Assembly (NCBI GenBank): GCA_030280995.1
Contig: JASXTE010000001.1
Coordinates: forward strand, 6,536,501-6,600,500
Direction of reading: 5' to 3'
DNA from: Hemileia vastatrix
Lineage: Eukaryota; Basidiomycota; Pucciniomycetes; Pucciniales; Zaghouaniaceae
Length of the DNA stretch: 64,000 nucleotides
The position numbers were made by a program, and so were the translations under genes. Positions 1 through 64,000 of the stretch are shown here, piece by piece. Numbering within the stretch: position 1 is the first letter of the stretch; every line of letters begins with the position of its first letter. The notes beneath the pieces are model-generated. The model was not told the origin of the DNA. It did not search any database and worked only from the letters and a program-made list of their open reading frames with translations.

Positions 1-124
1 GAAAAATTAGAAAAATATTTTATTTCATTTTTAAATTTTACCCTTTTCTCCTTTCCCTCGTCTAATTTATAAACAGATTTTCCAACACCTTTGCTTCCCT
101 TATCCAACAGTAAATCGCCTGTAA

Positions 125-570
125 AGAAAGTTGGCAGTTTAACCTCTTGCTGGAGGACCGGAATTGAATTTTCACAAAAATTATTTTTTTGTGTTTTAAT
201 TATACCGAGATTTTTTATTGGATTTTGATAAGATTTTTGCAATTTACCCTCTTTCTGGAGGTCCAAAATAGAAGGAGATACCTGCAGTTTAACCTCTTGC
301 TGGAGGTCCGGAATAACATTTTCACATAAATTATTTTTTTGTGTTTTAATTATACCGAGATTTTTTATTGGGTTTTAATGAGATAATTGCAGTTTACCCT
401 CTTGCTGGAGGTCCATAATAGAAGGAGATACTTGCAGTTTAACCTCTTGCTGGAGGTCCATAATAGAATTTTCACAAAAATTATTTTTTTGTGTTTTAAT
501 TATTCTGAGATTTTTAATTGGGTTTCGATGTGATATTTGCAGTTTACCCTCTTGCTGGAGGTCATAAAAC
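125..570 (-). repeat. About 150-bp tandem repeat, three units, with purine-rich boxes
   Basis: Three imperfect direct repeats of about 150 bp. On the minus strand each contains two boxes resembling CTCCAGCAAGAGGTTAAACT, at about 131, 238, 284, 389, 434 and 538. In one minus frame the boxes encode DLQQEGKLQ-like peptides. The same box recurs near 915-930 and in element G2 at about 35080, 35190 and 46024-46170. Confidence 0.85.
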
Positions 571-875
571 ATACCTTTCAAATTTTTATCTAACCTAATT
601 TGGCCCATTTTGCCATTTTCACCATTTTTAAATTTAATAGAAAAGCAGGGTAAATCCAATAAACATATAGAAAAGTCCATAACGTATTTGCACTCCAAGG
701 TAACATTAACAGAAAATAATTGAGAATCCACTTGAATTATCTCCAAGTGAGCTGACCTATTGCAATCCGGGATCTCATCCTGAGGAGAGATTACAACACT
801 AGAGTGATCAGCCCCTGCTACCCCAAAAAATGAGGGCATCCATAATAATTTGAATCCTGAATAAATTGAAGACAT
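375..875 (-). CDS. G1 gag-pol spacer ORF (conserved with G2, function unknown)
   Basis: A 166-codon open frame starting at a real ATG (875). Residues about 18-70 match the G2 translation at 34790-34960: both have FFGV near the start, an SPQ-E-IPD stretch, and then SAHLEIIQVDSQLFSV with conserved aromatic residues. The C-terminal third consists of the repeated DLQQEGKLQ-like peptide produced by the DNA repeats. In G2 this region lies between the protease and reverse transcriptase, so it is probably a linker or connection domain of the polyprotein. No catalytic motif is visible. It may be just a stretch of a longer frame-shifted gag-pol. Retroelement assignment is firm, function is not. Confidence 0.55.
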   Translation of the reverse strand: MSSIYSGFKLLWMPSFFGVAGADHSSVVISPQDEIPDCNRSAHLEIIQVDSQLFSVNVTLECKYVMDFSICLLDLPCFSIKFKNGENGKMGQIRLDKNLKGMFYDLQQEGKLQISHRNPIKNLRIIKTQKNNFCENSIMDLQQEVKLQVSPSIMDLQQEGKLQLSH

Positions 876-931
876 AACGATAAAAGAAAATTTCAGCCCA
901 GTTTAGGTAGTTTATCCTCATTTTGGAGGAA

Positions 932-2113
932 TTAAATTCTTGATATCCCCTGGAGATAATCCATAATTTTGCCCCAAGGGCTTATCCACCGATTCCATAA
1001 AACCCAAAAATAAACCCCCATAATTTGTCCTACCATTGGACATAAAAAATAAACAACCATATTCCAAAATATGAGTGCATCCAATTTATGCACTCTATTA
1101 TCAAATGCCACTACACTCTTTATTAATGCAGGGAAAACCATATCCTCCTTAACAATCTCTCCCTGAGATTGTAACAAATCCACCATATCCATATCTTCAT
1201 TGCAGACAGTCTCTGCTTCTGAAGACAAAACCTGAGGCAAAAAATCCTCTAAATCCAATTTTGAATCATTCAACACAAAATTATCCCCATCATCCAAAAT
1301 TTTGTTATTAATGACAACAATATCTTCATCTTCAAAAATCTCTTCTTTCCCAACAGAATTGTTAACAAAAATAATATCTTCAGGCTGGACAAAATCTTCA
1401 GGAATGGCTGATTCCAAAAATTCAACAGAACCTAATTCTTCTAAACCGCCCTCTTCTATCTCTTGAGCAAGAAAAACCTCTTTTCCAGAGTCCAAATCAA
1501 CAGAATTATGAGTATCCAGATGTTCTAAAATAGCCTTCTTTAGCACCTCCATACCAGGAATCCTAGTTTCTCCATCTGGGCAATCCTTCATTAAATTTGC
1601 ATTAATAAGCACCATCAAAACATCTTTCTTAACCTTTTCCCCCATAGCATCCCAAAAAACATACTTTGATGCATTATCATGAAATAAAATTTCATACTCC
1701 AACAAATAATCCAGAACCACCTGAAATTCAACCATAAACTGATGATACTGATGCAGAGATGTTACACCACCTTTTGATTCCCATTTCCTAGCTATATCCT
1801 TTAGATCCTCCAATGAATCAACTTTTGGCCACCTTTTTTCCATTTCCATCTTGAGCTTTCTCCAATCTTGATCTTTATAACCATCCATAGAAATAACCTC
1901 CTTTTCCACCTCTCTGTCCAAAATAAAGAACCTAATCTGCTTCACCATATCCAAAGGTAAAGCACCATCAATCGCAGCTGCAGTTTCATACCTATGTAGA
2001 AATCCTTCTAAATCATCTCCAGAAAACTTGGGCCCAACCCAAGATACAATCCTTACTGATGCCCTAACAGGTACACCAGCAACCAACACAGCAGTTCCAC
2101 TAGTAGAAGACAT
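932..2113 (-). CDS. gag: Gag-like protein of G1, intact frame
   Basis: About 393 codons. The open frame extends to 2140, but only through a TTG. The ATG at 2113 aligns with the ATG of the broken gag of G2 (about 32237), so it is the better start. Residues 15-190 form the conserved gag core shared with G2: VRIVS, GPKF-G-D, a YE-A--DGA motif, DMVKQI-FFI-DREVE-EVI-MDGYK. The C-terminal half is unlike G2: highly acidic (Asp/Glu-rich, 200-330) and ending in a hydrophobic tail, with no CCHC zinc knuckle. Downstream on the minus strand comes the spacer with its repeats. Expected role: capsid assembly of the retroelement particle. The intact frame in a window full of broken genes suggests a fairly young copy. 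Confidence 0.7.
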   Translation of the reverse strand: MSSTSGTAVLVAGVPVRASVRIVSWVGPKFSGDDLEGFLHRYETAAAIDGALPLDMVKQIRFFILDREVEKEVISMDGYKDQDWRKLKMEMEKRWPKVDSLEDLKDIARKWESKGGVTSLHQYHQFMVEFQVVLDYLLEYEILFHDNASKYVFWDAMGEKVKKDVLMVLINANLMKDCPDGETRIPGMEVLKKAILEHLDTHNSVDLDSGKEVFLAQEIEEGGLEELGSVEFLESAIPEDFVQPEDIIFVNNSVGKEEIFEDEDIVVINNKILDDGDNFVLNDSKLDLEDFLPQVLSSEAETVCNEDMDMVDLLQSQGEIVKEDMVFPALIKSVVAFDNRVHKLDALIFWNMVVYFLCPMVGQIMGVYFWVLWNRWISPWGKIMDYLQGISRI

Positions 2114-2269
2114 CCCAAAACATAAGAAAAGCGTTAACAACCGTTAAAATAACAAGCCTCTTGCAGGCCAATAACAAAAAACCAATTAGAGTTCCAGAGA
2201 ATAAGCCTCTTGCAGGCTAAGAAAGTCCTAGATCCAAGTAAGTCCTAGAAAAAGCTAGAGATTTCGAGA

Positions 2270-2286
2270 CCCCACGTTGGGCGCCA
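2270..2286 (-). other. Primer-binding site of G1
   Basis: Minus-strand TGGCGCCCAACGTGGGG begins 4 nt after the CA that closes the LTR (2292-2291). It starts with TGG, as expected for pairing to a tRNA 3' CCA end. G2 has the equivalent TGGCGCCAAATGTGGGGG at 32103. I do not assign the tRNA. Confidence 0.7.
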
Positions 2287-2290
2287 ACTA

Positions 2291-3468
2291 TGGTAAGGTA
2301 AACTCTTACAGTCGCCTTGCTGTAAGCAGAATCCGGAGGAGATATGTGGATTTAGTTGAAAACCCTTTCCTTCCAATAAAAAATAACAAAATGAGAATTC
2401 TAAATCACTAAGCTAACCCGTCTACTTGGATCTGATTGATAAAAAATAATGAAACTCTAAAATATTTATCGCTTATTGAGATTTAAATAAAAGTGGCTGT
2501 TGAGAATAGAAATCCTGATAACAACAATTAAGGTGTACCAGTGAAAGATCTGAAAAGATTGACTTTTATGTTTTTATAATAATTTGAATTTTTATGAGAC
2601 AGCAATAATCAAGTCCCAGCGATGAAGACCTTTCTAAAGATACCCTGTATGAAGTGTGATTTAAATTGTTGAGTAGTATTTCTAAAATGTTATATATAAA
2701 ATATAAAGTTATAAGGGTATTACAATTTATTTAATTTGTTGAGTAATAAAAAATGAGACTGTAGTGGTTAAAGATTAAGCTGTATTTTGTATCCCCCCTC
2801 CTCAATTTCGAGTTTGAGAGGCTCTTAAGTATACCTAGTCACGTGCCTAAGTTTTCCCCTCCAGAGCTCTCCCAGAGTCAATGCGGAGCCCGTACGGAGT
2901 CCGTACGGAGTCGAAACGGAGTCCGTACGGAGTCGAAACGGAGTCCGTACGGAGTCGAAGCGGAGTCCGTAGGGAGTCGAAGCGGAGTCCGTCCGGACTT
3001 CCAGACTCAATTAGAACCTTTAAAACTATAATAAAAAATCTAGAAAAATTACACATGATAGAGCCACTTCCCCTTTACATTCCAAATTAATTTTCGTAGT
3101 CTGCGCAGCTCTAATCACCCCGTGAAAATTCATTAAAGTTAAGTAATTTCTAAAAACGTAAGTATTTCTATAAAACTTTAAAATTCATTTAAAAAATATA
3201 AGAAAACTTGTAAAAATTCTGGGAAAATTTCCCAAGGTTCTTGAGTGACTCTACTTGATACTTATAAATTCTTCAGACCGTAAAAATAAGTTTTCTCCGT
3301 AAAATAAATTGTTTTCGCATAGGCATTTGCTCTTGACCAATTTCTTCATATTTAAAACTCAAATAAATTAAATAAAACCCTTTTATAAAAAATAATAGCG
3401 CCAATCTTGCACACCGTAATAACTCCATTTACGTATTTAGGTGCCGTACTAAACTTTAGGCTACCACA
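2291..3468 (-). repeat. LTR of G1 (1178 bp)
   Basis: Minus-strand start TGTGGTAGCCTAAAG at 3468 and end TTACCA at 2291, i.e. TG...CA. It aligns with both G2 LTRs (start TGTGGAAGCC at 24917 and 49927; inner TTGTAATACCCTTATAA; end ACTGTAAGAGT before the PBS). A GC-rich minisatellite sits inside it (2875-3000). The opposite-side LTR would be outside the window, so a duplication of the flank (ACGTC at 3469) cannot be tested. Confidence 0.8.
2875..3000. repeat. GC-rich 11/22-bp minisatellite inside the G1 LTR
   Basis: About ten copies of an 11-bp unit alternating CGGAGTCCGTA and CGGAGTCGAAA, giving a 22-bp higher unit. Each TCCGTACGGA is a 10-bp palindrome, and the array is very rich in CpG in an otherwise CpG-poor window. 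Every frame is open across it and reads as SPYG/TES-type peptides, but this is a by-product of the repeat and not evidence of a gene. Confidence 0.9.
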
Positions 3469-3719
3469 ACGTCAAACATCACATGACTTAATTTTTTGCT
3501 GCGAACAGGAATCAAACCACACTCCAAAACTTAAGCTTATATAATAACTAATAGTTATATATTTTGTGGTAATTATTGACTACTATTCATGGTTCACTTT
3601 GCACTCTTCATACTCTACGTATTTCCTTTTACTCAGCACTCTGTAAGTGGCATTAATTTTCTCATTTAACAGGGGGAGGTGTCTAGTAAAATTGGAATTA
3701 AATTTTTTATTATTTATTT

Positions 3720-4095
3720 TATTTTTCCTAGTTGAAAAAGATAGAGCAATTGTGTTCTTAGTCCTAGAGGTAATAAAATATATTTTTCAAAAATTATTAT
3801 TCATTATAATTTTCAGTTGACTCTTGTCCTGATATATTTAAATTTTATTTGTTCCAGTTGACAAATTGTCCTGACAATAATTTTTTAAATTTATATTTAA
3901 TATTTCAGTAGACATTAAGTCCTTTTAATTATTAAATTCTCAGTTGATTTAAAATCCTGATAATAATTATCATAAAATTGTTAATAAGAAATTTAAATTT
4001 AATTCTTCAGTTGATTATTATATCCTGGTTTTAAATTGTTTTGAATTAATAAATTGATTTTTATTTTAGTTGATTTTATCCTGAAAAATTTTATT
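3720..4095 (+). repeat. Leader repeats of G4
   Basis: Seven imperfect copies of a motif like TCAGTTGAN(6-9)TCCTGA, at about 3729, 3815, 3855, 3905, 3940, 4007 and 4067, spaced 35-85 bp, in the untranslated leader between the LTR remnant and the gag ATG at 4180. The spacers are AT-rich and not conserved. Confidence 0.75.
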
Positions 4096-4179
4096 TTATT
4101 ATTTTTCTTTTAAATAAAAGTAAAAATACAAACTAATTCATCTTATTTTCTCCCCCTCTCATTGCAGTGAAAATTAGAA

Positions 4180-6596
4180 ATGACTGATAAAGGTGTCTCT
4201 GCTGCATGTGAAGAAGAATTGGATTTAATTGATTATGATGAGGCTACTTCTGTGAGTTCTCATTTAACTAGTAAATTACCTCAAATTAATCAATTAATTC
4301 ACCAATCAGGATGTAGAAATGGAGGAAGTGGAAATTCTGGTAGAAACAACTCAGGAACAGAAACCTGTAATAAACCCCCCAGAAGAACTTCCAAAAGGCT
4401 TCAGAATAAAAAAGATGCCACTACCTCAACAAGCAAAGAACCTGTAAACACACATAAAGGAATTAAGGACAGAAAACTTGAGATTGAGGTCAAGAGTAGA
4501 TGCTCTAGAAGAAAAGGTAAGAAAAATAGATGCTTTTCTTCAAGAGAAGAGGAAACCCCCTCCCCCCAGGGATCTTCATCAATTGGCTCCCCAGCAGCCA
4601 GAGAAAGTGGAAGTATCCAAGTGGCAGTGGGATTGGCTGAACACTCAGTGGGACTACTTGGCTCAAAACCAGCATCAGTTACCTCAGGTAGGTCCATCAA
4701 GGCCCACCCAGGCCAACCCCACTCCTCCCCACCCTTATCAAGGAGGCAAAAGAATAAGGAAGCCCAATATGGTGATACCCAGCAAACCCTGGTACGTCCC
4801 TCTATTGACTCTCAAGTGCCTTTTCTTGTGGCTGACAGCTCTGTTCCTTCAGGTAAATCTGGAAGGCAGGATGAAACCTTGAGACCTATAGAGGCTGGGA
4901 ATAGTAGACAGATATCTCATGTATCTAATCCATTACTTTTAATTTCTACCTCAATTATTAATCCTGATATGGCTGTGATTGATAAACTCTTGACCCTGAG
5001 TTCTATGAGAGTCTGGAAAGTTACTCAGTTTCCTTATTGAGAAACACTCCAGATGTAGCAAGAATTAATTATGAGCACTTGAGAGATATTATTGCCAAGC
5101 AAAATCATATAATGAACAATATGCAATTGACTCAGAGATATAATAGTTTGTTAACTGATCAGGGTTATCAAGCATTAAAGAGTGAAGCACAGAGAGTCTC
5201 TGATGAATTGTCTCATTACAAAGCAACCCATGAAAAGAAAGTTGCTTTATGGCAAAATATAAAAAATGATTTGTCTAAAATAAAAGATACTGTATCTGCC
5301 TGTTGCCAGGAGGTAGAGATAGATAAGATGAATCTGAAAAGATTGAATGACCATTTTTCATCTTTTCAACATAAGAATCAATTATCTTTTGCAACTATCA
5401 ATGAGAGTTTATCTAGTCTTCCAAGAATGAAAACAAGAATAACAACCATTGAAGAAAAATTGAACTCATTGTTAAATGACCAAAAATATTCTGAAATTTC
5501 TGTGAAGGAACATATAGTGCAGGATGCTCAAATAGTACCTGTGGCTAGTTCATCTAAAATAAAAATAGATCCAGAAATACCTGTTGAAAACACTGAGTTT
5601 CCATCAAAAACTGATGATGCACCAGGATCTGCAACAGAAGGATTAAACAATGAGATTTCTGCACAATTAGAGAAATTACAGCTGCTTCTTACTCAGAAAC
5701 AAGCTAGTACTAAGGAGACTCCTTCAAATCAAAAGAATTGGCCAAAACTTGACCAGTACCCAACATTTGATGGTGATTCTTCTTCTGATTGGCAACAATT
5801 TATTTGCAGAATTGATAACTTAAAAAATTCTTACAAACTCCCAGATGAGGAAATTGTGTCCAAGTTAATTTCTTTGTTCACTAATGTTGCCCTGATGTGG
5901 TATGAATCTGTTCTCCTGGATGGGAATGACTACTCATGGGAGGATTGGAAGAAATTAATTAAAGCACAATTTGGTGGCTCCAAGTTCAGAATGGCTCAAC
6001 AAAGGCAGTATGAGGAAACTAGATATAGCTCTTCTACTGATAAACCTATTGAGTTTTTAATGAAACTTGTAAAAATCTTAAGGGCAATGGACCCAAATAT
6101 GGAGTTTGATTTATGGAAGGAGAGGATCCTCTATAAATTACCAATGTCTCTGAGAGACTTGATAGTGGCTAGGACTGAGTCCTCCAAAGAACCCTCTTCT
6201 TTCATTAATACTTGCAATGAGATACTTCTAAACAATAAGTATGATGCAAGAAGATTCATTCCTAGGACCCCTTTGGAGAAACCCTCCACTTACCAACAAA
6301 AACCTCTAGAAAAGGTTGGTAAACCTTCTGCCCCTGTTGCACCAAAGAAGTATGCAACAAACACTTGCTTCAAGTGCAACAAGCCTTGGCAGAAAGGCCA
6401 TGTTTGTGACAAGAAGATAAATCTTGTAGAACAAACAGAGGAGCATGCTGATGACACAGTAGCACTGGATGATACTTCAAGTGATTGTGCCAGCAATATT
6501 TCATATGAATCTCAACAAGAAATCTTGATGCTGGAAGAAGATATTCATTATTTAAATACTATTGACATTGATAATAATGATTTATCTACAGTTTAG
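4180..6596 (+). pseudogene. gag: Gag of G4, frameshifted in the N-terminal part
   Basis: ATG at 4180. The N-terminal region (4180-5000) changes frame several times: frame of 4180 to about 4470, then a coiled-coil and Pro-rich stretch in the next frame (VDALEEKVRKIDAF, about 4495-4830), then a further shift near 4983 into the long frame that ends at TAG 6594-6596. In the long frame there is a predicted coiled coil (5040-5500), then a Retrotrans_gag-like core (about 5730-6210; YPTFDGDSS-DW, ALMWYES, the aromatic/Arg-rich DLWKERILYKLP) and a CCHC-like knuckle CFKCNKPWQKGHVC (about 6367-6408). Role: particle assembly and RNA binding. The stop at 6594 separates gag from an in-frame protease and could be a mutation or a natural gag-pol boundary. 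Confidence 0.8.
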
Positions 6597-6911
6597 GATG
6601 CTGAGATCATAAAGAACATTGAGGATAACTCAATTGTTATTGCCCCTCTTAAGGCACCAGTCTTGATCAATGGAACCAGCATTGAAGTTGTTCTGGATTC
6701 TGGAGCTGGAGGAAGTGTAGTATCTGAAAGAGCACTTGCTTCAGTAGATCAAGACTATAAATCTAAACTGATGCCTATCATTTCTGAAAATTGGAGAGGG
6801 TATGGCTCTGTTTTGTCCCCCATTGGTAAATACAAAGCCACAGTGTTTTTTAAATATAACCATGGTTTTGTAAGAGCTATTTGTGATTTTGTTGTCATTT
6901 AAAATGGTAAC
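6597..6911 (+). pseudogene. Retropepsin-like protease of G4
   Basis: Same frame as gag after the TAG. The aspartic protease motif VVLDSGAGGSVVS is readable at about 6690-6725, i.e. the D-S/T-G catalytic triad of a retropepsin, followed by a beta-rich stretch ending FVVI and a TAA at 6899-6901. The continuation (WFIVGNDILTKYG, from about 6925) is the second conserved part of a Gypsy protease and is in the same frame, so the TAA is a disabling mutation. The enzyme would cut the gag-pol polyprotein. Confidence 0.75.
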
Positions 6912-8012
6912 TTGAGCAATTGGTTTATTGTAGGGAATGATATTTTAACCAAGTATGGTATAAAATTGGATCCTTCAAACCAATGTTTCACAATGGGGAT
7001 GAATGGGAAGAGAAAATTTAAAATTTCTTCCCCTAAAAAATTATTAAAACCAGCGATGAACACATGTAATTCTGTGGTTCAATATAAAGGAAGATCTACA
7101 AAGGAAATGCATGCCCTTATGTCTGAAATTGACAATTCTTCTTTTGGAGAACAACTTTCTGGTGAGGATAAAGATTCCATCATTAACTTGATAAAGTCTT
7201 TTCCTATGGCCTTTGCTCATGGGTCACATGAACTGGGATTAGTTAAAGAGGAAATGAAACTTTCATTGTCTTGCCCATTAACTGATATACCACCTAGTTT
7301 AAAGAAGAAGCCTTATCCTGCTTCTCCCACAAAGAGAAAAGATATTGAAGATAATATCTCTACCCTTTTAAAAATGAATATTATTGAAAAGGTAGTTGAA
7401 ACACCTAAATATTGTGTTATCTCACCTGTCCTAATTTCTTATGAGAAAGATAAAGCCAGTTTATGTGGTGATTATAGAGCACTAAACACTTATACTGTTG
7501 ATGATATCTATCCTTTACCTAGAATAAGCTCTATACATGCTACTTTACAGGGTGTTAAATATATCAGCTGTTTTGATGGTAATAAGGGATATCACCAGGT
7601 ACCTGTTGAGAAAAATTCTCAGAACTTTCTGATGATTGCCACTCATATGGGTATTTATAAGTATATTAGGATGCCATTTGGCCCTAAAAATGCCCCTTCA
7701 GTTTTCCAAAAAGTAATGGATAACACATTCCATCAAGAGATAATTGAAGGATGGCTGATGGTTTATATTGATGATATCATTATATTCTCAAAAACATTCG
7801 AGGACCATCTTAAACACCTGTGTAAAGTATTCCAGAAAATGGATGAAATAAATATGACACTTGATTTGAAGAAATGTAAATTTGGTTTCCATTCTTTAAA
7901 AGTTCTTGGTCATGTTGTTTCAGGCTTACAGATATGTGTTGACCAGAACAAAGTGGAAGCCATACAACAGGTGAAAGCTCCAAAGTTTTTTGGGAATGTG
8001 TGGATACTATAG
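6912..8012 (+). pseudogene. pol: Reverse transcriptase of G4
   Basis: Protease C-terminus (to about 7000), linker, then RT from about 7230. Readable landmarks: KKKPYPASPTKRKDIE, CVISPVLI, LCGDYRALN (finger/palm), FDGNKGYHQVPVE (first catalytic Asp region), MPFGPKNAPSVFQKVM, and the polymerase box MVYIDDIIIFSK (YIDD, about 7765). KFGFHSLKVLGHVVS follows as in Ty3/Gypsy. The frame ends by a one-base slip in a T run near 7985, after which the same protein continues as FLGMCGYYRQYI in another frame. RT itself has all catalytic residues. Normal partners are RNase H and integrase encoded just downstream. Confidence 0.85.
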
Positions 8013-9153
8013 ACAGTATATTAAAAATTACCAAGTCATAGCTTTACCCCTTACCCAATTAACCAGAAAGGATGTTTCTTTTGTCTGGAATAGTGAAAGA
8101 CAAAGGGCCTTTGACACTATGAAACACTGTTTGATGTCAGCACCAATTCTTGCTTTACCTGACTTTAATCAACCATTTGTTTTGTACACTGATGCCAGTT
8201 TCATTGGTCTTGGTGCTGCCCTCCATCAAAAACAAGTGATGAATGATAAAGTTTCAGAAGTAGTAATTTGTTATATTATAAGAACCCTGAGAAATAGTGA
8301 ATTGAAATATGGTGAAACTCAATTAGAGTGTTTAGCTGTAGTATGGGCTCTAGAAAAGCTTAATTATTACCTAGATGACCGAAAATTTGAACTTGTCACT
8401 GACTGCAGTGCAGTTAAATCCCTTTTAAACTTGAAAACACCTAACAGACACATGTTCAGATGGCAGCTGGCTGTTCAAGAGTACAGAGGGAGAATGACAA
8501 TTATTCATAGGGCTGGTATTGTTCACTCAAATGTGGATATGTTATCAAGGTTACCTTTACCAAATGATGACTCTAATCCTGCTTATGATCCTGAGGATGA
8601 AATTATTCATATCCATGGGATATATGTGGTTGATATGGAGGAAGAGCTATTACAGCTTATTCTGGAATCATATGATAAGGACACTGACTTGAAAAAGTTA
8701 TTCACCATATTAAATGATCCAAAGAATGCTTCAATACAAGCATTAATTAAAACCCTTCCACCAAAGTTCCAAAAAGCTTTGGAAAAAGGAAAATTTTCAA
8801 TTGATGAAGGATATCTATATTATAGAAGAAAGTTGAGTAATGTTATTGTTATTCCTCCTTCTATGAAAGAAATCATCTTGAAAATTTTTCATGATGACAT
8901 ATTAGCTGGACATTTTGATCTTGACAAAACAATGATCAGAATTAAAAACACTGCTTGGTGGGCTAATATGTCTGAAGACACAAAATTATATGTTGAATCT
9001 TGTGATTCTTGCCAAAAATCAAAAAGATTGACTGGTAAAAGAGCAGGATTAATGCAACATATTGAACCTCCTGATGCTCCATGGCAAATAATAAACATGG
9101 ATTTTGTAACAGGATTACCTATTGCTGGTAAAGACAGTTATAACTCTTGTTAG
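7987..9153 (+). pseudogene. pol: RNase H and N-terminal integrase of G4
   Basis: Begins with FLGMCGYYRQYI, the usual RT-RNase H connection. RNase H: YTDASFIGLGAAL (catalytic Asp), the ETQLECLAVVWALEK helix (catalytic Glu) and LVTDCSAVKSL (Asp; Cys where His is usual). Then a linker (about 8560-8840) and the integrase zinc domain: H-x-H in IFHDDILAGHF and C-x2-C in SCDSCQ. The catalytic core starts at IINMDFVTGLP (first Asp of DDE). A TAG at 9151-9153 interrupts it, with the reading continuing in frame. There is no ATG near the start, as expected for an interior piece of a polyprotein. Confidence 0.85.
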
Positions 9154-10182
9154 GTTATTGTGGACAGATTCACAAAAATGTGTAAATTTATCCCTACCCA
9201 CAAGGATGTTTCCACTAAAGAATTAGCTTTCTTATGGTGGTCTCATATGTTTAATACTGCTGGTTTTCCTAAAGCCATAATCTCTGACAGAGACCCTAAA
9301 TTTACTTCTGAATTTTGGATGTCTCTGATGGATGTTTGTGGTTGTGATCTGAAACTTTCTACTGCCCATCACCCTCAGACTGATGTTTTAGCTGAAAGAA
9401 TGATTCAGACTTTAGAGGACATGATAAGAAGATATTGTGCCTTTGGCCTTGAGTATAAAGATAATGACAGATTCACTCATGATTGGGTTACCTTACTTCC
9501 TGGGTTAGAATTTGCTTATAATAGCACTGTTCATTCTGTTACTCAAAGAAAGCCTTTTGAGCTCTGGCTTGGATATGTTCCTAATACTCCTGCCCAAATT
9601 CTCAATAACAAAATACCTAAATTGGATATACATCCTGGTGTAAAATCTTTTCTTCAAATGAAACAACTATGTAGAAATCATGCTCAAAAATTTATTGAAA
9701 AATCATTTGAATATGAGAAGAAAAGATGGGACAAATCCCATAAAGAATACACTTATAAAAAGGGTGATGAAGTGTTGATTTCTACAGTCCACTTCAACTT
9801 ACAAGGTAATAACAAATTGAAAGATCCATTTGTTGGTCCATTTGTTTTCAGAAGAATGATTGGAGATAATGCAGTTGAAGTTATTCTGTATTCTCCATAT
9901 GACAGAAAACATCCTGTTTTTCCAATATCTCTTTTGAAACCTTACACATCCAATAGTGATTTATTTCCAAAAAGGAGGGGTAGACCAAAGAAAACCCCAA
10001 ATGAAATCACTGAGACAGCAGAAATTGAAAAAACTTTAAATGACAGAATAGTCACTTCTGAGAAAGGTACAGAATACTTATTGAGATTCAAGACTAAATC
10101 ATCTGAATATGATTCTTGGATACCTGGGAAGGAGATATCTAATCTTCCTACTCTACTAAAAAAGTATAAAAAGAAAAAATAA
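9154..10182 (+). pseudogene. pol: Integrase core and chromodomain-like C-terminus of G4
   Basis: In frame with the preceding segment after the TAG. VDRFTKM, AIISDRDPKF (second Asp), HHPQTDVLAERMIQTLED (Glu of the D,D-35-E triad), then LEFAYNSTVHSVTQRKPFEL. The C-terminal part has the GPF/Y-like module (LKDPFVGPFVF, HPVFPISLLKPY), a basic RRGRPKK patch and a terminal segment YLLRFKTKSSEYDSWIPGKEI that matches a degenerate chromodomain. All three acidic residues are present. Role: insertion of the element's cDNA; the chromodomain would steer it to marked chromatin. Ends at TAA 10180-10182. Confidence 0.85.
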
Positions 10183-10207
10183 TAGCATTTTTTTTATTGT
10201 TTTTTTT

Positions 10208-10219
10208 AGAGTGAGGGAG
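10208..10219 (+). other. Polypurine tract of G4
   Basis: Purine-rich AGAGTGAGGGAG lies directly before the TGTCAGCC start of the 3' LTR, the normal place for plus-strand priming. Confidence 0.6.
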
Positions 10220-10990
10220 TGTCAGCCAGGCTACTAGACCTACCCAGTGAAAAAATTAATTATTTACTGGATGAAGCCGCACCTTATCATTTTAATTATT
10301 ATTTAATTATAATTTAGTTACATTAAAATTAGTTATAATAAATTAACTAATTACAGAATGATAAAATTAAAAAATTAAATAAATAATTATAATTAAAAAT
10401 ATAAAATTGTCCCTTATATTTTTCTCTAACACCGTGCTTATTTGACAGGTTGGAAAAAATAAAATTTTTATATTAAAAAATAGATATTAAGATAAAATAA
10501 GATTTTAATATTCAAATAATATTAAATATATACAAAAAATTCAAATTTCTTATTTACAATTGACTTCTACAGTAAATATTAAATAAATTGATGTATTTCT
10601 GACATACTCTGTAAATACATCTTTTTGACACCTGTTTTTTAGAATAACTTTATTATTTGAAATACTCCTTCTGGAATATTCTTTTCTCTCTCTCATACTA
10701 CTGTTTTTAGAATTTGATTGCCGTGCTTTGTCTCTCCTTTGCCTATAAAAGGCCTCTCTTTTTGTTGTCTTTTATTCATTCTTTTTACCAACTTACTTAT
10801 TACTACAACTACAAATTAACACTTATTTCTTATATTTTATATCTTTAGTATTTACAAGGACGTAATTCTAATCTATAACTTATATAAATATTTTAAATCT
10901 ACCTCTTATTATTGAGTAAAACATCATCTTTGATTGAGAAATACGTACAAAATTATTGAGAGTCCAATAAATCCTTAAACTCTTCATACA
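10220..10990 (+). repeat. 3' LTR of G4
   Basis: Starts TGTCAGCCAGGCT at 10220. A similar start, TGTCATCCAGGCT, is seen on the minus strand at 63781, and both LTRs carry GCCTATAAAA-AGGCC at a comparable place. The right end is not sharply defined; CTCTTCATACA near 10980 is a plausible close. Very AT-rich. Confidence 0.65.
10740..10754 (+). promoter_or_regulatory. TATA box of the G4 LTR
   Basis: TTTGCCTATAAAAGGCC. The same motif occurs on the minus strand in the related LTR at 62876-62890, so it is conserved between copies and is a likely core promoter. Confidence 0.55.
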
Positions 10991-12119
10991 AACTCCGTAC
11001 CAAAGTTTCTAGACCAAAAGTGGACCTTGAAAAAGTACCTGCAATATTTTTATTTAAAAGATATTTTTTTCTTTTGTTAAAGTATATTGAGTATCAATAA
11101 GAGCTCTGGAAACTATTTATAGATATTATAGGAATATAAAAATAACTATAGAATTATTTTCAGTCTATAAATTGAAAGAAAAATCATTCTATAATAATTG
11201 AAGATTAAATGACAGCTATTTGGAATAATTTTTTTATATAAATATCATGTAGAAAAAAGATTTTTGTTAAAAAAATATACTTAGACTTACATTATAACTT
11301 TTTTTTAAATTTTAAGAAATTAAAAGAACTTCTAACAGTTTAACTAAGGTTGAACCACAATCATGCATAAGTTGTCATTGAGAGTTCAATCTAAGTTCTA
11401 TCAAAACTAAGATATTTAACTTTAAAAAATTGTATGTATTTATTGCGATAAAAGTTTTTTGAAATTAAGAGATCTCAAAGAGTTTTTTCTTTTACTGATT
11501 AAATAATAATACATATATTATAAAAATATTTTACTTTTTCTTTCCCTGAGTGTTTAGTAATTACATTTATTTATTATGGTACATATAGTAATCAGAAATT
11601 AAGAATTTAAGAAAAAAATAATAATTTTATCATTATATCTTGTGGTAAATCTTCATTTGAAGCCCATAATTGATGTAGAAGATTTTTTTCACCTCACCAG
11701 CAGAACTCACATGTACATTCTAAACTATGTAAGATCACCTTATGAGGCCTATGAAAATGGTTTAAAATTGAATCAAAATTTTTTGGTTAAAAATATTTTC
11801 TAAAATACCTATTATTTTTTTGTCATATATATAATTATCAACCACATTACATAAAAAGTTTGAAATAAAAATTATACAAATATTATATGGGTATTGTTTA
11901 CATCATATTACTTTTTGTTCTTTATATTAAAATGTATATAAATAATGATCAATACATCTGAATTTTGAGTTAGTGAACAATTATACAAATACATACACCA
12001 TAATTCAAAAATAATTTACATGATAAAGTAAACTTACAGCTTTAGTATCCAATTTAAAAATGCTAATGTATGTCTAAAAATACTTTGGAGTTAATTATTT
12101 CACCTTATATATTTCATTT
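10991..12119. other. AT-rich stretch without recognisable features
   Basis: No coding sense on either strand. Some of it is probably the left part of TIR element E-A, whose left terminus I could not find. Confidence 0.5.
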
Positions 12120-12123
12120 TTCA

Positions 12124-12300
12124 GTTAATATTTTATGGCAGTGAACTCTGTTCTTTTTCCAAAGAACAGAGTCCATCCTCCTGTTTTCACACTTTGTTTG
12201 CACTTATCCCCATTTCTTTAAATTCTATCAACACATGCTTGTCTTCCCTCCCAGCCTTATTGTATGCCATCCTCTTTTTATCCCTATTTCCCACCTCCCA
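12124..12300 (+). repeat. Hairpin module, degraded copy
   Basis: Contains a hairpin at 12142-12175 (arms ACTCTGTTCTTT and AAAGAACAGAGT) followed by a conserved pyrimidine-rich flank. The module recurs at 52190-52400 (plus) and three times on the minus strand in H2b (hairpins at 44131, 44433 and 44768, where the arms are perfect). Confidence 0.75.
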
Positions 12301-12745
12301 ACCTCTCCCCGACCCTTTTCTTCATTCAAAATTCCTTGGAAACCCTTAATCTTCCCTTCCAACTCTTTCCCAACTTTTTTTCTACCCCATATACCCTTCC
12401 TCACCCCTCTCTCTAGCCTCCCCAACCCTTGTAGCCCCATTCCTCCCCTTTACCTCACCTCCACAATCCTTGAACCCCAATTTCCTCCCTTTCAACTCAG
12501 TTCCTATTTCTGCATATAAAAATAAAGTGTTAGGGAGGAATGGGGAGGCAAGGAAACTGGAAGTAGAGGGGTGGAGAGGGGTAGAGAGGGGTGGAGAGGG
12601 AGAGGCAAATGTGGATAGGGGCTTAAAATAATGAAGAAGGGAGTGAAAAAGGTGGGGAGAAAGATGAGGTGAGGAAAAAGGAATATTTCAAAGGGAAAAG
12701 AGTGGGGTATTCTTAAGAGGGAGTAAAAAAAGACAATAAAAGAAG
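12230..12745. repeat. Pyrimidine tract switching to purine tract
   Basis: The top strand is strongly C/T-rich from about 12230 to 12510, then abruptly G/A-rich from about 12525 to 12740. The same switch occurs in E-B (C/T to 52610, G/A from 52630). Long open frames through it are low-complexity artefacts. Confidence 0.7.
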
Positions 12746-13591
12746 ATAGTAATACAAAATAAATATACAAAAAATATAAAATATATAAAACATGTTACAA
12801 AGAGTGGGCACAGAAATTCCTTGAATCCTAAAAATCCACAACTCCTATACTTTAATTTTCTTCATTTACTTAAATCAAATAAAAATCTACATTTTAATAT
12901 TTTTAAAATTTTGAAGATGAAGGGAAATAAAATTTAATAAATATTAGTATGATTTTTTTATTTACTAGTAAAATATAGTGTGTCAATTGAATTTGGAAAT
13001 TATATGTCTAACTAAAGTCTTTTTAACATAATTTTTAAGATTTTTGAACCATCTTTAGATATTTTAATGATTTAAAATATTCAATATTATCTACTCATAA
13101 AATAAGTATATAATTTTTTCAATTCTGGAAAGTAATACAATAAATAATATAAATGCACAAAATAATCATTCATGAACAAATTGAAATATTTTAAATTATA
13201 GTTTCTCTATGTATTTCTGGCCAAAGAAACTTATATAATTATGTCAGATGGTAACTTGCCGGATCTATACTTTGGTGTTCTTTTTTTAAAAAATTGTAAA
13301 GAAACTTCTTAAATAGTTTAAAAATATGTATTTTTCAGAATAATCTGATTGGTGTCTGCACTGTATTAAAATTTCTATAAAAAATCTCATTCTTCATATC
13401 TCAAGATTTTTTCAAAGTATTATTACCTATTCTTCATTCAATGTTCAAGTTGTATTCATATTTAATTCACCAGAATTTCAATATTTTTTCTTGGTGGTTT
13501 CATCACTAATTCAATGTGGGCTCGAAAAGATATGAATTAGGGTTCAAGGTTTAAGACTTGCTAGCAATTCCACCCCCCACATTGTGTGGTG

Positions 13592-14985
13592 ACTATTTGA
13601 ATGTTTTTACATAATTGTTGTATCTGATGAAAAGATTTAGCAAAAAGATGAGTATAAATATAGGGTAGATTATTATTAATTAAATGGGCATAAGTATTTG
13701 GTACATAGTCAAGCCATAGCTCAAAAGCTTTCCTCTCAGTTACTGAGAGAGCAGTACTTCTATAGGCAAATTCAAGACCAGTTAATAAGGTTAACAAATC
13801 ATGATTAAATCTTTCATTGTCTTTATATTCTAAGTAAAAAGAACAGTATCTTCTTATCATGTCAGTTTGAGGGTGGTGAGAAGTTGAAAACTTTAATTCA
13901 CAACTAAAAATATCTATCAATGACATCCAAAATTCAAAATCAAACTTTGCATCTTTGTCAGAGATAATAGCTTTTACAAATTCCGCTTTTTTAAACATAT
14001 TTAAACACCACAAAAAAGCTAATTCTTTAGTGAAGACTTCTTTAAGAGTAATAAATAAATTTACACATTTTATAAATCTGTCTACAATAAACCAACAGAA
14101 CTTGAAACTTTCTTTTCCAGATGTGGGAAAAAAAGCAACAAAGTTCATGTGGATCATTTGCCATAGTTTACTTGGTTTTTTCAATTTATTTACATTAATT
14201 TAGCTCTTTCACCACTCATTCTTTTGGATTTCTAGCAAGAATCACAAGATTCAACATAAATCTTTTCCTCTTGAGACATAGTAATCCACAATGCTGTATT
14301 ATTCAATCTTATTAGTGTTTTTTCTATATCAGAATGCCCATCTATCAGGTCATCATGAAAAAATTTCAAAATAATTTCTTTCTCTGAAGGGGAAATGCCT
14401 GTTACATTACTGAGTTTCCTCCTATACCATCTTCAATAGAATACATTCCTTTTGATAAATGTTAAGACCTAAGATGGTGTACTACTACTAATGCTAATGC
14501 TAGTAAATGATGGGACTGACTATGCTAATAGAGAAGTGAGACTTAATAGCCTGAATATGTTGGGGCTACAAACAGTGAGGGTTACAACTACAGGAGACTA
14601 AGAAGTAACTGGATTACTAAATAAGTTGTCTGATGCCCCTTAAGATCCTCTTATTCAATTTACCTCCTTCTTGCCTATTACAATGCATGGTTCCCATAGT
14701 GATCTTCCTCCTCCCCTCTCAAACCAAATCCTTTCAATAAAGCACTTAGGTACTTTCCAGGAAAAGTCTTTATTGAAGGTTTTATTAATGAATTTTTTGG
14801 GTCATTTAAAATTTTTTAAAATTTTTTTAACTCAAAATATTTTTCATATGAAGCCAAAATTAGTTGCATCATTTCTTCTTCCATATCTACAATGTATACC
14901 CCAAAGATAAGAGTAACATCCTCCTCTTGTACATATGTAGGATTAGAATCATTGTTTTGAAGAGGTAATCAAGATAAAATTTCAG
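13592..14985 (-). pseudogene. Relic of a G4-like pol (RNase H end to integrase core)
   Basis: Minus-strand translation follows the G4 protein in order. From 14985: a linker (LPLQNNDSNP, then VDMEEEMMQLIL), then, after about 220 unrelated bases (14460-14690), the zinc domain (FFHDDLIDGH, ESCDSC) and the core (IHMNFVAFFP, where the first catalytic Asp is replaced by Asn; then AIISDKDAKF). Next comes HHPQTD with a deletion that removes the segment holding the catalytic Glu, then LEFAYRSTALSVTERKAFELWL. Reading stops at 13592, where element E-A begins. Dead: substituted Asp, deleted Glu, several stops. It shows that a second, older copy of the G4 family was here. Confidence 0.8.
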
Positions 14986-16284
14986 GCTGAGTTTCAAGTA
15001 AAGAGGCCTTTATAGCTTCATTAGTCAGTTTTATAGAAGATTATAATAGTCCGGTATTAATAGTGTTTTCCAAATAAAATTAAGTAATAAAATATAATTT
15101 AATTTAATGGTCTCAGTTATTTAATCTCACTTATTATAAATGGTATACAACTTACAGTTGGTAGAAAAATTAGAATTAATGATTTAAAATAATTTTTAGA
15201 AGAATTTAAAAGTACTAATAAATATGTATTGTAATGGTTTGGTTATATATTTTTAAGGTGATGTAAAAAGAATGTAAAATAAAATCCTAAATGCATCCTC
15301 CTTTAATACCCATAAATTCCCCAATGCTCCCCCTTGAATTACAAATTCTTTACATGGCCAATGAAGCCCCAATCTAAAATTTACAAATGCACAGCAACTC
15401 AAGGATCATCCAATAAAAAAAAGAAGAATCACATCACATTGTCACACACCACATGGCACTTAAAGCTAAAGTCAATCTTTTAATCCATATATCAATACAC
15501 CAATCCATACTTGAAGCACAGAAAGCAACATCTACCTAGTATCTGCTTTTCTCCTTTGTTGTATTGATTCAAATACAATAGAAACTGCGCTATCTAAACC
15601 TTAAATCTAAATTAGTCAATCATCTGCTTATAGTTCTCAACTTTAAGAAAATGTGCGGTGTATTAGTGCTTAGATAAATAGTATAGTTTCAATGTTGGGT
15701 TATTGTGTGTTTGAGGGTAATTAAATGTCTGTGAGTAGGAATAGGAGTAAGCTTAAAGGATCTGTGGGTTATATTGGAGGGTCAGTGATAAATTAAGGGC
15801 AATTTATTAAAGGGGTCAATGCAAGATGGAGTTGTCTATATAATTGGGGGAATTTGGTTTGACATTCCTTAGAATTAAATTATAATATTGTTATGATAGT
15901 AGTTAAATTTACATAAGGCTATTATTGTTACCTAAATTTCTTAATAATAAATTTCTCTTCAAACTATTAAAACTCCTAAATCCCCATTAAATTTTAAGTT
16001 CCAACCCTTTGTGTTATTCTTTGAATTTTAGTGTTACTCTATCATACATTATTATTCATCTCAAAATCACCTTAAAACAAGTAATTTATCTTTGATTTAT
16101 CTTTAAATAACCCCTTCAAAGAATTCCTCTGTGCTTTTAAGAAGTCTTAAAACACATTTACCAATCTCACTTACCCAGGAACACCCTCAACTTTGTGCTT
16201 AGGCCATCCAGTGAAAGTATAATTTAATTCTCCATAGTTCTCATTTTGATTTTTACTACTACATATTTAGGGGGCTAAGTCTAA
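14986..16284 (+). repeat. LTR-like repeat upstream of G3 gag
   Basis: 14985-15340 aligns with 58165-58520 (shared TTTCAGGCTGAG start, AATAGTGTTT, ACAGTTGGTAGAAAAA). 15450-15700 aligns with 51595-51817 (CAATCTTTTAATCCATA, AAATAGTATAG). Its position just before the G3 gag ATG suggests a 5' LTR plus leader. I cannot place the exact LTR ends, and no clear primer site was found (AGGGGGCTAAGTC at 16270 is only suggestive). Confidence 0.5.
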
Positions 16285-17440
16285 ATGGAACCCATTAAAT
16301 GCACTCCTCCTATGGGAACTACTACTAGAGCTTGCTCCAGGTATAGGCCAACAACTTCTCAACCTATTTCCCACACTCACTCTCTTGAACCTCTTGGGTT
16401 AAGGGAACAGGAACATTCAATTCAATCTGTAGAGGACATCGCTAAGGATTTTGAAGATTCTCGTGAGAAGGAAGAGGAAAAGAATACAGTGCACAAGGCA
16501 CCATCTGCCCCAGCTACAAACCCTTCAGGCCAAACCTCTGAAACTGGCCCAACTCCTTCATTGGAGGATTTCATCAAATTATTAGTGAAATCCATTTTTA
16601 ATCCTTCTCCTTTAAGAAAATCTAAATTTAAAACTCCCTTGATGAAATTTCTGGAAAAATTTGATGGAGAAAATCCTGAATGATTTCAACCTTTTTTGAA
16701 AACCTGCAAATTATTGTTCCACAATGACCCTCAAACCTTCAATAAAGATTGCTCCAAGGTAATTTATGCCTCATCATTCTTATCTGGAAAGGCATCATGA
16801 TGGCTCAAACCAAATTTTCTCATGCTTTCCTCAACAGAACCCCATTTGATAATCAAAAATTGGGAAAAATTCAAATATCAACTCTTTACATTATTTTGGG
16901 ACCCTAATGAAACCAATAACATGGAAATCGCATTAGATTTCATTTGCATGAAAGATAATGGTAAAGCTTCTGAATATATTTCAAAGTTCAGGGCTCTACA
17001 AACTCAAGTGGGTTGGAATGATGGAGCCCTAAAGTATCATTTAAAAAGGAATTTACTTCAAGGATTCTTGACCAACTAAGCCTTTATGGTCAAAAAATGA
17101 CAACCTTAACAGACCTAATGGATAAGACCCTCAAACTAGATGGCGTTCACCAAGGTTATCTTCAAAAAAGGTGTCATGCCAATAAATATCACAGTTTAAA
17201 TTTCAAATCTGTAATTTATTTGAATCATCCTTGACCAGCTCAATACTCATCTCAAACAGAACCCAATCAAAAGGGTAAGGAAAAGGCTCAATCAAAAATC
17301 TTCACCCCAGGCAATATCAGCAAGGTATTGGATCCAAAAAGGGGAATTAAAGAAAGCTGAGAGGAAAAGAAGAGCAGATAATAGATTGTGTATGTATTGT
17401 GGGGGGTAAACATAAGTTGGATGAATTTTCTAAGTTATAG
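16285..17440 (+). pseudogene. gag: Gag of G3, broken
   Basis: ATG at 16285. N-terminal low-complexity region, then the Retrotrans_gag core beginning FLEKFDGENPE, a TGA at 16681, continuing in frame as FQPFLKTCKLLF and SFLSGKAS with another TGA before WLKPNF. From 16822, NWEKFKYQLFTLFWDPNET and ASEYISKFRALQTQVGW match fungal Gypsy gag. A remnant of a Cys knuckle (RLCMYCGG, about 17385) comes last. At least three stops and a frameshift. Normal role: capsid. Identification rests on the order and the core motifs. Confidence 0.75.
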
Positions 17441-17475
17441 GACAGAGAAGGTAACAGTTCCAAGTCAAAAAACTA

Positions 17476-18161
17476 GTGAATAGTTTACTTGTGTGCAAAG
17501 AAAACTATTTTATATCTCCAAGTTCACAGAACCTTTACCTCCTAAGGACTGGGGTTTCCCTTAAACATTTGAGATTAATTCTTTTTAAGGAGGATATTCC
17601 CTTTAGTTGTCTTATAGACTTTGGAGCTTCAATTTTATTTATCAGTTTCTCTTTTTCCAAAAAATTAAGCAGAAATTTGTAGATATTGACCAAATCCAAA
17701 TATATCTGGTCAAATCAGAGGAACCCAAATACTGGGTTAGTAAGAAAGTTTGATGGGTTTTCAACTTTCCAAAGTTTCCCTCTTTTGAGTGGGAATGGAA
17801 AGTCTTGGATGCCCCAATGATGGACAATACCATTCTTGGCCATGACTTCTTACAGCATTGGAACCCTGGAATTGATTGGTCACAGGGATTTATAACTTAT
17901 TGTTCTAAGTATATTTCTGATTCATCAATTCATTTCAATAAGAAGCTAAAAAACACAAGTAACCAAGTCCTGCTAGAGGACACATCTCTGCCAGATGTAT
18001 TGCAACCATCTAATTTTACTTTAAATGAGCATATGGCTAACCATTCTGGTTCAACTACTTTACTTGAAGAGGATTTCAATAGCCTCAAAGTAATTTATTT
18101 TTGCTCTCTAAATACAGTTCTACCTTTTAAAGACTTTTTCAAAGATGAGGAGGATGACTAA
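17476..18161 (+). pseudogene. Retropepsin-like protease of G3, inactive
   Basis: The active-site region reads CLIDFGASILFIS at about 17610-17645; the catalytic Ser/Thr of DSG is Phe here, so the motif is destroyed. After a frameshift, VLDAPMMDNTILGHDFLQHW (about 17800-17870) is the second conserved protease strand with ILGHDFL, followed by an acidic linker to the RT. Stops separate the pieces. Confidence 0.7.
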
Positions 18162-18167
18162 ATTAAA

Positions 18168-18687
18168 ATTGAAGCCATTAAATAAACTCTATCTGAAGCT
18201 TATCATGACTTCCTTGATGGTGTCTCAATCTGTAAGGCCAAATAGCTACTGCCTCATTGACCCCACAAACATCAAATAGAGTTAATATGTCCAGTACCAT
18301 TGGCAGGTCCTGTCTATTCTTTTCCAAAGAAAAAATTGCAATTTCTACAAGACTACATTGCAAATAATTTAGAGAAAGTTTTCATTGAAGCCAGCAAATC
18401 TCCAACTGGATCTCCAGTTCTTTTTATTAAGAAAAAAGATAGAAGTCTTAGGTTATGTGTTGATTATAGAAAACTCAACACAGTGACTAAGAAGAACACA
18501 TATCCAGTTCCTCCTATGTCATTAATTCTTACCTTGTTTAATGGTGCTAATTTTTATTCTAATATTGTTCTCAGAAGTGCTTAAAATCTTATACATATTG
18601 CAGAAGGTCATCAACCCTTAACTGAAATGCATAAAAGATTTGGTAGTTTTGAATATTTAGTAATTATCTTTGGATTGTGTAACAAAA
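18168..18687 (+). pseudogene. Reverse transcriptase of G3, N-terminal half
   Basis: From about 18300: GPVYSFPKKKLQFLQDYI, SPTGSPVLFIKKKD (finger), LRLCVDYRKLN, TVTKKNTYPVPPM, FNGANFYSNIV (the first catalytic Asp region; Asp has become Asn), then GSFEYLVIIFGLCN. The sequence is cut after FGLCN by the TIR element at 18688 and resumes at 21193 as PSTFQTFVNDIF. Two stops precede the domain and one TAA lies at about 18582. Confidence 0.85.
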
Positions 18688-21192
18688 ACCACGGAAAATC
18701 TAGGGGTGAACTACTAGCAATCCCCTCTCCTAAACTTTAGAGTGTCCCTTCATTATTGCAGGTTTATGAATACTTTATCAAAATAAGTAAATTAGAGTTA
18801 GATTTAAATTTATTCTCAGATTGGTCCAAAAATGAACCTCAATTGATCTCAAGTTATGCATAAGTTGATCAACTATAAACATAATTTAATCCTTCATTGA
18901 GCACACATTGAGCACATATTGATCCAACATAAGATTTTGAATATCCAATATAATCATCAATTTACAGGATGAAAATTATTACTTAACATACCCAAGAATT
19001 ACTTTGCATCCAAAAGATAAACCATAAAATTATGAGAGTAAATTTAATTTACAATATTGATATCTTTTACTACATAATTGCAACAATAGATAAATTTAGC
19101 AAATTTTTTCATCACAAACATTAATAACTATAGGGATCAAAATAAGTAATGCCATTCCTATTTTCAAATTTTAAAAAGAATATAGTCACTTCTCACTTCA
19201 AATCTATTAAGTCTTTGTAAGACTAAATTTTGTATAATTTTTTTATTTTATCTAAAATATAAGACCTACAGGCTATTGAAAATAAAATCTTCAGTTAATC
19301 AATTAAAAAAACATTTATATTTAAATAAAAATAAAAATAGTCCTTAAAGTGTATAACTTGAAAGGTTGTTATAGAAATTAATGAAGAAATGATTTATGGT
19401 AAAAGTGTCCAGCACAAGTTTGGCCAAACTCGTGTTTGACACTTTCACCAAAAAAAATCTTGATGCCATTAATTATCTTCATTATATGGGCTATTTTTTT
19501 GGGTTTACCTTGTAATTTTTAGTTGCTGGTCTTTTCCGAAGTGTTCAGCACAAGTTCAGCCAAACTTGTGCTGGAAAATTTTATGAGGAACACCTCACTT
19601 CTCTTAAATAAAAATGCACCTTACCTAATTCATATTGGAAAAGTGACTAAAACTTGCAAGGAAAACCAAAAAAAGTAGGGCATATAATGAACATAATTGA
19701 TGGAATCAATTTTTTTTTGGTAAAAGTGTCCAGCAGAAGCTTGGCCAAACTTGTCCTGGACACTTTTGCTATATGAAGTTGGTTAGGTGCATATATTTTT
19801 AAGAGAAGTGAGGTGTTCCTCTTAAAAGTGTCCAGCACAAGTTTGGGCAAACTTGTGCTGGACACTTCTACCAAAAAACAATTTGATGAAATCAAATATC
19901 TTCATGTTCTAGCCTATTTATTTTTAATTTCCTTGAAGTAATAAGTTATTGTACAAGACCAAAGTGTCTTGCACAAGTTTGGCTGAACTTGTGCTGGAAA
20001 CTTTTAGCAAAAAAAAATTTGATGACATCAAATATCTTCTTTGTGGAAGAAGACAGATTTGAGATCCAGATCCAATTTCTCCAAGTAGTTGTCCGATTTG
20101 GCAGCTCTGTTTGATAGAAAAACAACCAATAGGTGTTGCTTCTCCTTCTTTGAATAATCTAAAAACATGAACTAAAGATATTTCTCATTGCATAATAATT
20201 GAAGTGTATACTTCATTAAATGCTGATCTTTCTGTTGGAAAAATAGTTTTAAAATTTAAAGAGAATTGTCTAATGCATCTTAAATTTGACACTTTAATTA
20301 AATGAATTTTATGGTGATGGTGGTATTTTAAAGAAAGGGAGGATGAGAGAAAAGTTTTGAAAGTGATGAATGTAGAGAATATATATAATATTAGATGAAT
20401 ATTCACAATTGAATTTTTCATGTATGTTAATAATTAATGTTGACTCACATTTTATTAATAACTAAATACATATAGATAACTGAAAGAAGTGCATTATTTT
20501 AGAGGCTAAGTTTTGTGCCAATATAAAAAAATTAGTTTCTTTAATAGTGTAAATGTAAAAAAAATACATTACTATTTTTTCCCCTTATAATATACACATA
20601 TATATATATTTTCTCCTGCAATAAATTTTTTGAAAATTGTTATATATTTTTTTTTCCAAGGAACAATGAGAAATTTTTATTGATAAGGGCTCAATATCAA
20701 CTTTTGTCTATAAAATTTAAAATTATGTGCAAATAATTCTAGAGAGTTATATTTTAATTAATAAAATTTTTAAAAAGAACTTAAATAGTATGCTTTTTTA
20801 TATATTTGCAGAAATAAAAATGATAATTGAAATAATATTCCAGACCTAGTATACTATGTGTCATTTAAGATATTTCTACTAATATCAAACATTACCTCCA
20901 AAAATTCAATGGATCTAGATATAAAATTGAATTTTATTGTATGTTAAGTGATGTGGCTCAACCATTTCTCAAATTCGGTCCAACTGATGCTCAACTTGAA
21001 TCCAAAGCTCTGCTCAAGAAGGGATAAATTGAGGCTCAATTTAGGGCCAAATTTTTTTTCAAACTTTTTTCATATAATTTAAAAAAAGTTTCCTAACACT
21101 TTCACAACATTTCCCCAATGTTTTCCCAACCTCTTCCAGAAAGTTTCAAACATAGGGAACTGCTAGAAGTTCGCCCCCTGATTTTCTGTGGT
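18688..21192. mobile_element. 2.5-kb TIR element inside the RT of G3
   Basis: Left end ACCACGGAAAATCTAGGGG and right end (reverse complement) ACCACAGAAAATCAGGGGG are inverted repeats continuing as GAACTNCTAGCA. The host frame is FGLCN before and PSTFQ after, so the borders are fixed by the interrupted RT. No flank duplication is obvious. There is no transposase; the middle holds a five-palindrome array (19402-20005). End structure (ACCA, then an inner CTAGCA) resembles E-A/E-B/E-C, so this may be a distant member of one superfamily. Confidence 0.75.
19402..20005. repeat. Array of five ~44-bp palindromes
   Basis: Near-perfect palindromes at 19402-19445, 19539-19582, 19722-19767, 19824-19867 and 19961-20005. 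Half-arm: AAAGTGTCCAGCACAAGTTT, centre GGCC. Spacers of about 55-140 bp are also related to one another, some in inverted orientation (the spacer before copy 3 is the reverse complement of the one after copy 1), giving an inverted nest. No protein is encoded. Confidence 0.9.
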
Positions 21193-22085
21193 GACCCCAT
21201 CAACTTTTCAAACTTTTGTCAATGATATCTTCCAAGATATTTTAAAATAGTCTGTTGTTGACTACCTAGATGAAATTTTAATCTTCTCAAAGTCCCTCAA
21301 AGAACATATCCAACATGTCAAAATGGTTCTTATTTGAATTGGAGAAAAAAGACTCTACCCCAAGAACACTAAGTTTGAATTCTACCTAAAATCTATCAGA
21401 TTTTTGGGTTTAAATTTTCCACTGAGGGTTTAGTCATGAATGATAAAAAGGTTAAAAAAGTTTTGAAATGGAAAGAGCCAACCAACCTAAAACCCTTACA
21501 GGGATTTTTGGGGTTTACATATTTCTATATAAGATTTATAAAAGATTATTTTAAACATATAACAAATCTTGCTTCTCTTCTTAAGAAATATATTCCCTTT
21601 TTCTTCAAAGATATAGTGTGGAAAGAATTTGAAGCATTGAAAACTTCATTCACCACAGCTTCAACTCTTTGACAAGTTGATCCTACAGCCTTGAAAATAG
21701 TCAAGACAGATGCTAGCAATCATGCTAGAAAAGGGGTAATAACCCAATTAAATCCTTAAAAAAAATTATTTCAACCTGTTGCATTTGAATCATGAAAATT
21801 AATTGCAGCAGAATTAAATTATGAAATTCACAATGAAGAGTTATTAGCTATTATTCATTGTCTTAAGAAATGGCATTCTTTTCTTCTCAGTCTAAATAGT
21901 TCTTTTCAAATCCTAACTGATCATAATGCTTTGGAATACTACATGTCTTCCAAAGTACTAGCTAGACATCAGGCTAGGTAATCTGAGTTCTTATCTGAAC
22001 TTTATTTTACTATTGCCTACTTCCCATCAAAATATTTTTTAGTTCCAGACATTTTATCATGTCAGGATGACATTTATCCACAGCT
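21193..22085 (+). pseudogene. RT C-terminus and RNase H of G3
   Basis: PSTFQTFVNDIFQDIL, TAG, then SVVDYLDEILIFSKSLKEH: the YxDD box is YLDE here, so inactive. After frameshifts, LKPLQGFLGFTYFYIRFIKDY (21490-21550) and the RNase H region: IVKTDASNHARKGV (Asp), IHNEELLAIIHCLKKW (Glu), FQILTDHNALEYY (Asp-His), then AYFPSKYFLVPDILS. RNase H residues are largely kept, but the frame has several stops (about 21672, 21760, 21796, 21980). Confidence 0.8.
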
Positions 22086-22870
22086 GGGGGAGGCATTTCC
22101 TGACAAGAATCCAGTAAACATGAAATTAATTGATAATGAATCAATTTTAATGACTCATCAACTTAACTTGAAGACAATACCATCAATTCAAAATCCACTA
22201 TCCAGCATTTGAAAAGCTCAATCAAACAATGATTATTGTTTGGGCATTAAAGAAAAAATACTCTTGAAGCAAGGGGACAAGAGATTTAGTATAGAATCAG
22301 GTCTGTTAGTCTTTAAATTTAGAGTAGTCATACCCAAAAATAAGGATATAAAGTTAAGGATTTTTAATAGTAGACATGATTCTCAATTAGCTGGTCAATT
22401 TGGTGTTGATAACAACTACCAGCTAATAGCAAGGGATTTCTTCTGGCCAGGAATGACCAGGGAAATAAAGGTCTATATTAAATCCTGTTATGAATGTAAT
22501 AGAAAAAAGGTACCTCAACACATGAAGTATAGGTTGCTTTAACCTCTTCCAATACCCTCTAAACCATGGGAATCAATTTTGACATATTTCATTTCTCAAT
22601 TACCACCATCAGATAACTTCAATGCTACATTAGTCATAGTTGATAGATTTTCTAAATTGTGTCTAAATTTATTAAAACTGATTCTAGCGCAAATGCAGAA
22701 GATTTAGCTAAATTATTTCTAGAATTTGTATTTTCTAAACATGGCTTATCCACTGATATTATTTTAGATAGAGGATCCCTGTTTGTCTCTATTTTCTGGA
22801 CTCAACTTTTTCAACAACTAAATATTATGAGGAACCTTTTAACTGCTTATCATCCTGAAACCAACAGGTG
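22086..22870 (+). pseudogene. Integrase zinc domain and core of G3
   Basis: Linker, then FNSRHDSQLAGQFGVDNNYQ (degenerate H-x-H), CYECNRKK (C-x2-C) and PLPIPSKPWESI. The first core Asp region (LTYFISQLPP) has lost its Asp. A frameshift near 22665 leads to SKFIKTDSSANAEDL, then TDIILDRGSLF (second Asp), and AYHPETNR with a TGA where the catalytic Glu-containing helix would follow. Clearly dead. Confidence 0.8.
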
Positions 22871-23635
22871 AACCAAAAAAATCAACCAAATCTTCAAACA
22901 ATATCTTTGAGTATATGTCAACTACCAACAAGACAATTGGACCACATGTTTACCATTGGCCAAATTTGCTTATAGAAACTTGACACATTCTTTTCAAAAC
23001 AATCTCCTTTCAAAACAATGTATGGAAAAACTTCTAAATTCCATCCAATTCATATAGGAATCAATCATCCTGCAGAACATCATCTTCAAACCATTTCAAA
23101 AATTCAAGACAAACTCCAATCTAACCTCAAGGTGGCAAATCAAAGATATATGGAACAGGCCAACAAACATTAACAATCTGCTCCACCTTTTAAACCAGGA
23201 AATAAATTATGGCTTAACTCTAAAAGGATTTTAACAACTCAACCATAAATTAAATTATTGTAAAAGCACTTTAGTCCATTTGAAATTGATGCTGAATTTT
23301 CTAAAAATGCATTTTGACTCAAGTTACGTTTAAATTGGCAATCAATTCATCCTGTTTTTCATGTATCTCTTCTGGAACCCTCTCAAGAAATATACCCAGG
23401 AAAGAACCAACCCCCTCCAGAACCGGTAAAAGTAGAAGATCATCCAGAGTGGGAAGTAATTCGGATTCTTGATTCAAAAAGTCGCAAGGGGAAACTTCAA
23501 TACCTTGTGGAATTGGAAGGCTACCTTTATGACTCAAATAAAACATCTTGGGAGCCAGTCATCAATGTTTCAAACACTCCTGAACTTTTAAAATCTTTTC
23601 ATATAAAATATCCTAAAAAACCTAAACCTTAAATC
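22871..23635 (+). pseudogene. Integrase C-terminus with chromodomain of G3
   Basis: Multi-stop continuation (LAKFAYRNLTHSF near 22960). In one frame from about 23340: HPVFHVSLLEPS (GPY/F end), then a clear chromodomain, about 23490-23600: LQYLVELEGY, TSWEPV, NTPELLKSF. Aromatic cage candidates Y, W and the acidic position are visible. This places G3 among the chromoviruses, whose chromodomain guides integration to methylated-histone chromatin. Ends at TAA about 23630. Confidence 0.8.
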
Positions 23636-24480
23636 TATTTTTTTCCCTTTAACCTTTTGTAACATTTTCCCTCTTTTTCCTTTCTTCTTTTCATCTAAAT
23701 CAAATTTTAAATTTCATAAAATTTTTCTTTCCTTATTCCCTTCTTTTCTTTCTGAATTTTTTTTTAATATTTAAACAAATCAAATTCAAAATAGAAATTA
23801 AAATAAGATTAAAAATTAAAATCAATAAAATATAATAAAATTCAAAATAATTTAAAAACAAAACTTAACCAAAAATTCTGTTTTCAAAATCTTATTACAC
23901 AAAATTATGTTTTTCTATCCCTTTCTTATCAATTGTTTATATATATTTTTCAAAAATTCAATTCAATCTCAACTCATTTTTTTTTCAAAACTCAAAAAAT
24001 TTATTTTTTATTTTTTCTTCTTCTCTTTTCTCCTAAATCAAAAAATTCTCAAACATCAACATCTTTACAATACAACTCAAAACCATCTTATCTTTTTTCC
24101 TGGAAAATCCAACATTTTCTTCTTTTTCTTTAAAATAAATTTTTTCTTTTTCTCTTTCTTTTCATTTGAGCTAATAAAATTAAAATTAAAAATTTAAAGA
24201 GAAATAAATTAAAATAAATCTAAAATTTAAAATTAAAACAATTTAAAAAAACTTCCTTCTTTTTCTTCTCTCAAATTCAATTTATTTTCTTTCTTAAAAA
24301 AACAAATAAAATTTTAAAAAAAATTAAACAACAAAATTAAAAAATATTCAAGATAAAACTATATACAATTTTTCTTTCTCTTTTCTTTTCTTTTTCTTCT
24401 ATTTTTCTTAGAATCAATTCCTTCATTTCTTTATCTACTCTTCAAATCTCCTTTCTACTATTCTCAAAAAACACTTCCTC
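23636..24480. other. AT-rich low-complexity tail
   Basis: Long runs of T/C then A/T (for example 23640-24470) without coding sense. Probably the 3' untranslated part of G3 plus decayed sequence. Confidence 0.6.
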
Positions 24481-24916
24481 CCCAACTGGAGCCACCTCTC
24501 TGATGTCCAGTAATTCCTTGGCCACATCAACTCTCCTGTCAATCTCGTCACACAATTTTTTGACAAAAGTGGTTTGAAAAGCCTGGCCTGGCTTCTTTGA
24601 CCTCCACGTTTGAGGCACCAGCAGTGGGTCCAGTTACAGTAATCCTTGAGGGACCAGATTTGAATTGAGGCTTGATCACCACTATCTCTGGTTCAACAGG
24701 CAGTTCTTTATGGAGTTATACCTCCTACAAAAAAGAATCAGTTAGCTACTAAAGCAAAAACAAAATTTTAAAATTTAAAATACTTACTTGAATTCTAGGG
24801 TCATCTTTGATGAATAATTTAGGTCTGGTTGTCTCAACTACCTACACTGCCTCATCATCTTCATCCTCAACCACTAGTTGACGTTGTTTCACGGTAGGAG
24901 CTACCTCCACTACTGG
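24480..24916 (-). pseudogene. 3' part of an unidentified intron-containing gene, cut by G2
   Basis: Minus strand, downstream half of the gene begun at 51260-51007. Exon from 24916: PVVEVAPTVKQRQLVVEDEDDEAV, stop, VVETTRPKLFIKDDPRIQ. Then a 63-bp intron with donor GTAAGTA (24787 down) and acceptor TTTTTTGTAG (ends 24725). Next exon: ELPVEPEIVVIKPQFKSG, SRITVTGPTAGASNVEV, then a frameshift into KKPGQAFQTTFVKKLCDEID and RVDVAKELLDIREVAPVGEE. I do not recognise the protein. It is acidic, Val/Pro-rich and partly helical at the end. Possibly a decayed host gene or an accessory gene of another element. The intron supports a real former gene. Confidence 0.5.
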
Positions 24917-25827
24917 TGTGGAAGCCTGAAGTTTAGTATGGAAATAAGGTTTAATAAAAAAGGGTTTTTTGGAGTTGATTATAGAGATTGTAAAAGCCAA
25001 TATAATTTTTTAATGATTTATTTTTCAAATAATGGGTGTTAAAAATGGTTTAAAAGGATTAATTTTATGAGTCAAGGGGAAACAATTAATTAATGGTTAT
25101 AAAATTCAAGTATGGCCCTAAACGTTTATGTAAATTAAAGGCAGGAGTCTCAAGAGCCATTAGGAATTTTTGGGGAATTTTTACTATTTTTATTCTATCT
25201 TTAAAATTTTTTTATAGAGTATTTTTGATTTTTTATGATTTACTTAACTTTGATGATTTTTTATTAGATTAATGGGGCTTCTCAAACTACTAAAATTATT
25301 TGGGACTATAAAGGAGATGTAGCTCTTTCATCTGTAATTTCTCTGGATTTTTTATTAGTGTTTAAAGGTTCAAATTGAGTCCGAAAGTCCAAACAAGCTT
25401 TGTACAAACTCCAGTGATCTCTGGATGAGCTCCAGAATTCTCCAGCTGGGGAAAATAAAGCACATGACATAATATGCATATAAAGCTTGTAGACTCAAAA
25501 TTAGAGGAGTATCATACAGTATCAGACGTCTTAACATACAACAATCATCTAACATTGCATATCAACAACCACATTATTATTTTACATAACAAAATATAAA
25601 ATTGTAATACTCTTATAAATAAACACTTTTACATAACAATTTATAAATTTACTCAAGAATTCATAAATATATATTTACAGGGTACTATAACAAAGTTCTC
25701 AAAATCAGAGACTTGATTTTAACAACTCTTTCCAGTAAAAAATAAAAGCTTCATAAAAACATATTATTCAATCATTTAAATAACTTTTCTGAATTCAGCT
25801 TCACTGTTGTATATCTTTCCCTCATTA
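24917..25827 (+). repeat. 5' LTR of G2, left part
   Basis: Starts TGTGGAAGCCTGAAG and aligns with 49927-50817 of the 3' LTR. The region 25374-25440 is longer than in the 3' LTR (extra ...CCAAACAAGCTTTGTACAAA...), the same site where G1 has its minisatellite. Interrupted at TTA (25825-25827) by H1. Confidence 0.85.
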
Positions 25828-25871
25828 GGGGGTATCAATGTTGACCAATCCGCAATTAAATTAATTGCGGA
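25828..25871. repeat. Left terminal repeat of H1 with inner palindrome
   Basis: The terminal GGGGGTATCAATGTTGACC is followed by a 23-bp palindrome TCCGCAATTAA/TTAATTGCGGA at 25849-25871. Paired with the right end (31889-31903). Subterminal palindromes are likely transposase or Myb-protein binding sites (inference). Confidence 0.8.
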
Positions 25872-26177
25872 AAATAATCTGCATACCCCAATTATCTTCC
25901 ATAGATATTTTTGCTAATAATTGGGTTATTAGACACTTTACGTGTCAATGTTCACCTCTTATCTGACATTTTTATCCTCAATATTTGATAACCACATCTT
26001 GGACAACTTTCTGGATATCCCAGCCTTCTACCTTGCTGCCCACTTCCATTCTCATCCCATCCTGCTCACTCTATCCGCTCAGAATTTCTCCCCATTTCAT
26101 CTATTTGATTCTTCTCCTTTTCATCTCGCTATCTCATCTGCTTGTTTCTGCTCCTTTTCATCTTCATTTATAATAAC

Positions 26178-27527
26178 ACGCCTCGTCATCCTAGATCTTC
26201 TCAAAGGCAGCCATCACCGAGTTGTTCTTCAATTCCCACTACTTCCTCATTCACCCGCTCAGCTGAGAAATCAAAGACCGTTCAATTAAAAAAAGATGAA
26301 AATCTGATTCTTATCAACTGGCTGAAAACCAAATCTAACTATGATTCTTGTTTTGGTACTGAGTATGCCACTAAAGTAGGACGGCCCCCCGCATCAAACG
26401 TTAATGGCTATCTTCTAATGGCAAATGAATTACGCACTAAGACCAAGGGAAGGATTGATCTTTTGCCTAAACAGATTTCTGAACGCTTCAAGCATTACCA
26501 AGCAAAATACAAGAAGGCAAAGGCTCTTTCATCTTCCACTGGTTTTGGGATTACCGACAACGATATAACTAAGGGCATAAAATCCATAGACGATAAGCTT
26601 GATTCTTTATGTCCTTACTTTAAAGAGATGGATGCAACTTTTGGAGAGCAAGCAGATGTTAATCCTGTAAACATGTTGGATGGAGAAGATCCTATCTCCA
26701 AACATGATGTTGAAGAAAATCTTTTCCCATCCTCTTCCTCCACTCAAGCCTCCCCTCATTTGAATGAGACATATATAGATAGCTTTTCTGTAGATCCTAT
26801 AGGTGATTTAACCCAACCAAATATAACTCAGGTCTGTTTCTTTTTTCTTTTATCTTATCTTTTCTATTTTTTATTTACTTATCTTTTTCTTATTTCTTAA
26901 AAGGCTTATGAATAAACCCAGGATCCTCAATCAACTGAGTCTGAAGCTAGTGACAATGATGAGGAGGAAAATGCTACGTTGAACAAAAAGCAAAGGGCTT
27001 CAAGTAGTGTAAATTTCATCTCCCAAAGAAGACGAAAAAGTGATACTTCATCACAAACACCTTTTTCTTCGATGGAACAGTTTTTAGAGAAACGTGATGC
27101 TGGTAAGTGATATCATACCTCTTATCACTTTACACTGCTTTTCTTCTACTTTATGTTAATTTTTATTCTCACTCTAGAACAAGTGGAAATTGCTAAAGAG
27201 ACTCTAAGCTTTGAAAAGAAGAAATACAAGCTCTCTTTAAGGAGGGATGACAGAGTACAAGATTTTGAAGAGAGGAAGTACAAGCTCTCCTTACGGAAGG
27301 ATGATCGGGTCCAAGATTTGGAGGAGAAGAAGTTTGAGTTAACTCTCAGTATTGAAAAATCCAAAAAAGAGGAAAAAACACTTGAGCATCAAAACTTAAT
27401 GGAACAGATGAAGTATAAGCATGATCTTCAAGAAAGTTCTAAAAAGAAAGATTTCTTGATCGAATGCATTAAAGCAAACAAATCTGTTGAAGAAATAGAA
27501 CATTTAATAAAATTTTTTGTTGACTAG
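26178..27527 (+). pseudogene. Myb/SANT-like accessory protein of H1 (three exons)
   Basis: Exon 1 to 26831, intron 26832-26903 (GT-AG, 72 bp), exon 2 26904-27102, intron 27103-27177 (GTAAGT...CTAG, 75 bp), exon 3 to the TAG at 27525. No ATG opens exon 1; an ACG at 26178, where a likely N-terminus (PRHPRSSQRQ) begins, may be a mutated ATG. One TAA lies early in exon 2. Exon 1 has a basic Ser-rich head, then a trihelix/Myb-like domain (DENLILINWLKTKSNYDS, SERFKHYQAKYKKAK). Exon 3 is a charged coiled coil with repeated YKLSLR-DDRVQD. Harbinger elements usually encode such a DNA-binding partner that helps import and target the transposase, and the divergent position supports this role. Confidence 0.7.
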
Positions 27528-27654
27528 TTTGTTTTATTTCTTTCACACTTCATGTGTTCATATTTATTTGTACATAAATTTTACAATTATTTTCTGTATT
27601 TCTTGAAATTTTGTATTTTAATGTTAAATATTCTTTTTTTAAATAAAATTTTCA

Positions 27655-28090
27655 AGTCTCCTTTGAAAATTTGACAATCTCCCACCCCTGGATTTTTTTG
27701 AAGTAAGGGGTGGGTATCACAAAAATTCTTTCATGTCATGAATCTTGAAAGTCTTATATGAAAATTTGGCTTTACTACCCCCTGCATTTTACCGGTATCC
27801 CCAAAATTCTTACAAGTCAAGAATTTCACAAGTCTTATAAGAAATTTTGGCAATACCCCCCCTGGATTTTATTGAAGTAAGGGACGGGTATCACCAAAAA
27901 AATTTCACCAAAAAATTTACAAGTCAAAAAAATTCTATATCTGTTTTAAAAAATTGGAAATAATCTCCCCTGCATTTTATTGAAGCAAGGGGTGGATATC
28001 ACCAAAATTTTTCTAAGTCATCAATTTCACATGTCAGATTTGAAAATTTGGCAATAACCCCCCTGCATTTTATTGAAGTAAGGGGTGAAA
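27655..28090. repeat. About 95-bp imperfect tandem repeats in H1
   Basis: Five units built on CCCCTGCATTTTATTGAAG-AAGGGGTGG-TATCACCAAAA, at about 27684, 27778, 27857, 27966 and 28061. The last two units are also present in H2a (about 39740-39950). Lies between the 3' ends of the Myb-like gene and the TET-like gene. Confidence 0.8.
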
Positions 28091-28091
28091 G

Positions 28092-28295
28092 TCATCTAAA
28101 TTTAATATTATTACATAAATTATTAAATAAATATCTAATATATATCACTTTACCTAGTTTAAAGTAATGACAATCCCTCAAGCCAAAATGCAGACCAAGT
28201 CTAGAAACAAAAGTTTGGGACTTTCCACAGGTATAAGCTAGAGGAACCCCATGAAACAAATAAATGTTATCATGATTACCTTTTATACAACACAA
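28092..28295 (-). CDS. Small ORF downstream of the TET-like gene, unknown
   Basis: 67 codons on the minus strand; contains GNHDNIYLFHGVPLAYTCG and GLHFGLRDCHYFKLGKV. A nearly identical copy lies at 39942-40145 in H2a. It follows the TET-like frame by about 90 bp and could be a decayed last exon of that gene. Because the two copies are so similar, conservation says little. No known domain recognised. Confidence 0.3.
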   Translation of the reverse strand: MCCIKGNHDNIYLFHGVPLAYTCGKSQTFVSRLGLHFGLRDCHYFKLGKVIYIRYLFNNLCNNIKFR

Positions 28296-28388
28296 GGTCG
28301 TTGGCCCATTACTTTAGTTGAGGAAATTGATACATAAAAAATATTTACTAAAAATTTATGAAAAAATATAAAATTTTCGATGACAACT

Positions 28389-29040
28389 CTAATCCCCATA
28401 CTTTTTGGATCTAAAAAAAGTTTTTTTAAATCGATTAACTTTACCTTCTTTCTTTACCTTATTGATTCTATGAATCAACTTATGACTGATTTGAAATGAG
28501 CAACCAAAATGTGTTAAATCTTGACAGGATTCCAAACCAGGAGGAGCTTTGGTCGTTTGATGATTATCCTTAGAAGAATTCCAAATAGTTTCGATGATAC
28601 CATTTCCCAAACCAAAATCAATGATGCACCGGTGGTCTGGAAAATATAAACAATGTCCTTTGATTTTAGCTGGAGATGGTATTGGTTTCCCAGTAATCGG
28701 TTTGATATATGAGAATATACCAAAAGTAAGAAAATTGGCATCATTCCTATCGATATGAATCCTATTGTGGAATCCAGAATGAGTGATAATAACATTAGAG
28801 AATAAAAGATATTTGTGGCTGATATCTTCCCATTCTGAGTCACACCAATTTGGTATTCCAACATTGGTTGCAAGTTCATGATTTTCTTCAAATGCTTTAT
28901 TACAGAGCTTTTTGAGTCAAAAAGCAAGAAAAGAGTTAAAGGAAGGTAGAGTGTCCCATAAGCGAAAATCTTCATCTTTTTGAGCTTTAGTGATATTCTT
29001 GAGCAACGAATACATGCCTAGATAATAATCATATAAGAGT
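28389..29040 (-). pseudogene. TET/JBP-like 2-oxoglutarate/Fe(II) dioxygenase in H1
   Basis: Minus-strand frame from MYSLLKNITKAQK (ATG 29015) to the TAG at 28389. One in-frame TGA (SFLAF*LKK) early on, also present in the H2a copy. Readable core: SNVIITHSGFHNRIHID, where H-x-D is the metal site; LTFGIFSYIKPITGKPIP; GHCLYFPDHRCIIDFG; GIIETIWNSSKDNHQTT, giving the distal His; then THFGCSFQISHKLIHRI. This order (HxD, FG-aromatic, a GH-x-FP-x-H turn, a VVE/IIE strand, H-T-T) is that of fungal TET/JBP-type oxygenases, which oxidise 5-methylcytosine or thymine in DNA. Known fungal relatives travel with KDZ transposons; here the gene lies in a Harbinger. The early TGA may be a mutation or may lie in an unrecognised intron. 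Family call is by eye. Confidence 0.65.
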
Positions 29041-29104
29041 TTCAGAATCTTTATCCTCTAAATATGCAATATAAAAATGTGAAATAAGACAAGTGAAATT
29101 TGGA

Positions 29105-29430
29105 AAAAAGGCTCAACTTCAAAGGTCAAAATCTCAGCAACCACTGAACCTAATTCAAACCTGTTTGAGGGAAATGAAAGATATGCTTTAGTAGAATCTT
29201 CAGTTAAAGGACACGTGATTTAAATAAACCTAACCCTAATTTGTTACATAAAAAAATGAAAAAAAAATTTAAATTGGGAAAAAAAAGGCTCAACTTTAAC
29301 AGTCAATATCTCAGCAACCACTGAATCAAATTCAATTCTGTTTGTAGGAAATGAAAGGTAGCCTTCAGGAGAATCTTCAGTAAAATGAACATTAGATTTG
29401 AATAAACCTAACCCTAATTCCGAGTCTGGT
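29105..29430. repeat. Duplicated ~180-bp unit upstream of the TET-like gene
   Basis: Two copies (about 29109-29245 and 29288-29425) sharing GGCTCAACTT, ATCTCAGCAACCACTGAA, GGAAATGAAAG and AATAAACCTAACCCTAATT. The same pair occurs at 40940-41255 in H2a. Non-coding. Confidence 0.75.
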
Positions 29431-29562
29431 TTTCAAAATTTTACAAAAACTTGAAAAGTGGTAATGAAGATGAGATCAAAAGGAGTTTTATAAGTTCACT
29501 GTTATCCAGATAAGAGTCATACATATATTTAAGTATGAACTTTTCATAAAAGGAATGAGATA

Positions 29563-30240
29563 TCATATAGGCATGAAAAAAAGGAGATGAAACTTACCTT
29601 GATTGAAAAGTAGGAAAAATAGAGTGAGAAAGATTGATGTTGGAATTGTGGGGAAATTGAATATGGAGTAAGTGAAATGCATAAAGAATGTGCAATGTAT
29701 GTGTTTCAATGAAATGGAGCCAAAAAAAAGTGAAATAAGGGAAAGGGGGGATAATGACCATGCCAAGGAGGGATGAAGAGTAGGGTGATGGAGCTAAAAA
29801 AGAAAGTAAAGAGGGAGAGAAAAAAAAGGTTAATTATACCATTGAAATCCAAAATAACCACTTACAAAAAAAATTTAGATAAAAAAAATAAAATAAACAG
29901 AAAAAAACAAAAAAAATATAATTAGTAATCAAAAAATCAAAAAAAATGAATAAAATGACTTACCTGGAGAGATGAGATGACAAAATGAATGAAACCAAAT
30001 TGTTTAAGGGATGTTGGAGGAGAATAGGAAAAGAATATGAGGGATGAATGAAAAAAAAAAATCACAGACAAAATATGCAATTTCAGAAAATATGCGATTT
30101 CATGTTGAGCTGGTGAAAGAAAACCAATGAGCCATCCAAAAAAAAGATATTCACCGTAAATTCAAAAAAAAAATGAATATGCAACAAACCAAAATACAAA
30201 ACCAAGTGAATAAAGTACACAAAGATGACATTTGGAAAGT
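29563..30240 (-). other. Probable 5' exons and leader of the TET-like gene
   Basis: Two strong minus-strand splice donors, CAG/GTAAGTCA (boundary about 29965) and AAG/GTAAGTTTC (about 29596), lie upstream of the TET-like frame. The second closes an open stretch with an ATG (MPIIPPF-like frames are weak). A leader piece, CTCAACATGAAATCGCATAT, at about 30090-30110 is also found in H2b (about 43860) just downstream of its transposase. Exon structure is inferred, not proven. Confidence 0.4.
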
Positions 30241-30262
30241 ATGAAAACATAAAAATTAAAAA

Positions 30263-31524
30263 TTAAAAGCGTTGCAAAGTGAAATGTTGGAGAGTAATTG
30301 GCATTATAATGGAGCGTATGCCAGTTGATTGAATGATTTGTGAATCAAGGGAGGGGAGTGCCGGTGGTGGTTCAGGATCCTCTTCTTCATAAAGATCATT
30401 CCACTCATCCTTTAAATCAGCTAGAATATTGTGGAGTATTACGCAAGTCAAGATCCAATGATTTGCAGTTTTGATCTCCAATTCTTTTTGAAATTGGATT
30501 CTGAGCTCCCGAAGACTAGAGAATCGTCCCTTTAAAATACCTATAGCATGTTCAATTCGTACTCTTGATTGTGCAAGGTGATAATTAAAGGCAGTTTTGG
30601 GGTCATTTTCTGAATTTGAACCACGGAAAGCAGGTATAATGTACTTTCCACTTGCATATGCTGAGTCTGCAAGGAGGTACTGAGATTCGTCAAAGTATGA
30701 TTCAGGGGATTGAGAAATCCTCATTCTTTGGAAGACGGAAGAGTCATGACATGATCCAGGGCAGCCACTGTGAAAAGCAATAAATTTTTATTGACATCGC
30801 ATACAAGTTGAACGGCAATAGAGTATCTAGAAAGAAGATAAAAAGTTAGATTGTGAAAGATGAGAACTTGGAGAAGATTTTGAAGAAGCCTTTTTTTGCA
30901 ATCAAAATAATGGTTCCCATAATGAGCAGGCTTTTGACTTAAAGGTATAGTTGTGCCATCAACAAAACCTATACAGCCAGGGAAACCTTCAGCTTGCATT
31001 ACTTGAGAGGATTCAAGTCGCTGTTTTGGAGTTGGCCAAGCAAGAGTTTGATTCTTGATGGAAAGGATAGCAATCATACAGCGCTTGGTGTATAATATCA
31101 TGGTAACATATCCTATGTCAAAGAGATTATCCAAACGTCTTACGGCAGCACCATTTCCATTTGAGCCAAAGCGACATAGAGCAACAGCAAGTTGGATGGC
31201 AGGATTACGCTGTTTGTTATGAGAATTGTTATGGAAGATAGGATGATCGGAGATGAGTTGATAAAGTTTGAAGAAAGAATCAGGAGAAGTTCTAAAAAGT
31301 TGTGTGAAGTTTAAATGAGGAATGTTGAGAATGGAGGCCAGATCATATCGGGGATCATGATAAAGATTTGGCCCCCTGGTGATGATGTAACGCTTTTTGG
31401 AAAGAAAACACATATAAGCTAAAGCATCTTCCAAATCAGAGTCAGATTTATAGTAGAGAACTAAAAGTAAAGTGATGGCATTAATAGTGGAGTGAAGTAG
31501 CCGTCTAGTAGAGAGGTGTTTCAT
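30263..31524 (-). pseudogene. PIF/Harbinger DDE transposase of H1 (one frameshift)
   Basis: ATG at 31524 (the frame is open to 31575 only through a TTG). Exon 1 to 30890; 63-bp intron 30889-30827 with a GC donor (GCTTC) and TTTCTAG acceptor; exon 2 to the TAA before 30263. The H2b gene has a GT donor at the same place. A one-base loss in an A run (about 30785-30790) shifts the frame just after NKN. Across the shift the sequence reads GCPGSCHDSSVFQRM. Catalytic residues: Asp in CIGFVDGTTIPLSQKP, Asp in SCHDS, Glu in SRVRIEHAIGILKG. So the DDE triad is complete and only one slip disables it. Also characteristic: LADSAYASGKYIIPAFRG. Role: cut-and-paste at TTA. Confidence 0.85.
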
Positions 31525-31788
31525 TGTTGCCGGTGGAAGGGTTATGTGATGAGGGAAGTGGGAATTCACCGCCAAATGTGCAGTTGGGGTGTGTAGATAG
31601 AGAAAAAACTTAAGTGTTTGCCACCAAAATTAAGTAGCATAGAGTGAGGAAAGACTTAAGGATGGCATCAGCAATTATGAGTCATGTGACTTTCTTGCAA
31701 ATCCATCATGGATGAGATGAGTTTGGGATCAGGAATTAGGAATGGAAATTGGGGTATAAGAGGCGGGATAATGCATTATTGTGGATTC

Positions 31789-31905
31789 CTTATCCACTAG
31801 CCCCGGGGCTAGTGGATAAGAATCTTCCGCAATTAATAATGTCTGATCCCGGAAAAAAAAATTGCTGATCCCTGATTGCGGATCCCTGAACATTGATACC
31901 CCCTA
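31789..31905. repeat. Right terminal repeat of H1 with a perfect 32-bp palindrome
   Basis: 31789-31820 is a perfect palindrome, CTTATCCACTAGCCCC followed by its complement. The terminus AACATTGATACCCCC follows at 31889-31903 and then TA before TTA. The counterpart in H2 is imperfect (CACTAGCCCCAATACTAGTGG near 38880). Confidence 0.85.
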
Positions 31906-31908
31906 TTA

Positions 31909-32098
31909 AAAAGAATACTGATTATTCATCTCAAAACAATTACTATAAAATATTTTATTGATCATTTAATATCAAGTGGAGGTTTTAGCTTAGTTAATTG
32001 TGAATTTTTTATTTACATAAAGGGAAAGGGTTTTCTTTGGTTTATCCAGCTCCCTTGGATTCTACTTACAGAAAGGAAACTGTAAGAGTCTTTCTAAA
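31909..32098 (+). repeat. 5' LTR of G2, right part
   Basis: Continues the LTR after H1 and ends ACTGTAAGAGTCTTTCTAAA, aligned with the 3' LTR end (...GTCTATCTACA at 51006). Confidence 0.8.
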
Positions 32099-32102
32099 TT
32101 GG

Positions 32103-32121
32103 TGGCGCCAAATGTGGGGGC
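32103..32121 (+). other. Primer-binding site of G2
   Basis: TGGCGCCAAATGTGGGGGC, 4 nt after the LTR end, equivalent to the site of G1. Confidence 0.65.
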
Positions 32122-32236
32122 TTGAATTCTCTAGCTATTAATCAATCTTACTTGGTATCTTGACTTGCTTAGTCTGCAAGAGGCTTACTTAACAAATGGC
32201 TATACTCTTTTGATGGTTTAATCTTGTAATTTTGGG

Positions 32237-33647
32237 ATGTATTCTGCTGCTGGATCTGGTGTTTCACTTCCTGTATATTTGTCAGTCAGGATTGTATCTT
32301 GAGATGGGCCCAAGTTTAATGGGGAAGAAGTTAAATGGTTCTTAAATCAGTATGAAGCTGATGCTGTTGTTGATGGTGCTTCACATTTGGATATGGTGAA
32401 GCAGATTTGGTTCTTTATTGTGGACAGAGAGGTTGAAATGGAGGTCATTGCTATGGATGGTTATAAAAAGTGGGACTGGTTGAAATTGTCAAAAGAGATG
32501 GTTGATAGATGGGGAGTTAGTTATACTATGGTGAGCTTTAACAATATTTTCAGTGATTGGTAAGCTAAAGGTGCTGTTTCAACTATGGTGGACTTTAAAA
32601 ACTTATGTAGGCAGTTTGATGAAGTAGTGGAACATTTGATTCTGGTTGAGGAGATAGGTCATGAAAATCAGGCAAAAGATTTATTTTGGTCATCTTTCAG
32701 TAGGGATATCAGGATGAATGTTTTAAAGGAACTGTATAGGAAGAACTTGATGGAAGATCTACCAAATGGAGAACAAAAACTGCCTGCTCTGGAGGTCATT
32801 AAAGAAAATATTCAGGCATATTTAAAGCTAATGGCATAGGACAAATATCAAGAATACTGCACTCAATATTTTAGCAAGGTTAGTGAAGTTTTGGCTGAAA
32901 ATAATGATATTATGGTCAAGTCTCAGTTGGGTCAGCCTGTTTCTAAGGTTGAGGGAAATGTTGATATTAGGATCTTGGATCATTTAGCTGACTTAACTAA
33001 GAAGCTCAAAATATTTTTTTCAAGAAACTCAGAAGGCCAAAAGAGCGCCTGTGGCTTCATCATCAACATCTTATTCTTATCAATCAAGAGTTTATGAGAG
33101 GAGGAATTATGGATTTAATGGAAATGTGAATTGGCTTAATGGGAATGGAAATGGAAATAGAAATGGTGGTAGTAATGGAAATGGTAACAGTGGTTATGGG
33201 GAACCTAGAGTATGCTCCTATTGTAATAGGAGGGGGCACAAAGCAGCAGATTGTTATTTTTTGAACAAGGACTTTCAAGCTGGTAGAGTCAAATTTGATG
33301 GAAAGGTTTACAAATTCCCAGATGTATATTTCATCAAACCCAGTGATGGGAATGCACCTTTGGATTTAGTTAGAAGGAATATGATGGCTGAAAAGATAGC
33401 CAGGTTTGAAGAGTTAACTGGTGATGATGATGAAAATGTTAAAGGTGGGAAAAGGATTGTTGGAAATTATGGTGGAAAAGTAGATAAGGGGAAACAAAAG
33501 GAGGCCATTAAGGCCACTTTTACAGCTTATTTTGGTGTATTGGAGCTAGGAGCCATTGCTAAGGTGGATGGTAACTGTATGGTTGGGGAGTATGATGTGG
33601 ATGCTGTCAGAAGAGCAGCTGCTAATAAATCTAAAAGTAGCATTTAA
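32237..33647 (+). pseudogene. gag: Gag of G2 with zinc knuckle, broken
   Basis: ATG at about 32237. The core matches the intact G1 gag: LSVRIVS, stop, DGPKFNGEEV, HLDMVKQIWFFIVDREVE, AMDGYKK. A TAG/TAA pattern breaks it near 32560 and 32837. After a frameshift near 33051 comes a Gly/Asn-rich stretch and a CCHC zinc knuckle CSYCNRRGHKAADC (about 33213-33254), then a basic and acidic tail to TAA 33645. It shows what G1 lacks: the knuckle that binds element RNA. Several stops; not functional. Confidence 0.8.
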
Positions 33648-33650
33648 AGC

Positions 33651-34190
33651 CAAATTAGGGAAAAATTAGGCAAGGCTGAAATTAATAATATTGAAAATAA
33701 ACCTTACTCAAAGGAAAAAATTTATAGAATGCAGAAGGGTATGGCAGATATGAGGCCTCCCAGTTTTGGAAATTTGGATTTAAATGATGAGCCTATGCCT
33801 GAGGATGAAAAATCGGATTCTGAGGAAGATGTACAAATAGTTTCTCTTCCCAGAACAAGTTTTTCTGGTCCTACTCATATGGAAGGGGTAAGGAGAGTCA
33901 GTGATGAATCTGGTTTAGGGAACAAATCTGGTGATGTAGCTAGGATTATGGTAGATGAAGATGTTAATATGGGGGGTTAATATGGCAATGTGGGTTCTCA
34001 AAAGGTGCCTAGGTCCAAGGTTATCAAAATTAAAGTACAATATGAAAGGCCAGTAGTATCTGGTCAAGAAAATTCTATGGAAATCGTTTTAGGTAGAGTG
34101 AATCAACTTCAGATTCCTCTATCTTTGGGGGAATTATTTATGATTAGTCCTGCCCTTTCAGAGAAGCAAAAGAAGCATATACCAAGGTGA
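33651..34190 (+). pseudogene. G2 gag-protease linker
   Basis: Two open pieces (33729-33980 and 33990-34190) in one frame, split by TAA at 33978. Acidic first, then basic. DLNDEPMPEDEKSDSEEDVQ and IPLSLGELFMISPALSEK resemble the linker before fungal Gypsy proteases, where ...EL..ISP... is common. No catalytic residues. Confidence 0.5.
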
Positions 34191-34199
34191 TGTGTATCT

Positions 34200-34670
34200 G
34201 CAGGAGAAGTGGAGTATATTTGTGAAAATTCTAAGAAGTTTGGAGAGGATTTTGAAACTCATTTTTCTTCTCCTTTAGGGTATTTAATGGTAATGTTGAA
34301 TGGAAAAGAGGTAAAGGCCCTGGTGGATTCTGGGTCTCAAATTAATTTAATTTCTTTAGACCAAGCAGCTAATATAGGCTTGCTAATTAAATCTGGTATT
34401 GGTGGAAACCTAAGATGTATAGGAAGGCATGCAACCAAACTTATGGGTATGGCTAAACATGTCAAGTTAAGTGTAGGTGGATCTGTTGGTAGGGTGAATT
34501 TTCATATTGCCAGAAGAGCTGTGAAAACAGTTCTTGGTGGGCCATTTTTGATGGATTTTGAGGCCAGAATAGGTTATCAGAGTGGAATGGGGGTTAGTTT
34601 AGAGATAACAGGTGAAGATATGAGGCAGCTTCATATGCAGTTGGCACCTCTAGGAGAAAATTGTTGGTAG
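34200..34670 (+). pseudogene. Retropepsin-like protease of G2
   Basis: GYLMVMLNGKEVKALVDSGS begins the domain; the DSG triad (about 34327) is intact and followed by QINLIS. Then GRHATKLMGMAKHVKLSVGG, and the second conserved strand VLGGPFLMDFEARIGY at about 34525-34570. Open for 153 codons up to the TAG at 34668, so the domain itself is intact, but flanking stops disconnect it from gag and RT. Confidence 0.75.
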
Positions 34671-34779
34671 ACAAGGCCTGGCTGAACTACTATGTGCCAG
34701 TGTTGTATGTGCACCAAGAAGAAACAAATTAAAAGGTCAGCTTCTGGTGAATTTATAAAAAATAATAAGTATGAACACC

Positions 34780-35420
34780 CTCATTTTTTGGGGTAGTAAG
34801 GGCTGATTGCTTTAATGTTGAAATCTCTCCTCAAAAAGAGATCCCAGATTTCAATAAGTCAGCTCACTTGGAAATAATTCAAGTTGATTCTCAATTATTT
34901 TCTGTTGATATATCTTTGGAATATTATTATGTGATGGAATTTCCTATATGTTTATTATTATTATCAAATTATTTTATAAAATTTAAAAACAGTTTAAAAG
35001 GAAAGATGGGATGTATTATGTTTGATTAAAGATGGAATAGGAATTCAGAAATTTGTGATGATATATGTGGTGGATTATTTTATGGACTCCAGAAAGAGGA
35101 TAAACTGAAATTATCTCAACAAAATCAACAAAACAATCTTAGAATAATTAATTCACAAAAAATAATATTTTTGATGATTCTATTTCTGTCCTCCAGAAAG
35201 AGGTTAAGCCTCCAACATTATTTACTGGTGATTTTATGGTGGAAAATTCTGATAAGGGTGTTAGAAAATTTTATGAAAAATTAGACAAAGAAAAGGGGGT
35301 AGTGATGAAAATATTAAAAATAAAAATTATATTTCAACTTATTTTGTTCATTATTCTGATTCTGGAAAAGAAGAAAATTCTGATAACAAATTATAAAACA
35401 GTGATACTATAATGGATCAA
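34780..35420 (+). pseudogene. G2 protease-RT spacer with purine boxes
   Basis: SAHLEIIQVDSQLFSV (about 34860-34910) matches the G1 spacer ORF. Purine boxes CTCCAGAAAGAGGATAAACT (about 35084) and CTCCAGAAAGAGGTTAAGCC (about 35192). Stops and frameshifts throughout. Confidence 0.6.
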
Positions 35421-35559
35421 AAACTCAAGTCAAAGTGGATGTTGATGTGGAAAAATATATAAAGGTAGCTAATATAGTTAGACCAATAAATGAACCCCTT
35501 CTGGCAAAATTAAATCCACCCTTGAGAAGATCAACTTTATCATGAGATCCATATGAATT

Positions 35560-36655
35560 TCCTTTAGTAAAGAAACTGTTGTAATTTTCTGAAACTTCAA
35601 GGATTACTTTTAAGAGATTGGAGGTTGTTAATTTTGGACCTAAAGATTGGCTGTCAGGTGAAGAGAAAAAGTTGTTGTTGAATGTGATGGTAAAGAGGGA
35701 GAAGGCCATTGAATTTGTAGAAGAGGAGAGAGGTTTTTTTAAAGCATTCTTTTGGGGAGTCCTACAAGATACCAGTTGTTTGTCATGAACCATTGCAACA
35801 AAAACCAATTCCTATACCCGTTGCTTTAAAAGAAGACTATATTGAAGTCATTAGAGAACAAATTTGCACTGGAATATATGAAAAGTCTTCATCAAGTTAT
35901 TCAAGTCCAGTTCTCTGTATTAAAAAACCTTTTGGAAAGCTCAGGGTAGTTCACAATCTTAGAGAATTTAATAGGGTTACAATAAAAGATGCTGGAGTAC
36001 CACACAGTCCAGAGGATTTTGTAGAGACATTTTCTGGAAGAGTGTGTTATGGTTTGGGAGATATAATGGGGGATATGATGAGATAGAGTTACATCAAGAT
36101 TCTAGGCCTCTCACAACTTTTCATATTTAACTTGGAAAATTACAGATGACAAGCTTACCTCAAGGAGCAACAAATTTGGTTTCCATTTATCAAGCTCCAA
36201 TGGCTTGGACTCTACAGAATAAAATTCCACAATATTCTAGAATAATTATTTATGATTGTGTAGTTAAAGGCCCTTCAACCAATTATGATAATGAAGTGTT
36301 GAAGGAGAATCCAGGAATACAAAAACTTATATGGGAATATGCTATTGTCTTAGAGAAGATTTTGTTTAGGATTGAAGAAGCTAGATTAACTATTTCAGGT
36401 TCCAAATTTTCTTGTTGTGTGCCAGCTTTAGAAATTCTTGGTCATGTGGTATGTGAAGAGGGTAGTATTATGTCAAAGAAGAAGGTGAACAAAATTCAGT
36501 CCTGGCCAAGACCCAAGAATACAACCAAAGTCAAAGGGTTTTTAGGTGTATGTGTTTATGTTAGAATGTTTATTAAGGAATTTTCTTTATTGGCTGCTCT
36601 TTTGAGACAGTTGACTAGGAAGGATGCTGACTGGGAGTGGGATGAAGAGTATTAA
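35560..36655 (+). pseudogene. Reverse transcriptase of G2
   Basis: From about 35793: PIPIPVALKEDYIEVIREQI, SSSSYSSPVLCIKKPFGK, LRVVHNLREFNRVT. The segment FSGRVCYGLGDIMGDMM is where the first catalytic Asp lies. After a stop at 36084, MTSLPQGATNLVSIYQAPMAW. The YxDD box is corrupted to IIIYDCVVKG (36245-36275). Then ILGHVVCEEGSIMSKKKV and TTKVKGFLGVCVYVRMFIKEF. Stops at 36084 and 36653. Family: same lineage as G1. Inactive. Confidence 0.8.
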
Positions 36656-37085
36656 GAGGTGTTTGAGAGATTGAAGAAGGTTTTTGGAGAAGATATTATC
36701 CTGCATAAGTTAGATTATGTAAAAGATGCAGGTAGAATTTATTTAGCAGCTGATTCAAGTCAGATTGCTGCTGGGGTAGGTCTGTCCCATATTAGACCAG
36801 TAAGATATGAATCTATAGTTTTCACTGAGGTGGAGTCAAGATATTCACAACCAAAATTGGCGCTTTATGGAGTGGTGAAAATTTTAAAGAAGCTTCAAAT
36901 GTTTTATGGGGACAACACTTCAAACTACAAGTGGATGCAAAATCTTTAATTCAAATGATTAATTCTCTTAATTTACTGAATGTATCCGTGACCAGATGGG
37001 TAGCTTTAATTCATAATTTTTCTTTTGATCTATTTCATAAGCCTGGAAAGATGTTTATTATGCCAGATGTATTTTCAAGAAGACC
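36656..37085 (+). pseudogene. RNase H of G2
   Basis: FERLKKVFGEDIILHKLDY, RIYLAADSSQIAAGVGL (first Asp), ESRYSQPKLALYGVVKILKK (Gln/Lys around the Glu position), then VDAKSLIQMINSLN (Asp), followed by VTRWVALIHNFSFDLFHKPG and MPDVFSRRPP, the usual RNase H end. One frameshift near 36940. Confidence 0.75.
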
Positions 37086-37866
37086 ACCCACAGAAGAGGA
37101 TTTTGACTCTGAAGAATTCAATGAAGATATACCTGTAATCAAGGCCAGCATGAAAGGTGCTGAAGACTTTCCTTACCTCCCCCATGAGGTAAAACTGGCT
37201 GGCTTAATAAGTTTAGATAATGAGGACCTCCCAAATGAGGATAGACTGGATAATAATAATAAAAATATAGTAAATTATGTGCTTGGGGAGTTCAATGATG
37301 GTTTAGAAAAACTCAGTAAAAAAGAAGTTGGAGATGTTGTGTATATGGATGAGGATGGTGATATTTTGTGGGATAGTAGAGAGCTGGTGAATGGTGTATA
37401 TTTTGGAATGTTATTAAATTTGGTTAAAGAGAGGTTGGGTGATTGTTAAAATTTGTTTAAAAGGAGGTTGGACAAAGAGGAGGATGTTGATGCTGAAAAG
37501 GGTAAAAAAGGAAAAGAAGAAAATTTGGTTGTAAAATGGTTGAAAGGTTCAAAAGTGGAAAACTCAAAATCTTTTATGATAAATAGGAAAATTAAAGGAT
37601 TAAAATTATTGTCTCATTCATGTGCAGGTGATTTAGGAGATAGGGAAGTGCCCATAGATGTGATATTAATGGATTTTCAAGATGATGTCTGGGTACAGAC
37701 AGGTTTTTATTATAAAATGGTTAAATATTTATTAAAATTAGAAAGGCTGGATAACTGTTATAATGATGAATGGCTGGCTATCAAAAGGAATTTGCCGGAA
37801 GTTTATCTATCTGAAAGAAAATTTATGAGGAGGAGGTATATAAATCCTCAAGTTGCTTTACCATAA
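37086..37866 (+). pseudogene. G2 RNase H-integrase linker
   Basis: Acidic, low-similarity region (two open pieces, 37086-37449 and 37453-37866, same frame, split by TAA 37447). GRELVNG/VYFGMLLNLV parts have no known motif. It ends in LSERKFMRRRYINPQ, the normal lead-in to the integrase zinc domain. Confidence 0.55.
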
Positions 37867-38609
37867 AAGAAAGGGCAAGAATTGGTTATGAAGTTACTGC
37901 ATGAAGATCTTGGGCATAGAGGAGTGGGTGAAACTTATAGGCAAATTGATGATAGATTTTTGTGGCATTGAATGATACTGGCTGTTAAAAAATGGGCTCA
38001 GTCATGCAATGAATGTCAAAGGAGGAGTTATTTAAGGACAAAGGAACCTGGACATGCAACTGGAAAAAACACTCTTTTTAGTAGGGTTAGTTTGGATGAT
38101 GTTCATATAAAAGAGGGGAGATATAAGTATTTAATTGTAGCCAGTGATGAATTATCTGGTTAGGCAGAGGCAGCTCCTCTTATGAATCTGAATTTTAGGA
38201 ATGTGGAAGATTCTTTAATGAAAAGTTGGGTGTATTGGTATGGAGTTATGAATTTGGTAACAGTTGATGGAGGTCCTTAATTTGGGACAGAGTTTAGAAA
38301 GGCTATAATAAAATTTAGATCAAAGGCTAGGGTAGCAAACTCATATTAGCCTAAATCTGTAAGAATTGTAGAAAGAGGGTATCAAGTTATAAAGGATGCT
38401 TTAGTTAAAATGTGTGGAGCAAGTGCTGAAAAGTGGAGGCACTATTTACCATTAGTTTTATTTTCTGAGAGAATCACTTCTAAAAGTAAAACTGGATATT
38501 CACCATATGAACTAGTTTTGGCCAGTAAAAATTATTACCAGTTGATATAGAGGCTGGATCATATCTTGGATTAGACTGAGATATGTTCAAAACTAGTGAA
38601 GAATTATTA
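37867..38609 (+). pseudogene. Integrase of G2, first part
   Basis: Zinc domain: KLLHEDLGHRGVGETYRQI (two His), CNECQRRS (two Cys). Core: RVSLDDVHIK (first Asp), VTVDGGP (second Asp, followed by a TAA), SVRIVERGYQVIKDAL (Glu). Then WRHYLPLVLFSERITSKSKTGYSPYELV. Stops at 37969, 38161, 38278 and 38347, and a frameshift near 38535. The frame GAA GAA TTA TTA is cut at 38609 by the MITE and H2a and continues at 45673 with TGT GCA AGA. Confidence 0.8.
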
Positions 38610-38810
38610 GGGGGTATTAAAGCTAAAAATCTTTCATTTTCATAATTACTTTTTTTCCCACTAAATCAACTATGATTATTTTTTAAAATATGGCATACTG
38701 TGCCCCAAAAACACCTTTTTACAGCTATTTAATGTCAATTTTGTGGCTTCTGTTTTGAGTTGTAAAATAACTTTCAAATATTTACAAATTTCTAACATTG
38801 ATACCCCCTA
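38610..38810. mobile_element. MITE (201 bp), copy 1
   Basis: GGGGGTATTAAAG...CATTGATACCCCCTA, flanked by TTA on both sides (38607-38609 and 38811-38813). In reverse orientation it matches 56555-56757 (shared GGTGTTTTTGGGGCACA, CATATTT, AATAATCATNGTTGATTT). Its ends are like H1's, so H1-type transposase could mobilise it (inference). Confidence 0.85.
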
Positions 38811-38845
38811 TTAGGGGGTGTCAGTTCTGGCAAATCCGCACTTAC

Positions 38846-38873
38846 AAATCCGCACTTAAATAAGTGCGGATTT
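38846..38873. repeat. Subterminal palindrome of H2a
   Basis: AAATCCGCACTTA and its reverse complement around a 2-nt centre. The CCGCACTT unit also occurs once more at 38836, and inverted at the right end (45620-45645). Confidence 0.75.
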
Positions 38874-39098
38874 CCAAAACACACTAGCCCCAATACTAGT
38901 GGATTTCAAAATGAAATAAGTCACTTATTTCACTCAAATCCACACTTTCTCAACCAAAAGTGCTGATTTCACCATCAAGTCCCATTTCACTGATTTATCA
39001 GCATCATCTGATTCATACGCAGCACTCCGCAGCATAACACTTCATAACTCAAAACATCGTACATCACTTACATCTTCATATCATATCATATAAGAGTT

Positions 39099-39732
39099 AT
39101 GTCTTCCTCACTTTCAAATCGTGATAAATTACATAAAGCAATGACTTTCATGGCTCTTGAACTGCTCTTGGACTCTGATTCCGATTCTGATTCTGATCTA
39201 GAAGAAGATTTTGTCTTTTTATCAAAAATGGCCACGAAACGTTACCTTCTTCCCAGAAAGCCTCAAGTACTTCATACCCCCAAGTACACCATCCAAACAC
39301 TTTTTAAACTATCTACACCCAGTTTTAGACAGCTGTTCAGGACCTCTCAGGAATGTTTCCTTAAATTGCTTGAGCTTATTTAGGAGCATCCCATATTTCC
39401 TAATAATTCTCAAAAAGAACAACAACATCCTTCAATTCAATTGGCCATCACACTATGTCATTTGGATTCAAATGGTAATGGAGCCACTTTGAAACGTTTA
39501 GAAAATGTCTTTGATTTAGGGTATGGTTCAGTTAACACTTATACCAAACAATGTATCACTTCCATCAACTCCTTCTAATCTCAACTTCTCACCTGGCCAA
39601 CAAAAGAAAAGCGACTTGAATCATCTCAGGTTATGCAAGCAGAGGGCTTCCCAGGATGTATTGGTTTTGTTGATGGTACTGATATTCCTTTGAGCCAGAA
39701 ACCTGCTCAAGGTGGAAACAATTACTTTCACA
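39099..39732 (+). pseudogene. Transposase of H2a, truncated
   Basis: ATG 39099. Same protein as H2b (LLDSDSDSDSDLEEDF, PQVLHTPKYTIQTL, FRQLFRTSQECFLKLLELI). Stops at 39381 and 39578. CIGFVDGTDIPLSQKPAQ (first catalytic Asp) is present. The frame breaks after GGNNYF, where the TET module begins, so the second Asp and the Glu are missing. Confidence 0.8.
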
Positions 39733-39739
39733 TTCTCGT

Positions 39740-42060
39740 CAAAAATTTTCACCAAAATATTTACAAGTCAAAAAAATTCTATATCTGTTTTAAAAAATTG
39801 GCAATACTCTCCCCTGCATTTTATTGAAGCAAGGGGTGGATATCACCAAAATTTTTCTAAGTCATCAATTTCACATTTCAGATTTGAAAATTTGGCAATA
39901 CCCCCCCCCCCCCTGCATTTTATTGAAGTAAGTGGTGAAAGTCATCTAAATTTAATATAATTACGTAAATTATTAAATAAATATCTAATATATATCACTT
40001 TCCCTAGTTTAAAGTAATGACAATCCCTCAAGCCAAAATGCAGACCAAGTCTAGAAACAAAAGTTTGGGACTTTCCACAGGTATAGGCTAGAGGAACCCC
40101 ATGAAACAAATAAATGTTATCATGATTACCATTTATACAACACAAGGTCGTGGGCCCATTACTTTAGTTGAGGAAATTGATACATAAAAAATATTTATTA
40201 AAAATTTATGAAAAAATATAAAATTTTCGATGACAACTCTAATCCCCATACTTTTTGGATCTAAATAAAGTTTTTTTAAATCGATTAACTTTACCTTCTT
40301 TAATTACCTTATTGATTCTTTGAATCAACTTATGACTGATTTGAAATGAGCAAGCAAAATGTGTTAAATCTTGACAGGATTCCAAACCAGGAGGAGCTTT
40401 GGTCATTTGATTATTATCCTTAGAAGAATTCCAAATAGTTTCGATGATACCATTTCCCAAACCAAAATCAATGATGCACTGGTGGTCTGGAAAATATAAA
40501 CTATGTCATTTAGTTTTAGCTGGAGATGGTATTGGTTGGCCAGTAATTGGTTTGATATATGAGAATATACCAAAAGTAAGAAAATTGGTGTCCTTGGTAT
40601 CAGTGTGAATTTTATTGTGAAATCCAGAATTAGTGATAATAACATTAGAAAATAAAAGATATTCGTGGCTGATATCTTCCAATTCGGTATTCCAACTTTG
40701 GTTGCAAGTTCATGATTTTCTTCAAATGCTTTATTACAGTGCTTTTTGAGTCAAAGAGCAAGAAAAGAGTTAAAGGAAGGTAGAGTGTCCCATAAGCAAA
40801 AATCTTCATCTTTTTGAGCTTTAGTGATATTTTTGAGCAACAAATATATGCCTAGATAATAATCATATAAGAGTTTCAGAATCCTTATCCTCTAAATATG
40901 CAATATAAAAATGTGAAATAAGACAAGTGAAATTTGGAAAAAAGGCTCAACTTCAAAGGTCAAAATCTCAGCAACCACTGAACCTAATTCAAACCTGTTT
41001 GAGGGAAATGAAAGATATGCTTTAGTAGAATCTTCAGTTAAAGGACATGTGATTTAAATAAACCTAACCCTAATTTGTTACATAAAAAAATGAAATAAAA
41101 ATTTAAATTGGGAAAAAAAAGGCTCAACTTTAACGGACAATATCTCAGCAACCACTGAATCAAATTCAAATCTGTTTGTGGGAAATGAAAGGTAGCCTTC
41201 AGGAGAATCTTCAGTAAAAAGAACATTAGATTTGAATAAACCTAACCCTAATTCCGAGTCTGGTTTTCAAAATTTTACAAAAACTTGAAAAGTGGTAATG
41301 AAGATGAGATCAAAAGGAGTTTTATAAGTTCACTGTTATCCAGATAAGAGTCATACATATATTTAAGTATGAAATTTTCATAAATGGAATGAGATATCAT
41401 ATAGGCATGAAAAAAAGGAGATGAAACTTACCTTGATTGAAAAGTAGGAAAAATAGAGTGAGAAAGATTGATGTTGGAATTGTGGGGAAATTGAATATGG
41501 AGTAAGTGAAATGCATAAAGAATGTGCAATGTATGTGTTTCAATGAAATGGAGCCAAAAAAAAGTGAAATAAGGGAAAGGGGGGATAATGACCATGCCAA
41601 GGAGGGATGAAGAGTAGGGTGATGGAGCTAAAAAAGAAAGTAAAGAGGGAGAGAAAAAAAAGGTTAATTATACCATTGAAATCCAAAATAACCACTTACA
41701 AAAAAAATTTAGATAAAAAAAATAAAATAAACAGAAAAAAACAAAAAAAATTATAATTAGTAATCAAAAAATCAAAATAAAAGAATAAAGTGACTTACTT
41801 GGAGAGATGAGATGACAAAATGAATGAAACCAAATTGTTTGAGGGATGTTTGAGGAGAATAGGAAAAGGATATGAGGGATGAATGAAAAAAAAAATCACT
41901 GACAAAATATGCGATTTCATGTTGAGCTGGTGAAAGAAAACCAATGAGCCATCCAAAAAAAAAATTTTCACTGTAAATTCCAAAAAAAATGAATATGCAA
42001 CAAACCAAAATACCAACCCAAGTGAATGAAGTACACAAAGAGGACATTTGGAGAGTACAA
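39740..42060. repeat. TET module of H2a (2.3-kb duplicate of 27900-30230)
   Basis: Collinear and nearly identical by eye to the H1 segment: tandem-repeat tail, small ORF (39942-40145), TET-like gene (40239 on), duplicated units, leader and donor sites. Left junction near 39732-39743, right junction near 42055. A C tract at 39901-39913 is longer than in H1 (6 C). Confidence 0.85.
40239..40880 (-). pseudogene. TET/JBP-like dioxygenase of H2a, inactive copy
   Basis: Parallel to the H1 copy: SNVIITNSGFHNKIHTDTKD keeps H-x-D, then LTFGIFSYIKPITGQPIP, a stop at the KGHC position (TK*HS), LYFPDHQCIIDFGLGNGIIE. The distal His is Asn here (KDNNQMT rather than KDNHQTT), which would remove a metal ligand. 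The TGA in SFLAL*LKK is shared with H1, so it pre-dates the duplication. Ends at the same KKYGD TAG. Confidence 0.65.
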
Positions 42061-42457
42061 AATGGTATGGGAAAGAAAGGGATGATGTGGCCAACATGTT
42101 GTTTTGAAAAAAAAATCACGAAAAAAGTGCTGATTTGAGGTCAGAACTGACACCCATAGAAAAAAGATTAAGAAGTAGAAGAAATAGGGGGTGTCAGTTC
42201 TGGCAAATCCGCACTTAAATAAGTGCGGATTTCCAAAACACACTAGCCCCAATACTGGTGGATTTCAAAATGAAATAAGTCACTTATTTCACTCAAATCC
42301 GCACTTTCTCAACCAAAAGTGCTGATTTCACCATCAAGTCCCATTTCACTGATTTGTCAGCATCATCCCATTCATACGCAGCACTCCGCAGCATAACACT
42401 TCATAACTCAAAACATCGTACATCACTTACATCTTCATATCATATCATATAAGAGTC

Positions 42458-43717
42458 ATGCCTTCCTCACTTTCAAATCGTGATAAATTACATAAAGCAA
42501 TGACTTTCATGGCGCTTGAACTGCTCTTGGACTCTGATTCCGATTCTGATCTAGAAGAAGATTTTGTCGTTTTATCAAAAATGGCCAGGAAACGTTACCT
42601 TCTTCCCAGAAAGCCTCAAGTACTTCATACCTCCAAGTACACCATCCAAACACTTCTTAACCTATCTACACCCAGTTTTAGACAGCTGTTCAGGACTTCT
42701 CAGGAATGTTTCCTTAAATTGCTTGAGCTTATTCAGGATCATCCCATATTTCACAATAATTCTCAAAAAGAACAACGACATCCTTCAATTCAATTGGCCA
42801 TCACACTATGTCGTTTGGGTTCAAATGGTAATGGAGCCGCTTTGAAACGTTTAGAAAATGTCTTTGATTTAGGGTATGGTTCAGTTAACACTTATACCAA
42901 ACGATGTATCACTGCCATCAACTCCTTGGAATCTCAACTTCTCACCTGGCCAACAAAAGAAGAGCGACTTGAATCATCTCAGGTTATGCAAGCAGAGGGC
43001 TTTCCAGGATGTATTCGTTTTGTTGATGGTACTACTATTCCTTTGAGCCAGAAACCTGCTCAAGGTGGAAACAATTACTTTGACGGTAAAAAGAGGTAGA
43101 TTATTTTTAACTCCTTTCATCCTCCTTGAAACTAACACAAACAAATATATCTTCTTTATAGATATTCAATTAACGTTCAGCTTATATGTGACGTAAACAA
43201 AAAATTTATATCATTCTTCGCTGGCTATCCTGGCTCATGTCATGACTCCTAGGTCTTCCAAAGAATGCATATTTCAAATGAACCTGAAAAATTCTTTGAT
43301 GAAAATCAGTATCTTCTTGCAGATTCTGCTTATGTGAATGGAAAGTATGTACTTCCTGCTTTTCGGGGAGCAGCTTCAGAAGACAGTCAAAATGCCAAAT
43401 TCAACAATCATTTGGCAAAGTCAAGAGTCCGTATTGAACATTCTATTGGAATCTTGAAAGGCCATTTTTCTAGTTTAAGGTAATTAAGAAGTCCTCTTAG
43501 AAATAAATCTGAAATGGAGGCGGTGATCAACTGGATTCTGTGTTGCACTATACTTCATAACCTACTTGCTGACCTCAAAGATCAATGGTTAGAGCTGTAT
43601 GAAGATGAACAAGCTGATTCACCTCTGACTATATCCAACACTTCTATTTCTCAATCAACTAGTATAAGGGCGAAAATCCTTCCAATAACACTCCTACATT
43701 TTTCAACGCAATTTTAA
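42458..43717 (+). pseudogene. PIF/Harbinger DDE transposase of H2b
   Basis: ATG 42458, exon 1 to 43095, intron 43096-43161 (GTAGAT...TTTATAG, 66 bp), exon 2 to TAA about 43717. Acidic Asp/Ser head, then PQVLHTSKYTIQTLLNLS, HTH-like region LAITLCRLGSNGNGAALKRL, VFDLGYGSVNTYTKR. Catalytic: Asp in RFVDGTTIPLSQKP (Arg replaces Gly in CIGF), Asp in GYPGSCHDS, Glu in SRVRIEHSIGILKG. Premature TAG 43250-43252 straight after CHDS and TAA 43481-43483. It served to establish the intron and the frame used for H1. Confidence 0.88.
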
Positions 43718-43739
43718 TTTTTTTCTCTTTCCCTTCAAA

Positions 43740-43905
43740 TTATCAATTCGCATGTATTATTCACTGAGAATGGTAAATTTTTTTGCATATTTTTTTGGTT
43801 TTTGAATTTGCTGTTAAAGTCTTATTTTTTTTTCTCTCTGTGTTTTCTTTCATCAACTCAACATGAAATCGCATATTTTCAGCAAACGCATATTTTTTCA
43901 GTCAC
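43740..43905 (+). other. Leader remnant of a TET-like gene in H2b
   Basis: CAACGC-ATTTTAATTTTT directly after the transposase stop and CTCAACATGAAATCGCATAT at about 43857 match the minus strand of H1 at 30260 and 30110 in the same order and spacing. H2b therefore once had the transposase-then-TET order of H1; the coding part is gone. Confidence 0.6.
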
Positions 43906-44960
43906 TCAAAGGTTGGGAAAGAGTTGGAAGGGAAGATTAAGGGTTCCGAGGCATTTTAAATGAAGAAAAGGGTCTGGGAGAGGTTGAGAGGGGTGAAATG
44001 GGGATCAAAAGAGGTTGGCATACAATGGGGCTGGGAGGATAGCGAAAGGCATGGGGAGGGAAGACAAGCATGTGTTGATAGAATTGAAAGGGATGGAGAT
44101 TGGTGCAAACAGAGTGTGAAAATAGGAGGATGAACTCTGTTCTTCGGGCGAAGAACAGAGTTCACTTCCATAAAATATTAGCTGAAACATAGTTTTCAAT
44201 TCTGTAAAAACAGTTGTAAGTAATAGAAAAAGTCACTGATTTTTTTTATATGTAATCCTTGCTTTACGAGGAGACTTTTGTGACGAAGCAAAGTTTTGAG
44301 TTACCTTTAAAAGAGGATGGCATACAATGGGGCTGGGAGGATAGCGAAAGGCATGGGGAGGGAAGACAAGCATGTGTTGATAGAATTGAAAGGGATGGAG
44401 ATTGGTGCAAACAGAGTGTGAAAATAGGAGGATGAACTCTGTTCTTCGGGCGAAGAACAGAGTTCACTTCCATAAAATATTAGCTGAAACATAGTTTTCA
44501 ATTCTGTAAAAACAGTTGTAAGTAATAGAAAAAGTCACTGATTTTTTTTATATGGAATCCTTGCTTTACGAGGAGACTTTTGTGACGAAGCAGATTTTTG
44601 AGTTACCTTTTGAGATTTGGAATGTCTGGGAGGCATTATGAAACTGGCACATAACAAGAAAAAAGATTAAAAAGTAGAAGAAATAAGTAAAAAAGAATGT
44701 AAACATGCCTGGTCAAAATATTGAAAATGTTGGAGATTGGTGCAAACAGAATGTGAAAATAGGAGGATGAACTCTGTTCTTCGGGCGAAGAACAGAGTTC
44801 ACTTCCATAAAATATTAGCTGAAACATAGTTTTCAATTCTGTAAAAACAGTTGTAAGTAATAGAAAAAGTCACTGATTTTTTGTATATGTAATCCTTGCT
44901 TTACGAGGAGACTTTTGTGACGAAGCAGATTTTTGAGTTACCTTTTGAGATTTGGAATGT
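43906..44960 (-). repeat. Hairpin-module repeats in the right arm of H2b
   Basis: About 300-335-bp direct repeats. Each has a 34-bp hairpin with 16-bp perfect arms (TGAACTCTGTTCTTCG) at 44131-44164, 44433-44466 and 44768-44801, and downstream GCTTTACGAGGAGACTTTTG. On the opposite strand the first unit continues into the pyrimidine-rich flank seen in E-A and E-B. Confidence 0.85.
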
Positions 44961-45669
44961 CTGGGAGGCATTATGAAACTGGCACATAACAAGAAAAAAG
45001 ATTAAAAAGTAGAAGAAATAAGTAAAAAAGAATGTAAACATGCCTGGTCAAAATATTGAAAATGTCAGGAAGGGGTGTGTGCCGAGGATTGATGGGTAGG
45101 TAGCGAGGAAGGTCAGTGTGTCACATGTGACAGGGATGGGGTAAGAAACGAAGGGATGTTTTGTGGCCAAAATGTGGTTGTGAAAAAAAACGGGAAAAAA
45201 GTGCTGATTTGAGGTCATAACTGACACCCTTTTTTGAAATAAGTGACTTTTTTGCAAAATTTAAGTGCTGATTTGTAAGTGCTGATTTGGTTTGAAATCC
45301 GCACTTAATTTAAGTGCGGATTTGCCAGAACTGACACCCCCTAATAAGTAAAAAAGAATGTAAACATGCCTGGTCAAAATATTGAAAATGTCAGGAAGGG
45401 GTGTGTGCCGAGGATTGATGGGTAGGTAGCAAGGAAGGTCAGTGTGTCACATGTGACAGGGATGGGGTAAGAAAGGAAGGGACGTTTTGTGGCCAAAATG
45501 TGGTTGTGAAAAAAAACGGGAAAAAAGTGCTGATTTGAGGTCATAACTGACACCCTTTTTCGAAATAAGTGACTTTTTTGCAAAATTTAAGTGCTGATTT
45601 GTAAGTGCTGATTTGGTTTGAAATCCGCACTTAAGTTAAGTGCGGATTTGCCAGAACTGACACCCCCTA
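44957..45669 (+). repeat. Duplicated right arms of H2b and H2a
   Basis: 45020-45343 (H2b) and 45346-45669 (H2a) are almost identical: AAGTAAAAAAGAATG, CATGCCTGGTCAAAATATTG, CACATGTGACAGGG, GTGCTGATTTGAGGTCATAA, then the TIR. They belong to the two nested elements, not to a tandem duplication. Confidence 0.85.
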
Positions 45670-45672
45670 TTA

Positions 45673-46023
45673 TGTGCAAGAAAGGTTCAGTTTGAAAAGA
45701 AAGAAGAAACACTGGAAAAGGAATATTCAAGAATGATGAAAATTTGGAATCATTCAGTTAGATATTGGGATAAGAGGTGGGCTCATAGATTAAGGAAAAA
45801 TTTGAAAACTGGAGATATGGTCTTGGTGTATAATAGGGGTTTGGAGAGTCAGTGGATAAGAATGTTTGCTGATAGGTGGAATGGGCAATACAGAGTGAGA
45901 GAACAAGTATCTGGTGGTTCAGATGTGTTAGAAGATTTGGATGGAGTTATTTTGAAAAAGAGGGCAGCTGCTGACCAAGTCAAGCGTTTTTATCCTAGAG
46001 GCACTGGGTGTGCCAAAGATTAA
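45673..46023 (+). pseudogene. Integrase C-terminus of G2, resumed
   Basis: Continues from 38609 in frame (CARKVQFEKK...). MKIWNHSVRYWDKRWAHRL, LKTGDMVLVYNRGLESQW, DRWNGQYRVREQV and the C-terminal KRFYPRG are the standard end of a Gypsy integrase with its GPY/F-like module. No stop in this piece up to TAA 46021. Confidence 0.8.
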
Positions 46024-46190
46024 CTCCAAAATGAGGATAAACTGCCAACCATTGTTTTAAGAAGATTAACTCCCAAATGAGGATAAACTACCAACCATTG
46101 ATTTAAGAAGATTTATTCCAAAATAAGGATAATACATATTAATCAAAAAAGAAGATTTACTCCACAAAAGAGTATAAACTAAAAGCTATC
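46024..46190 (+). repeat. Purine-rich repeats after G2 pol
   Basis: Four ~40-bp units: CTCCAAAATGAGGATAAACT(GCCAACCATTG)...AAGAAGATTAA. The same box as in the spacers of G1 and G2. One of them could be the plus-strand primer, but the 3' LTR is 3.7 kb further on. Confidence 0.75.
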
Positions 46191-46999
46191 ATTAAAAATA
46201 AAAATCATTAAAAATTTGAAGTTTGAAAAATTTTATGGTGAAGAACTGTGTTGGAATGTAATTATTTTGGTAGAAGTGTTCAAAGGAGAACCTTCTAAAT
46301 TTAATATTGGCAATTTTGGGGGTAATTGAGGGGCTGGATTCTGTATAAACAATTACCCCACAATGTTTGTTACCAGAATCTCACTTTTTCTAGTTGAATC
46401 CTGGCTTTGTTTTTATTATATAGGTAGTCCTCTAAGACTATTAACTGGATCACTACAATGTCACCATGATTACACTCATTTGAAGCCAGATTCAAGGAAT
46501 TTATTTTATGTTTTATTTTTGATTAAAGAAATTTCTTTATTTTATATGTTTAAATTTTATTTTAATTTCATTTTCAATTTTATTAAAAGTTAATTTTCTC
46601 AGGGATAATAATCACTGGTGGTCCTTAATTGTTTTTACTAATTGAAGGGAGCCCACCCAGTGATCATTTCAATTTTTGTTCATTATGATTTACAAAAATC
46701 TTTAAAAATTATTTATCTTTATTTTTAATCTCTTTCTTGTGTATCCCACATCAAGGTGCACTTGGATATGGGTATGATTTCAGGGCTAGGGCTCATCAAA
46801 TGGCTTTGGGTCATCTTTAAAAATAAATTTTATTTAATTTTAATTTTTAAATTTATAATTATATATTTTCTATTTCAAAGTTCTTTAACTTTACAATTTT
46901 ATTTCATGTTGTTTAAGATATATATATATATATATATATGAATAAAAAAATAAAAAAATAAAAAAAATTAAATAAGTATAAAAAAATTGTATGTTTTAC
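46191..46999. other. AT-rich non-coding part of G2
   Basis: No gene recognised. Contains a short (TA)n run at about 46918-46940. Confidence 0.5.
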
Positions 47000-48153
47000 A
47001 ATTATATATATATTTAGTTTTTTTAGTTTCTTTGAAATTTCTAGCAGGAGCCTGAAGAACTAAAGAAGTTTTTCTTTTGATGAGGTGAGCACAGTAAATT
47101 CTCAGGAGAGGCTCTAGTGAATCTTTAAATCTCTTAAAATTGACAACGTTGTTTATGGTCAAGCCAAGTGGCCATTTTAAAGTCAAATTTCAAAACTTTC
47201 TCTCTTGCAAATACATTGGCACAATCTTTTGGCAGATATTCTTTATAATGAGCCAAGTTAAGGTTTAAAATTGAATAAAGTTGTTGAGCAACTTAATTAA
47301 ATTTCACAATAGCTGAAGTGGGTTCTGGATCAGGGATATAACAAGTAGACAGAGAATAATAAGATCAAGAAGAATCTAGATCAAGTCATCAATAAAAGTC
47401 AAGATATAGATTAAGAGCAGAATGAAAGTTTTAATTACTTACTACAGTCAACTGTTTTTAGCTAAAGATTTAAAGGTAGGCTTGGTAGAGATTTTTCTTC
47501 AAGAAGGGAAGAGTAGGGATTATTACTTTTGTGATAAGAAGGAAGTTTTAGGATAGTTAGAAAGTCTCTTAGGGGAGCAGGAATAGGTTATCCATTAACT
47601 GTAGGAATATTTCTTTTCTTGGGGCTTATTTATGAAGGACTGGGAGATCTGGGTCTCTTTGAATAAGAAAAAGAAGAAGGACAATAGGGGCTACTAAATT
47701 CAGGATGAGGAGGAAAATTAGAAGAAGAAACATCCAGAACTGATTTAGGTGTATTTAACATTGCTTTTGGAGCAGTAGGAGTTCTAGGGATGGCAGAAGA
47801 GAGTCTTGATTGGAGATATGGAGCAGCATGAAGAACAGATGGAGGTGGACCCAGAGACTCTGAGTCAGATGGAATATTAAAAAAGGCTGATGGTGCTAAA
47901 GGAGTAAGAATTTTAGGGGTGGATGATTTAGGAGATGGAGTAGAAGGGTTGCAATGGGAGGCAAAGCTGGTGGCATGAAGAGGGAATGAGCCATATTTGA
48001 GGCCAGAGCATTTTATCTTCTTTTCAAAGCAGTTGGAACAAGCACTTTTTTAGGTGTATCTTTTCTGGTTATAAGTGTAGGTGCACTCTTCATGGGTAAA
48101 GGAATAGTAATCACAGACTTGGTTTCTAGAGGAAGTGAAGTTGGAAGGAGTCA
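47000..48153 (-). pseudogene. Minus-strand Cys-rich gene B in G2
   Basis: ATG at about 48153 (MTPSNFTSSRNQ). N-terminal Cys/His motif: VCDYYSFTHEECTYTYNQK, a TAA, then ACSNCFEKKIKCSGLKYGS. Then a Pro/Ser-rich linker (SSTPKILTPLAPS, GPPPSVLHAAPYL) to TGA about 47620. Further down, an acidic start (PDPEPTSAIVKF) and a C-terminal domain HYKEYLPKDCANVF, KFDFKMATWLDHKQR to about 47165. It has the same plan as gene A (49926-49105). I do not recognise the family. Antisense to the retroelement, between pol and 3' LTR. It might be an antisense accessory gene of the element or captured sequence. Broken by at least three stops. Confidence 0.5.
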
Positions 48154-49100
48154 TCTTTAAAATTGGATAATTAGGATGAAAAGGATAACCTAGATGGGAG
48201 AAAAGGGAATGGAGAAAAAGGATAGTGGAAAAAATGGGCTCAAGGACAGTAGTAGGCAGTTAGAATTGATGGAATGTTTGGGTCCTCCATGAACTTAAAC
48301 TGGCAAAATTTCAATCATTGGTCCCCATGACCTTAAGCTGGAAAATTAATTTCTCTACAGTCCACCAAGACTATAAACTGGAAATCAATTAAAAATTTGG
48401 TTTTTAATGATTTTAGAAGCAATTTTTAATCTAGTTAGATATTAAATTCAATCATTTTTAATTTATCACTGGTTCATCAGTACTCAAACTGGTACTCACT
48501 CATTAGGACAACCCAGTCATTGATTGAAACAATGCAACTAACTTTAGGAAATGAAGATGTCACTAAATAGATTTATTTTAGGATTAAAGAAAGATGGAGA
48601 TTTTAAAAGGTTATTGGTGGAGATTTTTAAAAAGGCTGAAAATGAAGGTGCTAAGAAAGTCTGGAAAAAATATTAATTCTGATAAAATTTAGGAGGGATT
48701 CACAGGGTTGGAAATTTATTTGAATGTTGTGATGCTGAATCATTGAAGATGGATAGGAGTTGGAATTTAGTGGGTCTTGTTGGTAGAATATTTAGGTGGA
48801 AGCTTGGAGGACCTTATGGTGATAGTGGAATCAAAACTATTTGGCTCATTAGGGAGGCCTGCTCTCTCATACTGTGATAAAAAGTAGAGACTGGTAGAGG
48901 GGAGTCTGAAGGGATTTAAACCTTGCTCTCAGTAGTGGAATCATCACAAGGCAAATACCATCAATTAAAAGTTTATTTCAAATATGATAATTAAAAGGCA
49001 ATTAAAAGGAATAAAAGAAACCAGACAACAACATTTATCAGCATCAAAAAGAATTAAAGTATTAAGTTTTAAAGAAGAGAAGACAATCAAAATAAATAAT
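48154..49100. other. Intergenic part of G2 with purine-box relics
   Basis: Three degenerate boxes, TCCATGAACTTAAACTGG (about 48277), CCCATGACCTTAAGCTGG (about 48342) and CCAAGACTATAAACTGG (about 48364), resemble the box at 46024. Remaining sequence has no clear coding sense. Confidence 0.45.
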
Positions 49101-49104
49101 CCCT

Positions 49105-49926
49105 TTAAAATCTTTCAACATCATAATCAAAGCTTTGCATTGAAATTCTTCTCTTCATTATATCTTCTGTACTATTAGCAGGAGTTTCCTGAAAATATGT
49201 TAAAAAGTTATGCTTCATATCATCAAAAAAATAAAGGAAGAGATATCTATGAAACTTAGGATAGTGATTAATATATTCATTCTGCACCTGGCCAACATCA
49301 TCTGTATTGGTGATTTCAAAAGCTTAAGTAAAAATTAGGAGTTGGAAGAGATAGTAGTTGGATTTGAAATTAGTAGGAGTTTTATTTAAATTAAATTAAA
49401 GGACAAACTTTTAGAGCCAGGAAATAAGGTTTCATCAAATTCAAAGTCTTTTACTGGCAAAATAAGATTAGGATCTTGAGATGGAGGAGGAAGCACAGGA
49501 TTAGGTTTTTTAGATGAAAAAGCTGTTTTGGCCTTTATATTGAAAAAGAAGGTGGAAATTTTGGATAGTCTCTTTTTAGGTATTGTTGGATCAGGAAGGG
49601 CAGCTGGTCCAGTAGATACTTTAGTTCTGGAAGGAATATTTGGACAATTACACTTGATTTTATTAAGCCTGAAAAGATCATAGGCAGTTCTTCTAGGAAG
49701 ACTAGGGTTAGAAACCAGACAAGATACATGGTGTTTGGCACATAGTTCACAAGAAATGGTAAGGTTTTTTAATGAAATGCTGATGATGATATTGATTTTA
49801 AGATAAAGTGAAACTTTTTCAGGAGTAGTTGGAGTAGTTTTTTGAAGTGGATGAAGAGAAGATGAATATGTGATTGGTCAATTATGCAAATTTAAAGAAT
49901 GGGGACATTCTTCATTTTAGGGAGGA
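49105..49926 (-). pseudogene. Minus-strand Cys-rich gene A in G2
   Basis: Upstream neighbour and apparent paralogue of gene B. Begins beside the 3' LTR. Readable: EECPHSLNLHN, stop, then TISCELCAKHHVSCLVSN, RLNKIKCNCPN, a Pro/Lys linker (GPAALPDPTIPKK, NPVLPPPSQDPN), an acidic DFEFDETLFPGS, a frameshift, and a C-terminal domain YINHYPKFHRYLFLYF, MKHNFLTYF. The shared plan with B is H-EEC, C-x2-C-x5-C, Pro-rich linker, then a Tyr/Phe/Lys-rich end. Function unknown; several stops. Confidence 0.45.
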
Positions 49927-51006
49927 TGTGGAAGCCTAAAGTTTGGTATGGAACTAAGGTTTATTAAAAAAGGGTTTTTTGGAGTTGATTATAAAGATTG
50001 GAAAAGCCAATCTACTTTTATGATGATTTACATTTGAAAGAATGGGTGTTAAATATGGTTTAAATGGGTTAATTTTACAAGTTAAGGGGAAAAAATTAAT
50101 TAATGGGCAGAAAATGCAAGTATAGGTTTAAAGGTGTATGAAAATTAAGGTCAGAAGTCTCAAGAACAATTAGGAATTTTTGGGGAATTTTTATTAGTTT
50201 TCTTCTATTGTTTAAAATTTTTTTATAAAGTATTTTGGATTATTTTTGATTTTTCATGCTTTACTATACTTTGATGATTTTTTATTATATGAATAAGGCT
50301 GCTCATACTACAAAAAAATTTTGGGATTATAAAGGAGAAGTATCGCTATCATCTGTAATTTCTGTGGACTTTTTATTAGTGTTTAAAGTCTTTAATTGAT
50401 TCCAGAAGTCCTTACAAGCTCCAGAATTCTCCAGCTGGGGAAAATAAAGCATATGATATACTATGCATATAAAGCTTTTAGACTCAAATTTACAGGAGGA
50501 TAATACATTATCAGACATCTTAACATACAAAAATCATCTAACATTTCATATTAACAACCACATTATTATTTTACATAACAAAATATAAAATTGTAATACC
50601 CTTATAAATAAACACTTTTACATAACACTTTTTAAATTTACTCAAGAATTCATAAATATATATTTACAGGGTACTATAATAAAGGTCTCAACTTCAGAGA
50701 ATTAATTTTAACAACTATTTCCAGTAAAAAATAAAAGCTTCATAAAAACATATTATTCAATAATTTAAATAACTTTTCTGAATACAGCTTCACTGTTGTA
50801 TATCATTCCCTCATTACAAAGAATACTGATTCTTCATCTCAAAACCATTAATATCAAATAGTTTATTGGTAATTTCATATCAAGTAGAGGTTTTAACTTA
50901 GTTAATTGTGGACTCTTTATTTACATAAAGGGACAGGGTTTTCTTTGGTTTATCCAACTCCCTTGGATTCTGCTTACAGAAAGGCAACTGTAAGAGTCTA
51001 TCTACA
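49927..51006 (+). repeat. 3' LTR of G2 (1080 bp)
   Basis: TGTGGAAGCCTAAAG...GTCTATCTACA. Uninterrupted, so it gives the empty site for H1 (CTCATTACAAAG at about 50812). Shorter than the 5' LTR at the length-variable site (about 50400-50430). Confidence 0.88.
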
Positions 51007-51260
51007 CTGTGTCCAATCCATCCTCAACTAGTTTGTTGACCTCTTCATCTGGAGCCACTGGTCTCTTCCCTTGCTTCAGACTGGCTATCCAACCGGAGAT
51101 TTCCTTCTTCTCCTCCTGATCCAATATATCCCCATTGCCATCCACCACCAAATCATTTTCAATGGGTACCTCACAAATATCTTTGATGATTGCTTAATAT
51201 TTTGAAATTAACCAAAATTTTGTTGTTGTGAATTGACCTTCAATGGCTGAGTTCTTTTCC
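51007..51260 (-). pseudogene. 5' part of the unidentified gene split by G2
   Basis: Minus strand: AIIKDICEVPIENDLVVDGN, GDILDQEEKKEISGWIASLK, GKRPVAPDEEVNKLVEDGLD up to 51007, in the same orientation as 24916-24480. The two halves share an acidic, Val/Glu-rich style and join across the G2 insertion. No start codon identified; upstream sequence (to 51440) has stops. Confidence 0.5.
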
Positions 51261-51540
51261 TGAGCATCACATGCTACTCAACACCATTGACAAAACTTGC
51301 ACCTCTTGCAAGGGCCTTGGGAAATAGTGCTCTCCACACAAAAAAGATCCATAGAAATTTAGGGTGTGCATACTATCTTGAATTGGCATGTGGGAATCCA
51401 GCCATCAGCTCAGGGATAAGGAGGAGTAGGGGTGGGGTTGTTATCATCATTTATGGTAAATATATAAAATTAAAATTATTTTCAAACTCTAGTAAAAAAA
51501 TTTTTTCAAGAAGAAGGAAATGAAGAAAAAAAGTTAAGGA
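51261..51540. other. No recognisable feature
   Basis: Short open stretches only; no motif or homology seen. Confidence 0.4.
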
Positions 51541-51817
51541 AGAGTTCTCATGCTCAACAGAGCTCCTGTTTTATATCTGTGAATCTGTCATGCAGCATGT
51601 GACACTCAAAGCAAAATTCAATCTTTTAATCCATACTTGAAGTGCAGAAAGAAATATCTACCTAGTAACTTCTTTTCACCTTTGATTTCTTGATTCAAAT
51701 ACACTAGCAACTGGGCTATCTAAAACTTAGATTTAAAATAGTCAATTATTTGCTTATACTTTTCAACTTTATGAAAATGCACGGTTTATTAGTTCTCTGA
51801 TAAATAGTATAGCTTTA
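51541..51817 (+). repeat. Fragment of the G3 LTR-like repeat
   Basis: Aligns with 15450-15700 (CAATCTTTTAATCCATA, CTACCTAGTA, GATTCAAATACA, AAATAGTATAG) and is cut by E-B at 51818. Confidence 0.7.
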
Positions 51818-53690
51818 ACCACACAATATTTGGGGGGGATTTGCTAGCAAGTCTTCAACTTGAAGTCAGATGGAAATAAGATGGAACTCAGACTGAAGTA
51901 ATACAAAACTTTCACTTGAAGTATCACACAAATAATAATGGATCTATATTGAAAACATAGTGAAAGTGTGAGGATAACTGAATGGAAGCCAGAAAAAATT
52001 GTTCCATGAGTATACTCAATGCACAGTATTTTTTGAAGCAACTTATTTAAATAATACTTTATTAAATTAAGTTTATCAATAAAAATCAATTGATAATATC
52101 ACAATTCTTAAATACAATAATTTTATTAAAAACTTTCAGATTACATAAAAAAAATCAATGACTTTTTCTATTACCTACAACTGTTTTTACAGAATTGAAA
52201 ACTATGTTTGAGCTGATATTTTTTGGAAGTGAGCTCTGTTTTTTACCCAAAGAACAGAGTTTATCCTCCTATTTTCACACTCTGTTTGCACTAATCCCAA
52301 TCCCTTTCAATTCTATCAACACATGCTTGTCTTCCCTCCCCACCCCTTTTGCTATCCTCCCAGCCCCATTGTATGCCATCCTCTTTTGATCCCCATTTCA
52401 CCCCTCTCAACCTCTCCCTGACCCTTTTCTTCATTCAAAATGCCTCGGAACCCTTAATCTTCCCTTCCAACACTTTCCCAACCTTTTCCCTGCCCCATAT
52501 ACCCTTCCTCATCCCTCTCTCCAGCCTCCCCAACCCTTGTAGCCCCATTCTTCCCCTTTACCTCGCCTCCAAAATCCTTGAACCCCAATTTCCTCCTTTT
52601 CAACTCAGTCCCTATTTCTGTATATAAAAATAAAGTGTTAGGGAGAAATGGGGAGGTAAGAAAACTGGAAGGAGAGGATTGGAGAGGGGTAGAGAGGTGT
52701 GGAGAGGGAGAGGCAAAAGTGGATAGGGGTTGAAAATTATGACAAAGGGAGTGAAAAGGTTGGGGAGAAAGATGAGGTGAGGATAAAGAAATATTTCAAA
52801 AGGAAAAGAGTGGGGTATTATTGAGAGGGAGTATAAAAAGAAAATAAAAGAAGATAGTAATACAAAATACATATACAAAAAATATAAAATATGTTACAAA
52901 GAGTAGGAACAGAAATTTGTTGAATCCTAAAAATCCACAACTCCTATACTGTTATTCTCTTCATTTACTTAAATGAATTAAAAATCTACATTTTAATATT
53001 ATGAAAATTTTGAAGAAGAGAGGAAATTAATTTTAATAAATATTAGTATAAATTTTTTTTATTTAATAGTGAAATATAGTATGTCAATTGAATTTGAAAA
53101 TTATATGTCTAAGTAAAGTCTTTGTAACATCATTTTTAAGATTTTTGCACCTTCTTTAGATATTTTAATGATTTAAAATACTCAATATTATCTAGTCATA
53201 AAATAAGTATATAATTTTTTCAATTCTTGAAAATAATACAATAAATAATATAAATGCACAAAATAATCTTTCATGAACAAATTGACATATTTCAAATTTC
53301 AGTTTATCCATGTATTTCTGGCCAAAGAAACTTATATAATTATGTCAGATGGTATCTTTCCAGATCTAAACATTGGTGTTATTTTTTTTTAATTTCAAAG
53401 AAACTGCTTAAATAGTTTAAAATTTGTATTTTTCTGATTAATTTGAGTGTGGTCTGCACTGTATTAAAATTTCTATAAAAAAATCTCATTCTTCATATCT
53501 CAAGATTTGTTCAAAGTAGTATTACCTATGCTTCATTCAATGTTCAAGTTGTATTCATATTGAGTTCTCCAGAATGTCAATATTTTTTCTTGGTGGTTTC
53601 ATTACTAATTCAATGTGGGCTCAAAAAGATATGAATTAGGTTTCAAGGTTGCGGACTTGCTAGCAAGTCCGCTTCCCATATTGCATGGTG
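51818..53690. mobile_element. TIR element E-B (1.87 kb)
   Basis: Left ACCACACAATATTTGG...TTTGCTAGCAAGT; right end (reverse complement) CACCATGCAATATGGG...CTTGCTAGCAAGT. A perfect 22-bp palindrome GCGGACTTGCT/AGCAAGTCCGC at 53651-53672. It interrupts the repeat matching 15450-15700. Subterminal GGAACTCAGA-like motifs on the left. No transposase. Homologous along its length to E-A. Confidence 0.75.
52190..52830 (+). repeat. Hairpin module and pyrimidine/purine switch in E-B
   Basis: Hairpin 52230-52263 (degraded arms), pyrimidine-rich 52265-52610, purine-rich 52630-52820. Orthologous to 12124-12745. Confidence 0.75.
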
Positions 53691-54060
53691 TTACTCTCTT
53701 AAAACATTTATCATATTAATTATTTTATTAATATTTATTACTTTAGTATTTACATCTCCATAATTCTAAGATTTTAAAATATAATAATAATTATAAAAAC
53801 ATTTATACCTCTTTTCAAATTGAGTAAAATAAATAAAAGATAAATTATATGTACTTTTGACTCTGAGACCCAAAATCCACCTATCACTGCCATTGGACCT
53901 CTGTTAAAAGTCTTCTAGACAACCAGAACCCTTCAACACTTACCATGGATGGTGTAGACTGTTCTAAAGTACTAAGCAGTAGACACAATGTGAGATGGGT
54001 TGGTTCTTCTTTTTAATTTCTAAAAGAAGCGCCTGCCACTCTTATTTTAAAGACAGTGTA
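53691..54060. other. AT-rich sequence resembling the end of the G4 LTR
   Basis: TTTAGTATTTACA, CATAATTCTAA, ACCTCTTNNNAATTGAGTAAAA at 53745-53830 parallels 10845-10925 of the G4 LTR. No complete LTR found. Confidence 0.35.
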
Positions 54061-55270
54061 ATAATGTGCAACGCTAATAATTGACTAGAAAGTTTATAAG
54101 TTGAGATGAGTTAAAGATAAGGAAAAAAACAAGTATTAATATCTGTATATTTCTATTCTTAATAAGCACTATTATCCACAGCTACTCCCTCTTGAAGCGC
54201 TCTCTTTGAATATGCCTTATTATAGTAATAAAATATTTCTAATAATAGTTAATCCCACTGAATCTATATATTCTCTCTTTGTTGCGCTCTTTCACTATAC
54301 TATATGAAATACACACACCGACGCACAAACTCTAAAAGACTCAGAAAAACCTTTTAATATTCTCTCAAACAATCAATCACAAAAGATCTAATATCTTATA
54401 CTGGGTACTATGACTATAGCTACTTGTATATCTCTATATTGATTTTTCTATGATCTGCTTTTTAAAACAACAACTAATACAATTTTTCTTATTTTTTTAT
54501 TATTATTCTTCCTCTGTAGATAGATCGACCAGTCCTCCTTTTATATTTTTCCAGTGCTTAAGACACAGTTCCCTAATGGATCTCCAGCGCTGACTCTTGC
54601 GCCACATTAGTAAAACAACAACTAATCTATTAGTAAACTACATACACTGCTTGTAGAAACTACAGCACCTAAATCATACCCTATAATTACTAACACTAGT
54701 ATTAACTTGTTTCACTGATGCTCCACATATGTGCTTTTAACTATACCTTGTCTTGTTTCAGCGCTAGTTCCAGGTTTTACTTATCCTAACGCTGCGTCTA
54801 GTTGCCTTAACTCTTGGGTAGTTTTACGATTGAGTCCCCACTCTCTCTGCTTTTAATACTAAGTTCATAGTTCCGACAGCTCGCTTAACTAGTTAGCCTT
54901 CTTCATTACTTGTCTCAGTAAGTTATAGCACTTGCCGCGGTACAGTATACTATGCACTTGAGTTGTCCTTAAGCCATAACTACTTCTTTAATGCATAACA
55001 CACAATTACTGGAAAATCCAAATCCATATTGTTTAGCGCTTGCGGTCGTAAATCAATAACACACAATTCCCCTATTGTGCGGAACATCTTGCTGCAAAAT
55101 CCGAGCGCACAGACCCTTAATCCTTTTCCGCTCTTCTATTTCCTTTGTTCCTTGAAACACACACATAAATATTATATTTTTATACTTCCTGCTGCGCTAA
55201 CTCCCCTTTATTCTTCCTGGACTACGCGCGCTGATTGGTCTAAATTCACGCTTCCTGCGAGGCGCGTACC
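54060..55270. other. CpG-containing island, no coding sense
   Basis: Unusual base use: GCGC or CGC words recur (about 54028, 54196, 54276, 54588, 54764, 54800, 55036, 55100, 55195, 55227, 55262), whereas CpG is scarce elsewhere. No gene, tRNA or TE recognised; could be an LTR of an unlisted family. Confidence 0.4.
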
Positions 55271-56551
55271 ACAATGAATAATACATTATTCTCAATCCCT
55301 GTTGTATAATTTATAGTACATATCATATTGAATAATACTTACCATACAGCATATTAGATAGGTTACCAAAAATTCACATGAAATATGGATGATTGATCAA
55401 CATCTGTTCAATGTAGGTTCAAGTGTGGTTCAATCTGAGACTTATCTATGACTAATTCTGCTCTCGTTTGGTTTTCTAGATGTCTATAGAGTGTGAGCAA
55501 CTCAGGTATAAAAAATTGACACAATGGAGTTCAACTAAATGGTATTTTTAAAAATACTACCCTGAATTTCCTGTGGTGTACCATTTCTCAATCATACAAT
55601 TTGTGTTATTTGGTAAGAAATAAGCATATCATTAATTGAGTTTTAATAATTAACAACATGATGGTTGAAAATTATGCCTCTAGAGATGAGATTTTAAATC
55701 AAGATACACAAACATCTTAATTTTCCACAATAGTCTCTCCAGCTTTAGATCCAGACCTTTATTTATATAAGCTCACATCATGCATTATGGGGGTGGGCCT
55801 TCTAGAAATTCTGCAACCTTGAAACCCAATTCATATTAAATTAAGCACAAATTTAGTTAGTGTTGAAACATATGTGAAAAAAAAGCTGAAACTTACTTGA
55901 ATTCTTCTTGAAGAAAGATTGAACCTCAATTAATTTTGACTTGATCCCACATAACAAGATGGTTAAATATTACTGAAGGTATTATTTTGAGTCAAGATTA
56001 ATATTACTAAACCAGCCAACTTCAAATGAAAAATAATTTTTTATCTGTAACAATTTGTGATTTATTTTTCTGGATCATTATCATCAATTTTTCTTGAAGT
56101 TTCTTAATTAAATTAATAAGAATTACTTCTAAATGAATATATCTTATATATATACATTAAATATATTTAAATTCAGAAATATGGAAAGAAATGGTAAGAA
56201 ACAAAAAATGAGTAAATTAAAAATATTAAAAAAAGTATCTCAGTCAAACTATTGAGAACCCAGTATAGTATGGTGATATAAATTGACTATTTTAAATATT
56301 AATCATGGCTATATTGTCTTAAAAAGGTAAAAAAAAATGTAGAAAAGGGATTAAATTAAGTTTTTAAATAAATTTAATGCAAAAAACTAATAATTAAAGC
56401 ATTTTCTCTTTCAAAAATTTAAAACTTATAATTTTTATTTAACTTAAGAAATTTTCCAATCATCTTTTGATAGGAAAAATGCAACTAGTGTGGCATATCT
56501 TATTATACAAAAAAATTGATTCAATTACAGTGGTAATAAATGAGCTATTTA
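55271..56551. other. AT-rich stretch; one possible TIR-element end
   Basis: CCCTGAATTTCCTGTGGTG at about 55576-55594 resembles the right end of the 18688-21192 element. No matching left end found. Otherwise nothing recognised. Confidence 0.35.
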
Positions 56552-56554
56552 TTA

Positions 56555-56757
56555 GGGGGTATCAAAGTTAAAATTTTGTAATTATTTAAAAGGCATTTCA
56601 CAACAAAAAAATGAAAGCCACAAACTTGAAATTAATTCTCAGTAGAATGGTGTTTTTGGGGCACAATATGGCATATTTAAAAAAAAATAATCATGGTTGA
56701 TTTGGTGGAAAAAAGAGGTGTTTTGAAATGGAAGATTTCTAACTTTGATACCCCCTA
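56555..56757. mobile_element. MITE (203 bp), copy 2
   Basis: GGGGGTATCAAAGTTA...TAACTTTGATACCCCCTA, with TTA on the left (56552-56554) and TTT on the right. Same family as 38610-38810 but in the opposite orientation. Confidence 0.82.
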
Positions 56758-56919
56758 TTTTAAAGAGAATAAAAATAAACTCATATTTAGGATTAATTTA
56801 TTTTAAATAATAGATTAAAGAATTTTCAAGATTTTTATGTAAAAATATTTAAAATTACTTGTACTAATAGTGATAGCTTTTCATGTGGTAATTAGATGTA
56901 TATTAAACATGAAATAGGA

Positions 56920-57760
56920 TCCTGCACAATGATACATATTTTCTGCTAGACCTGCTCAATTGAATTCAGATCTTTTGATTGAGTTTTTTTAATTATCTAA
57001 CTTGTTGAGTTTGATGGAATCTTGTAAGTCTTGGTTTTTCTTTGAGGTGTGCACTGGAGAATTTTCCACCATAATCATTACATATTTTTTTAAGTTTTTT
57101 TGATCAAGATAAGGGAGGAGGTGATCCGGATAGAAATTCTTGATTAAATCAGCTGATGTATGTTGATTAAGTGGCAGAATAAGGAGGGGTAACTTGGCTC
57201 TGTTAAAGAGTCTACCCCAAGCAATTAACAAAGTTTTCCCACTTTTAAAAGTTAGTTGGAGGCATGGTAGTTTGAATTTCTCATTTTCTGATGCCAAACT
57301 CTCAATACTTTTACTTGCTTACCTATTTTAAAGGATGCCTCATTGTTCCATATTAATTTCTTCCAGTCATCTATTGTCCAATTTTTATGCTTTTGAGCTA
57401 ATTTTAGCTGAAACAACCAGTGAGTTGTGTTCATAAATGGCTTTTTTACAGCCTTTCAATTGTTGAATCCCAGAGAATGTGCTTTTTTTGAAGTTTTCAC
57501 AGTGAAGCCTGAGTTGTTATCTGATCTTAAATATTTTTGATATAGTATTGAGGCTGATTTGAAAGAGCTCTACATATTCCTCAATCATCCTGCAAATTTG
57601 ATTTTTTGGCTGGCAATTTGGCCTTCACTGGAACATCTATTCAATGCATCAAGAATGGTTCAACATGGCATTCCCATATTTCAGGATATTTGGCAAGGAT
57701 TAATCCCACCATCTTCCAGTCCAGAAATATACCAATTCTGGTGGTCTGGAAGATTCTTGC
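56920..57760 (-). pseudogene. Tc1/mariner-like transposase relic 1
   Basis: Minus strand, order as in Tc1/mariner: HTH remnant (GLEDGGINPCQIS, ALNRC), SLGFNN, KKPFMNTTHWLFQLKLAQKHKNW, DDWKKLIWNNEASFKIG (first catalytic Asp replaced by Asn), LTFKSGKTLLIAWG, LLPYL, MVENSPVHTSKK (second Asp replaced by Glu), KDLNSIEQV (third acidic residue kept). Several stops. Two catalytic substitutions make it dead. Family call is by the conserved spacing of these motifs. Confidence 0.75.
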
Positions 57761-58164
57761 AAGGGGCTTTAGTTGGTGCCATTTAAGAAACAGAACAAAA
57801 TGAGAAAGAATAATTTAATCAACAATCAGAGAGACAAGACATAGAGTAAAGAAAAAATATATCAAAAGGATGATAAAAGAGACATAACATAAAATGAATA
57901 AAAATCACTAATAATTTAATTGTTGAGGCTATGGTGGTAAGAGTGAAAATGAAAGGGCAGCAAGATTCCTGAATCATGGATGTGAGGTGGCATATAGATA
58001 TCTCTAGGCACTGCACAGTGCCCATAAAAATGTAATTGATAGTCTTCAAACTCAAATAACTCTCCCAATGATAATAAGATATGTCTCAAACTTACTATTC
58101 AGACTCACCAGCTTCTTAACTTTGTTTTGGTAATAATAAATCAAAAATGTTTAATACATACTAT
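57761..58164. other. No recognisable feature
   Basis: Purine-rich and AT-rich; no motif or match seen. Confidence 0.4.
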
Positions 58165-58560
58165 TTTTTTCAGGCTGAGTTCAAGTACAGAGATGTGAAT
58201 AGCCTGATTAATCATTTATTTAGAAGATTTTAATGGTCCAGTATGAATAGTGTTTCCCAAATCCAATTAATTAGCAAAATATAATTCAATATAATGGTCT
58301 CATTAATTTTATCTCCCTCATTATAAATGGTATAAAGCTTACAGTTGGTAGAAAAATAGATATAATTATTTAAACAATAATTAAAGAATTTGACAGTAAT
58401 AATGAATATTTATTGTATTTGAAATGTTATATTCTCAAAAGATGATGTAAATTATGTAGAATAATAGCCAAAAACCTCTTTTTTATATACCCATAGATTT
58501 ATAGTGTCTACCCCTTGTTTCCCAGACCCTTTACACTGCTATAAATGGACATTACACACC
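58165..58560 (+). repeat. Second copy of the repeat at 14985-15340
   Basis: Starts TTTCAGGCTGAGTTCAAGTA; shared blocks include AATAGTGTTT, ATAATGGTCTCA, ACAGTTGGTAGAAAAAT and TATACCCATA. Probably a partial LTR of the G3 family. Confidence 0.7.
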
Positions 58561-59645
58561 CTGAAAGATCCTCATTTTCCACTTCAAGAAGCTGCACTGG
58601 CCTTAGTAGCCAAAAGACTTTCCCACCACAAAATAAGAGCCATGTCACCACAAAAAATACATTAATTACATATGATAATCCACCAAACTATAGAAACAAT
58701 CTAAAAACAACTTCCATGCGTGTTATTCTTTAAATAAAACACTGAAAGAGGATAGAAAAGATCCATAAATTACTTCTAAAAAATAAAGATCATCATCAGA
58801 AATTAAAACACTAATTATAATAATTTTCCCCATGAAAATCTCATTTAAAAATAACCAATAATAGCCTTAAACCCAATTGAGAAACAAAAAACAGATGTGA
58901 AATTTGGGATTACTGAATGCAGAGTATTTGCAGGCACTTGCACAAGGAAATCCTTGAATAAGTTAGGCAATTTTAAGTGTGGTTGTGAATTCTGGGCACT
59001 AATCTTAAGTTTAATAATCTAATTGGTGCATATAATAAGTCCAATGCACTATTAATGCAATTAGGACACTAAATAAGCACCTCTTTCTTATTTTAGAATG
59101 ATTACACATATAGAGAATACACTGTGGGGGTAATTATTTGTGAAATTAATAACTTTTTTTAATGAAGCTATGTGGGATAAATTCAGGCAGCATAAGGCAA
59201 GTACACATAAGCCATTTGTAGCATAAAAAATCATTAATTTTTAGAAGTCTTATTTTAAGACATTTATATAGGCAAAAAAATTGCACTGAATAGGGAATTT
59301 TTATTTTTCAAAGAACAATTTAAATATAATTAAATTCATAGCCCATATATCCAGCTTTTAAGTGCTTTAAAGTGCATTTATCAATTATTTCACTATAATA
59401 ATGCAACAAACAACTTTAATACCACTTAAAAACTATGTGGCCTGATTTCTAAGATACTTAATATTACCCTAAAATATTGCCACATAATATCAAGTACATA
59501 ATACCTATAAAAAGTGGGTATATGCATGTGTTTAAGGTATTATAATAGCATATACTGTAGTATATGACTTATTTCATTTATGTATACATATTTTATACAC
59601 TTAATTATTGTGCCCATGTCTAATACATGTGTCTAGCATATTTTA
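58561..59645. other. No recognisable feature
   Basis: AT-rich, multiple stops in all frames, no internal repeats noticed. Confidence 0.45.
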
Positions 59646-59649
59646 TATG

Positions 59650-60417
59650 CTTTTTTTAATCAGTCCTGGGAAAATCAAGGCTGACAATTTTTGATAATTT
59701 CTTTAAAAAAAAGGAAATTTTGGACATCCCCCAATCAATGAGATGAAAAATCCACCACTTTAACCAGTTATTTAGCTTCTCTTTATGTGTGTGTTTTGCA
59801 AAAAAAAATTGAAATATTTTTTTCCATTTTTTACCAATGGCAAGATCCACCATCATTTTTTATGACCTCCTCCATTCTTTCAGGCATTGATGCAACCAAA
59901 AATTCTAAAAAAGCTTGAGGAATTTCATCCCAAGCTTTCAGAATGTTGTTTAGGATTTAAATCATATTATTGAGGAGGCCAATCAATGATTTTTGAGAAA
60001 CCTTGGCAGTATCCACAGGTGCATTGTCCTCTATCAATTTCAGTTTCTGTTTGGGATAGAGATTTTTGAGCCAAGGAATGAGGTTGGAGACATAAAAAGT
60101 TTAAACAAAACTTGATGTGGAGTGTTTTTTTGGTGGAAAAAACACAACAGGAACTTTGGTTCCATTGAAGAAGGCTTACTACAGAAAATAGGTTGAAGGC
60201 ATGATTTCTTGAATTTTTTATTATTTTGCCTTCAAACCTTAACTTGAGAAGAAATCTTTTCTACCTCAAATGAAGACTCACCAGACCAGATGATCCTCTT
60301 CCAGTCATCAACTTTTCAGTGGAAATACTTTTTTACAAAGGTGAGTTGTTATTTCTGTTGGTTTATGTTGATAAAAGGCTTTTTGCAGTCACTTAGTTGA
60401 AATACCCCAAATTGTGA
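59650..60417 (-). pseudogene. Tc1/mariner-like transposase relic 2, cut by E-C
   Basis: Minus strand: HNLGYFN, TFVKKYFH, DDWKRIIWSGESSFEVEK (first Asp replaced by Gly), then after frameshifts KLIEDNAPVDTAKV (second Asp kept), LIDWPPQ, stop, YDLNP, and a tail SMPERMEEVIK-like. More decayed than relic 1 and in a different frame order. It ends at 60417, where E-C starts, so E-C probably inserted into it. Confidence 0.7.
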
Positions 60418-62769
60418 CACCATGCAATATTTGGGGGGGACCTGCTAGTAAGTCCTCAGCTTGAAGTCAGATGGAACTCAGGTGGAACTCAGAATGAACT
60501 CACACTGAACTCAGACTGAATACTTCCTGAAATAAGCTTGAAATATTCACAAAACATGGGTGATTTTTTACTGAAAGCATTATGAAAAACTATTCAAATC
60601 TGAATGGAAATAAGAATATAAATTTTTTTGAAATCTTCTCAATAAACAATACTTTTTGATGAAATGTAATCAGATGATGTTTTTGAATGAAAATTTAAGA
60701 ATAAAAATACATGAAGTTATGTTCTTTTTTCTTAAGTATAGATTTTAATAATTTTAAGAAATATACTACATATTTTTGAAAAAATTTAAAAAATATTTCA
60801 TGACTTCTTAATGTCAAAAACATCCATTTTTTCATAATACAAATCTTTCATTTTTTATAGAGAGCATGCAAACTGAATTATTCTCTATTTTTTTTCAGAA
60901 CTTTAAGCTTATGCAATATATTTTTTTTATAAAAATTGATTCTATAGCTAACAGATTAAGCAATACTTCCTATCCCATATTATATTCTAAAGTTCTGTAT
61001 AAAAGACACAAAATTATAAAAATTAAATGCGGTAAAATTTTATTTTCAAAATATGGACATAAAAAAGCACCCTAATTTCTCCTTTCTCTAAATAAATAAA
61101 AATTGAAGAATGAGATTATATATGTTAAACAAACAAAAAATTCTTCAAGTGCTAAAGTCTAATATTTTTTTTAAAAATTCAAAAATGCAAGAAAATGATA
61201 CAAACAGTAAGTAAAGTAATTTTGGTCTTTTTTAGGATAAAATGTGCTCAAATTCAAAAGCGTTTTATGTTAGATTTTTAGTAAATCCAATACTTCTTAT
61301 AATTATGAAGCAATTTTTATCAAATTTATAAATATTCTTTAGGTCAATTTACATTCTTTAAATTAATTTGATCTAGTCACAAAAATAAACTTCTACTCAG
61401 TAAAATTTTGCTCTTAAAATCATTTAATTAAAAGGAATACAAAATATCAATGGGAAAACTAATATAAATCACCAAATATTCTTTAAAAGGTAAGCTTAAT
61501 GCTTTATTTTTCTTGAATTCAATAATTGAAGATATCAATATTTTTCACCTGGGAATACAAAGCACAAACTAAACAGATTTATATCATGCACTATGAGAGT
61601 TTTTGAACTTAAATATCAAGTTCTACTATTTTTAACAGACTCTAAATTATGTATTAAAGTGATTTTTTATGTATCAAAGAATGATTATATGTAAAGAAGA
61701 ATCAATATATGAGAGTATAGTTTGATATGAGAAAAATTATATATTAATAGTGATACTCATAGATAAGGCTAATATTAGAATAATTGAATTTTTATTGATT
61801 AAAAGTTTAGAAAATATTTTAAATAGAAGAATGAAATATTTCAATTTTTTCTTGTTGTCCTTTAAATTGAGTATAGTCATGCAGAAATATCTTCTTTTTT
61901 TTAAGAACAAGAGTATTGACCATGTTAATTTACAATACAAAATGCAAACATTAGAGTCAAGTGAAAAAATACAGATTAATAATTTATTGATGCTTTTTTA
62001 GTAATATGATTTTAACACCAATATTCAAAAAAAAGAAAAATATTCTCTTTATTAGAAAATATAAAAAATAAAAATAATTTGAGATTTTATTGAACAGTAA
62101 ACATTCATGCATCTTCTAAGTTATCTTCCTTATTAAGAATATATACTTAAATTAATTCATTTTTATAAAAATGAATTTTAAAGGAATAGGTTTTGAAATT
62201 TTCATTTAATTTCAAAAGAAAAATTTAAAGCTGTAAGTTGAAATCATATTCAAGCTCAATTTGATGAAAAATATTTTTTTCACATTTTTAAACTATCTGA
62301 ATTCATAACTTGAGGTTTTTTATAAAATTTGGATTAAAAATCTAAGAAAAAAAATTTGGTAATCAAAAGGAGCTAAATAATGTTTTATAAATACAAAAAT
62401 AATATTCCTCAAATTTAGTTTAAATAAAAAAAAGAAAAAGTTCTGTCTTTTCATGTGCATTGTAGATAAAAACAATGAAATTTGGAAGCTTTCTGTCGGC
62501 CAGTTGTCTAGAAGAAGGATAAGAAGAGGAAAGGAAAAGGAGGATGACAAAAAAAGGAAAAAAAACTTAAAGAGTATAATAAAAAAAATAAAATAAAATA
62601 AAATAAAGAATATAGGGAGTATCTAAGGGGAGTGCAATGACAACTTTTGGGACTATTGACAATACAAAATTAATGGTTTAAAAAAGGTATTATGATCAAG
62701 TAAGTATTTTTTAATTCTGCTTAAATATCAACTAAAACTACTAATAGACTTATAGCAACCTTATTTTAT
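60418..62769. mobile_element. TIR element E-C, left end seen; right end not found
   Basis: CACCATGCAATATTTGGGG...CCTGCTAGTAAGTCC at 60418 matches the E-B ends. A run of GGAACTCAG/GAACTCA motifs follows (60470-60520). The rest is AT-rich without coding sense. No matching right end before 62769, so it is truncated or I missed a decayed end. Confidence 0.5.
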
Positions 62770-63781
62770 TTATAAAATATTTTTATAGGACTTGTGGCAT
62801 CACAAAAAAATAATAATAAAAGTATATAAATTTGTATAAGTAATGTAAGTGATGACGGCTAAAGGGGACTTCCAAGGCCTTTTTATAGGCAAAGAGATCT
62901 CCGAAGCGCCATAATAGTGTATATACAATATAATAAAAATGTGAAACAAGAATAAAAGAGAATATAATTAAAACATAGAAATTAAGAGAAAAACATGAAA
63001 CAATAAACTAAACCTGTGAGTAAGTAACCTATTTTTTCATGATAAGTTCCCAAAACAATTAATTAAAATAATCAGTAACTAAGTAAGTCTGAAACATAAG
63101 AACTGTGAGTAAAATAGTCCAAAACAGGTATTAAAGTGAGATGTAAAGGGTTTAATTAAAACAAATAAAATTATTTTCACACAAAAATTCATCTAATCTA
63201 TTTAATCCAGTATAAAGAAAAATTAATTAATTGTTTTAGCTATGTAATTAATTCAATAACTAGTTTAAATGAAACAAATAATTAATTTAATGATATTTCT
63301 AATTTGAAGTGAGAATTTGAATACCATCTTATTAAATAAGTGTTTTAATTTATTTAATAATTTTACTGACACAATTAATGGCCAAAAAAGCGCCCAATAT
63401 TATTGGTTAATAAGATATGTAAGGCTTTATTTAATATATAAATTTAATATATAAATTTAATTCATTAATTTAATTACATTATAAGTTAAATTTACACTTA
63501 TAATTATAATATATGTTTATAATTAATTAATTATTAATTTATATTTATTAAATACATAAAATGCGCCATAATTTATAGAATATAAAATATATCATCCTTA
63601 ATTCAAATGTATAAATAATTTATATAATAATAAAATTAATATAATACTTATTTTACTTATATAATTATAATATGCAATAAAATATTAATTTATATACATA
63701 ACATGCATATTTTTACGCCCTCTTTCAGGTCCAATATATTAACTTAACATTTACTGGGCTCCTGGTACAGCCTGGATGACA
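62770..63781 (-). repeat. Minus-strand LTR related to that of G4
   Basis: Starts TGTCATCCAGGCT at 63781 (G4: TGTCAGCCAGGCT), with CCCAGT shortly after and a TATA box at 62890-62876. Retains GCGC/GCGCC words (62905, 63389, 63562). The right flank (63782-64000) is AT-rich with no coding sense; the lower boundary is approximate. Confidence 0.55.
62876..62890 (-). promoter_or_regulatory. TATA box of the minus-strand LTR
   Basis: Minus strand GCCTATAAAAAGGCC, as in the G4 LTR at 10740-10754. Confidence 0.5.
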
Positions 63782-64000
63782 CTTTCTAAATCTAAAATAT
63801 GTAAAAACTCACATCATAATAATTAAAAAGAAACTTAAAGATTTTATTATTAAAATAAAAATTAGAATAATTCAAAAATTTTATTTATGTTCAGCGTTTC
63901 CTAGTATTTGGTATAAATCTTTTCAATAAAAAGATAAACCTGGTCATGCATTAAGGAATTTACAATCAAATTTTAATTAAAATTCTCAAAGATTAACTTA

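What the first reader, a model, noticed from the sequence alone, without database searches (positions are those of the whole stretch)
25828..45343. TET/JBP-like DNA dioxygenase as a passenger of PIF/Harbinger elements
H1 carries a TET/JBP-like gene between its transposase and Myb-like genes. H2a carries a second copy. H2b keeps only the gene's leader in the H1 order. Fungal TET/JBP expansions are known to accompany KDZ transposons; an association with Harbinger would be a different mobile carrier of a cytosine-oxidising enzyme, and a plausible way for an element to act on its own methylation state. The sequence shows the location and the H-x-D...H motifs. The family name is recognition by eye, and the functional idea is inference.
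Basis: partly seen in the sequence, partly recalled or inferred. Interest (0 to 1): 0.88.

Follow-up and report, generated by a model that had tools for sequence, protein, structure and literature searches.

The report
Jumping genes carrying TET-like enzyme
In what is probably a rust-fungus genome, a large family of cut-and-paste transposons carries a gene for a TET-like DNA-oxidising enzyme, and one hybrid offshoot carrying that gene without a working transposase has spread to about 1,400 copies; such carriers were first described in 2025, so this is a new variant of a known kind.

Summary
H1 (25827-31904) is a PIF/Harbinger element with 16-bp perfect TIRs, a 3-bp TSD (ATT), a related empty site in the window, a DDE_Tnp_4 transposase, a Myb/SANT-like gene (sub-threshold match) and a Pfam PF20515 "Tet-like" domain (9.8e-25). 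TET+ Harbinger elements in rusts were published in December 2025 (Kojima, PHISTA), so the association is not new.

New here: (1) 3-bp AWT duplications (PHISTA: TA), a Myb/SANT-like gene (PHISTA: none), and a transposase outside the clade of 17 of the 23 Puccinia rows in my tree. (2) High copy number: 1,746 exact copies of a 24-mer of the TET exon. (3) H2a is a chimera: an inverted TET module replaced half of another Harbinger family's transposase; its junctions occur 1,397 and 1,479 times. Eight of 9 fetched copies have both TIRs and matching TSDs, so it transposed. (4) Eight of those 9 share a stop in TET; all 21 fetched H1 copies are open at that codon. (5) C-to-T decay at CpG marks these copies.

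H2b's "leader" is ordinary element sequence. Anti-silencing function remains inference.

The parts
25827..31904 (.). H1: complete TET+ PIF/Harbinger element, 6,078 bp; TIR AGGGGGTATCAATGTT; TSD ATT at 25824-25826 and 31905-31907
   Evidence: ends, TIR, TSD; related empty site 50417-51004
26178..27527 (+). Myb/SANT-like gene, exons (read by eye) about 26178-26831 (start uncertain), 26922-27102, 27178-27527
   Evidence: PF13837 E 0.0017-0.0022, below the curated cut-off; from 26397 on, no stop in 14 of 18 copies with gaps ignored; 4 of 18 differ in exon 1 length and 2 in exon 3 length
28389..29039 (-). TET-like 2OG-Fe(II) dioxygenase domain exon, HxD motif HID; one in-frame TGA at 28917-28919 in this copy
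   Evidence: PF20515 9.8e-25, 5.3e-30 over profile 59-211 with X at the TGA; no net length change in the 30 fetched copies
30263..31524 (-). Harbinger transposase (DDE_Tnp_4), N-terminal exon about 30889-31524, C-terminal exon from 30263; this copy carries one frameshift
   Evidence: PF13359 1.9e-20; the five other copies translated lack this frameshift
27897..30241 (.). 2.35-kb module shared with H2a; 29865-30241 also occurs in sampled elements without TET
38813..45668 (.). H2a: chimeric, non-autonomous TET-carrying Harbinger (about 3.7 kb without the nested H2b); TSD ATT at 38810-38812 (shared with the MITE beside it) and 45669-45671
   Evidence: 8 of 9 fetched genome copies with both TIRs and TSD
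39099..39728 (+). truncated H2-family transposase of H2a (C-terminal half missing; one stop shared by all 10 rows aligned)
39729..39740 (.). short filler at the capture junction; a 39-mer across the junction occurs 1,397 times genome-wide (up to 3 mismatches), reversed control 0
40239..40873 (-). second TET copy (H2a): HTD instead of HID, 16-bp deletion and stops in this copy
   Evidence: (PF20515 2.2e-13 for the C-terminal piece with X at a stop)
42186..45342 (.). H2b: H2-family Harbinger without a TET gene, nested in H2a; TSD AAT; transposase about 42458-43717 with an intron and two stops
43908..45065 (.). filler with tandem repeats in the place where TET+ elements have the TET gene; similar translated text in L081, L083, L084
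50417..51004 (.). related empty site without H1; target ATT at 50813-50815

Best explanation
H1 is one copy of a very high-copy TET+ PIF/Harbinger family (transposase, TET-like dioxygenase, Myb/SANT-like protein; 3-bp AWT target duplications). Versions with and without TET coexist. H2a is a chimera: the TET-bearing intergenic block of an H1-like element was copied, inverted, into a second Harbinger family in place of the second half of its transposase, probably by template switching during repair. The result is a non-autonomous, TET-carrying element that then multiplied to about 1,400 copies, presumably mobilised by H2-type transposase. Shown: domains, ends, duplications, capture junctions, copy counts, CpG decay. 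Inferred: that TET oxidises 5-methylcytosine and helps the family escape methylation-linked silencing or mutation, in cis or as a shared product; also the repair mechanism and the source of transposase.
For: PF20515 match. TIR/TSD in five window elements, 8 of 9 H2a copies and 8 of 10 H1 copies. 30 of 30 fetched module copies in Harbinger context. Of the 150 best H1-type TET hits, 27 have one of the 150 best Myb-like hits and 14 one of the 150 best transposase hits within 7.5 kb, 25 of the 27 at 2.2-2.3 kb in opposite orientation and all 14 at 2.5-4.2 kb on the same strand; random shifts give means of 0.56 and 0.50. Junction 39-mers 1,397 and 1,479 times, reversed controls 0. TET exon of unchanged length in the 30 fetched copies (the window's H2a copy, not among them, has a deletion), and dN/dS 0.52 (bootstrap 0.35-0.83) in 21 H1 copies, against 1.23 (0.61-3.33) for the H2a transposase remnant. 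CpG C-to-T 0.144 per site-copy against 0.0127 outside CpG.
Against: Function is untested. TET structure model unusable (pLDDT 41.9); no PDB match by sequence or profile; no protein-database match at E 0.001. SANT match below Pfam's cut-off, 2 of 6 members. TET is dispensable: 3 of 4 sampled H1-type transposases lack TET in the adjacent 4 kb; 11 of 21 H1 and 9 of 9 H2a copies have a stop in the TET exon; 3 of 21 H1 copies read HIN instead of HID. H1 Myb-like (0.44-1.09) and transposase (0.45-1.11; 0.65-2.20) dN/dS intervals overlap that of TET and include 1, so TET is not clearly more constrained. The 8 cytosine-methyltransferase matches lie on contigs C74, C228, C350 and C561, none of which appears among the transposon hits listed, so the host's methylation machinery is not settled.
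Confidence: 0.8

Rival explanations
1. The TET gene is inert cargo: it rides on Harbinger elements because it sits in a dispensable intergenic region, is shuffled by recombination, and gives no benefit.
For: Elements without TET in the 4 kb read are 3 of 4 sampled; 1,015 exact copies of the stop allele, on contig C2 mostly at exact H2a junctions (33 of 44); 11 of 21 H1 and 9 of 9 H2a copies carry a stop in the TET exon.
Against: Unchanged length of the TET exon in the 30 fetched copies, while flanking noncoding stretches and transposase exons vary in length among H1 copies; H1 dN/dS 0.52 with interval below 1; about 118 of the 150 best TET hits have no stop inside the match, by my count of the rows; published TET capture by seven transposon lineages in rusts.
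Confidence: 0.3
2. H1/H2 are simply PHISTA elements as described by Kojima, and the different TSD is a matter of how the ends are read.
For: Every end read also fits TA-GGGGG...CCCCC-TA; Kojima lists TET+ Harbinger families with TA duplications, one host being Austropuccinia psidii.
Against: Two sequences without the insertion (for H1 at 50808; for H2b the repeat copy near 45000-45034, read by eye) give a 3-bp, not a 2-bp, duplication; the variable middle base (ATT or AAT) agrees on both sides in the 21 elements (5; 8; 8), and the one later case, L085, reads AAT/AAC. The elements have a Myb/SANT-like gene (weak match), which Kojima says PHISTA lacks; the P. graminis and P. triticina transposases in my tree fall in another clade.
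Confidence: 0.3
3. The 2.35-kb module is itself a transposon that jumps into Harbinger elements.
For: Same module in two element families, in opposite orientations relative to the transposase.
Against: The 30 fetched copies lie in just two contexts; no TIR or TSD seen by eye at the aligned module edges, and a 12-bp filler at one junction; the transposase-side part of the module belongs to elements without TET too. Kojima reached the same view for other captures.
Confidence: 0.04

Closest known systems
PHISTA, TET+ Harbinger elements of Pucciniales (Kojima 2025, PMC12730594)
   Same: Harbinger-superfamily transposase plus TET/JBP-like gene plus a third protein; rust hosts; TET+ and TET-less relatives side by side; TET passed between transposon families
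   Different: PHISTA: TA duplications and no Myb/SANT in the third protein (section 3.1.4). Here: 3-bp AWT duplications and a Myb/SANT-like third gene. The TET module is on average 96.2% identical between H1 and H2a copies; Kojima's only TET pair from different transposons above 70% nucleotide identity is about 80%, but that is between superfamilies, whereas H1 and H2 are both Harbinger. Copy numbers were not compared
Nuwa-type Harbinger (as described in Kojima's text after Han et al.)
   Same: transposase plus Myb/SANT protein and 3-bp TSD
   Different: in the text seen, Nuwa encodes only those two proteins; membership by transposase phylogeny not tested, as no Nuwa reference was at hand
KDZ (Kyakuja-Dileera-Zisupton) elements with TET/JBP (Iyer et al., known here only through Kojima's text)
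   Same: fungal DNA transposon carrying a TET/JBP gene
   Different: unrelated transposase; PF18758 found nothing in this genome (its controls were silent too, so absence is not shown)

Membership tests
PIF/Harbinger superfamily | DDE_Tnp_4 transposase | tested here: met
   PF13359 1.9e-20 in H1; HARBI1-annotated relatives among the hits
PIF/Harbinger superfamily | 3-bp target site duplication | tested here: met
   ATT/AAT agreeing on both sides of 21 elements (5 in the window, two of them sharing one triplet; 8 H2a; 8 H1). Not counted: L059, L048, L032 (one end not read); against: L085 AAT/AAC. Canonical TWA not seen: the triplet is AWT if the TIR starts with A
PIF/Harbinger superfamily | second gene with Myb/SANT domain | tested here: inconclusive
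   PF13837 E 0.0017, 2 of 6 members match at E 1, below cut-off; model pLDDT 49.5
PHISTA (TET+ Harbinger) | TA dinucleotide TSD | tested here: not met
   3-bp by comparison with sequences lacking the insertion and by agreement of the triplets
PHISTA (TET+ Harbinger) | third protein without Myb/SANT domain | tested here: inconclusive
   weak Myb/SANT match
PHISTA (TET+ Harbinger) | transposase inside the PHISTA clade | not testable with these tools
   reference sequences are in supplements that were not open; my tree has no labelled PHISTA row
TET/JBP-like 2OG-Fe(II) dioxygenase (PF20515) | profile match above the curated cut-off | tested here: met
   88.2 bits against 27
TET/JBP-like 2OG-Fe(II) dioxygenase (PF20515) | HxD iron-binding motif | tested here: met
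   His and Asp invariant in the 14-row alignment of rows chosen without stops (the window row with its TGA read as W; H95, D97); exceptions elsewhere: L009 and L027, HIN in 3 of 21 H1 copies
TET/JBP-like 2OG-Fe(II) dioxygenase (PF20515) | distal His of the facial triad | tested here: inconclusive
   several conserved His (H129, H136, H177 invariant; H160 nearly); which one serves is not settled, no usable structure
TET/JBP-like 2OG-Fe(II) dioxygenase (PF20515) | 5mC oxidation | not testable with these tools
   needs biochemistry
KDZ carrier | KDZ transposase in the element | tested here: not met
   H1 encodes DDE_Tnp_4 and H2b a relative of it; PF18758 0 matches in the genome (no positive control)

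The most novel reading that the evidence does not exclude
A TET gene has become the payload of a non-autonomous transposon: H2a carries TET without a working transposase, borrows transposition from H2-type elements, and burst to about 1,400 copies. Open-TET and stop-TET copies, together with TET+ and TET-less H1 elements, form a built-in experiment on whether an element-encoded demethylase protects its carrier from methylation and TCG mutation, alone or as a shared good.
Probability: 0.35. Interest if true: 0.72.

Novelty: new variant of a known kind. Interest (0 to 1): 0.55.

Why it matters
It adds a Harbinger lineage with 3-bp duplications and a Myb/SANT-like gene to the known TET carriers. 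It also shows a TET capture young enough (module about 96% identical between the two families, both junctions readable) to study how the gene moves. One genome holds many copies with and without TET, and open and stopped alleles of one TET gene, all under CpG decay; whether transposon-borne TET counters silencing could therefore be tested from native long reads.

Tried and rejected
Leads that failed. TET structure prediction (pLDDT 41.9) and Myb-like prediction (49.5) were too poor to compare with structure libraries, so no fold search was run. PDB sequence and profile searches found nothing. The protein-database search for TET found nothing, although Pucciniales transposases were found. The first idea that the shared TGA proves a common broken ancestor was dropped: that codon is CGA in 15, TGA in 11, CAA in 3 and CGG in 1 of 30 copies, which fits recurrent CpG change. 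Reading H2b as having lost TET was dropped. Script slips: wrong TET frame (the per-copy stop counts there are void, redone); wrong Myb frame and boundary, redone; wrong transposase N-frame, redone. Literature search was badly put (it matched 'rust' alone). My notebook calls the repeat at 43908-45065 a perfect palindrome; it is an inverted repeat with 14-bp arms around GGGC.
Full report
The window belongs to a 747.6-Mb assembly in 791 contigs.

1. The observation. H1 runs from 25827 to 31904, with a perfect 16-bp TIR and ATT on both sides. The flanks match 50417-51004, where the element is missing. Pfam finds DDE_Tnp_4 (1.9e-20) in the transposase, 2OG-FeII_Oxy_6, described as Tet-like, in 28389-28916 (9.8e-25), and a sub-threshold Myb/SANT-like match (0.0022) in the plus-strand gene. 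Reading the TET frame with X at its single in-frame TGA gives 5.3e-30 over profile positions 59-211. The window transposase of H1 has a frameshift that the five other copies I translated lack.

2. H2a and H2b. H2a (38813-45668) holds the same 2.35-kb module at 94.9% identity. There the module is inverted, and it abuts a transposase cut off after about 210 residues, with 12 bases of filler. H2b (42186-45342, TSD AAT) is nested in H2a. In these, filler stands where TET+ elements have TET.

3. Genome-wide check. The module search returned 40 scored full-length copies of 8,301 first-look candidates; 30 were fetched with 1.5-kb flanks. Of these 30 (the window's H1 included), 21 are in H1 context and 9 in H2a context. 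They are the best matches, not a random sample. Eight of 9 H2a copies have both 31-bp TIRs (29-31 of 31 matching) and identical triplets on both sides; in the ninth (L059) the right end was not found intact. Ends of 10 of the 21 H1 copies were fetched: 8 have both ends and identical triplets, while in 2 (L048, L032) one end was not in the piece. With the five window elements (H1, H2a, H2b, two MITEs; one MITE and H2a share a triplet) that makes 21 cases with ATT or AAT agreeing on both sides; L085, read later, has AAT/AAC. Thirty-nine-mers across the two H2a junctions occur 1,397 and 1,479 times with up to 3 mismatches, reversed controls 0. On contig C2, 14 of 30 exact left junctions have an exact right junction 2.2-2.5 kb downstream; inexact partners were not listed.

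4. TET abundance and context. PF20515 gave 150 scored hits of 10,849 candidates; 30 loci were cut out, and 12 of these 30 have a Myb-like match next to TET within 1.5 kb, one a transposase match. Among the three top-150 lists transposases have a TET hit, 12 a Myb-like hit, and 8 Myb-like hits a TET hit within 7.5 kb; shifts give about 0.5 each. The 150 best hits of the H1 TET are 90-100% identical over the query. Of these 150, 27 have one of the 150 best Myb-like hits and 14 one of the 150 best transposase hits within 7.5 kb; random shifts give 0.56 and 0.50. Only the best of many thousands of candidates are compared, so overlaps are lower bounds. Conversely, of 4 H1-type transposases that I picked from the 150, with 4 kb downstream, one has TET, two have the Myb-like gene without TET, and one has neither.

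5. State of the genes. In the 30 fetched copies the TET exon keeps its length; 10 of 21 H1 copies have no internal stop and all 9 H2a copies have at least one. Eight of 9 H2a copies share one stop, and L051 has a leucine codon there; all 21 H1 copies have glycine. Genome-wide the exact 24-mer with that stop occurs 1,015 times and the open (glycine) version 1,746 times. On contig C2, 33 of 44 stop alleles and 3 of 88 open alleles lie at an exact H2a junction; 17 of 30 left and 24 of 38 right junctions have the exact stop allele. Two stop alleles lie next to a Myb-like hit at H1 spacing, so the stop is not confined to H2a. One open-allele H2a element was fetched: both TIRs (29 and 31 of 31), a TET frame without stop over 211 residues, inserted in another TET-like gene (L085). 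dN/dS: TET in H1 0.52 (0.35-0.83), TET in H2a 0.38 (0.18-0.90), Myb-like 0.68 (0.44-1.09), transposase exons 0.70 (0.45-1.11) and 1.16 (0.65-2.20), H2a transposase remnant 1.23 (0.61-3.33). A noncoding stretch read as if coding gave 0.88 and 0.87. Codons with a stop or gap were skipped. L046 was left out of the H1 whole-locus alignment, and L034 and L039 also from the Myb set.

6. Exchange. The window's H2a TET differs from H1 in a cluster around the HxD motif (HTDTKDTN against HIDRNDAN), while upstream noncoding sequence is 98-99% identical; all 9 fetched H2a copies have HTDTKDTN. A separate lineage, L020, has HTDTNDTN. The donor therefore looks like a mosaic or an H1 relative, not the H1 type in this window.

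7. Mutation. Against the column majority of the 30 copies, C-to-T at CpG is 0.144 per site-copy, elsewhere 0.0127; transversions are equal (0.011 and 0.011). By trinucleotide TCG is 0.194, GCG 0.200 (30 site-copies only), ACG 0.067, CCG 0.052. Kojima's text (section 4.2) reports TCG hypermutation in Pucciniomycotina, citing others. Methyltransferase matches number 8, all on contigs C74, C228, C350 and C561, on none of which a transposon hit was listed.

8. What is known. Kojima (PMC12730594; I saw the abstract, passages, sections 3.1.4 and 3.4 whole, and part 1 of 2 of section 4; supplements were not open) describes TET+ Harbinger (PHISTA) in six Pucciniales with TA duplications and no Myb/SANT in the third protein. 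Searches of the paper library for this topic were made; no other title or abstract start in those listings describes it, and I opened no other paper. The tree of 46 transposases (44 of the 120 hits plus H1 and H2b) puts H1 and H2b together (84/47) and with six P. coronata and P. striiformis sequences (100/99), next to a clade of six A. psidii sequences (93/77); another clade holds 17 Puccinia rows, among them all the P. graminis and P. triticina rows used.

Verdict. The carrier class is already published; the lineage, the young chimeric capture and its burst are, as far as the listed searches go, new here. Function is inference.

Noticed in passing
38609-38809 and 56554-56756: About 200-bp MITEs with H1-like TIRs and ATT duplications; H2a is inserted directly beside the first, in what reads as a Gypsy polyprotein (by eye)
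   Followed up: partly
43908-45065; also 52139-52486 and 12116-12378: Tandemly repeated filler with an inverted repeat of 14-bp arms (GAACTCTGTTCTTC-GGGC-GAAGAACAGAGTTC); similar translated text in L081, L083 and L084; a dispersed repeat of unknown nature
   Followed up: partly
L085:122-244 and 3977-4135: An H2a element has inserted into another TET-like gene, i.e. a TET transposon inside a TET gene
   Followed up: no
G000 contigs C74, C228, C350, C561: All 8 DNA_methylase (PF00145) matches lie on these four contigs, none of which shows up in the listed transposon hits; host genes on unplaced contigs or contamination
   Followed up: no
29071-29241 and 29248-29419: Internal tandem duplication (82%) upstream of the TET exon, also seen in the module loci
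   Followed up: no
L001-L030: TET-like genes fall into several lineages (about 53-58%, 76-79% and 87-91% identical to H1 TET); some distant ones have a Myb-like neighbour too
   Followed up: partly
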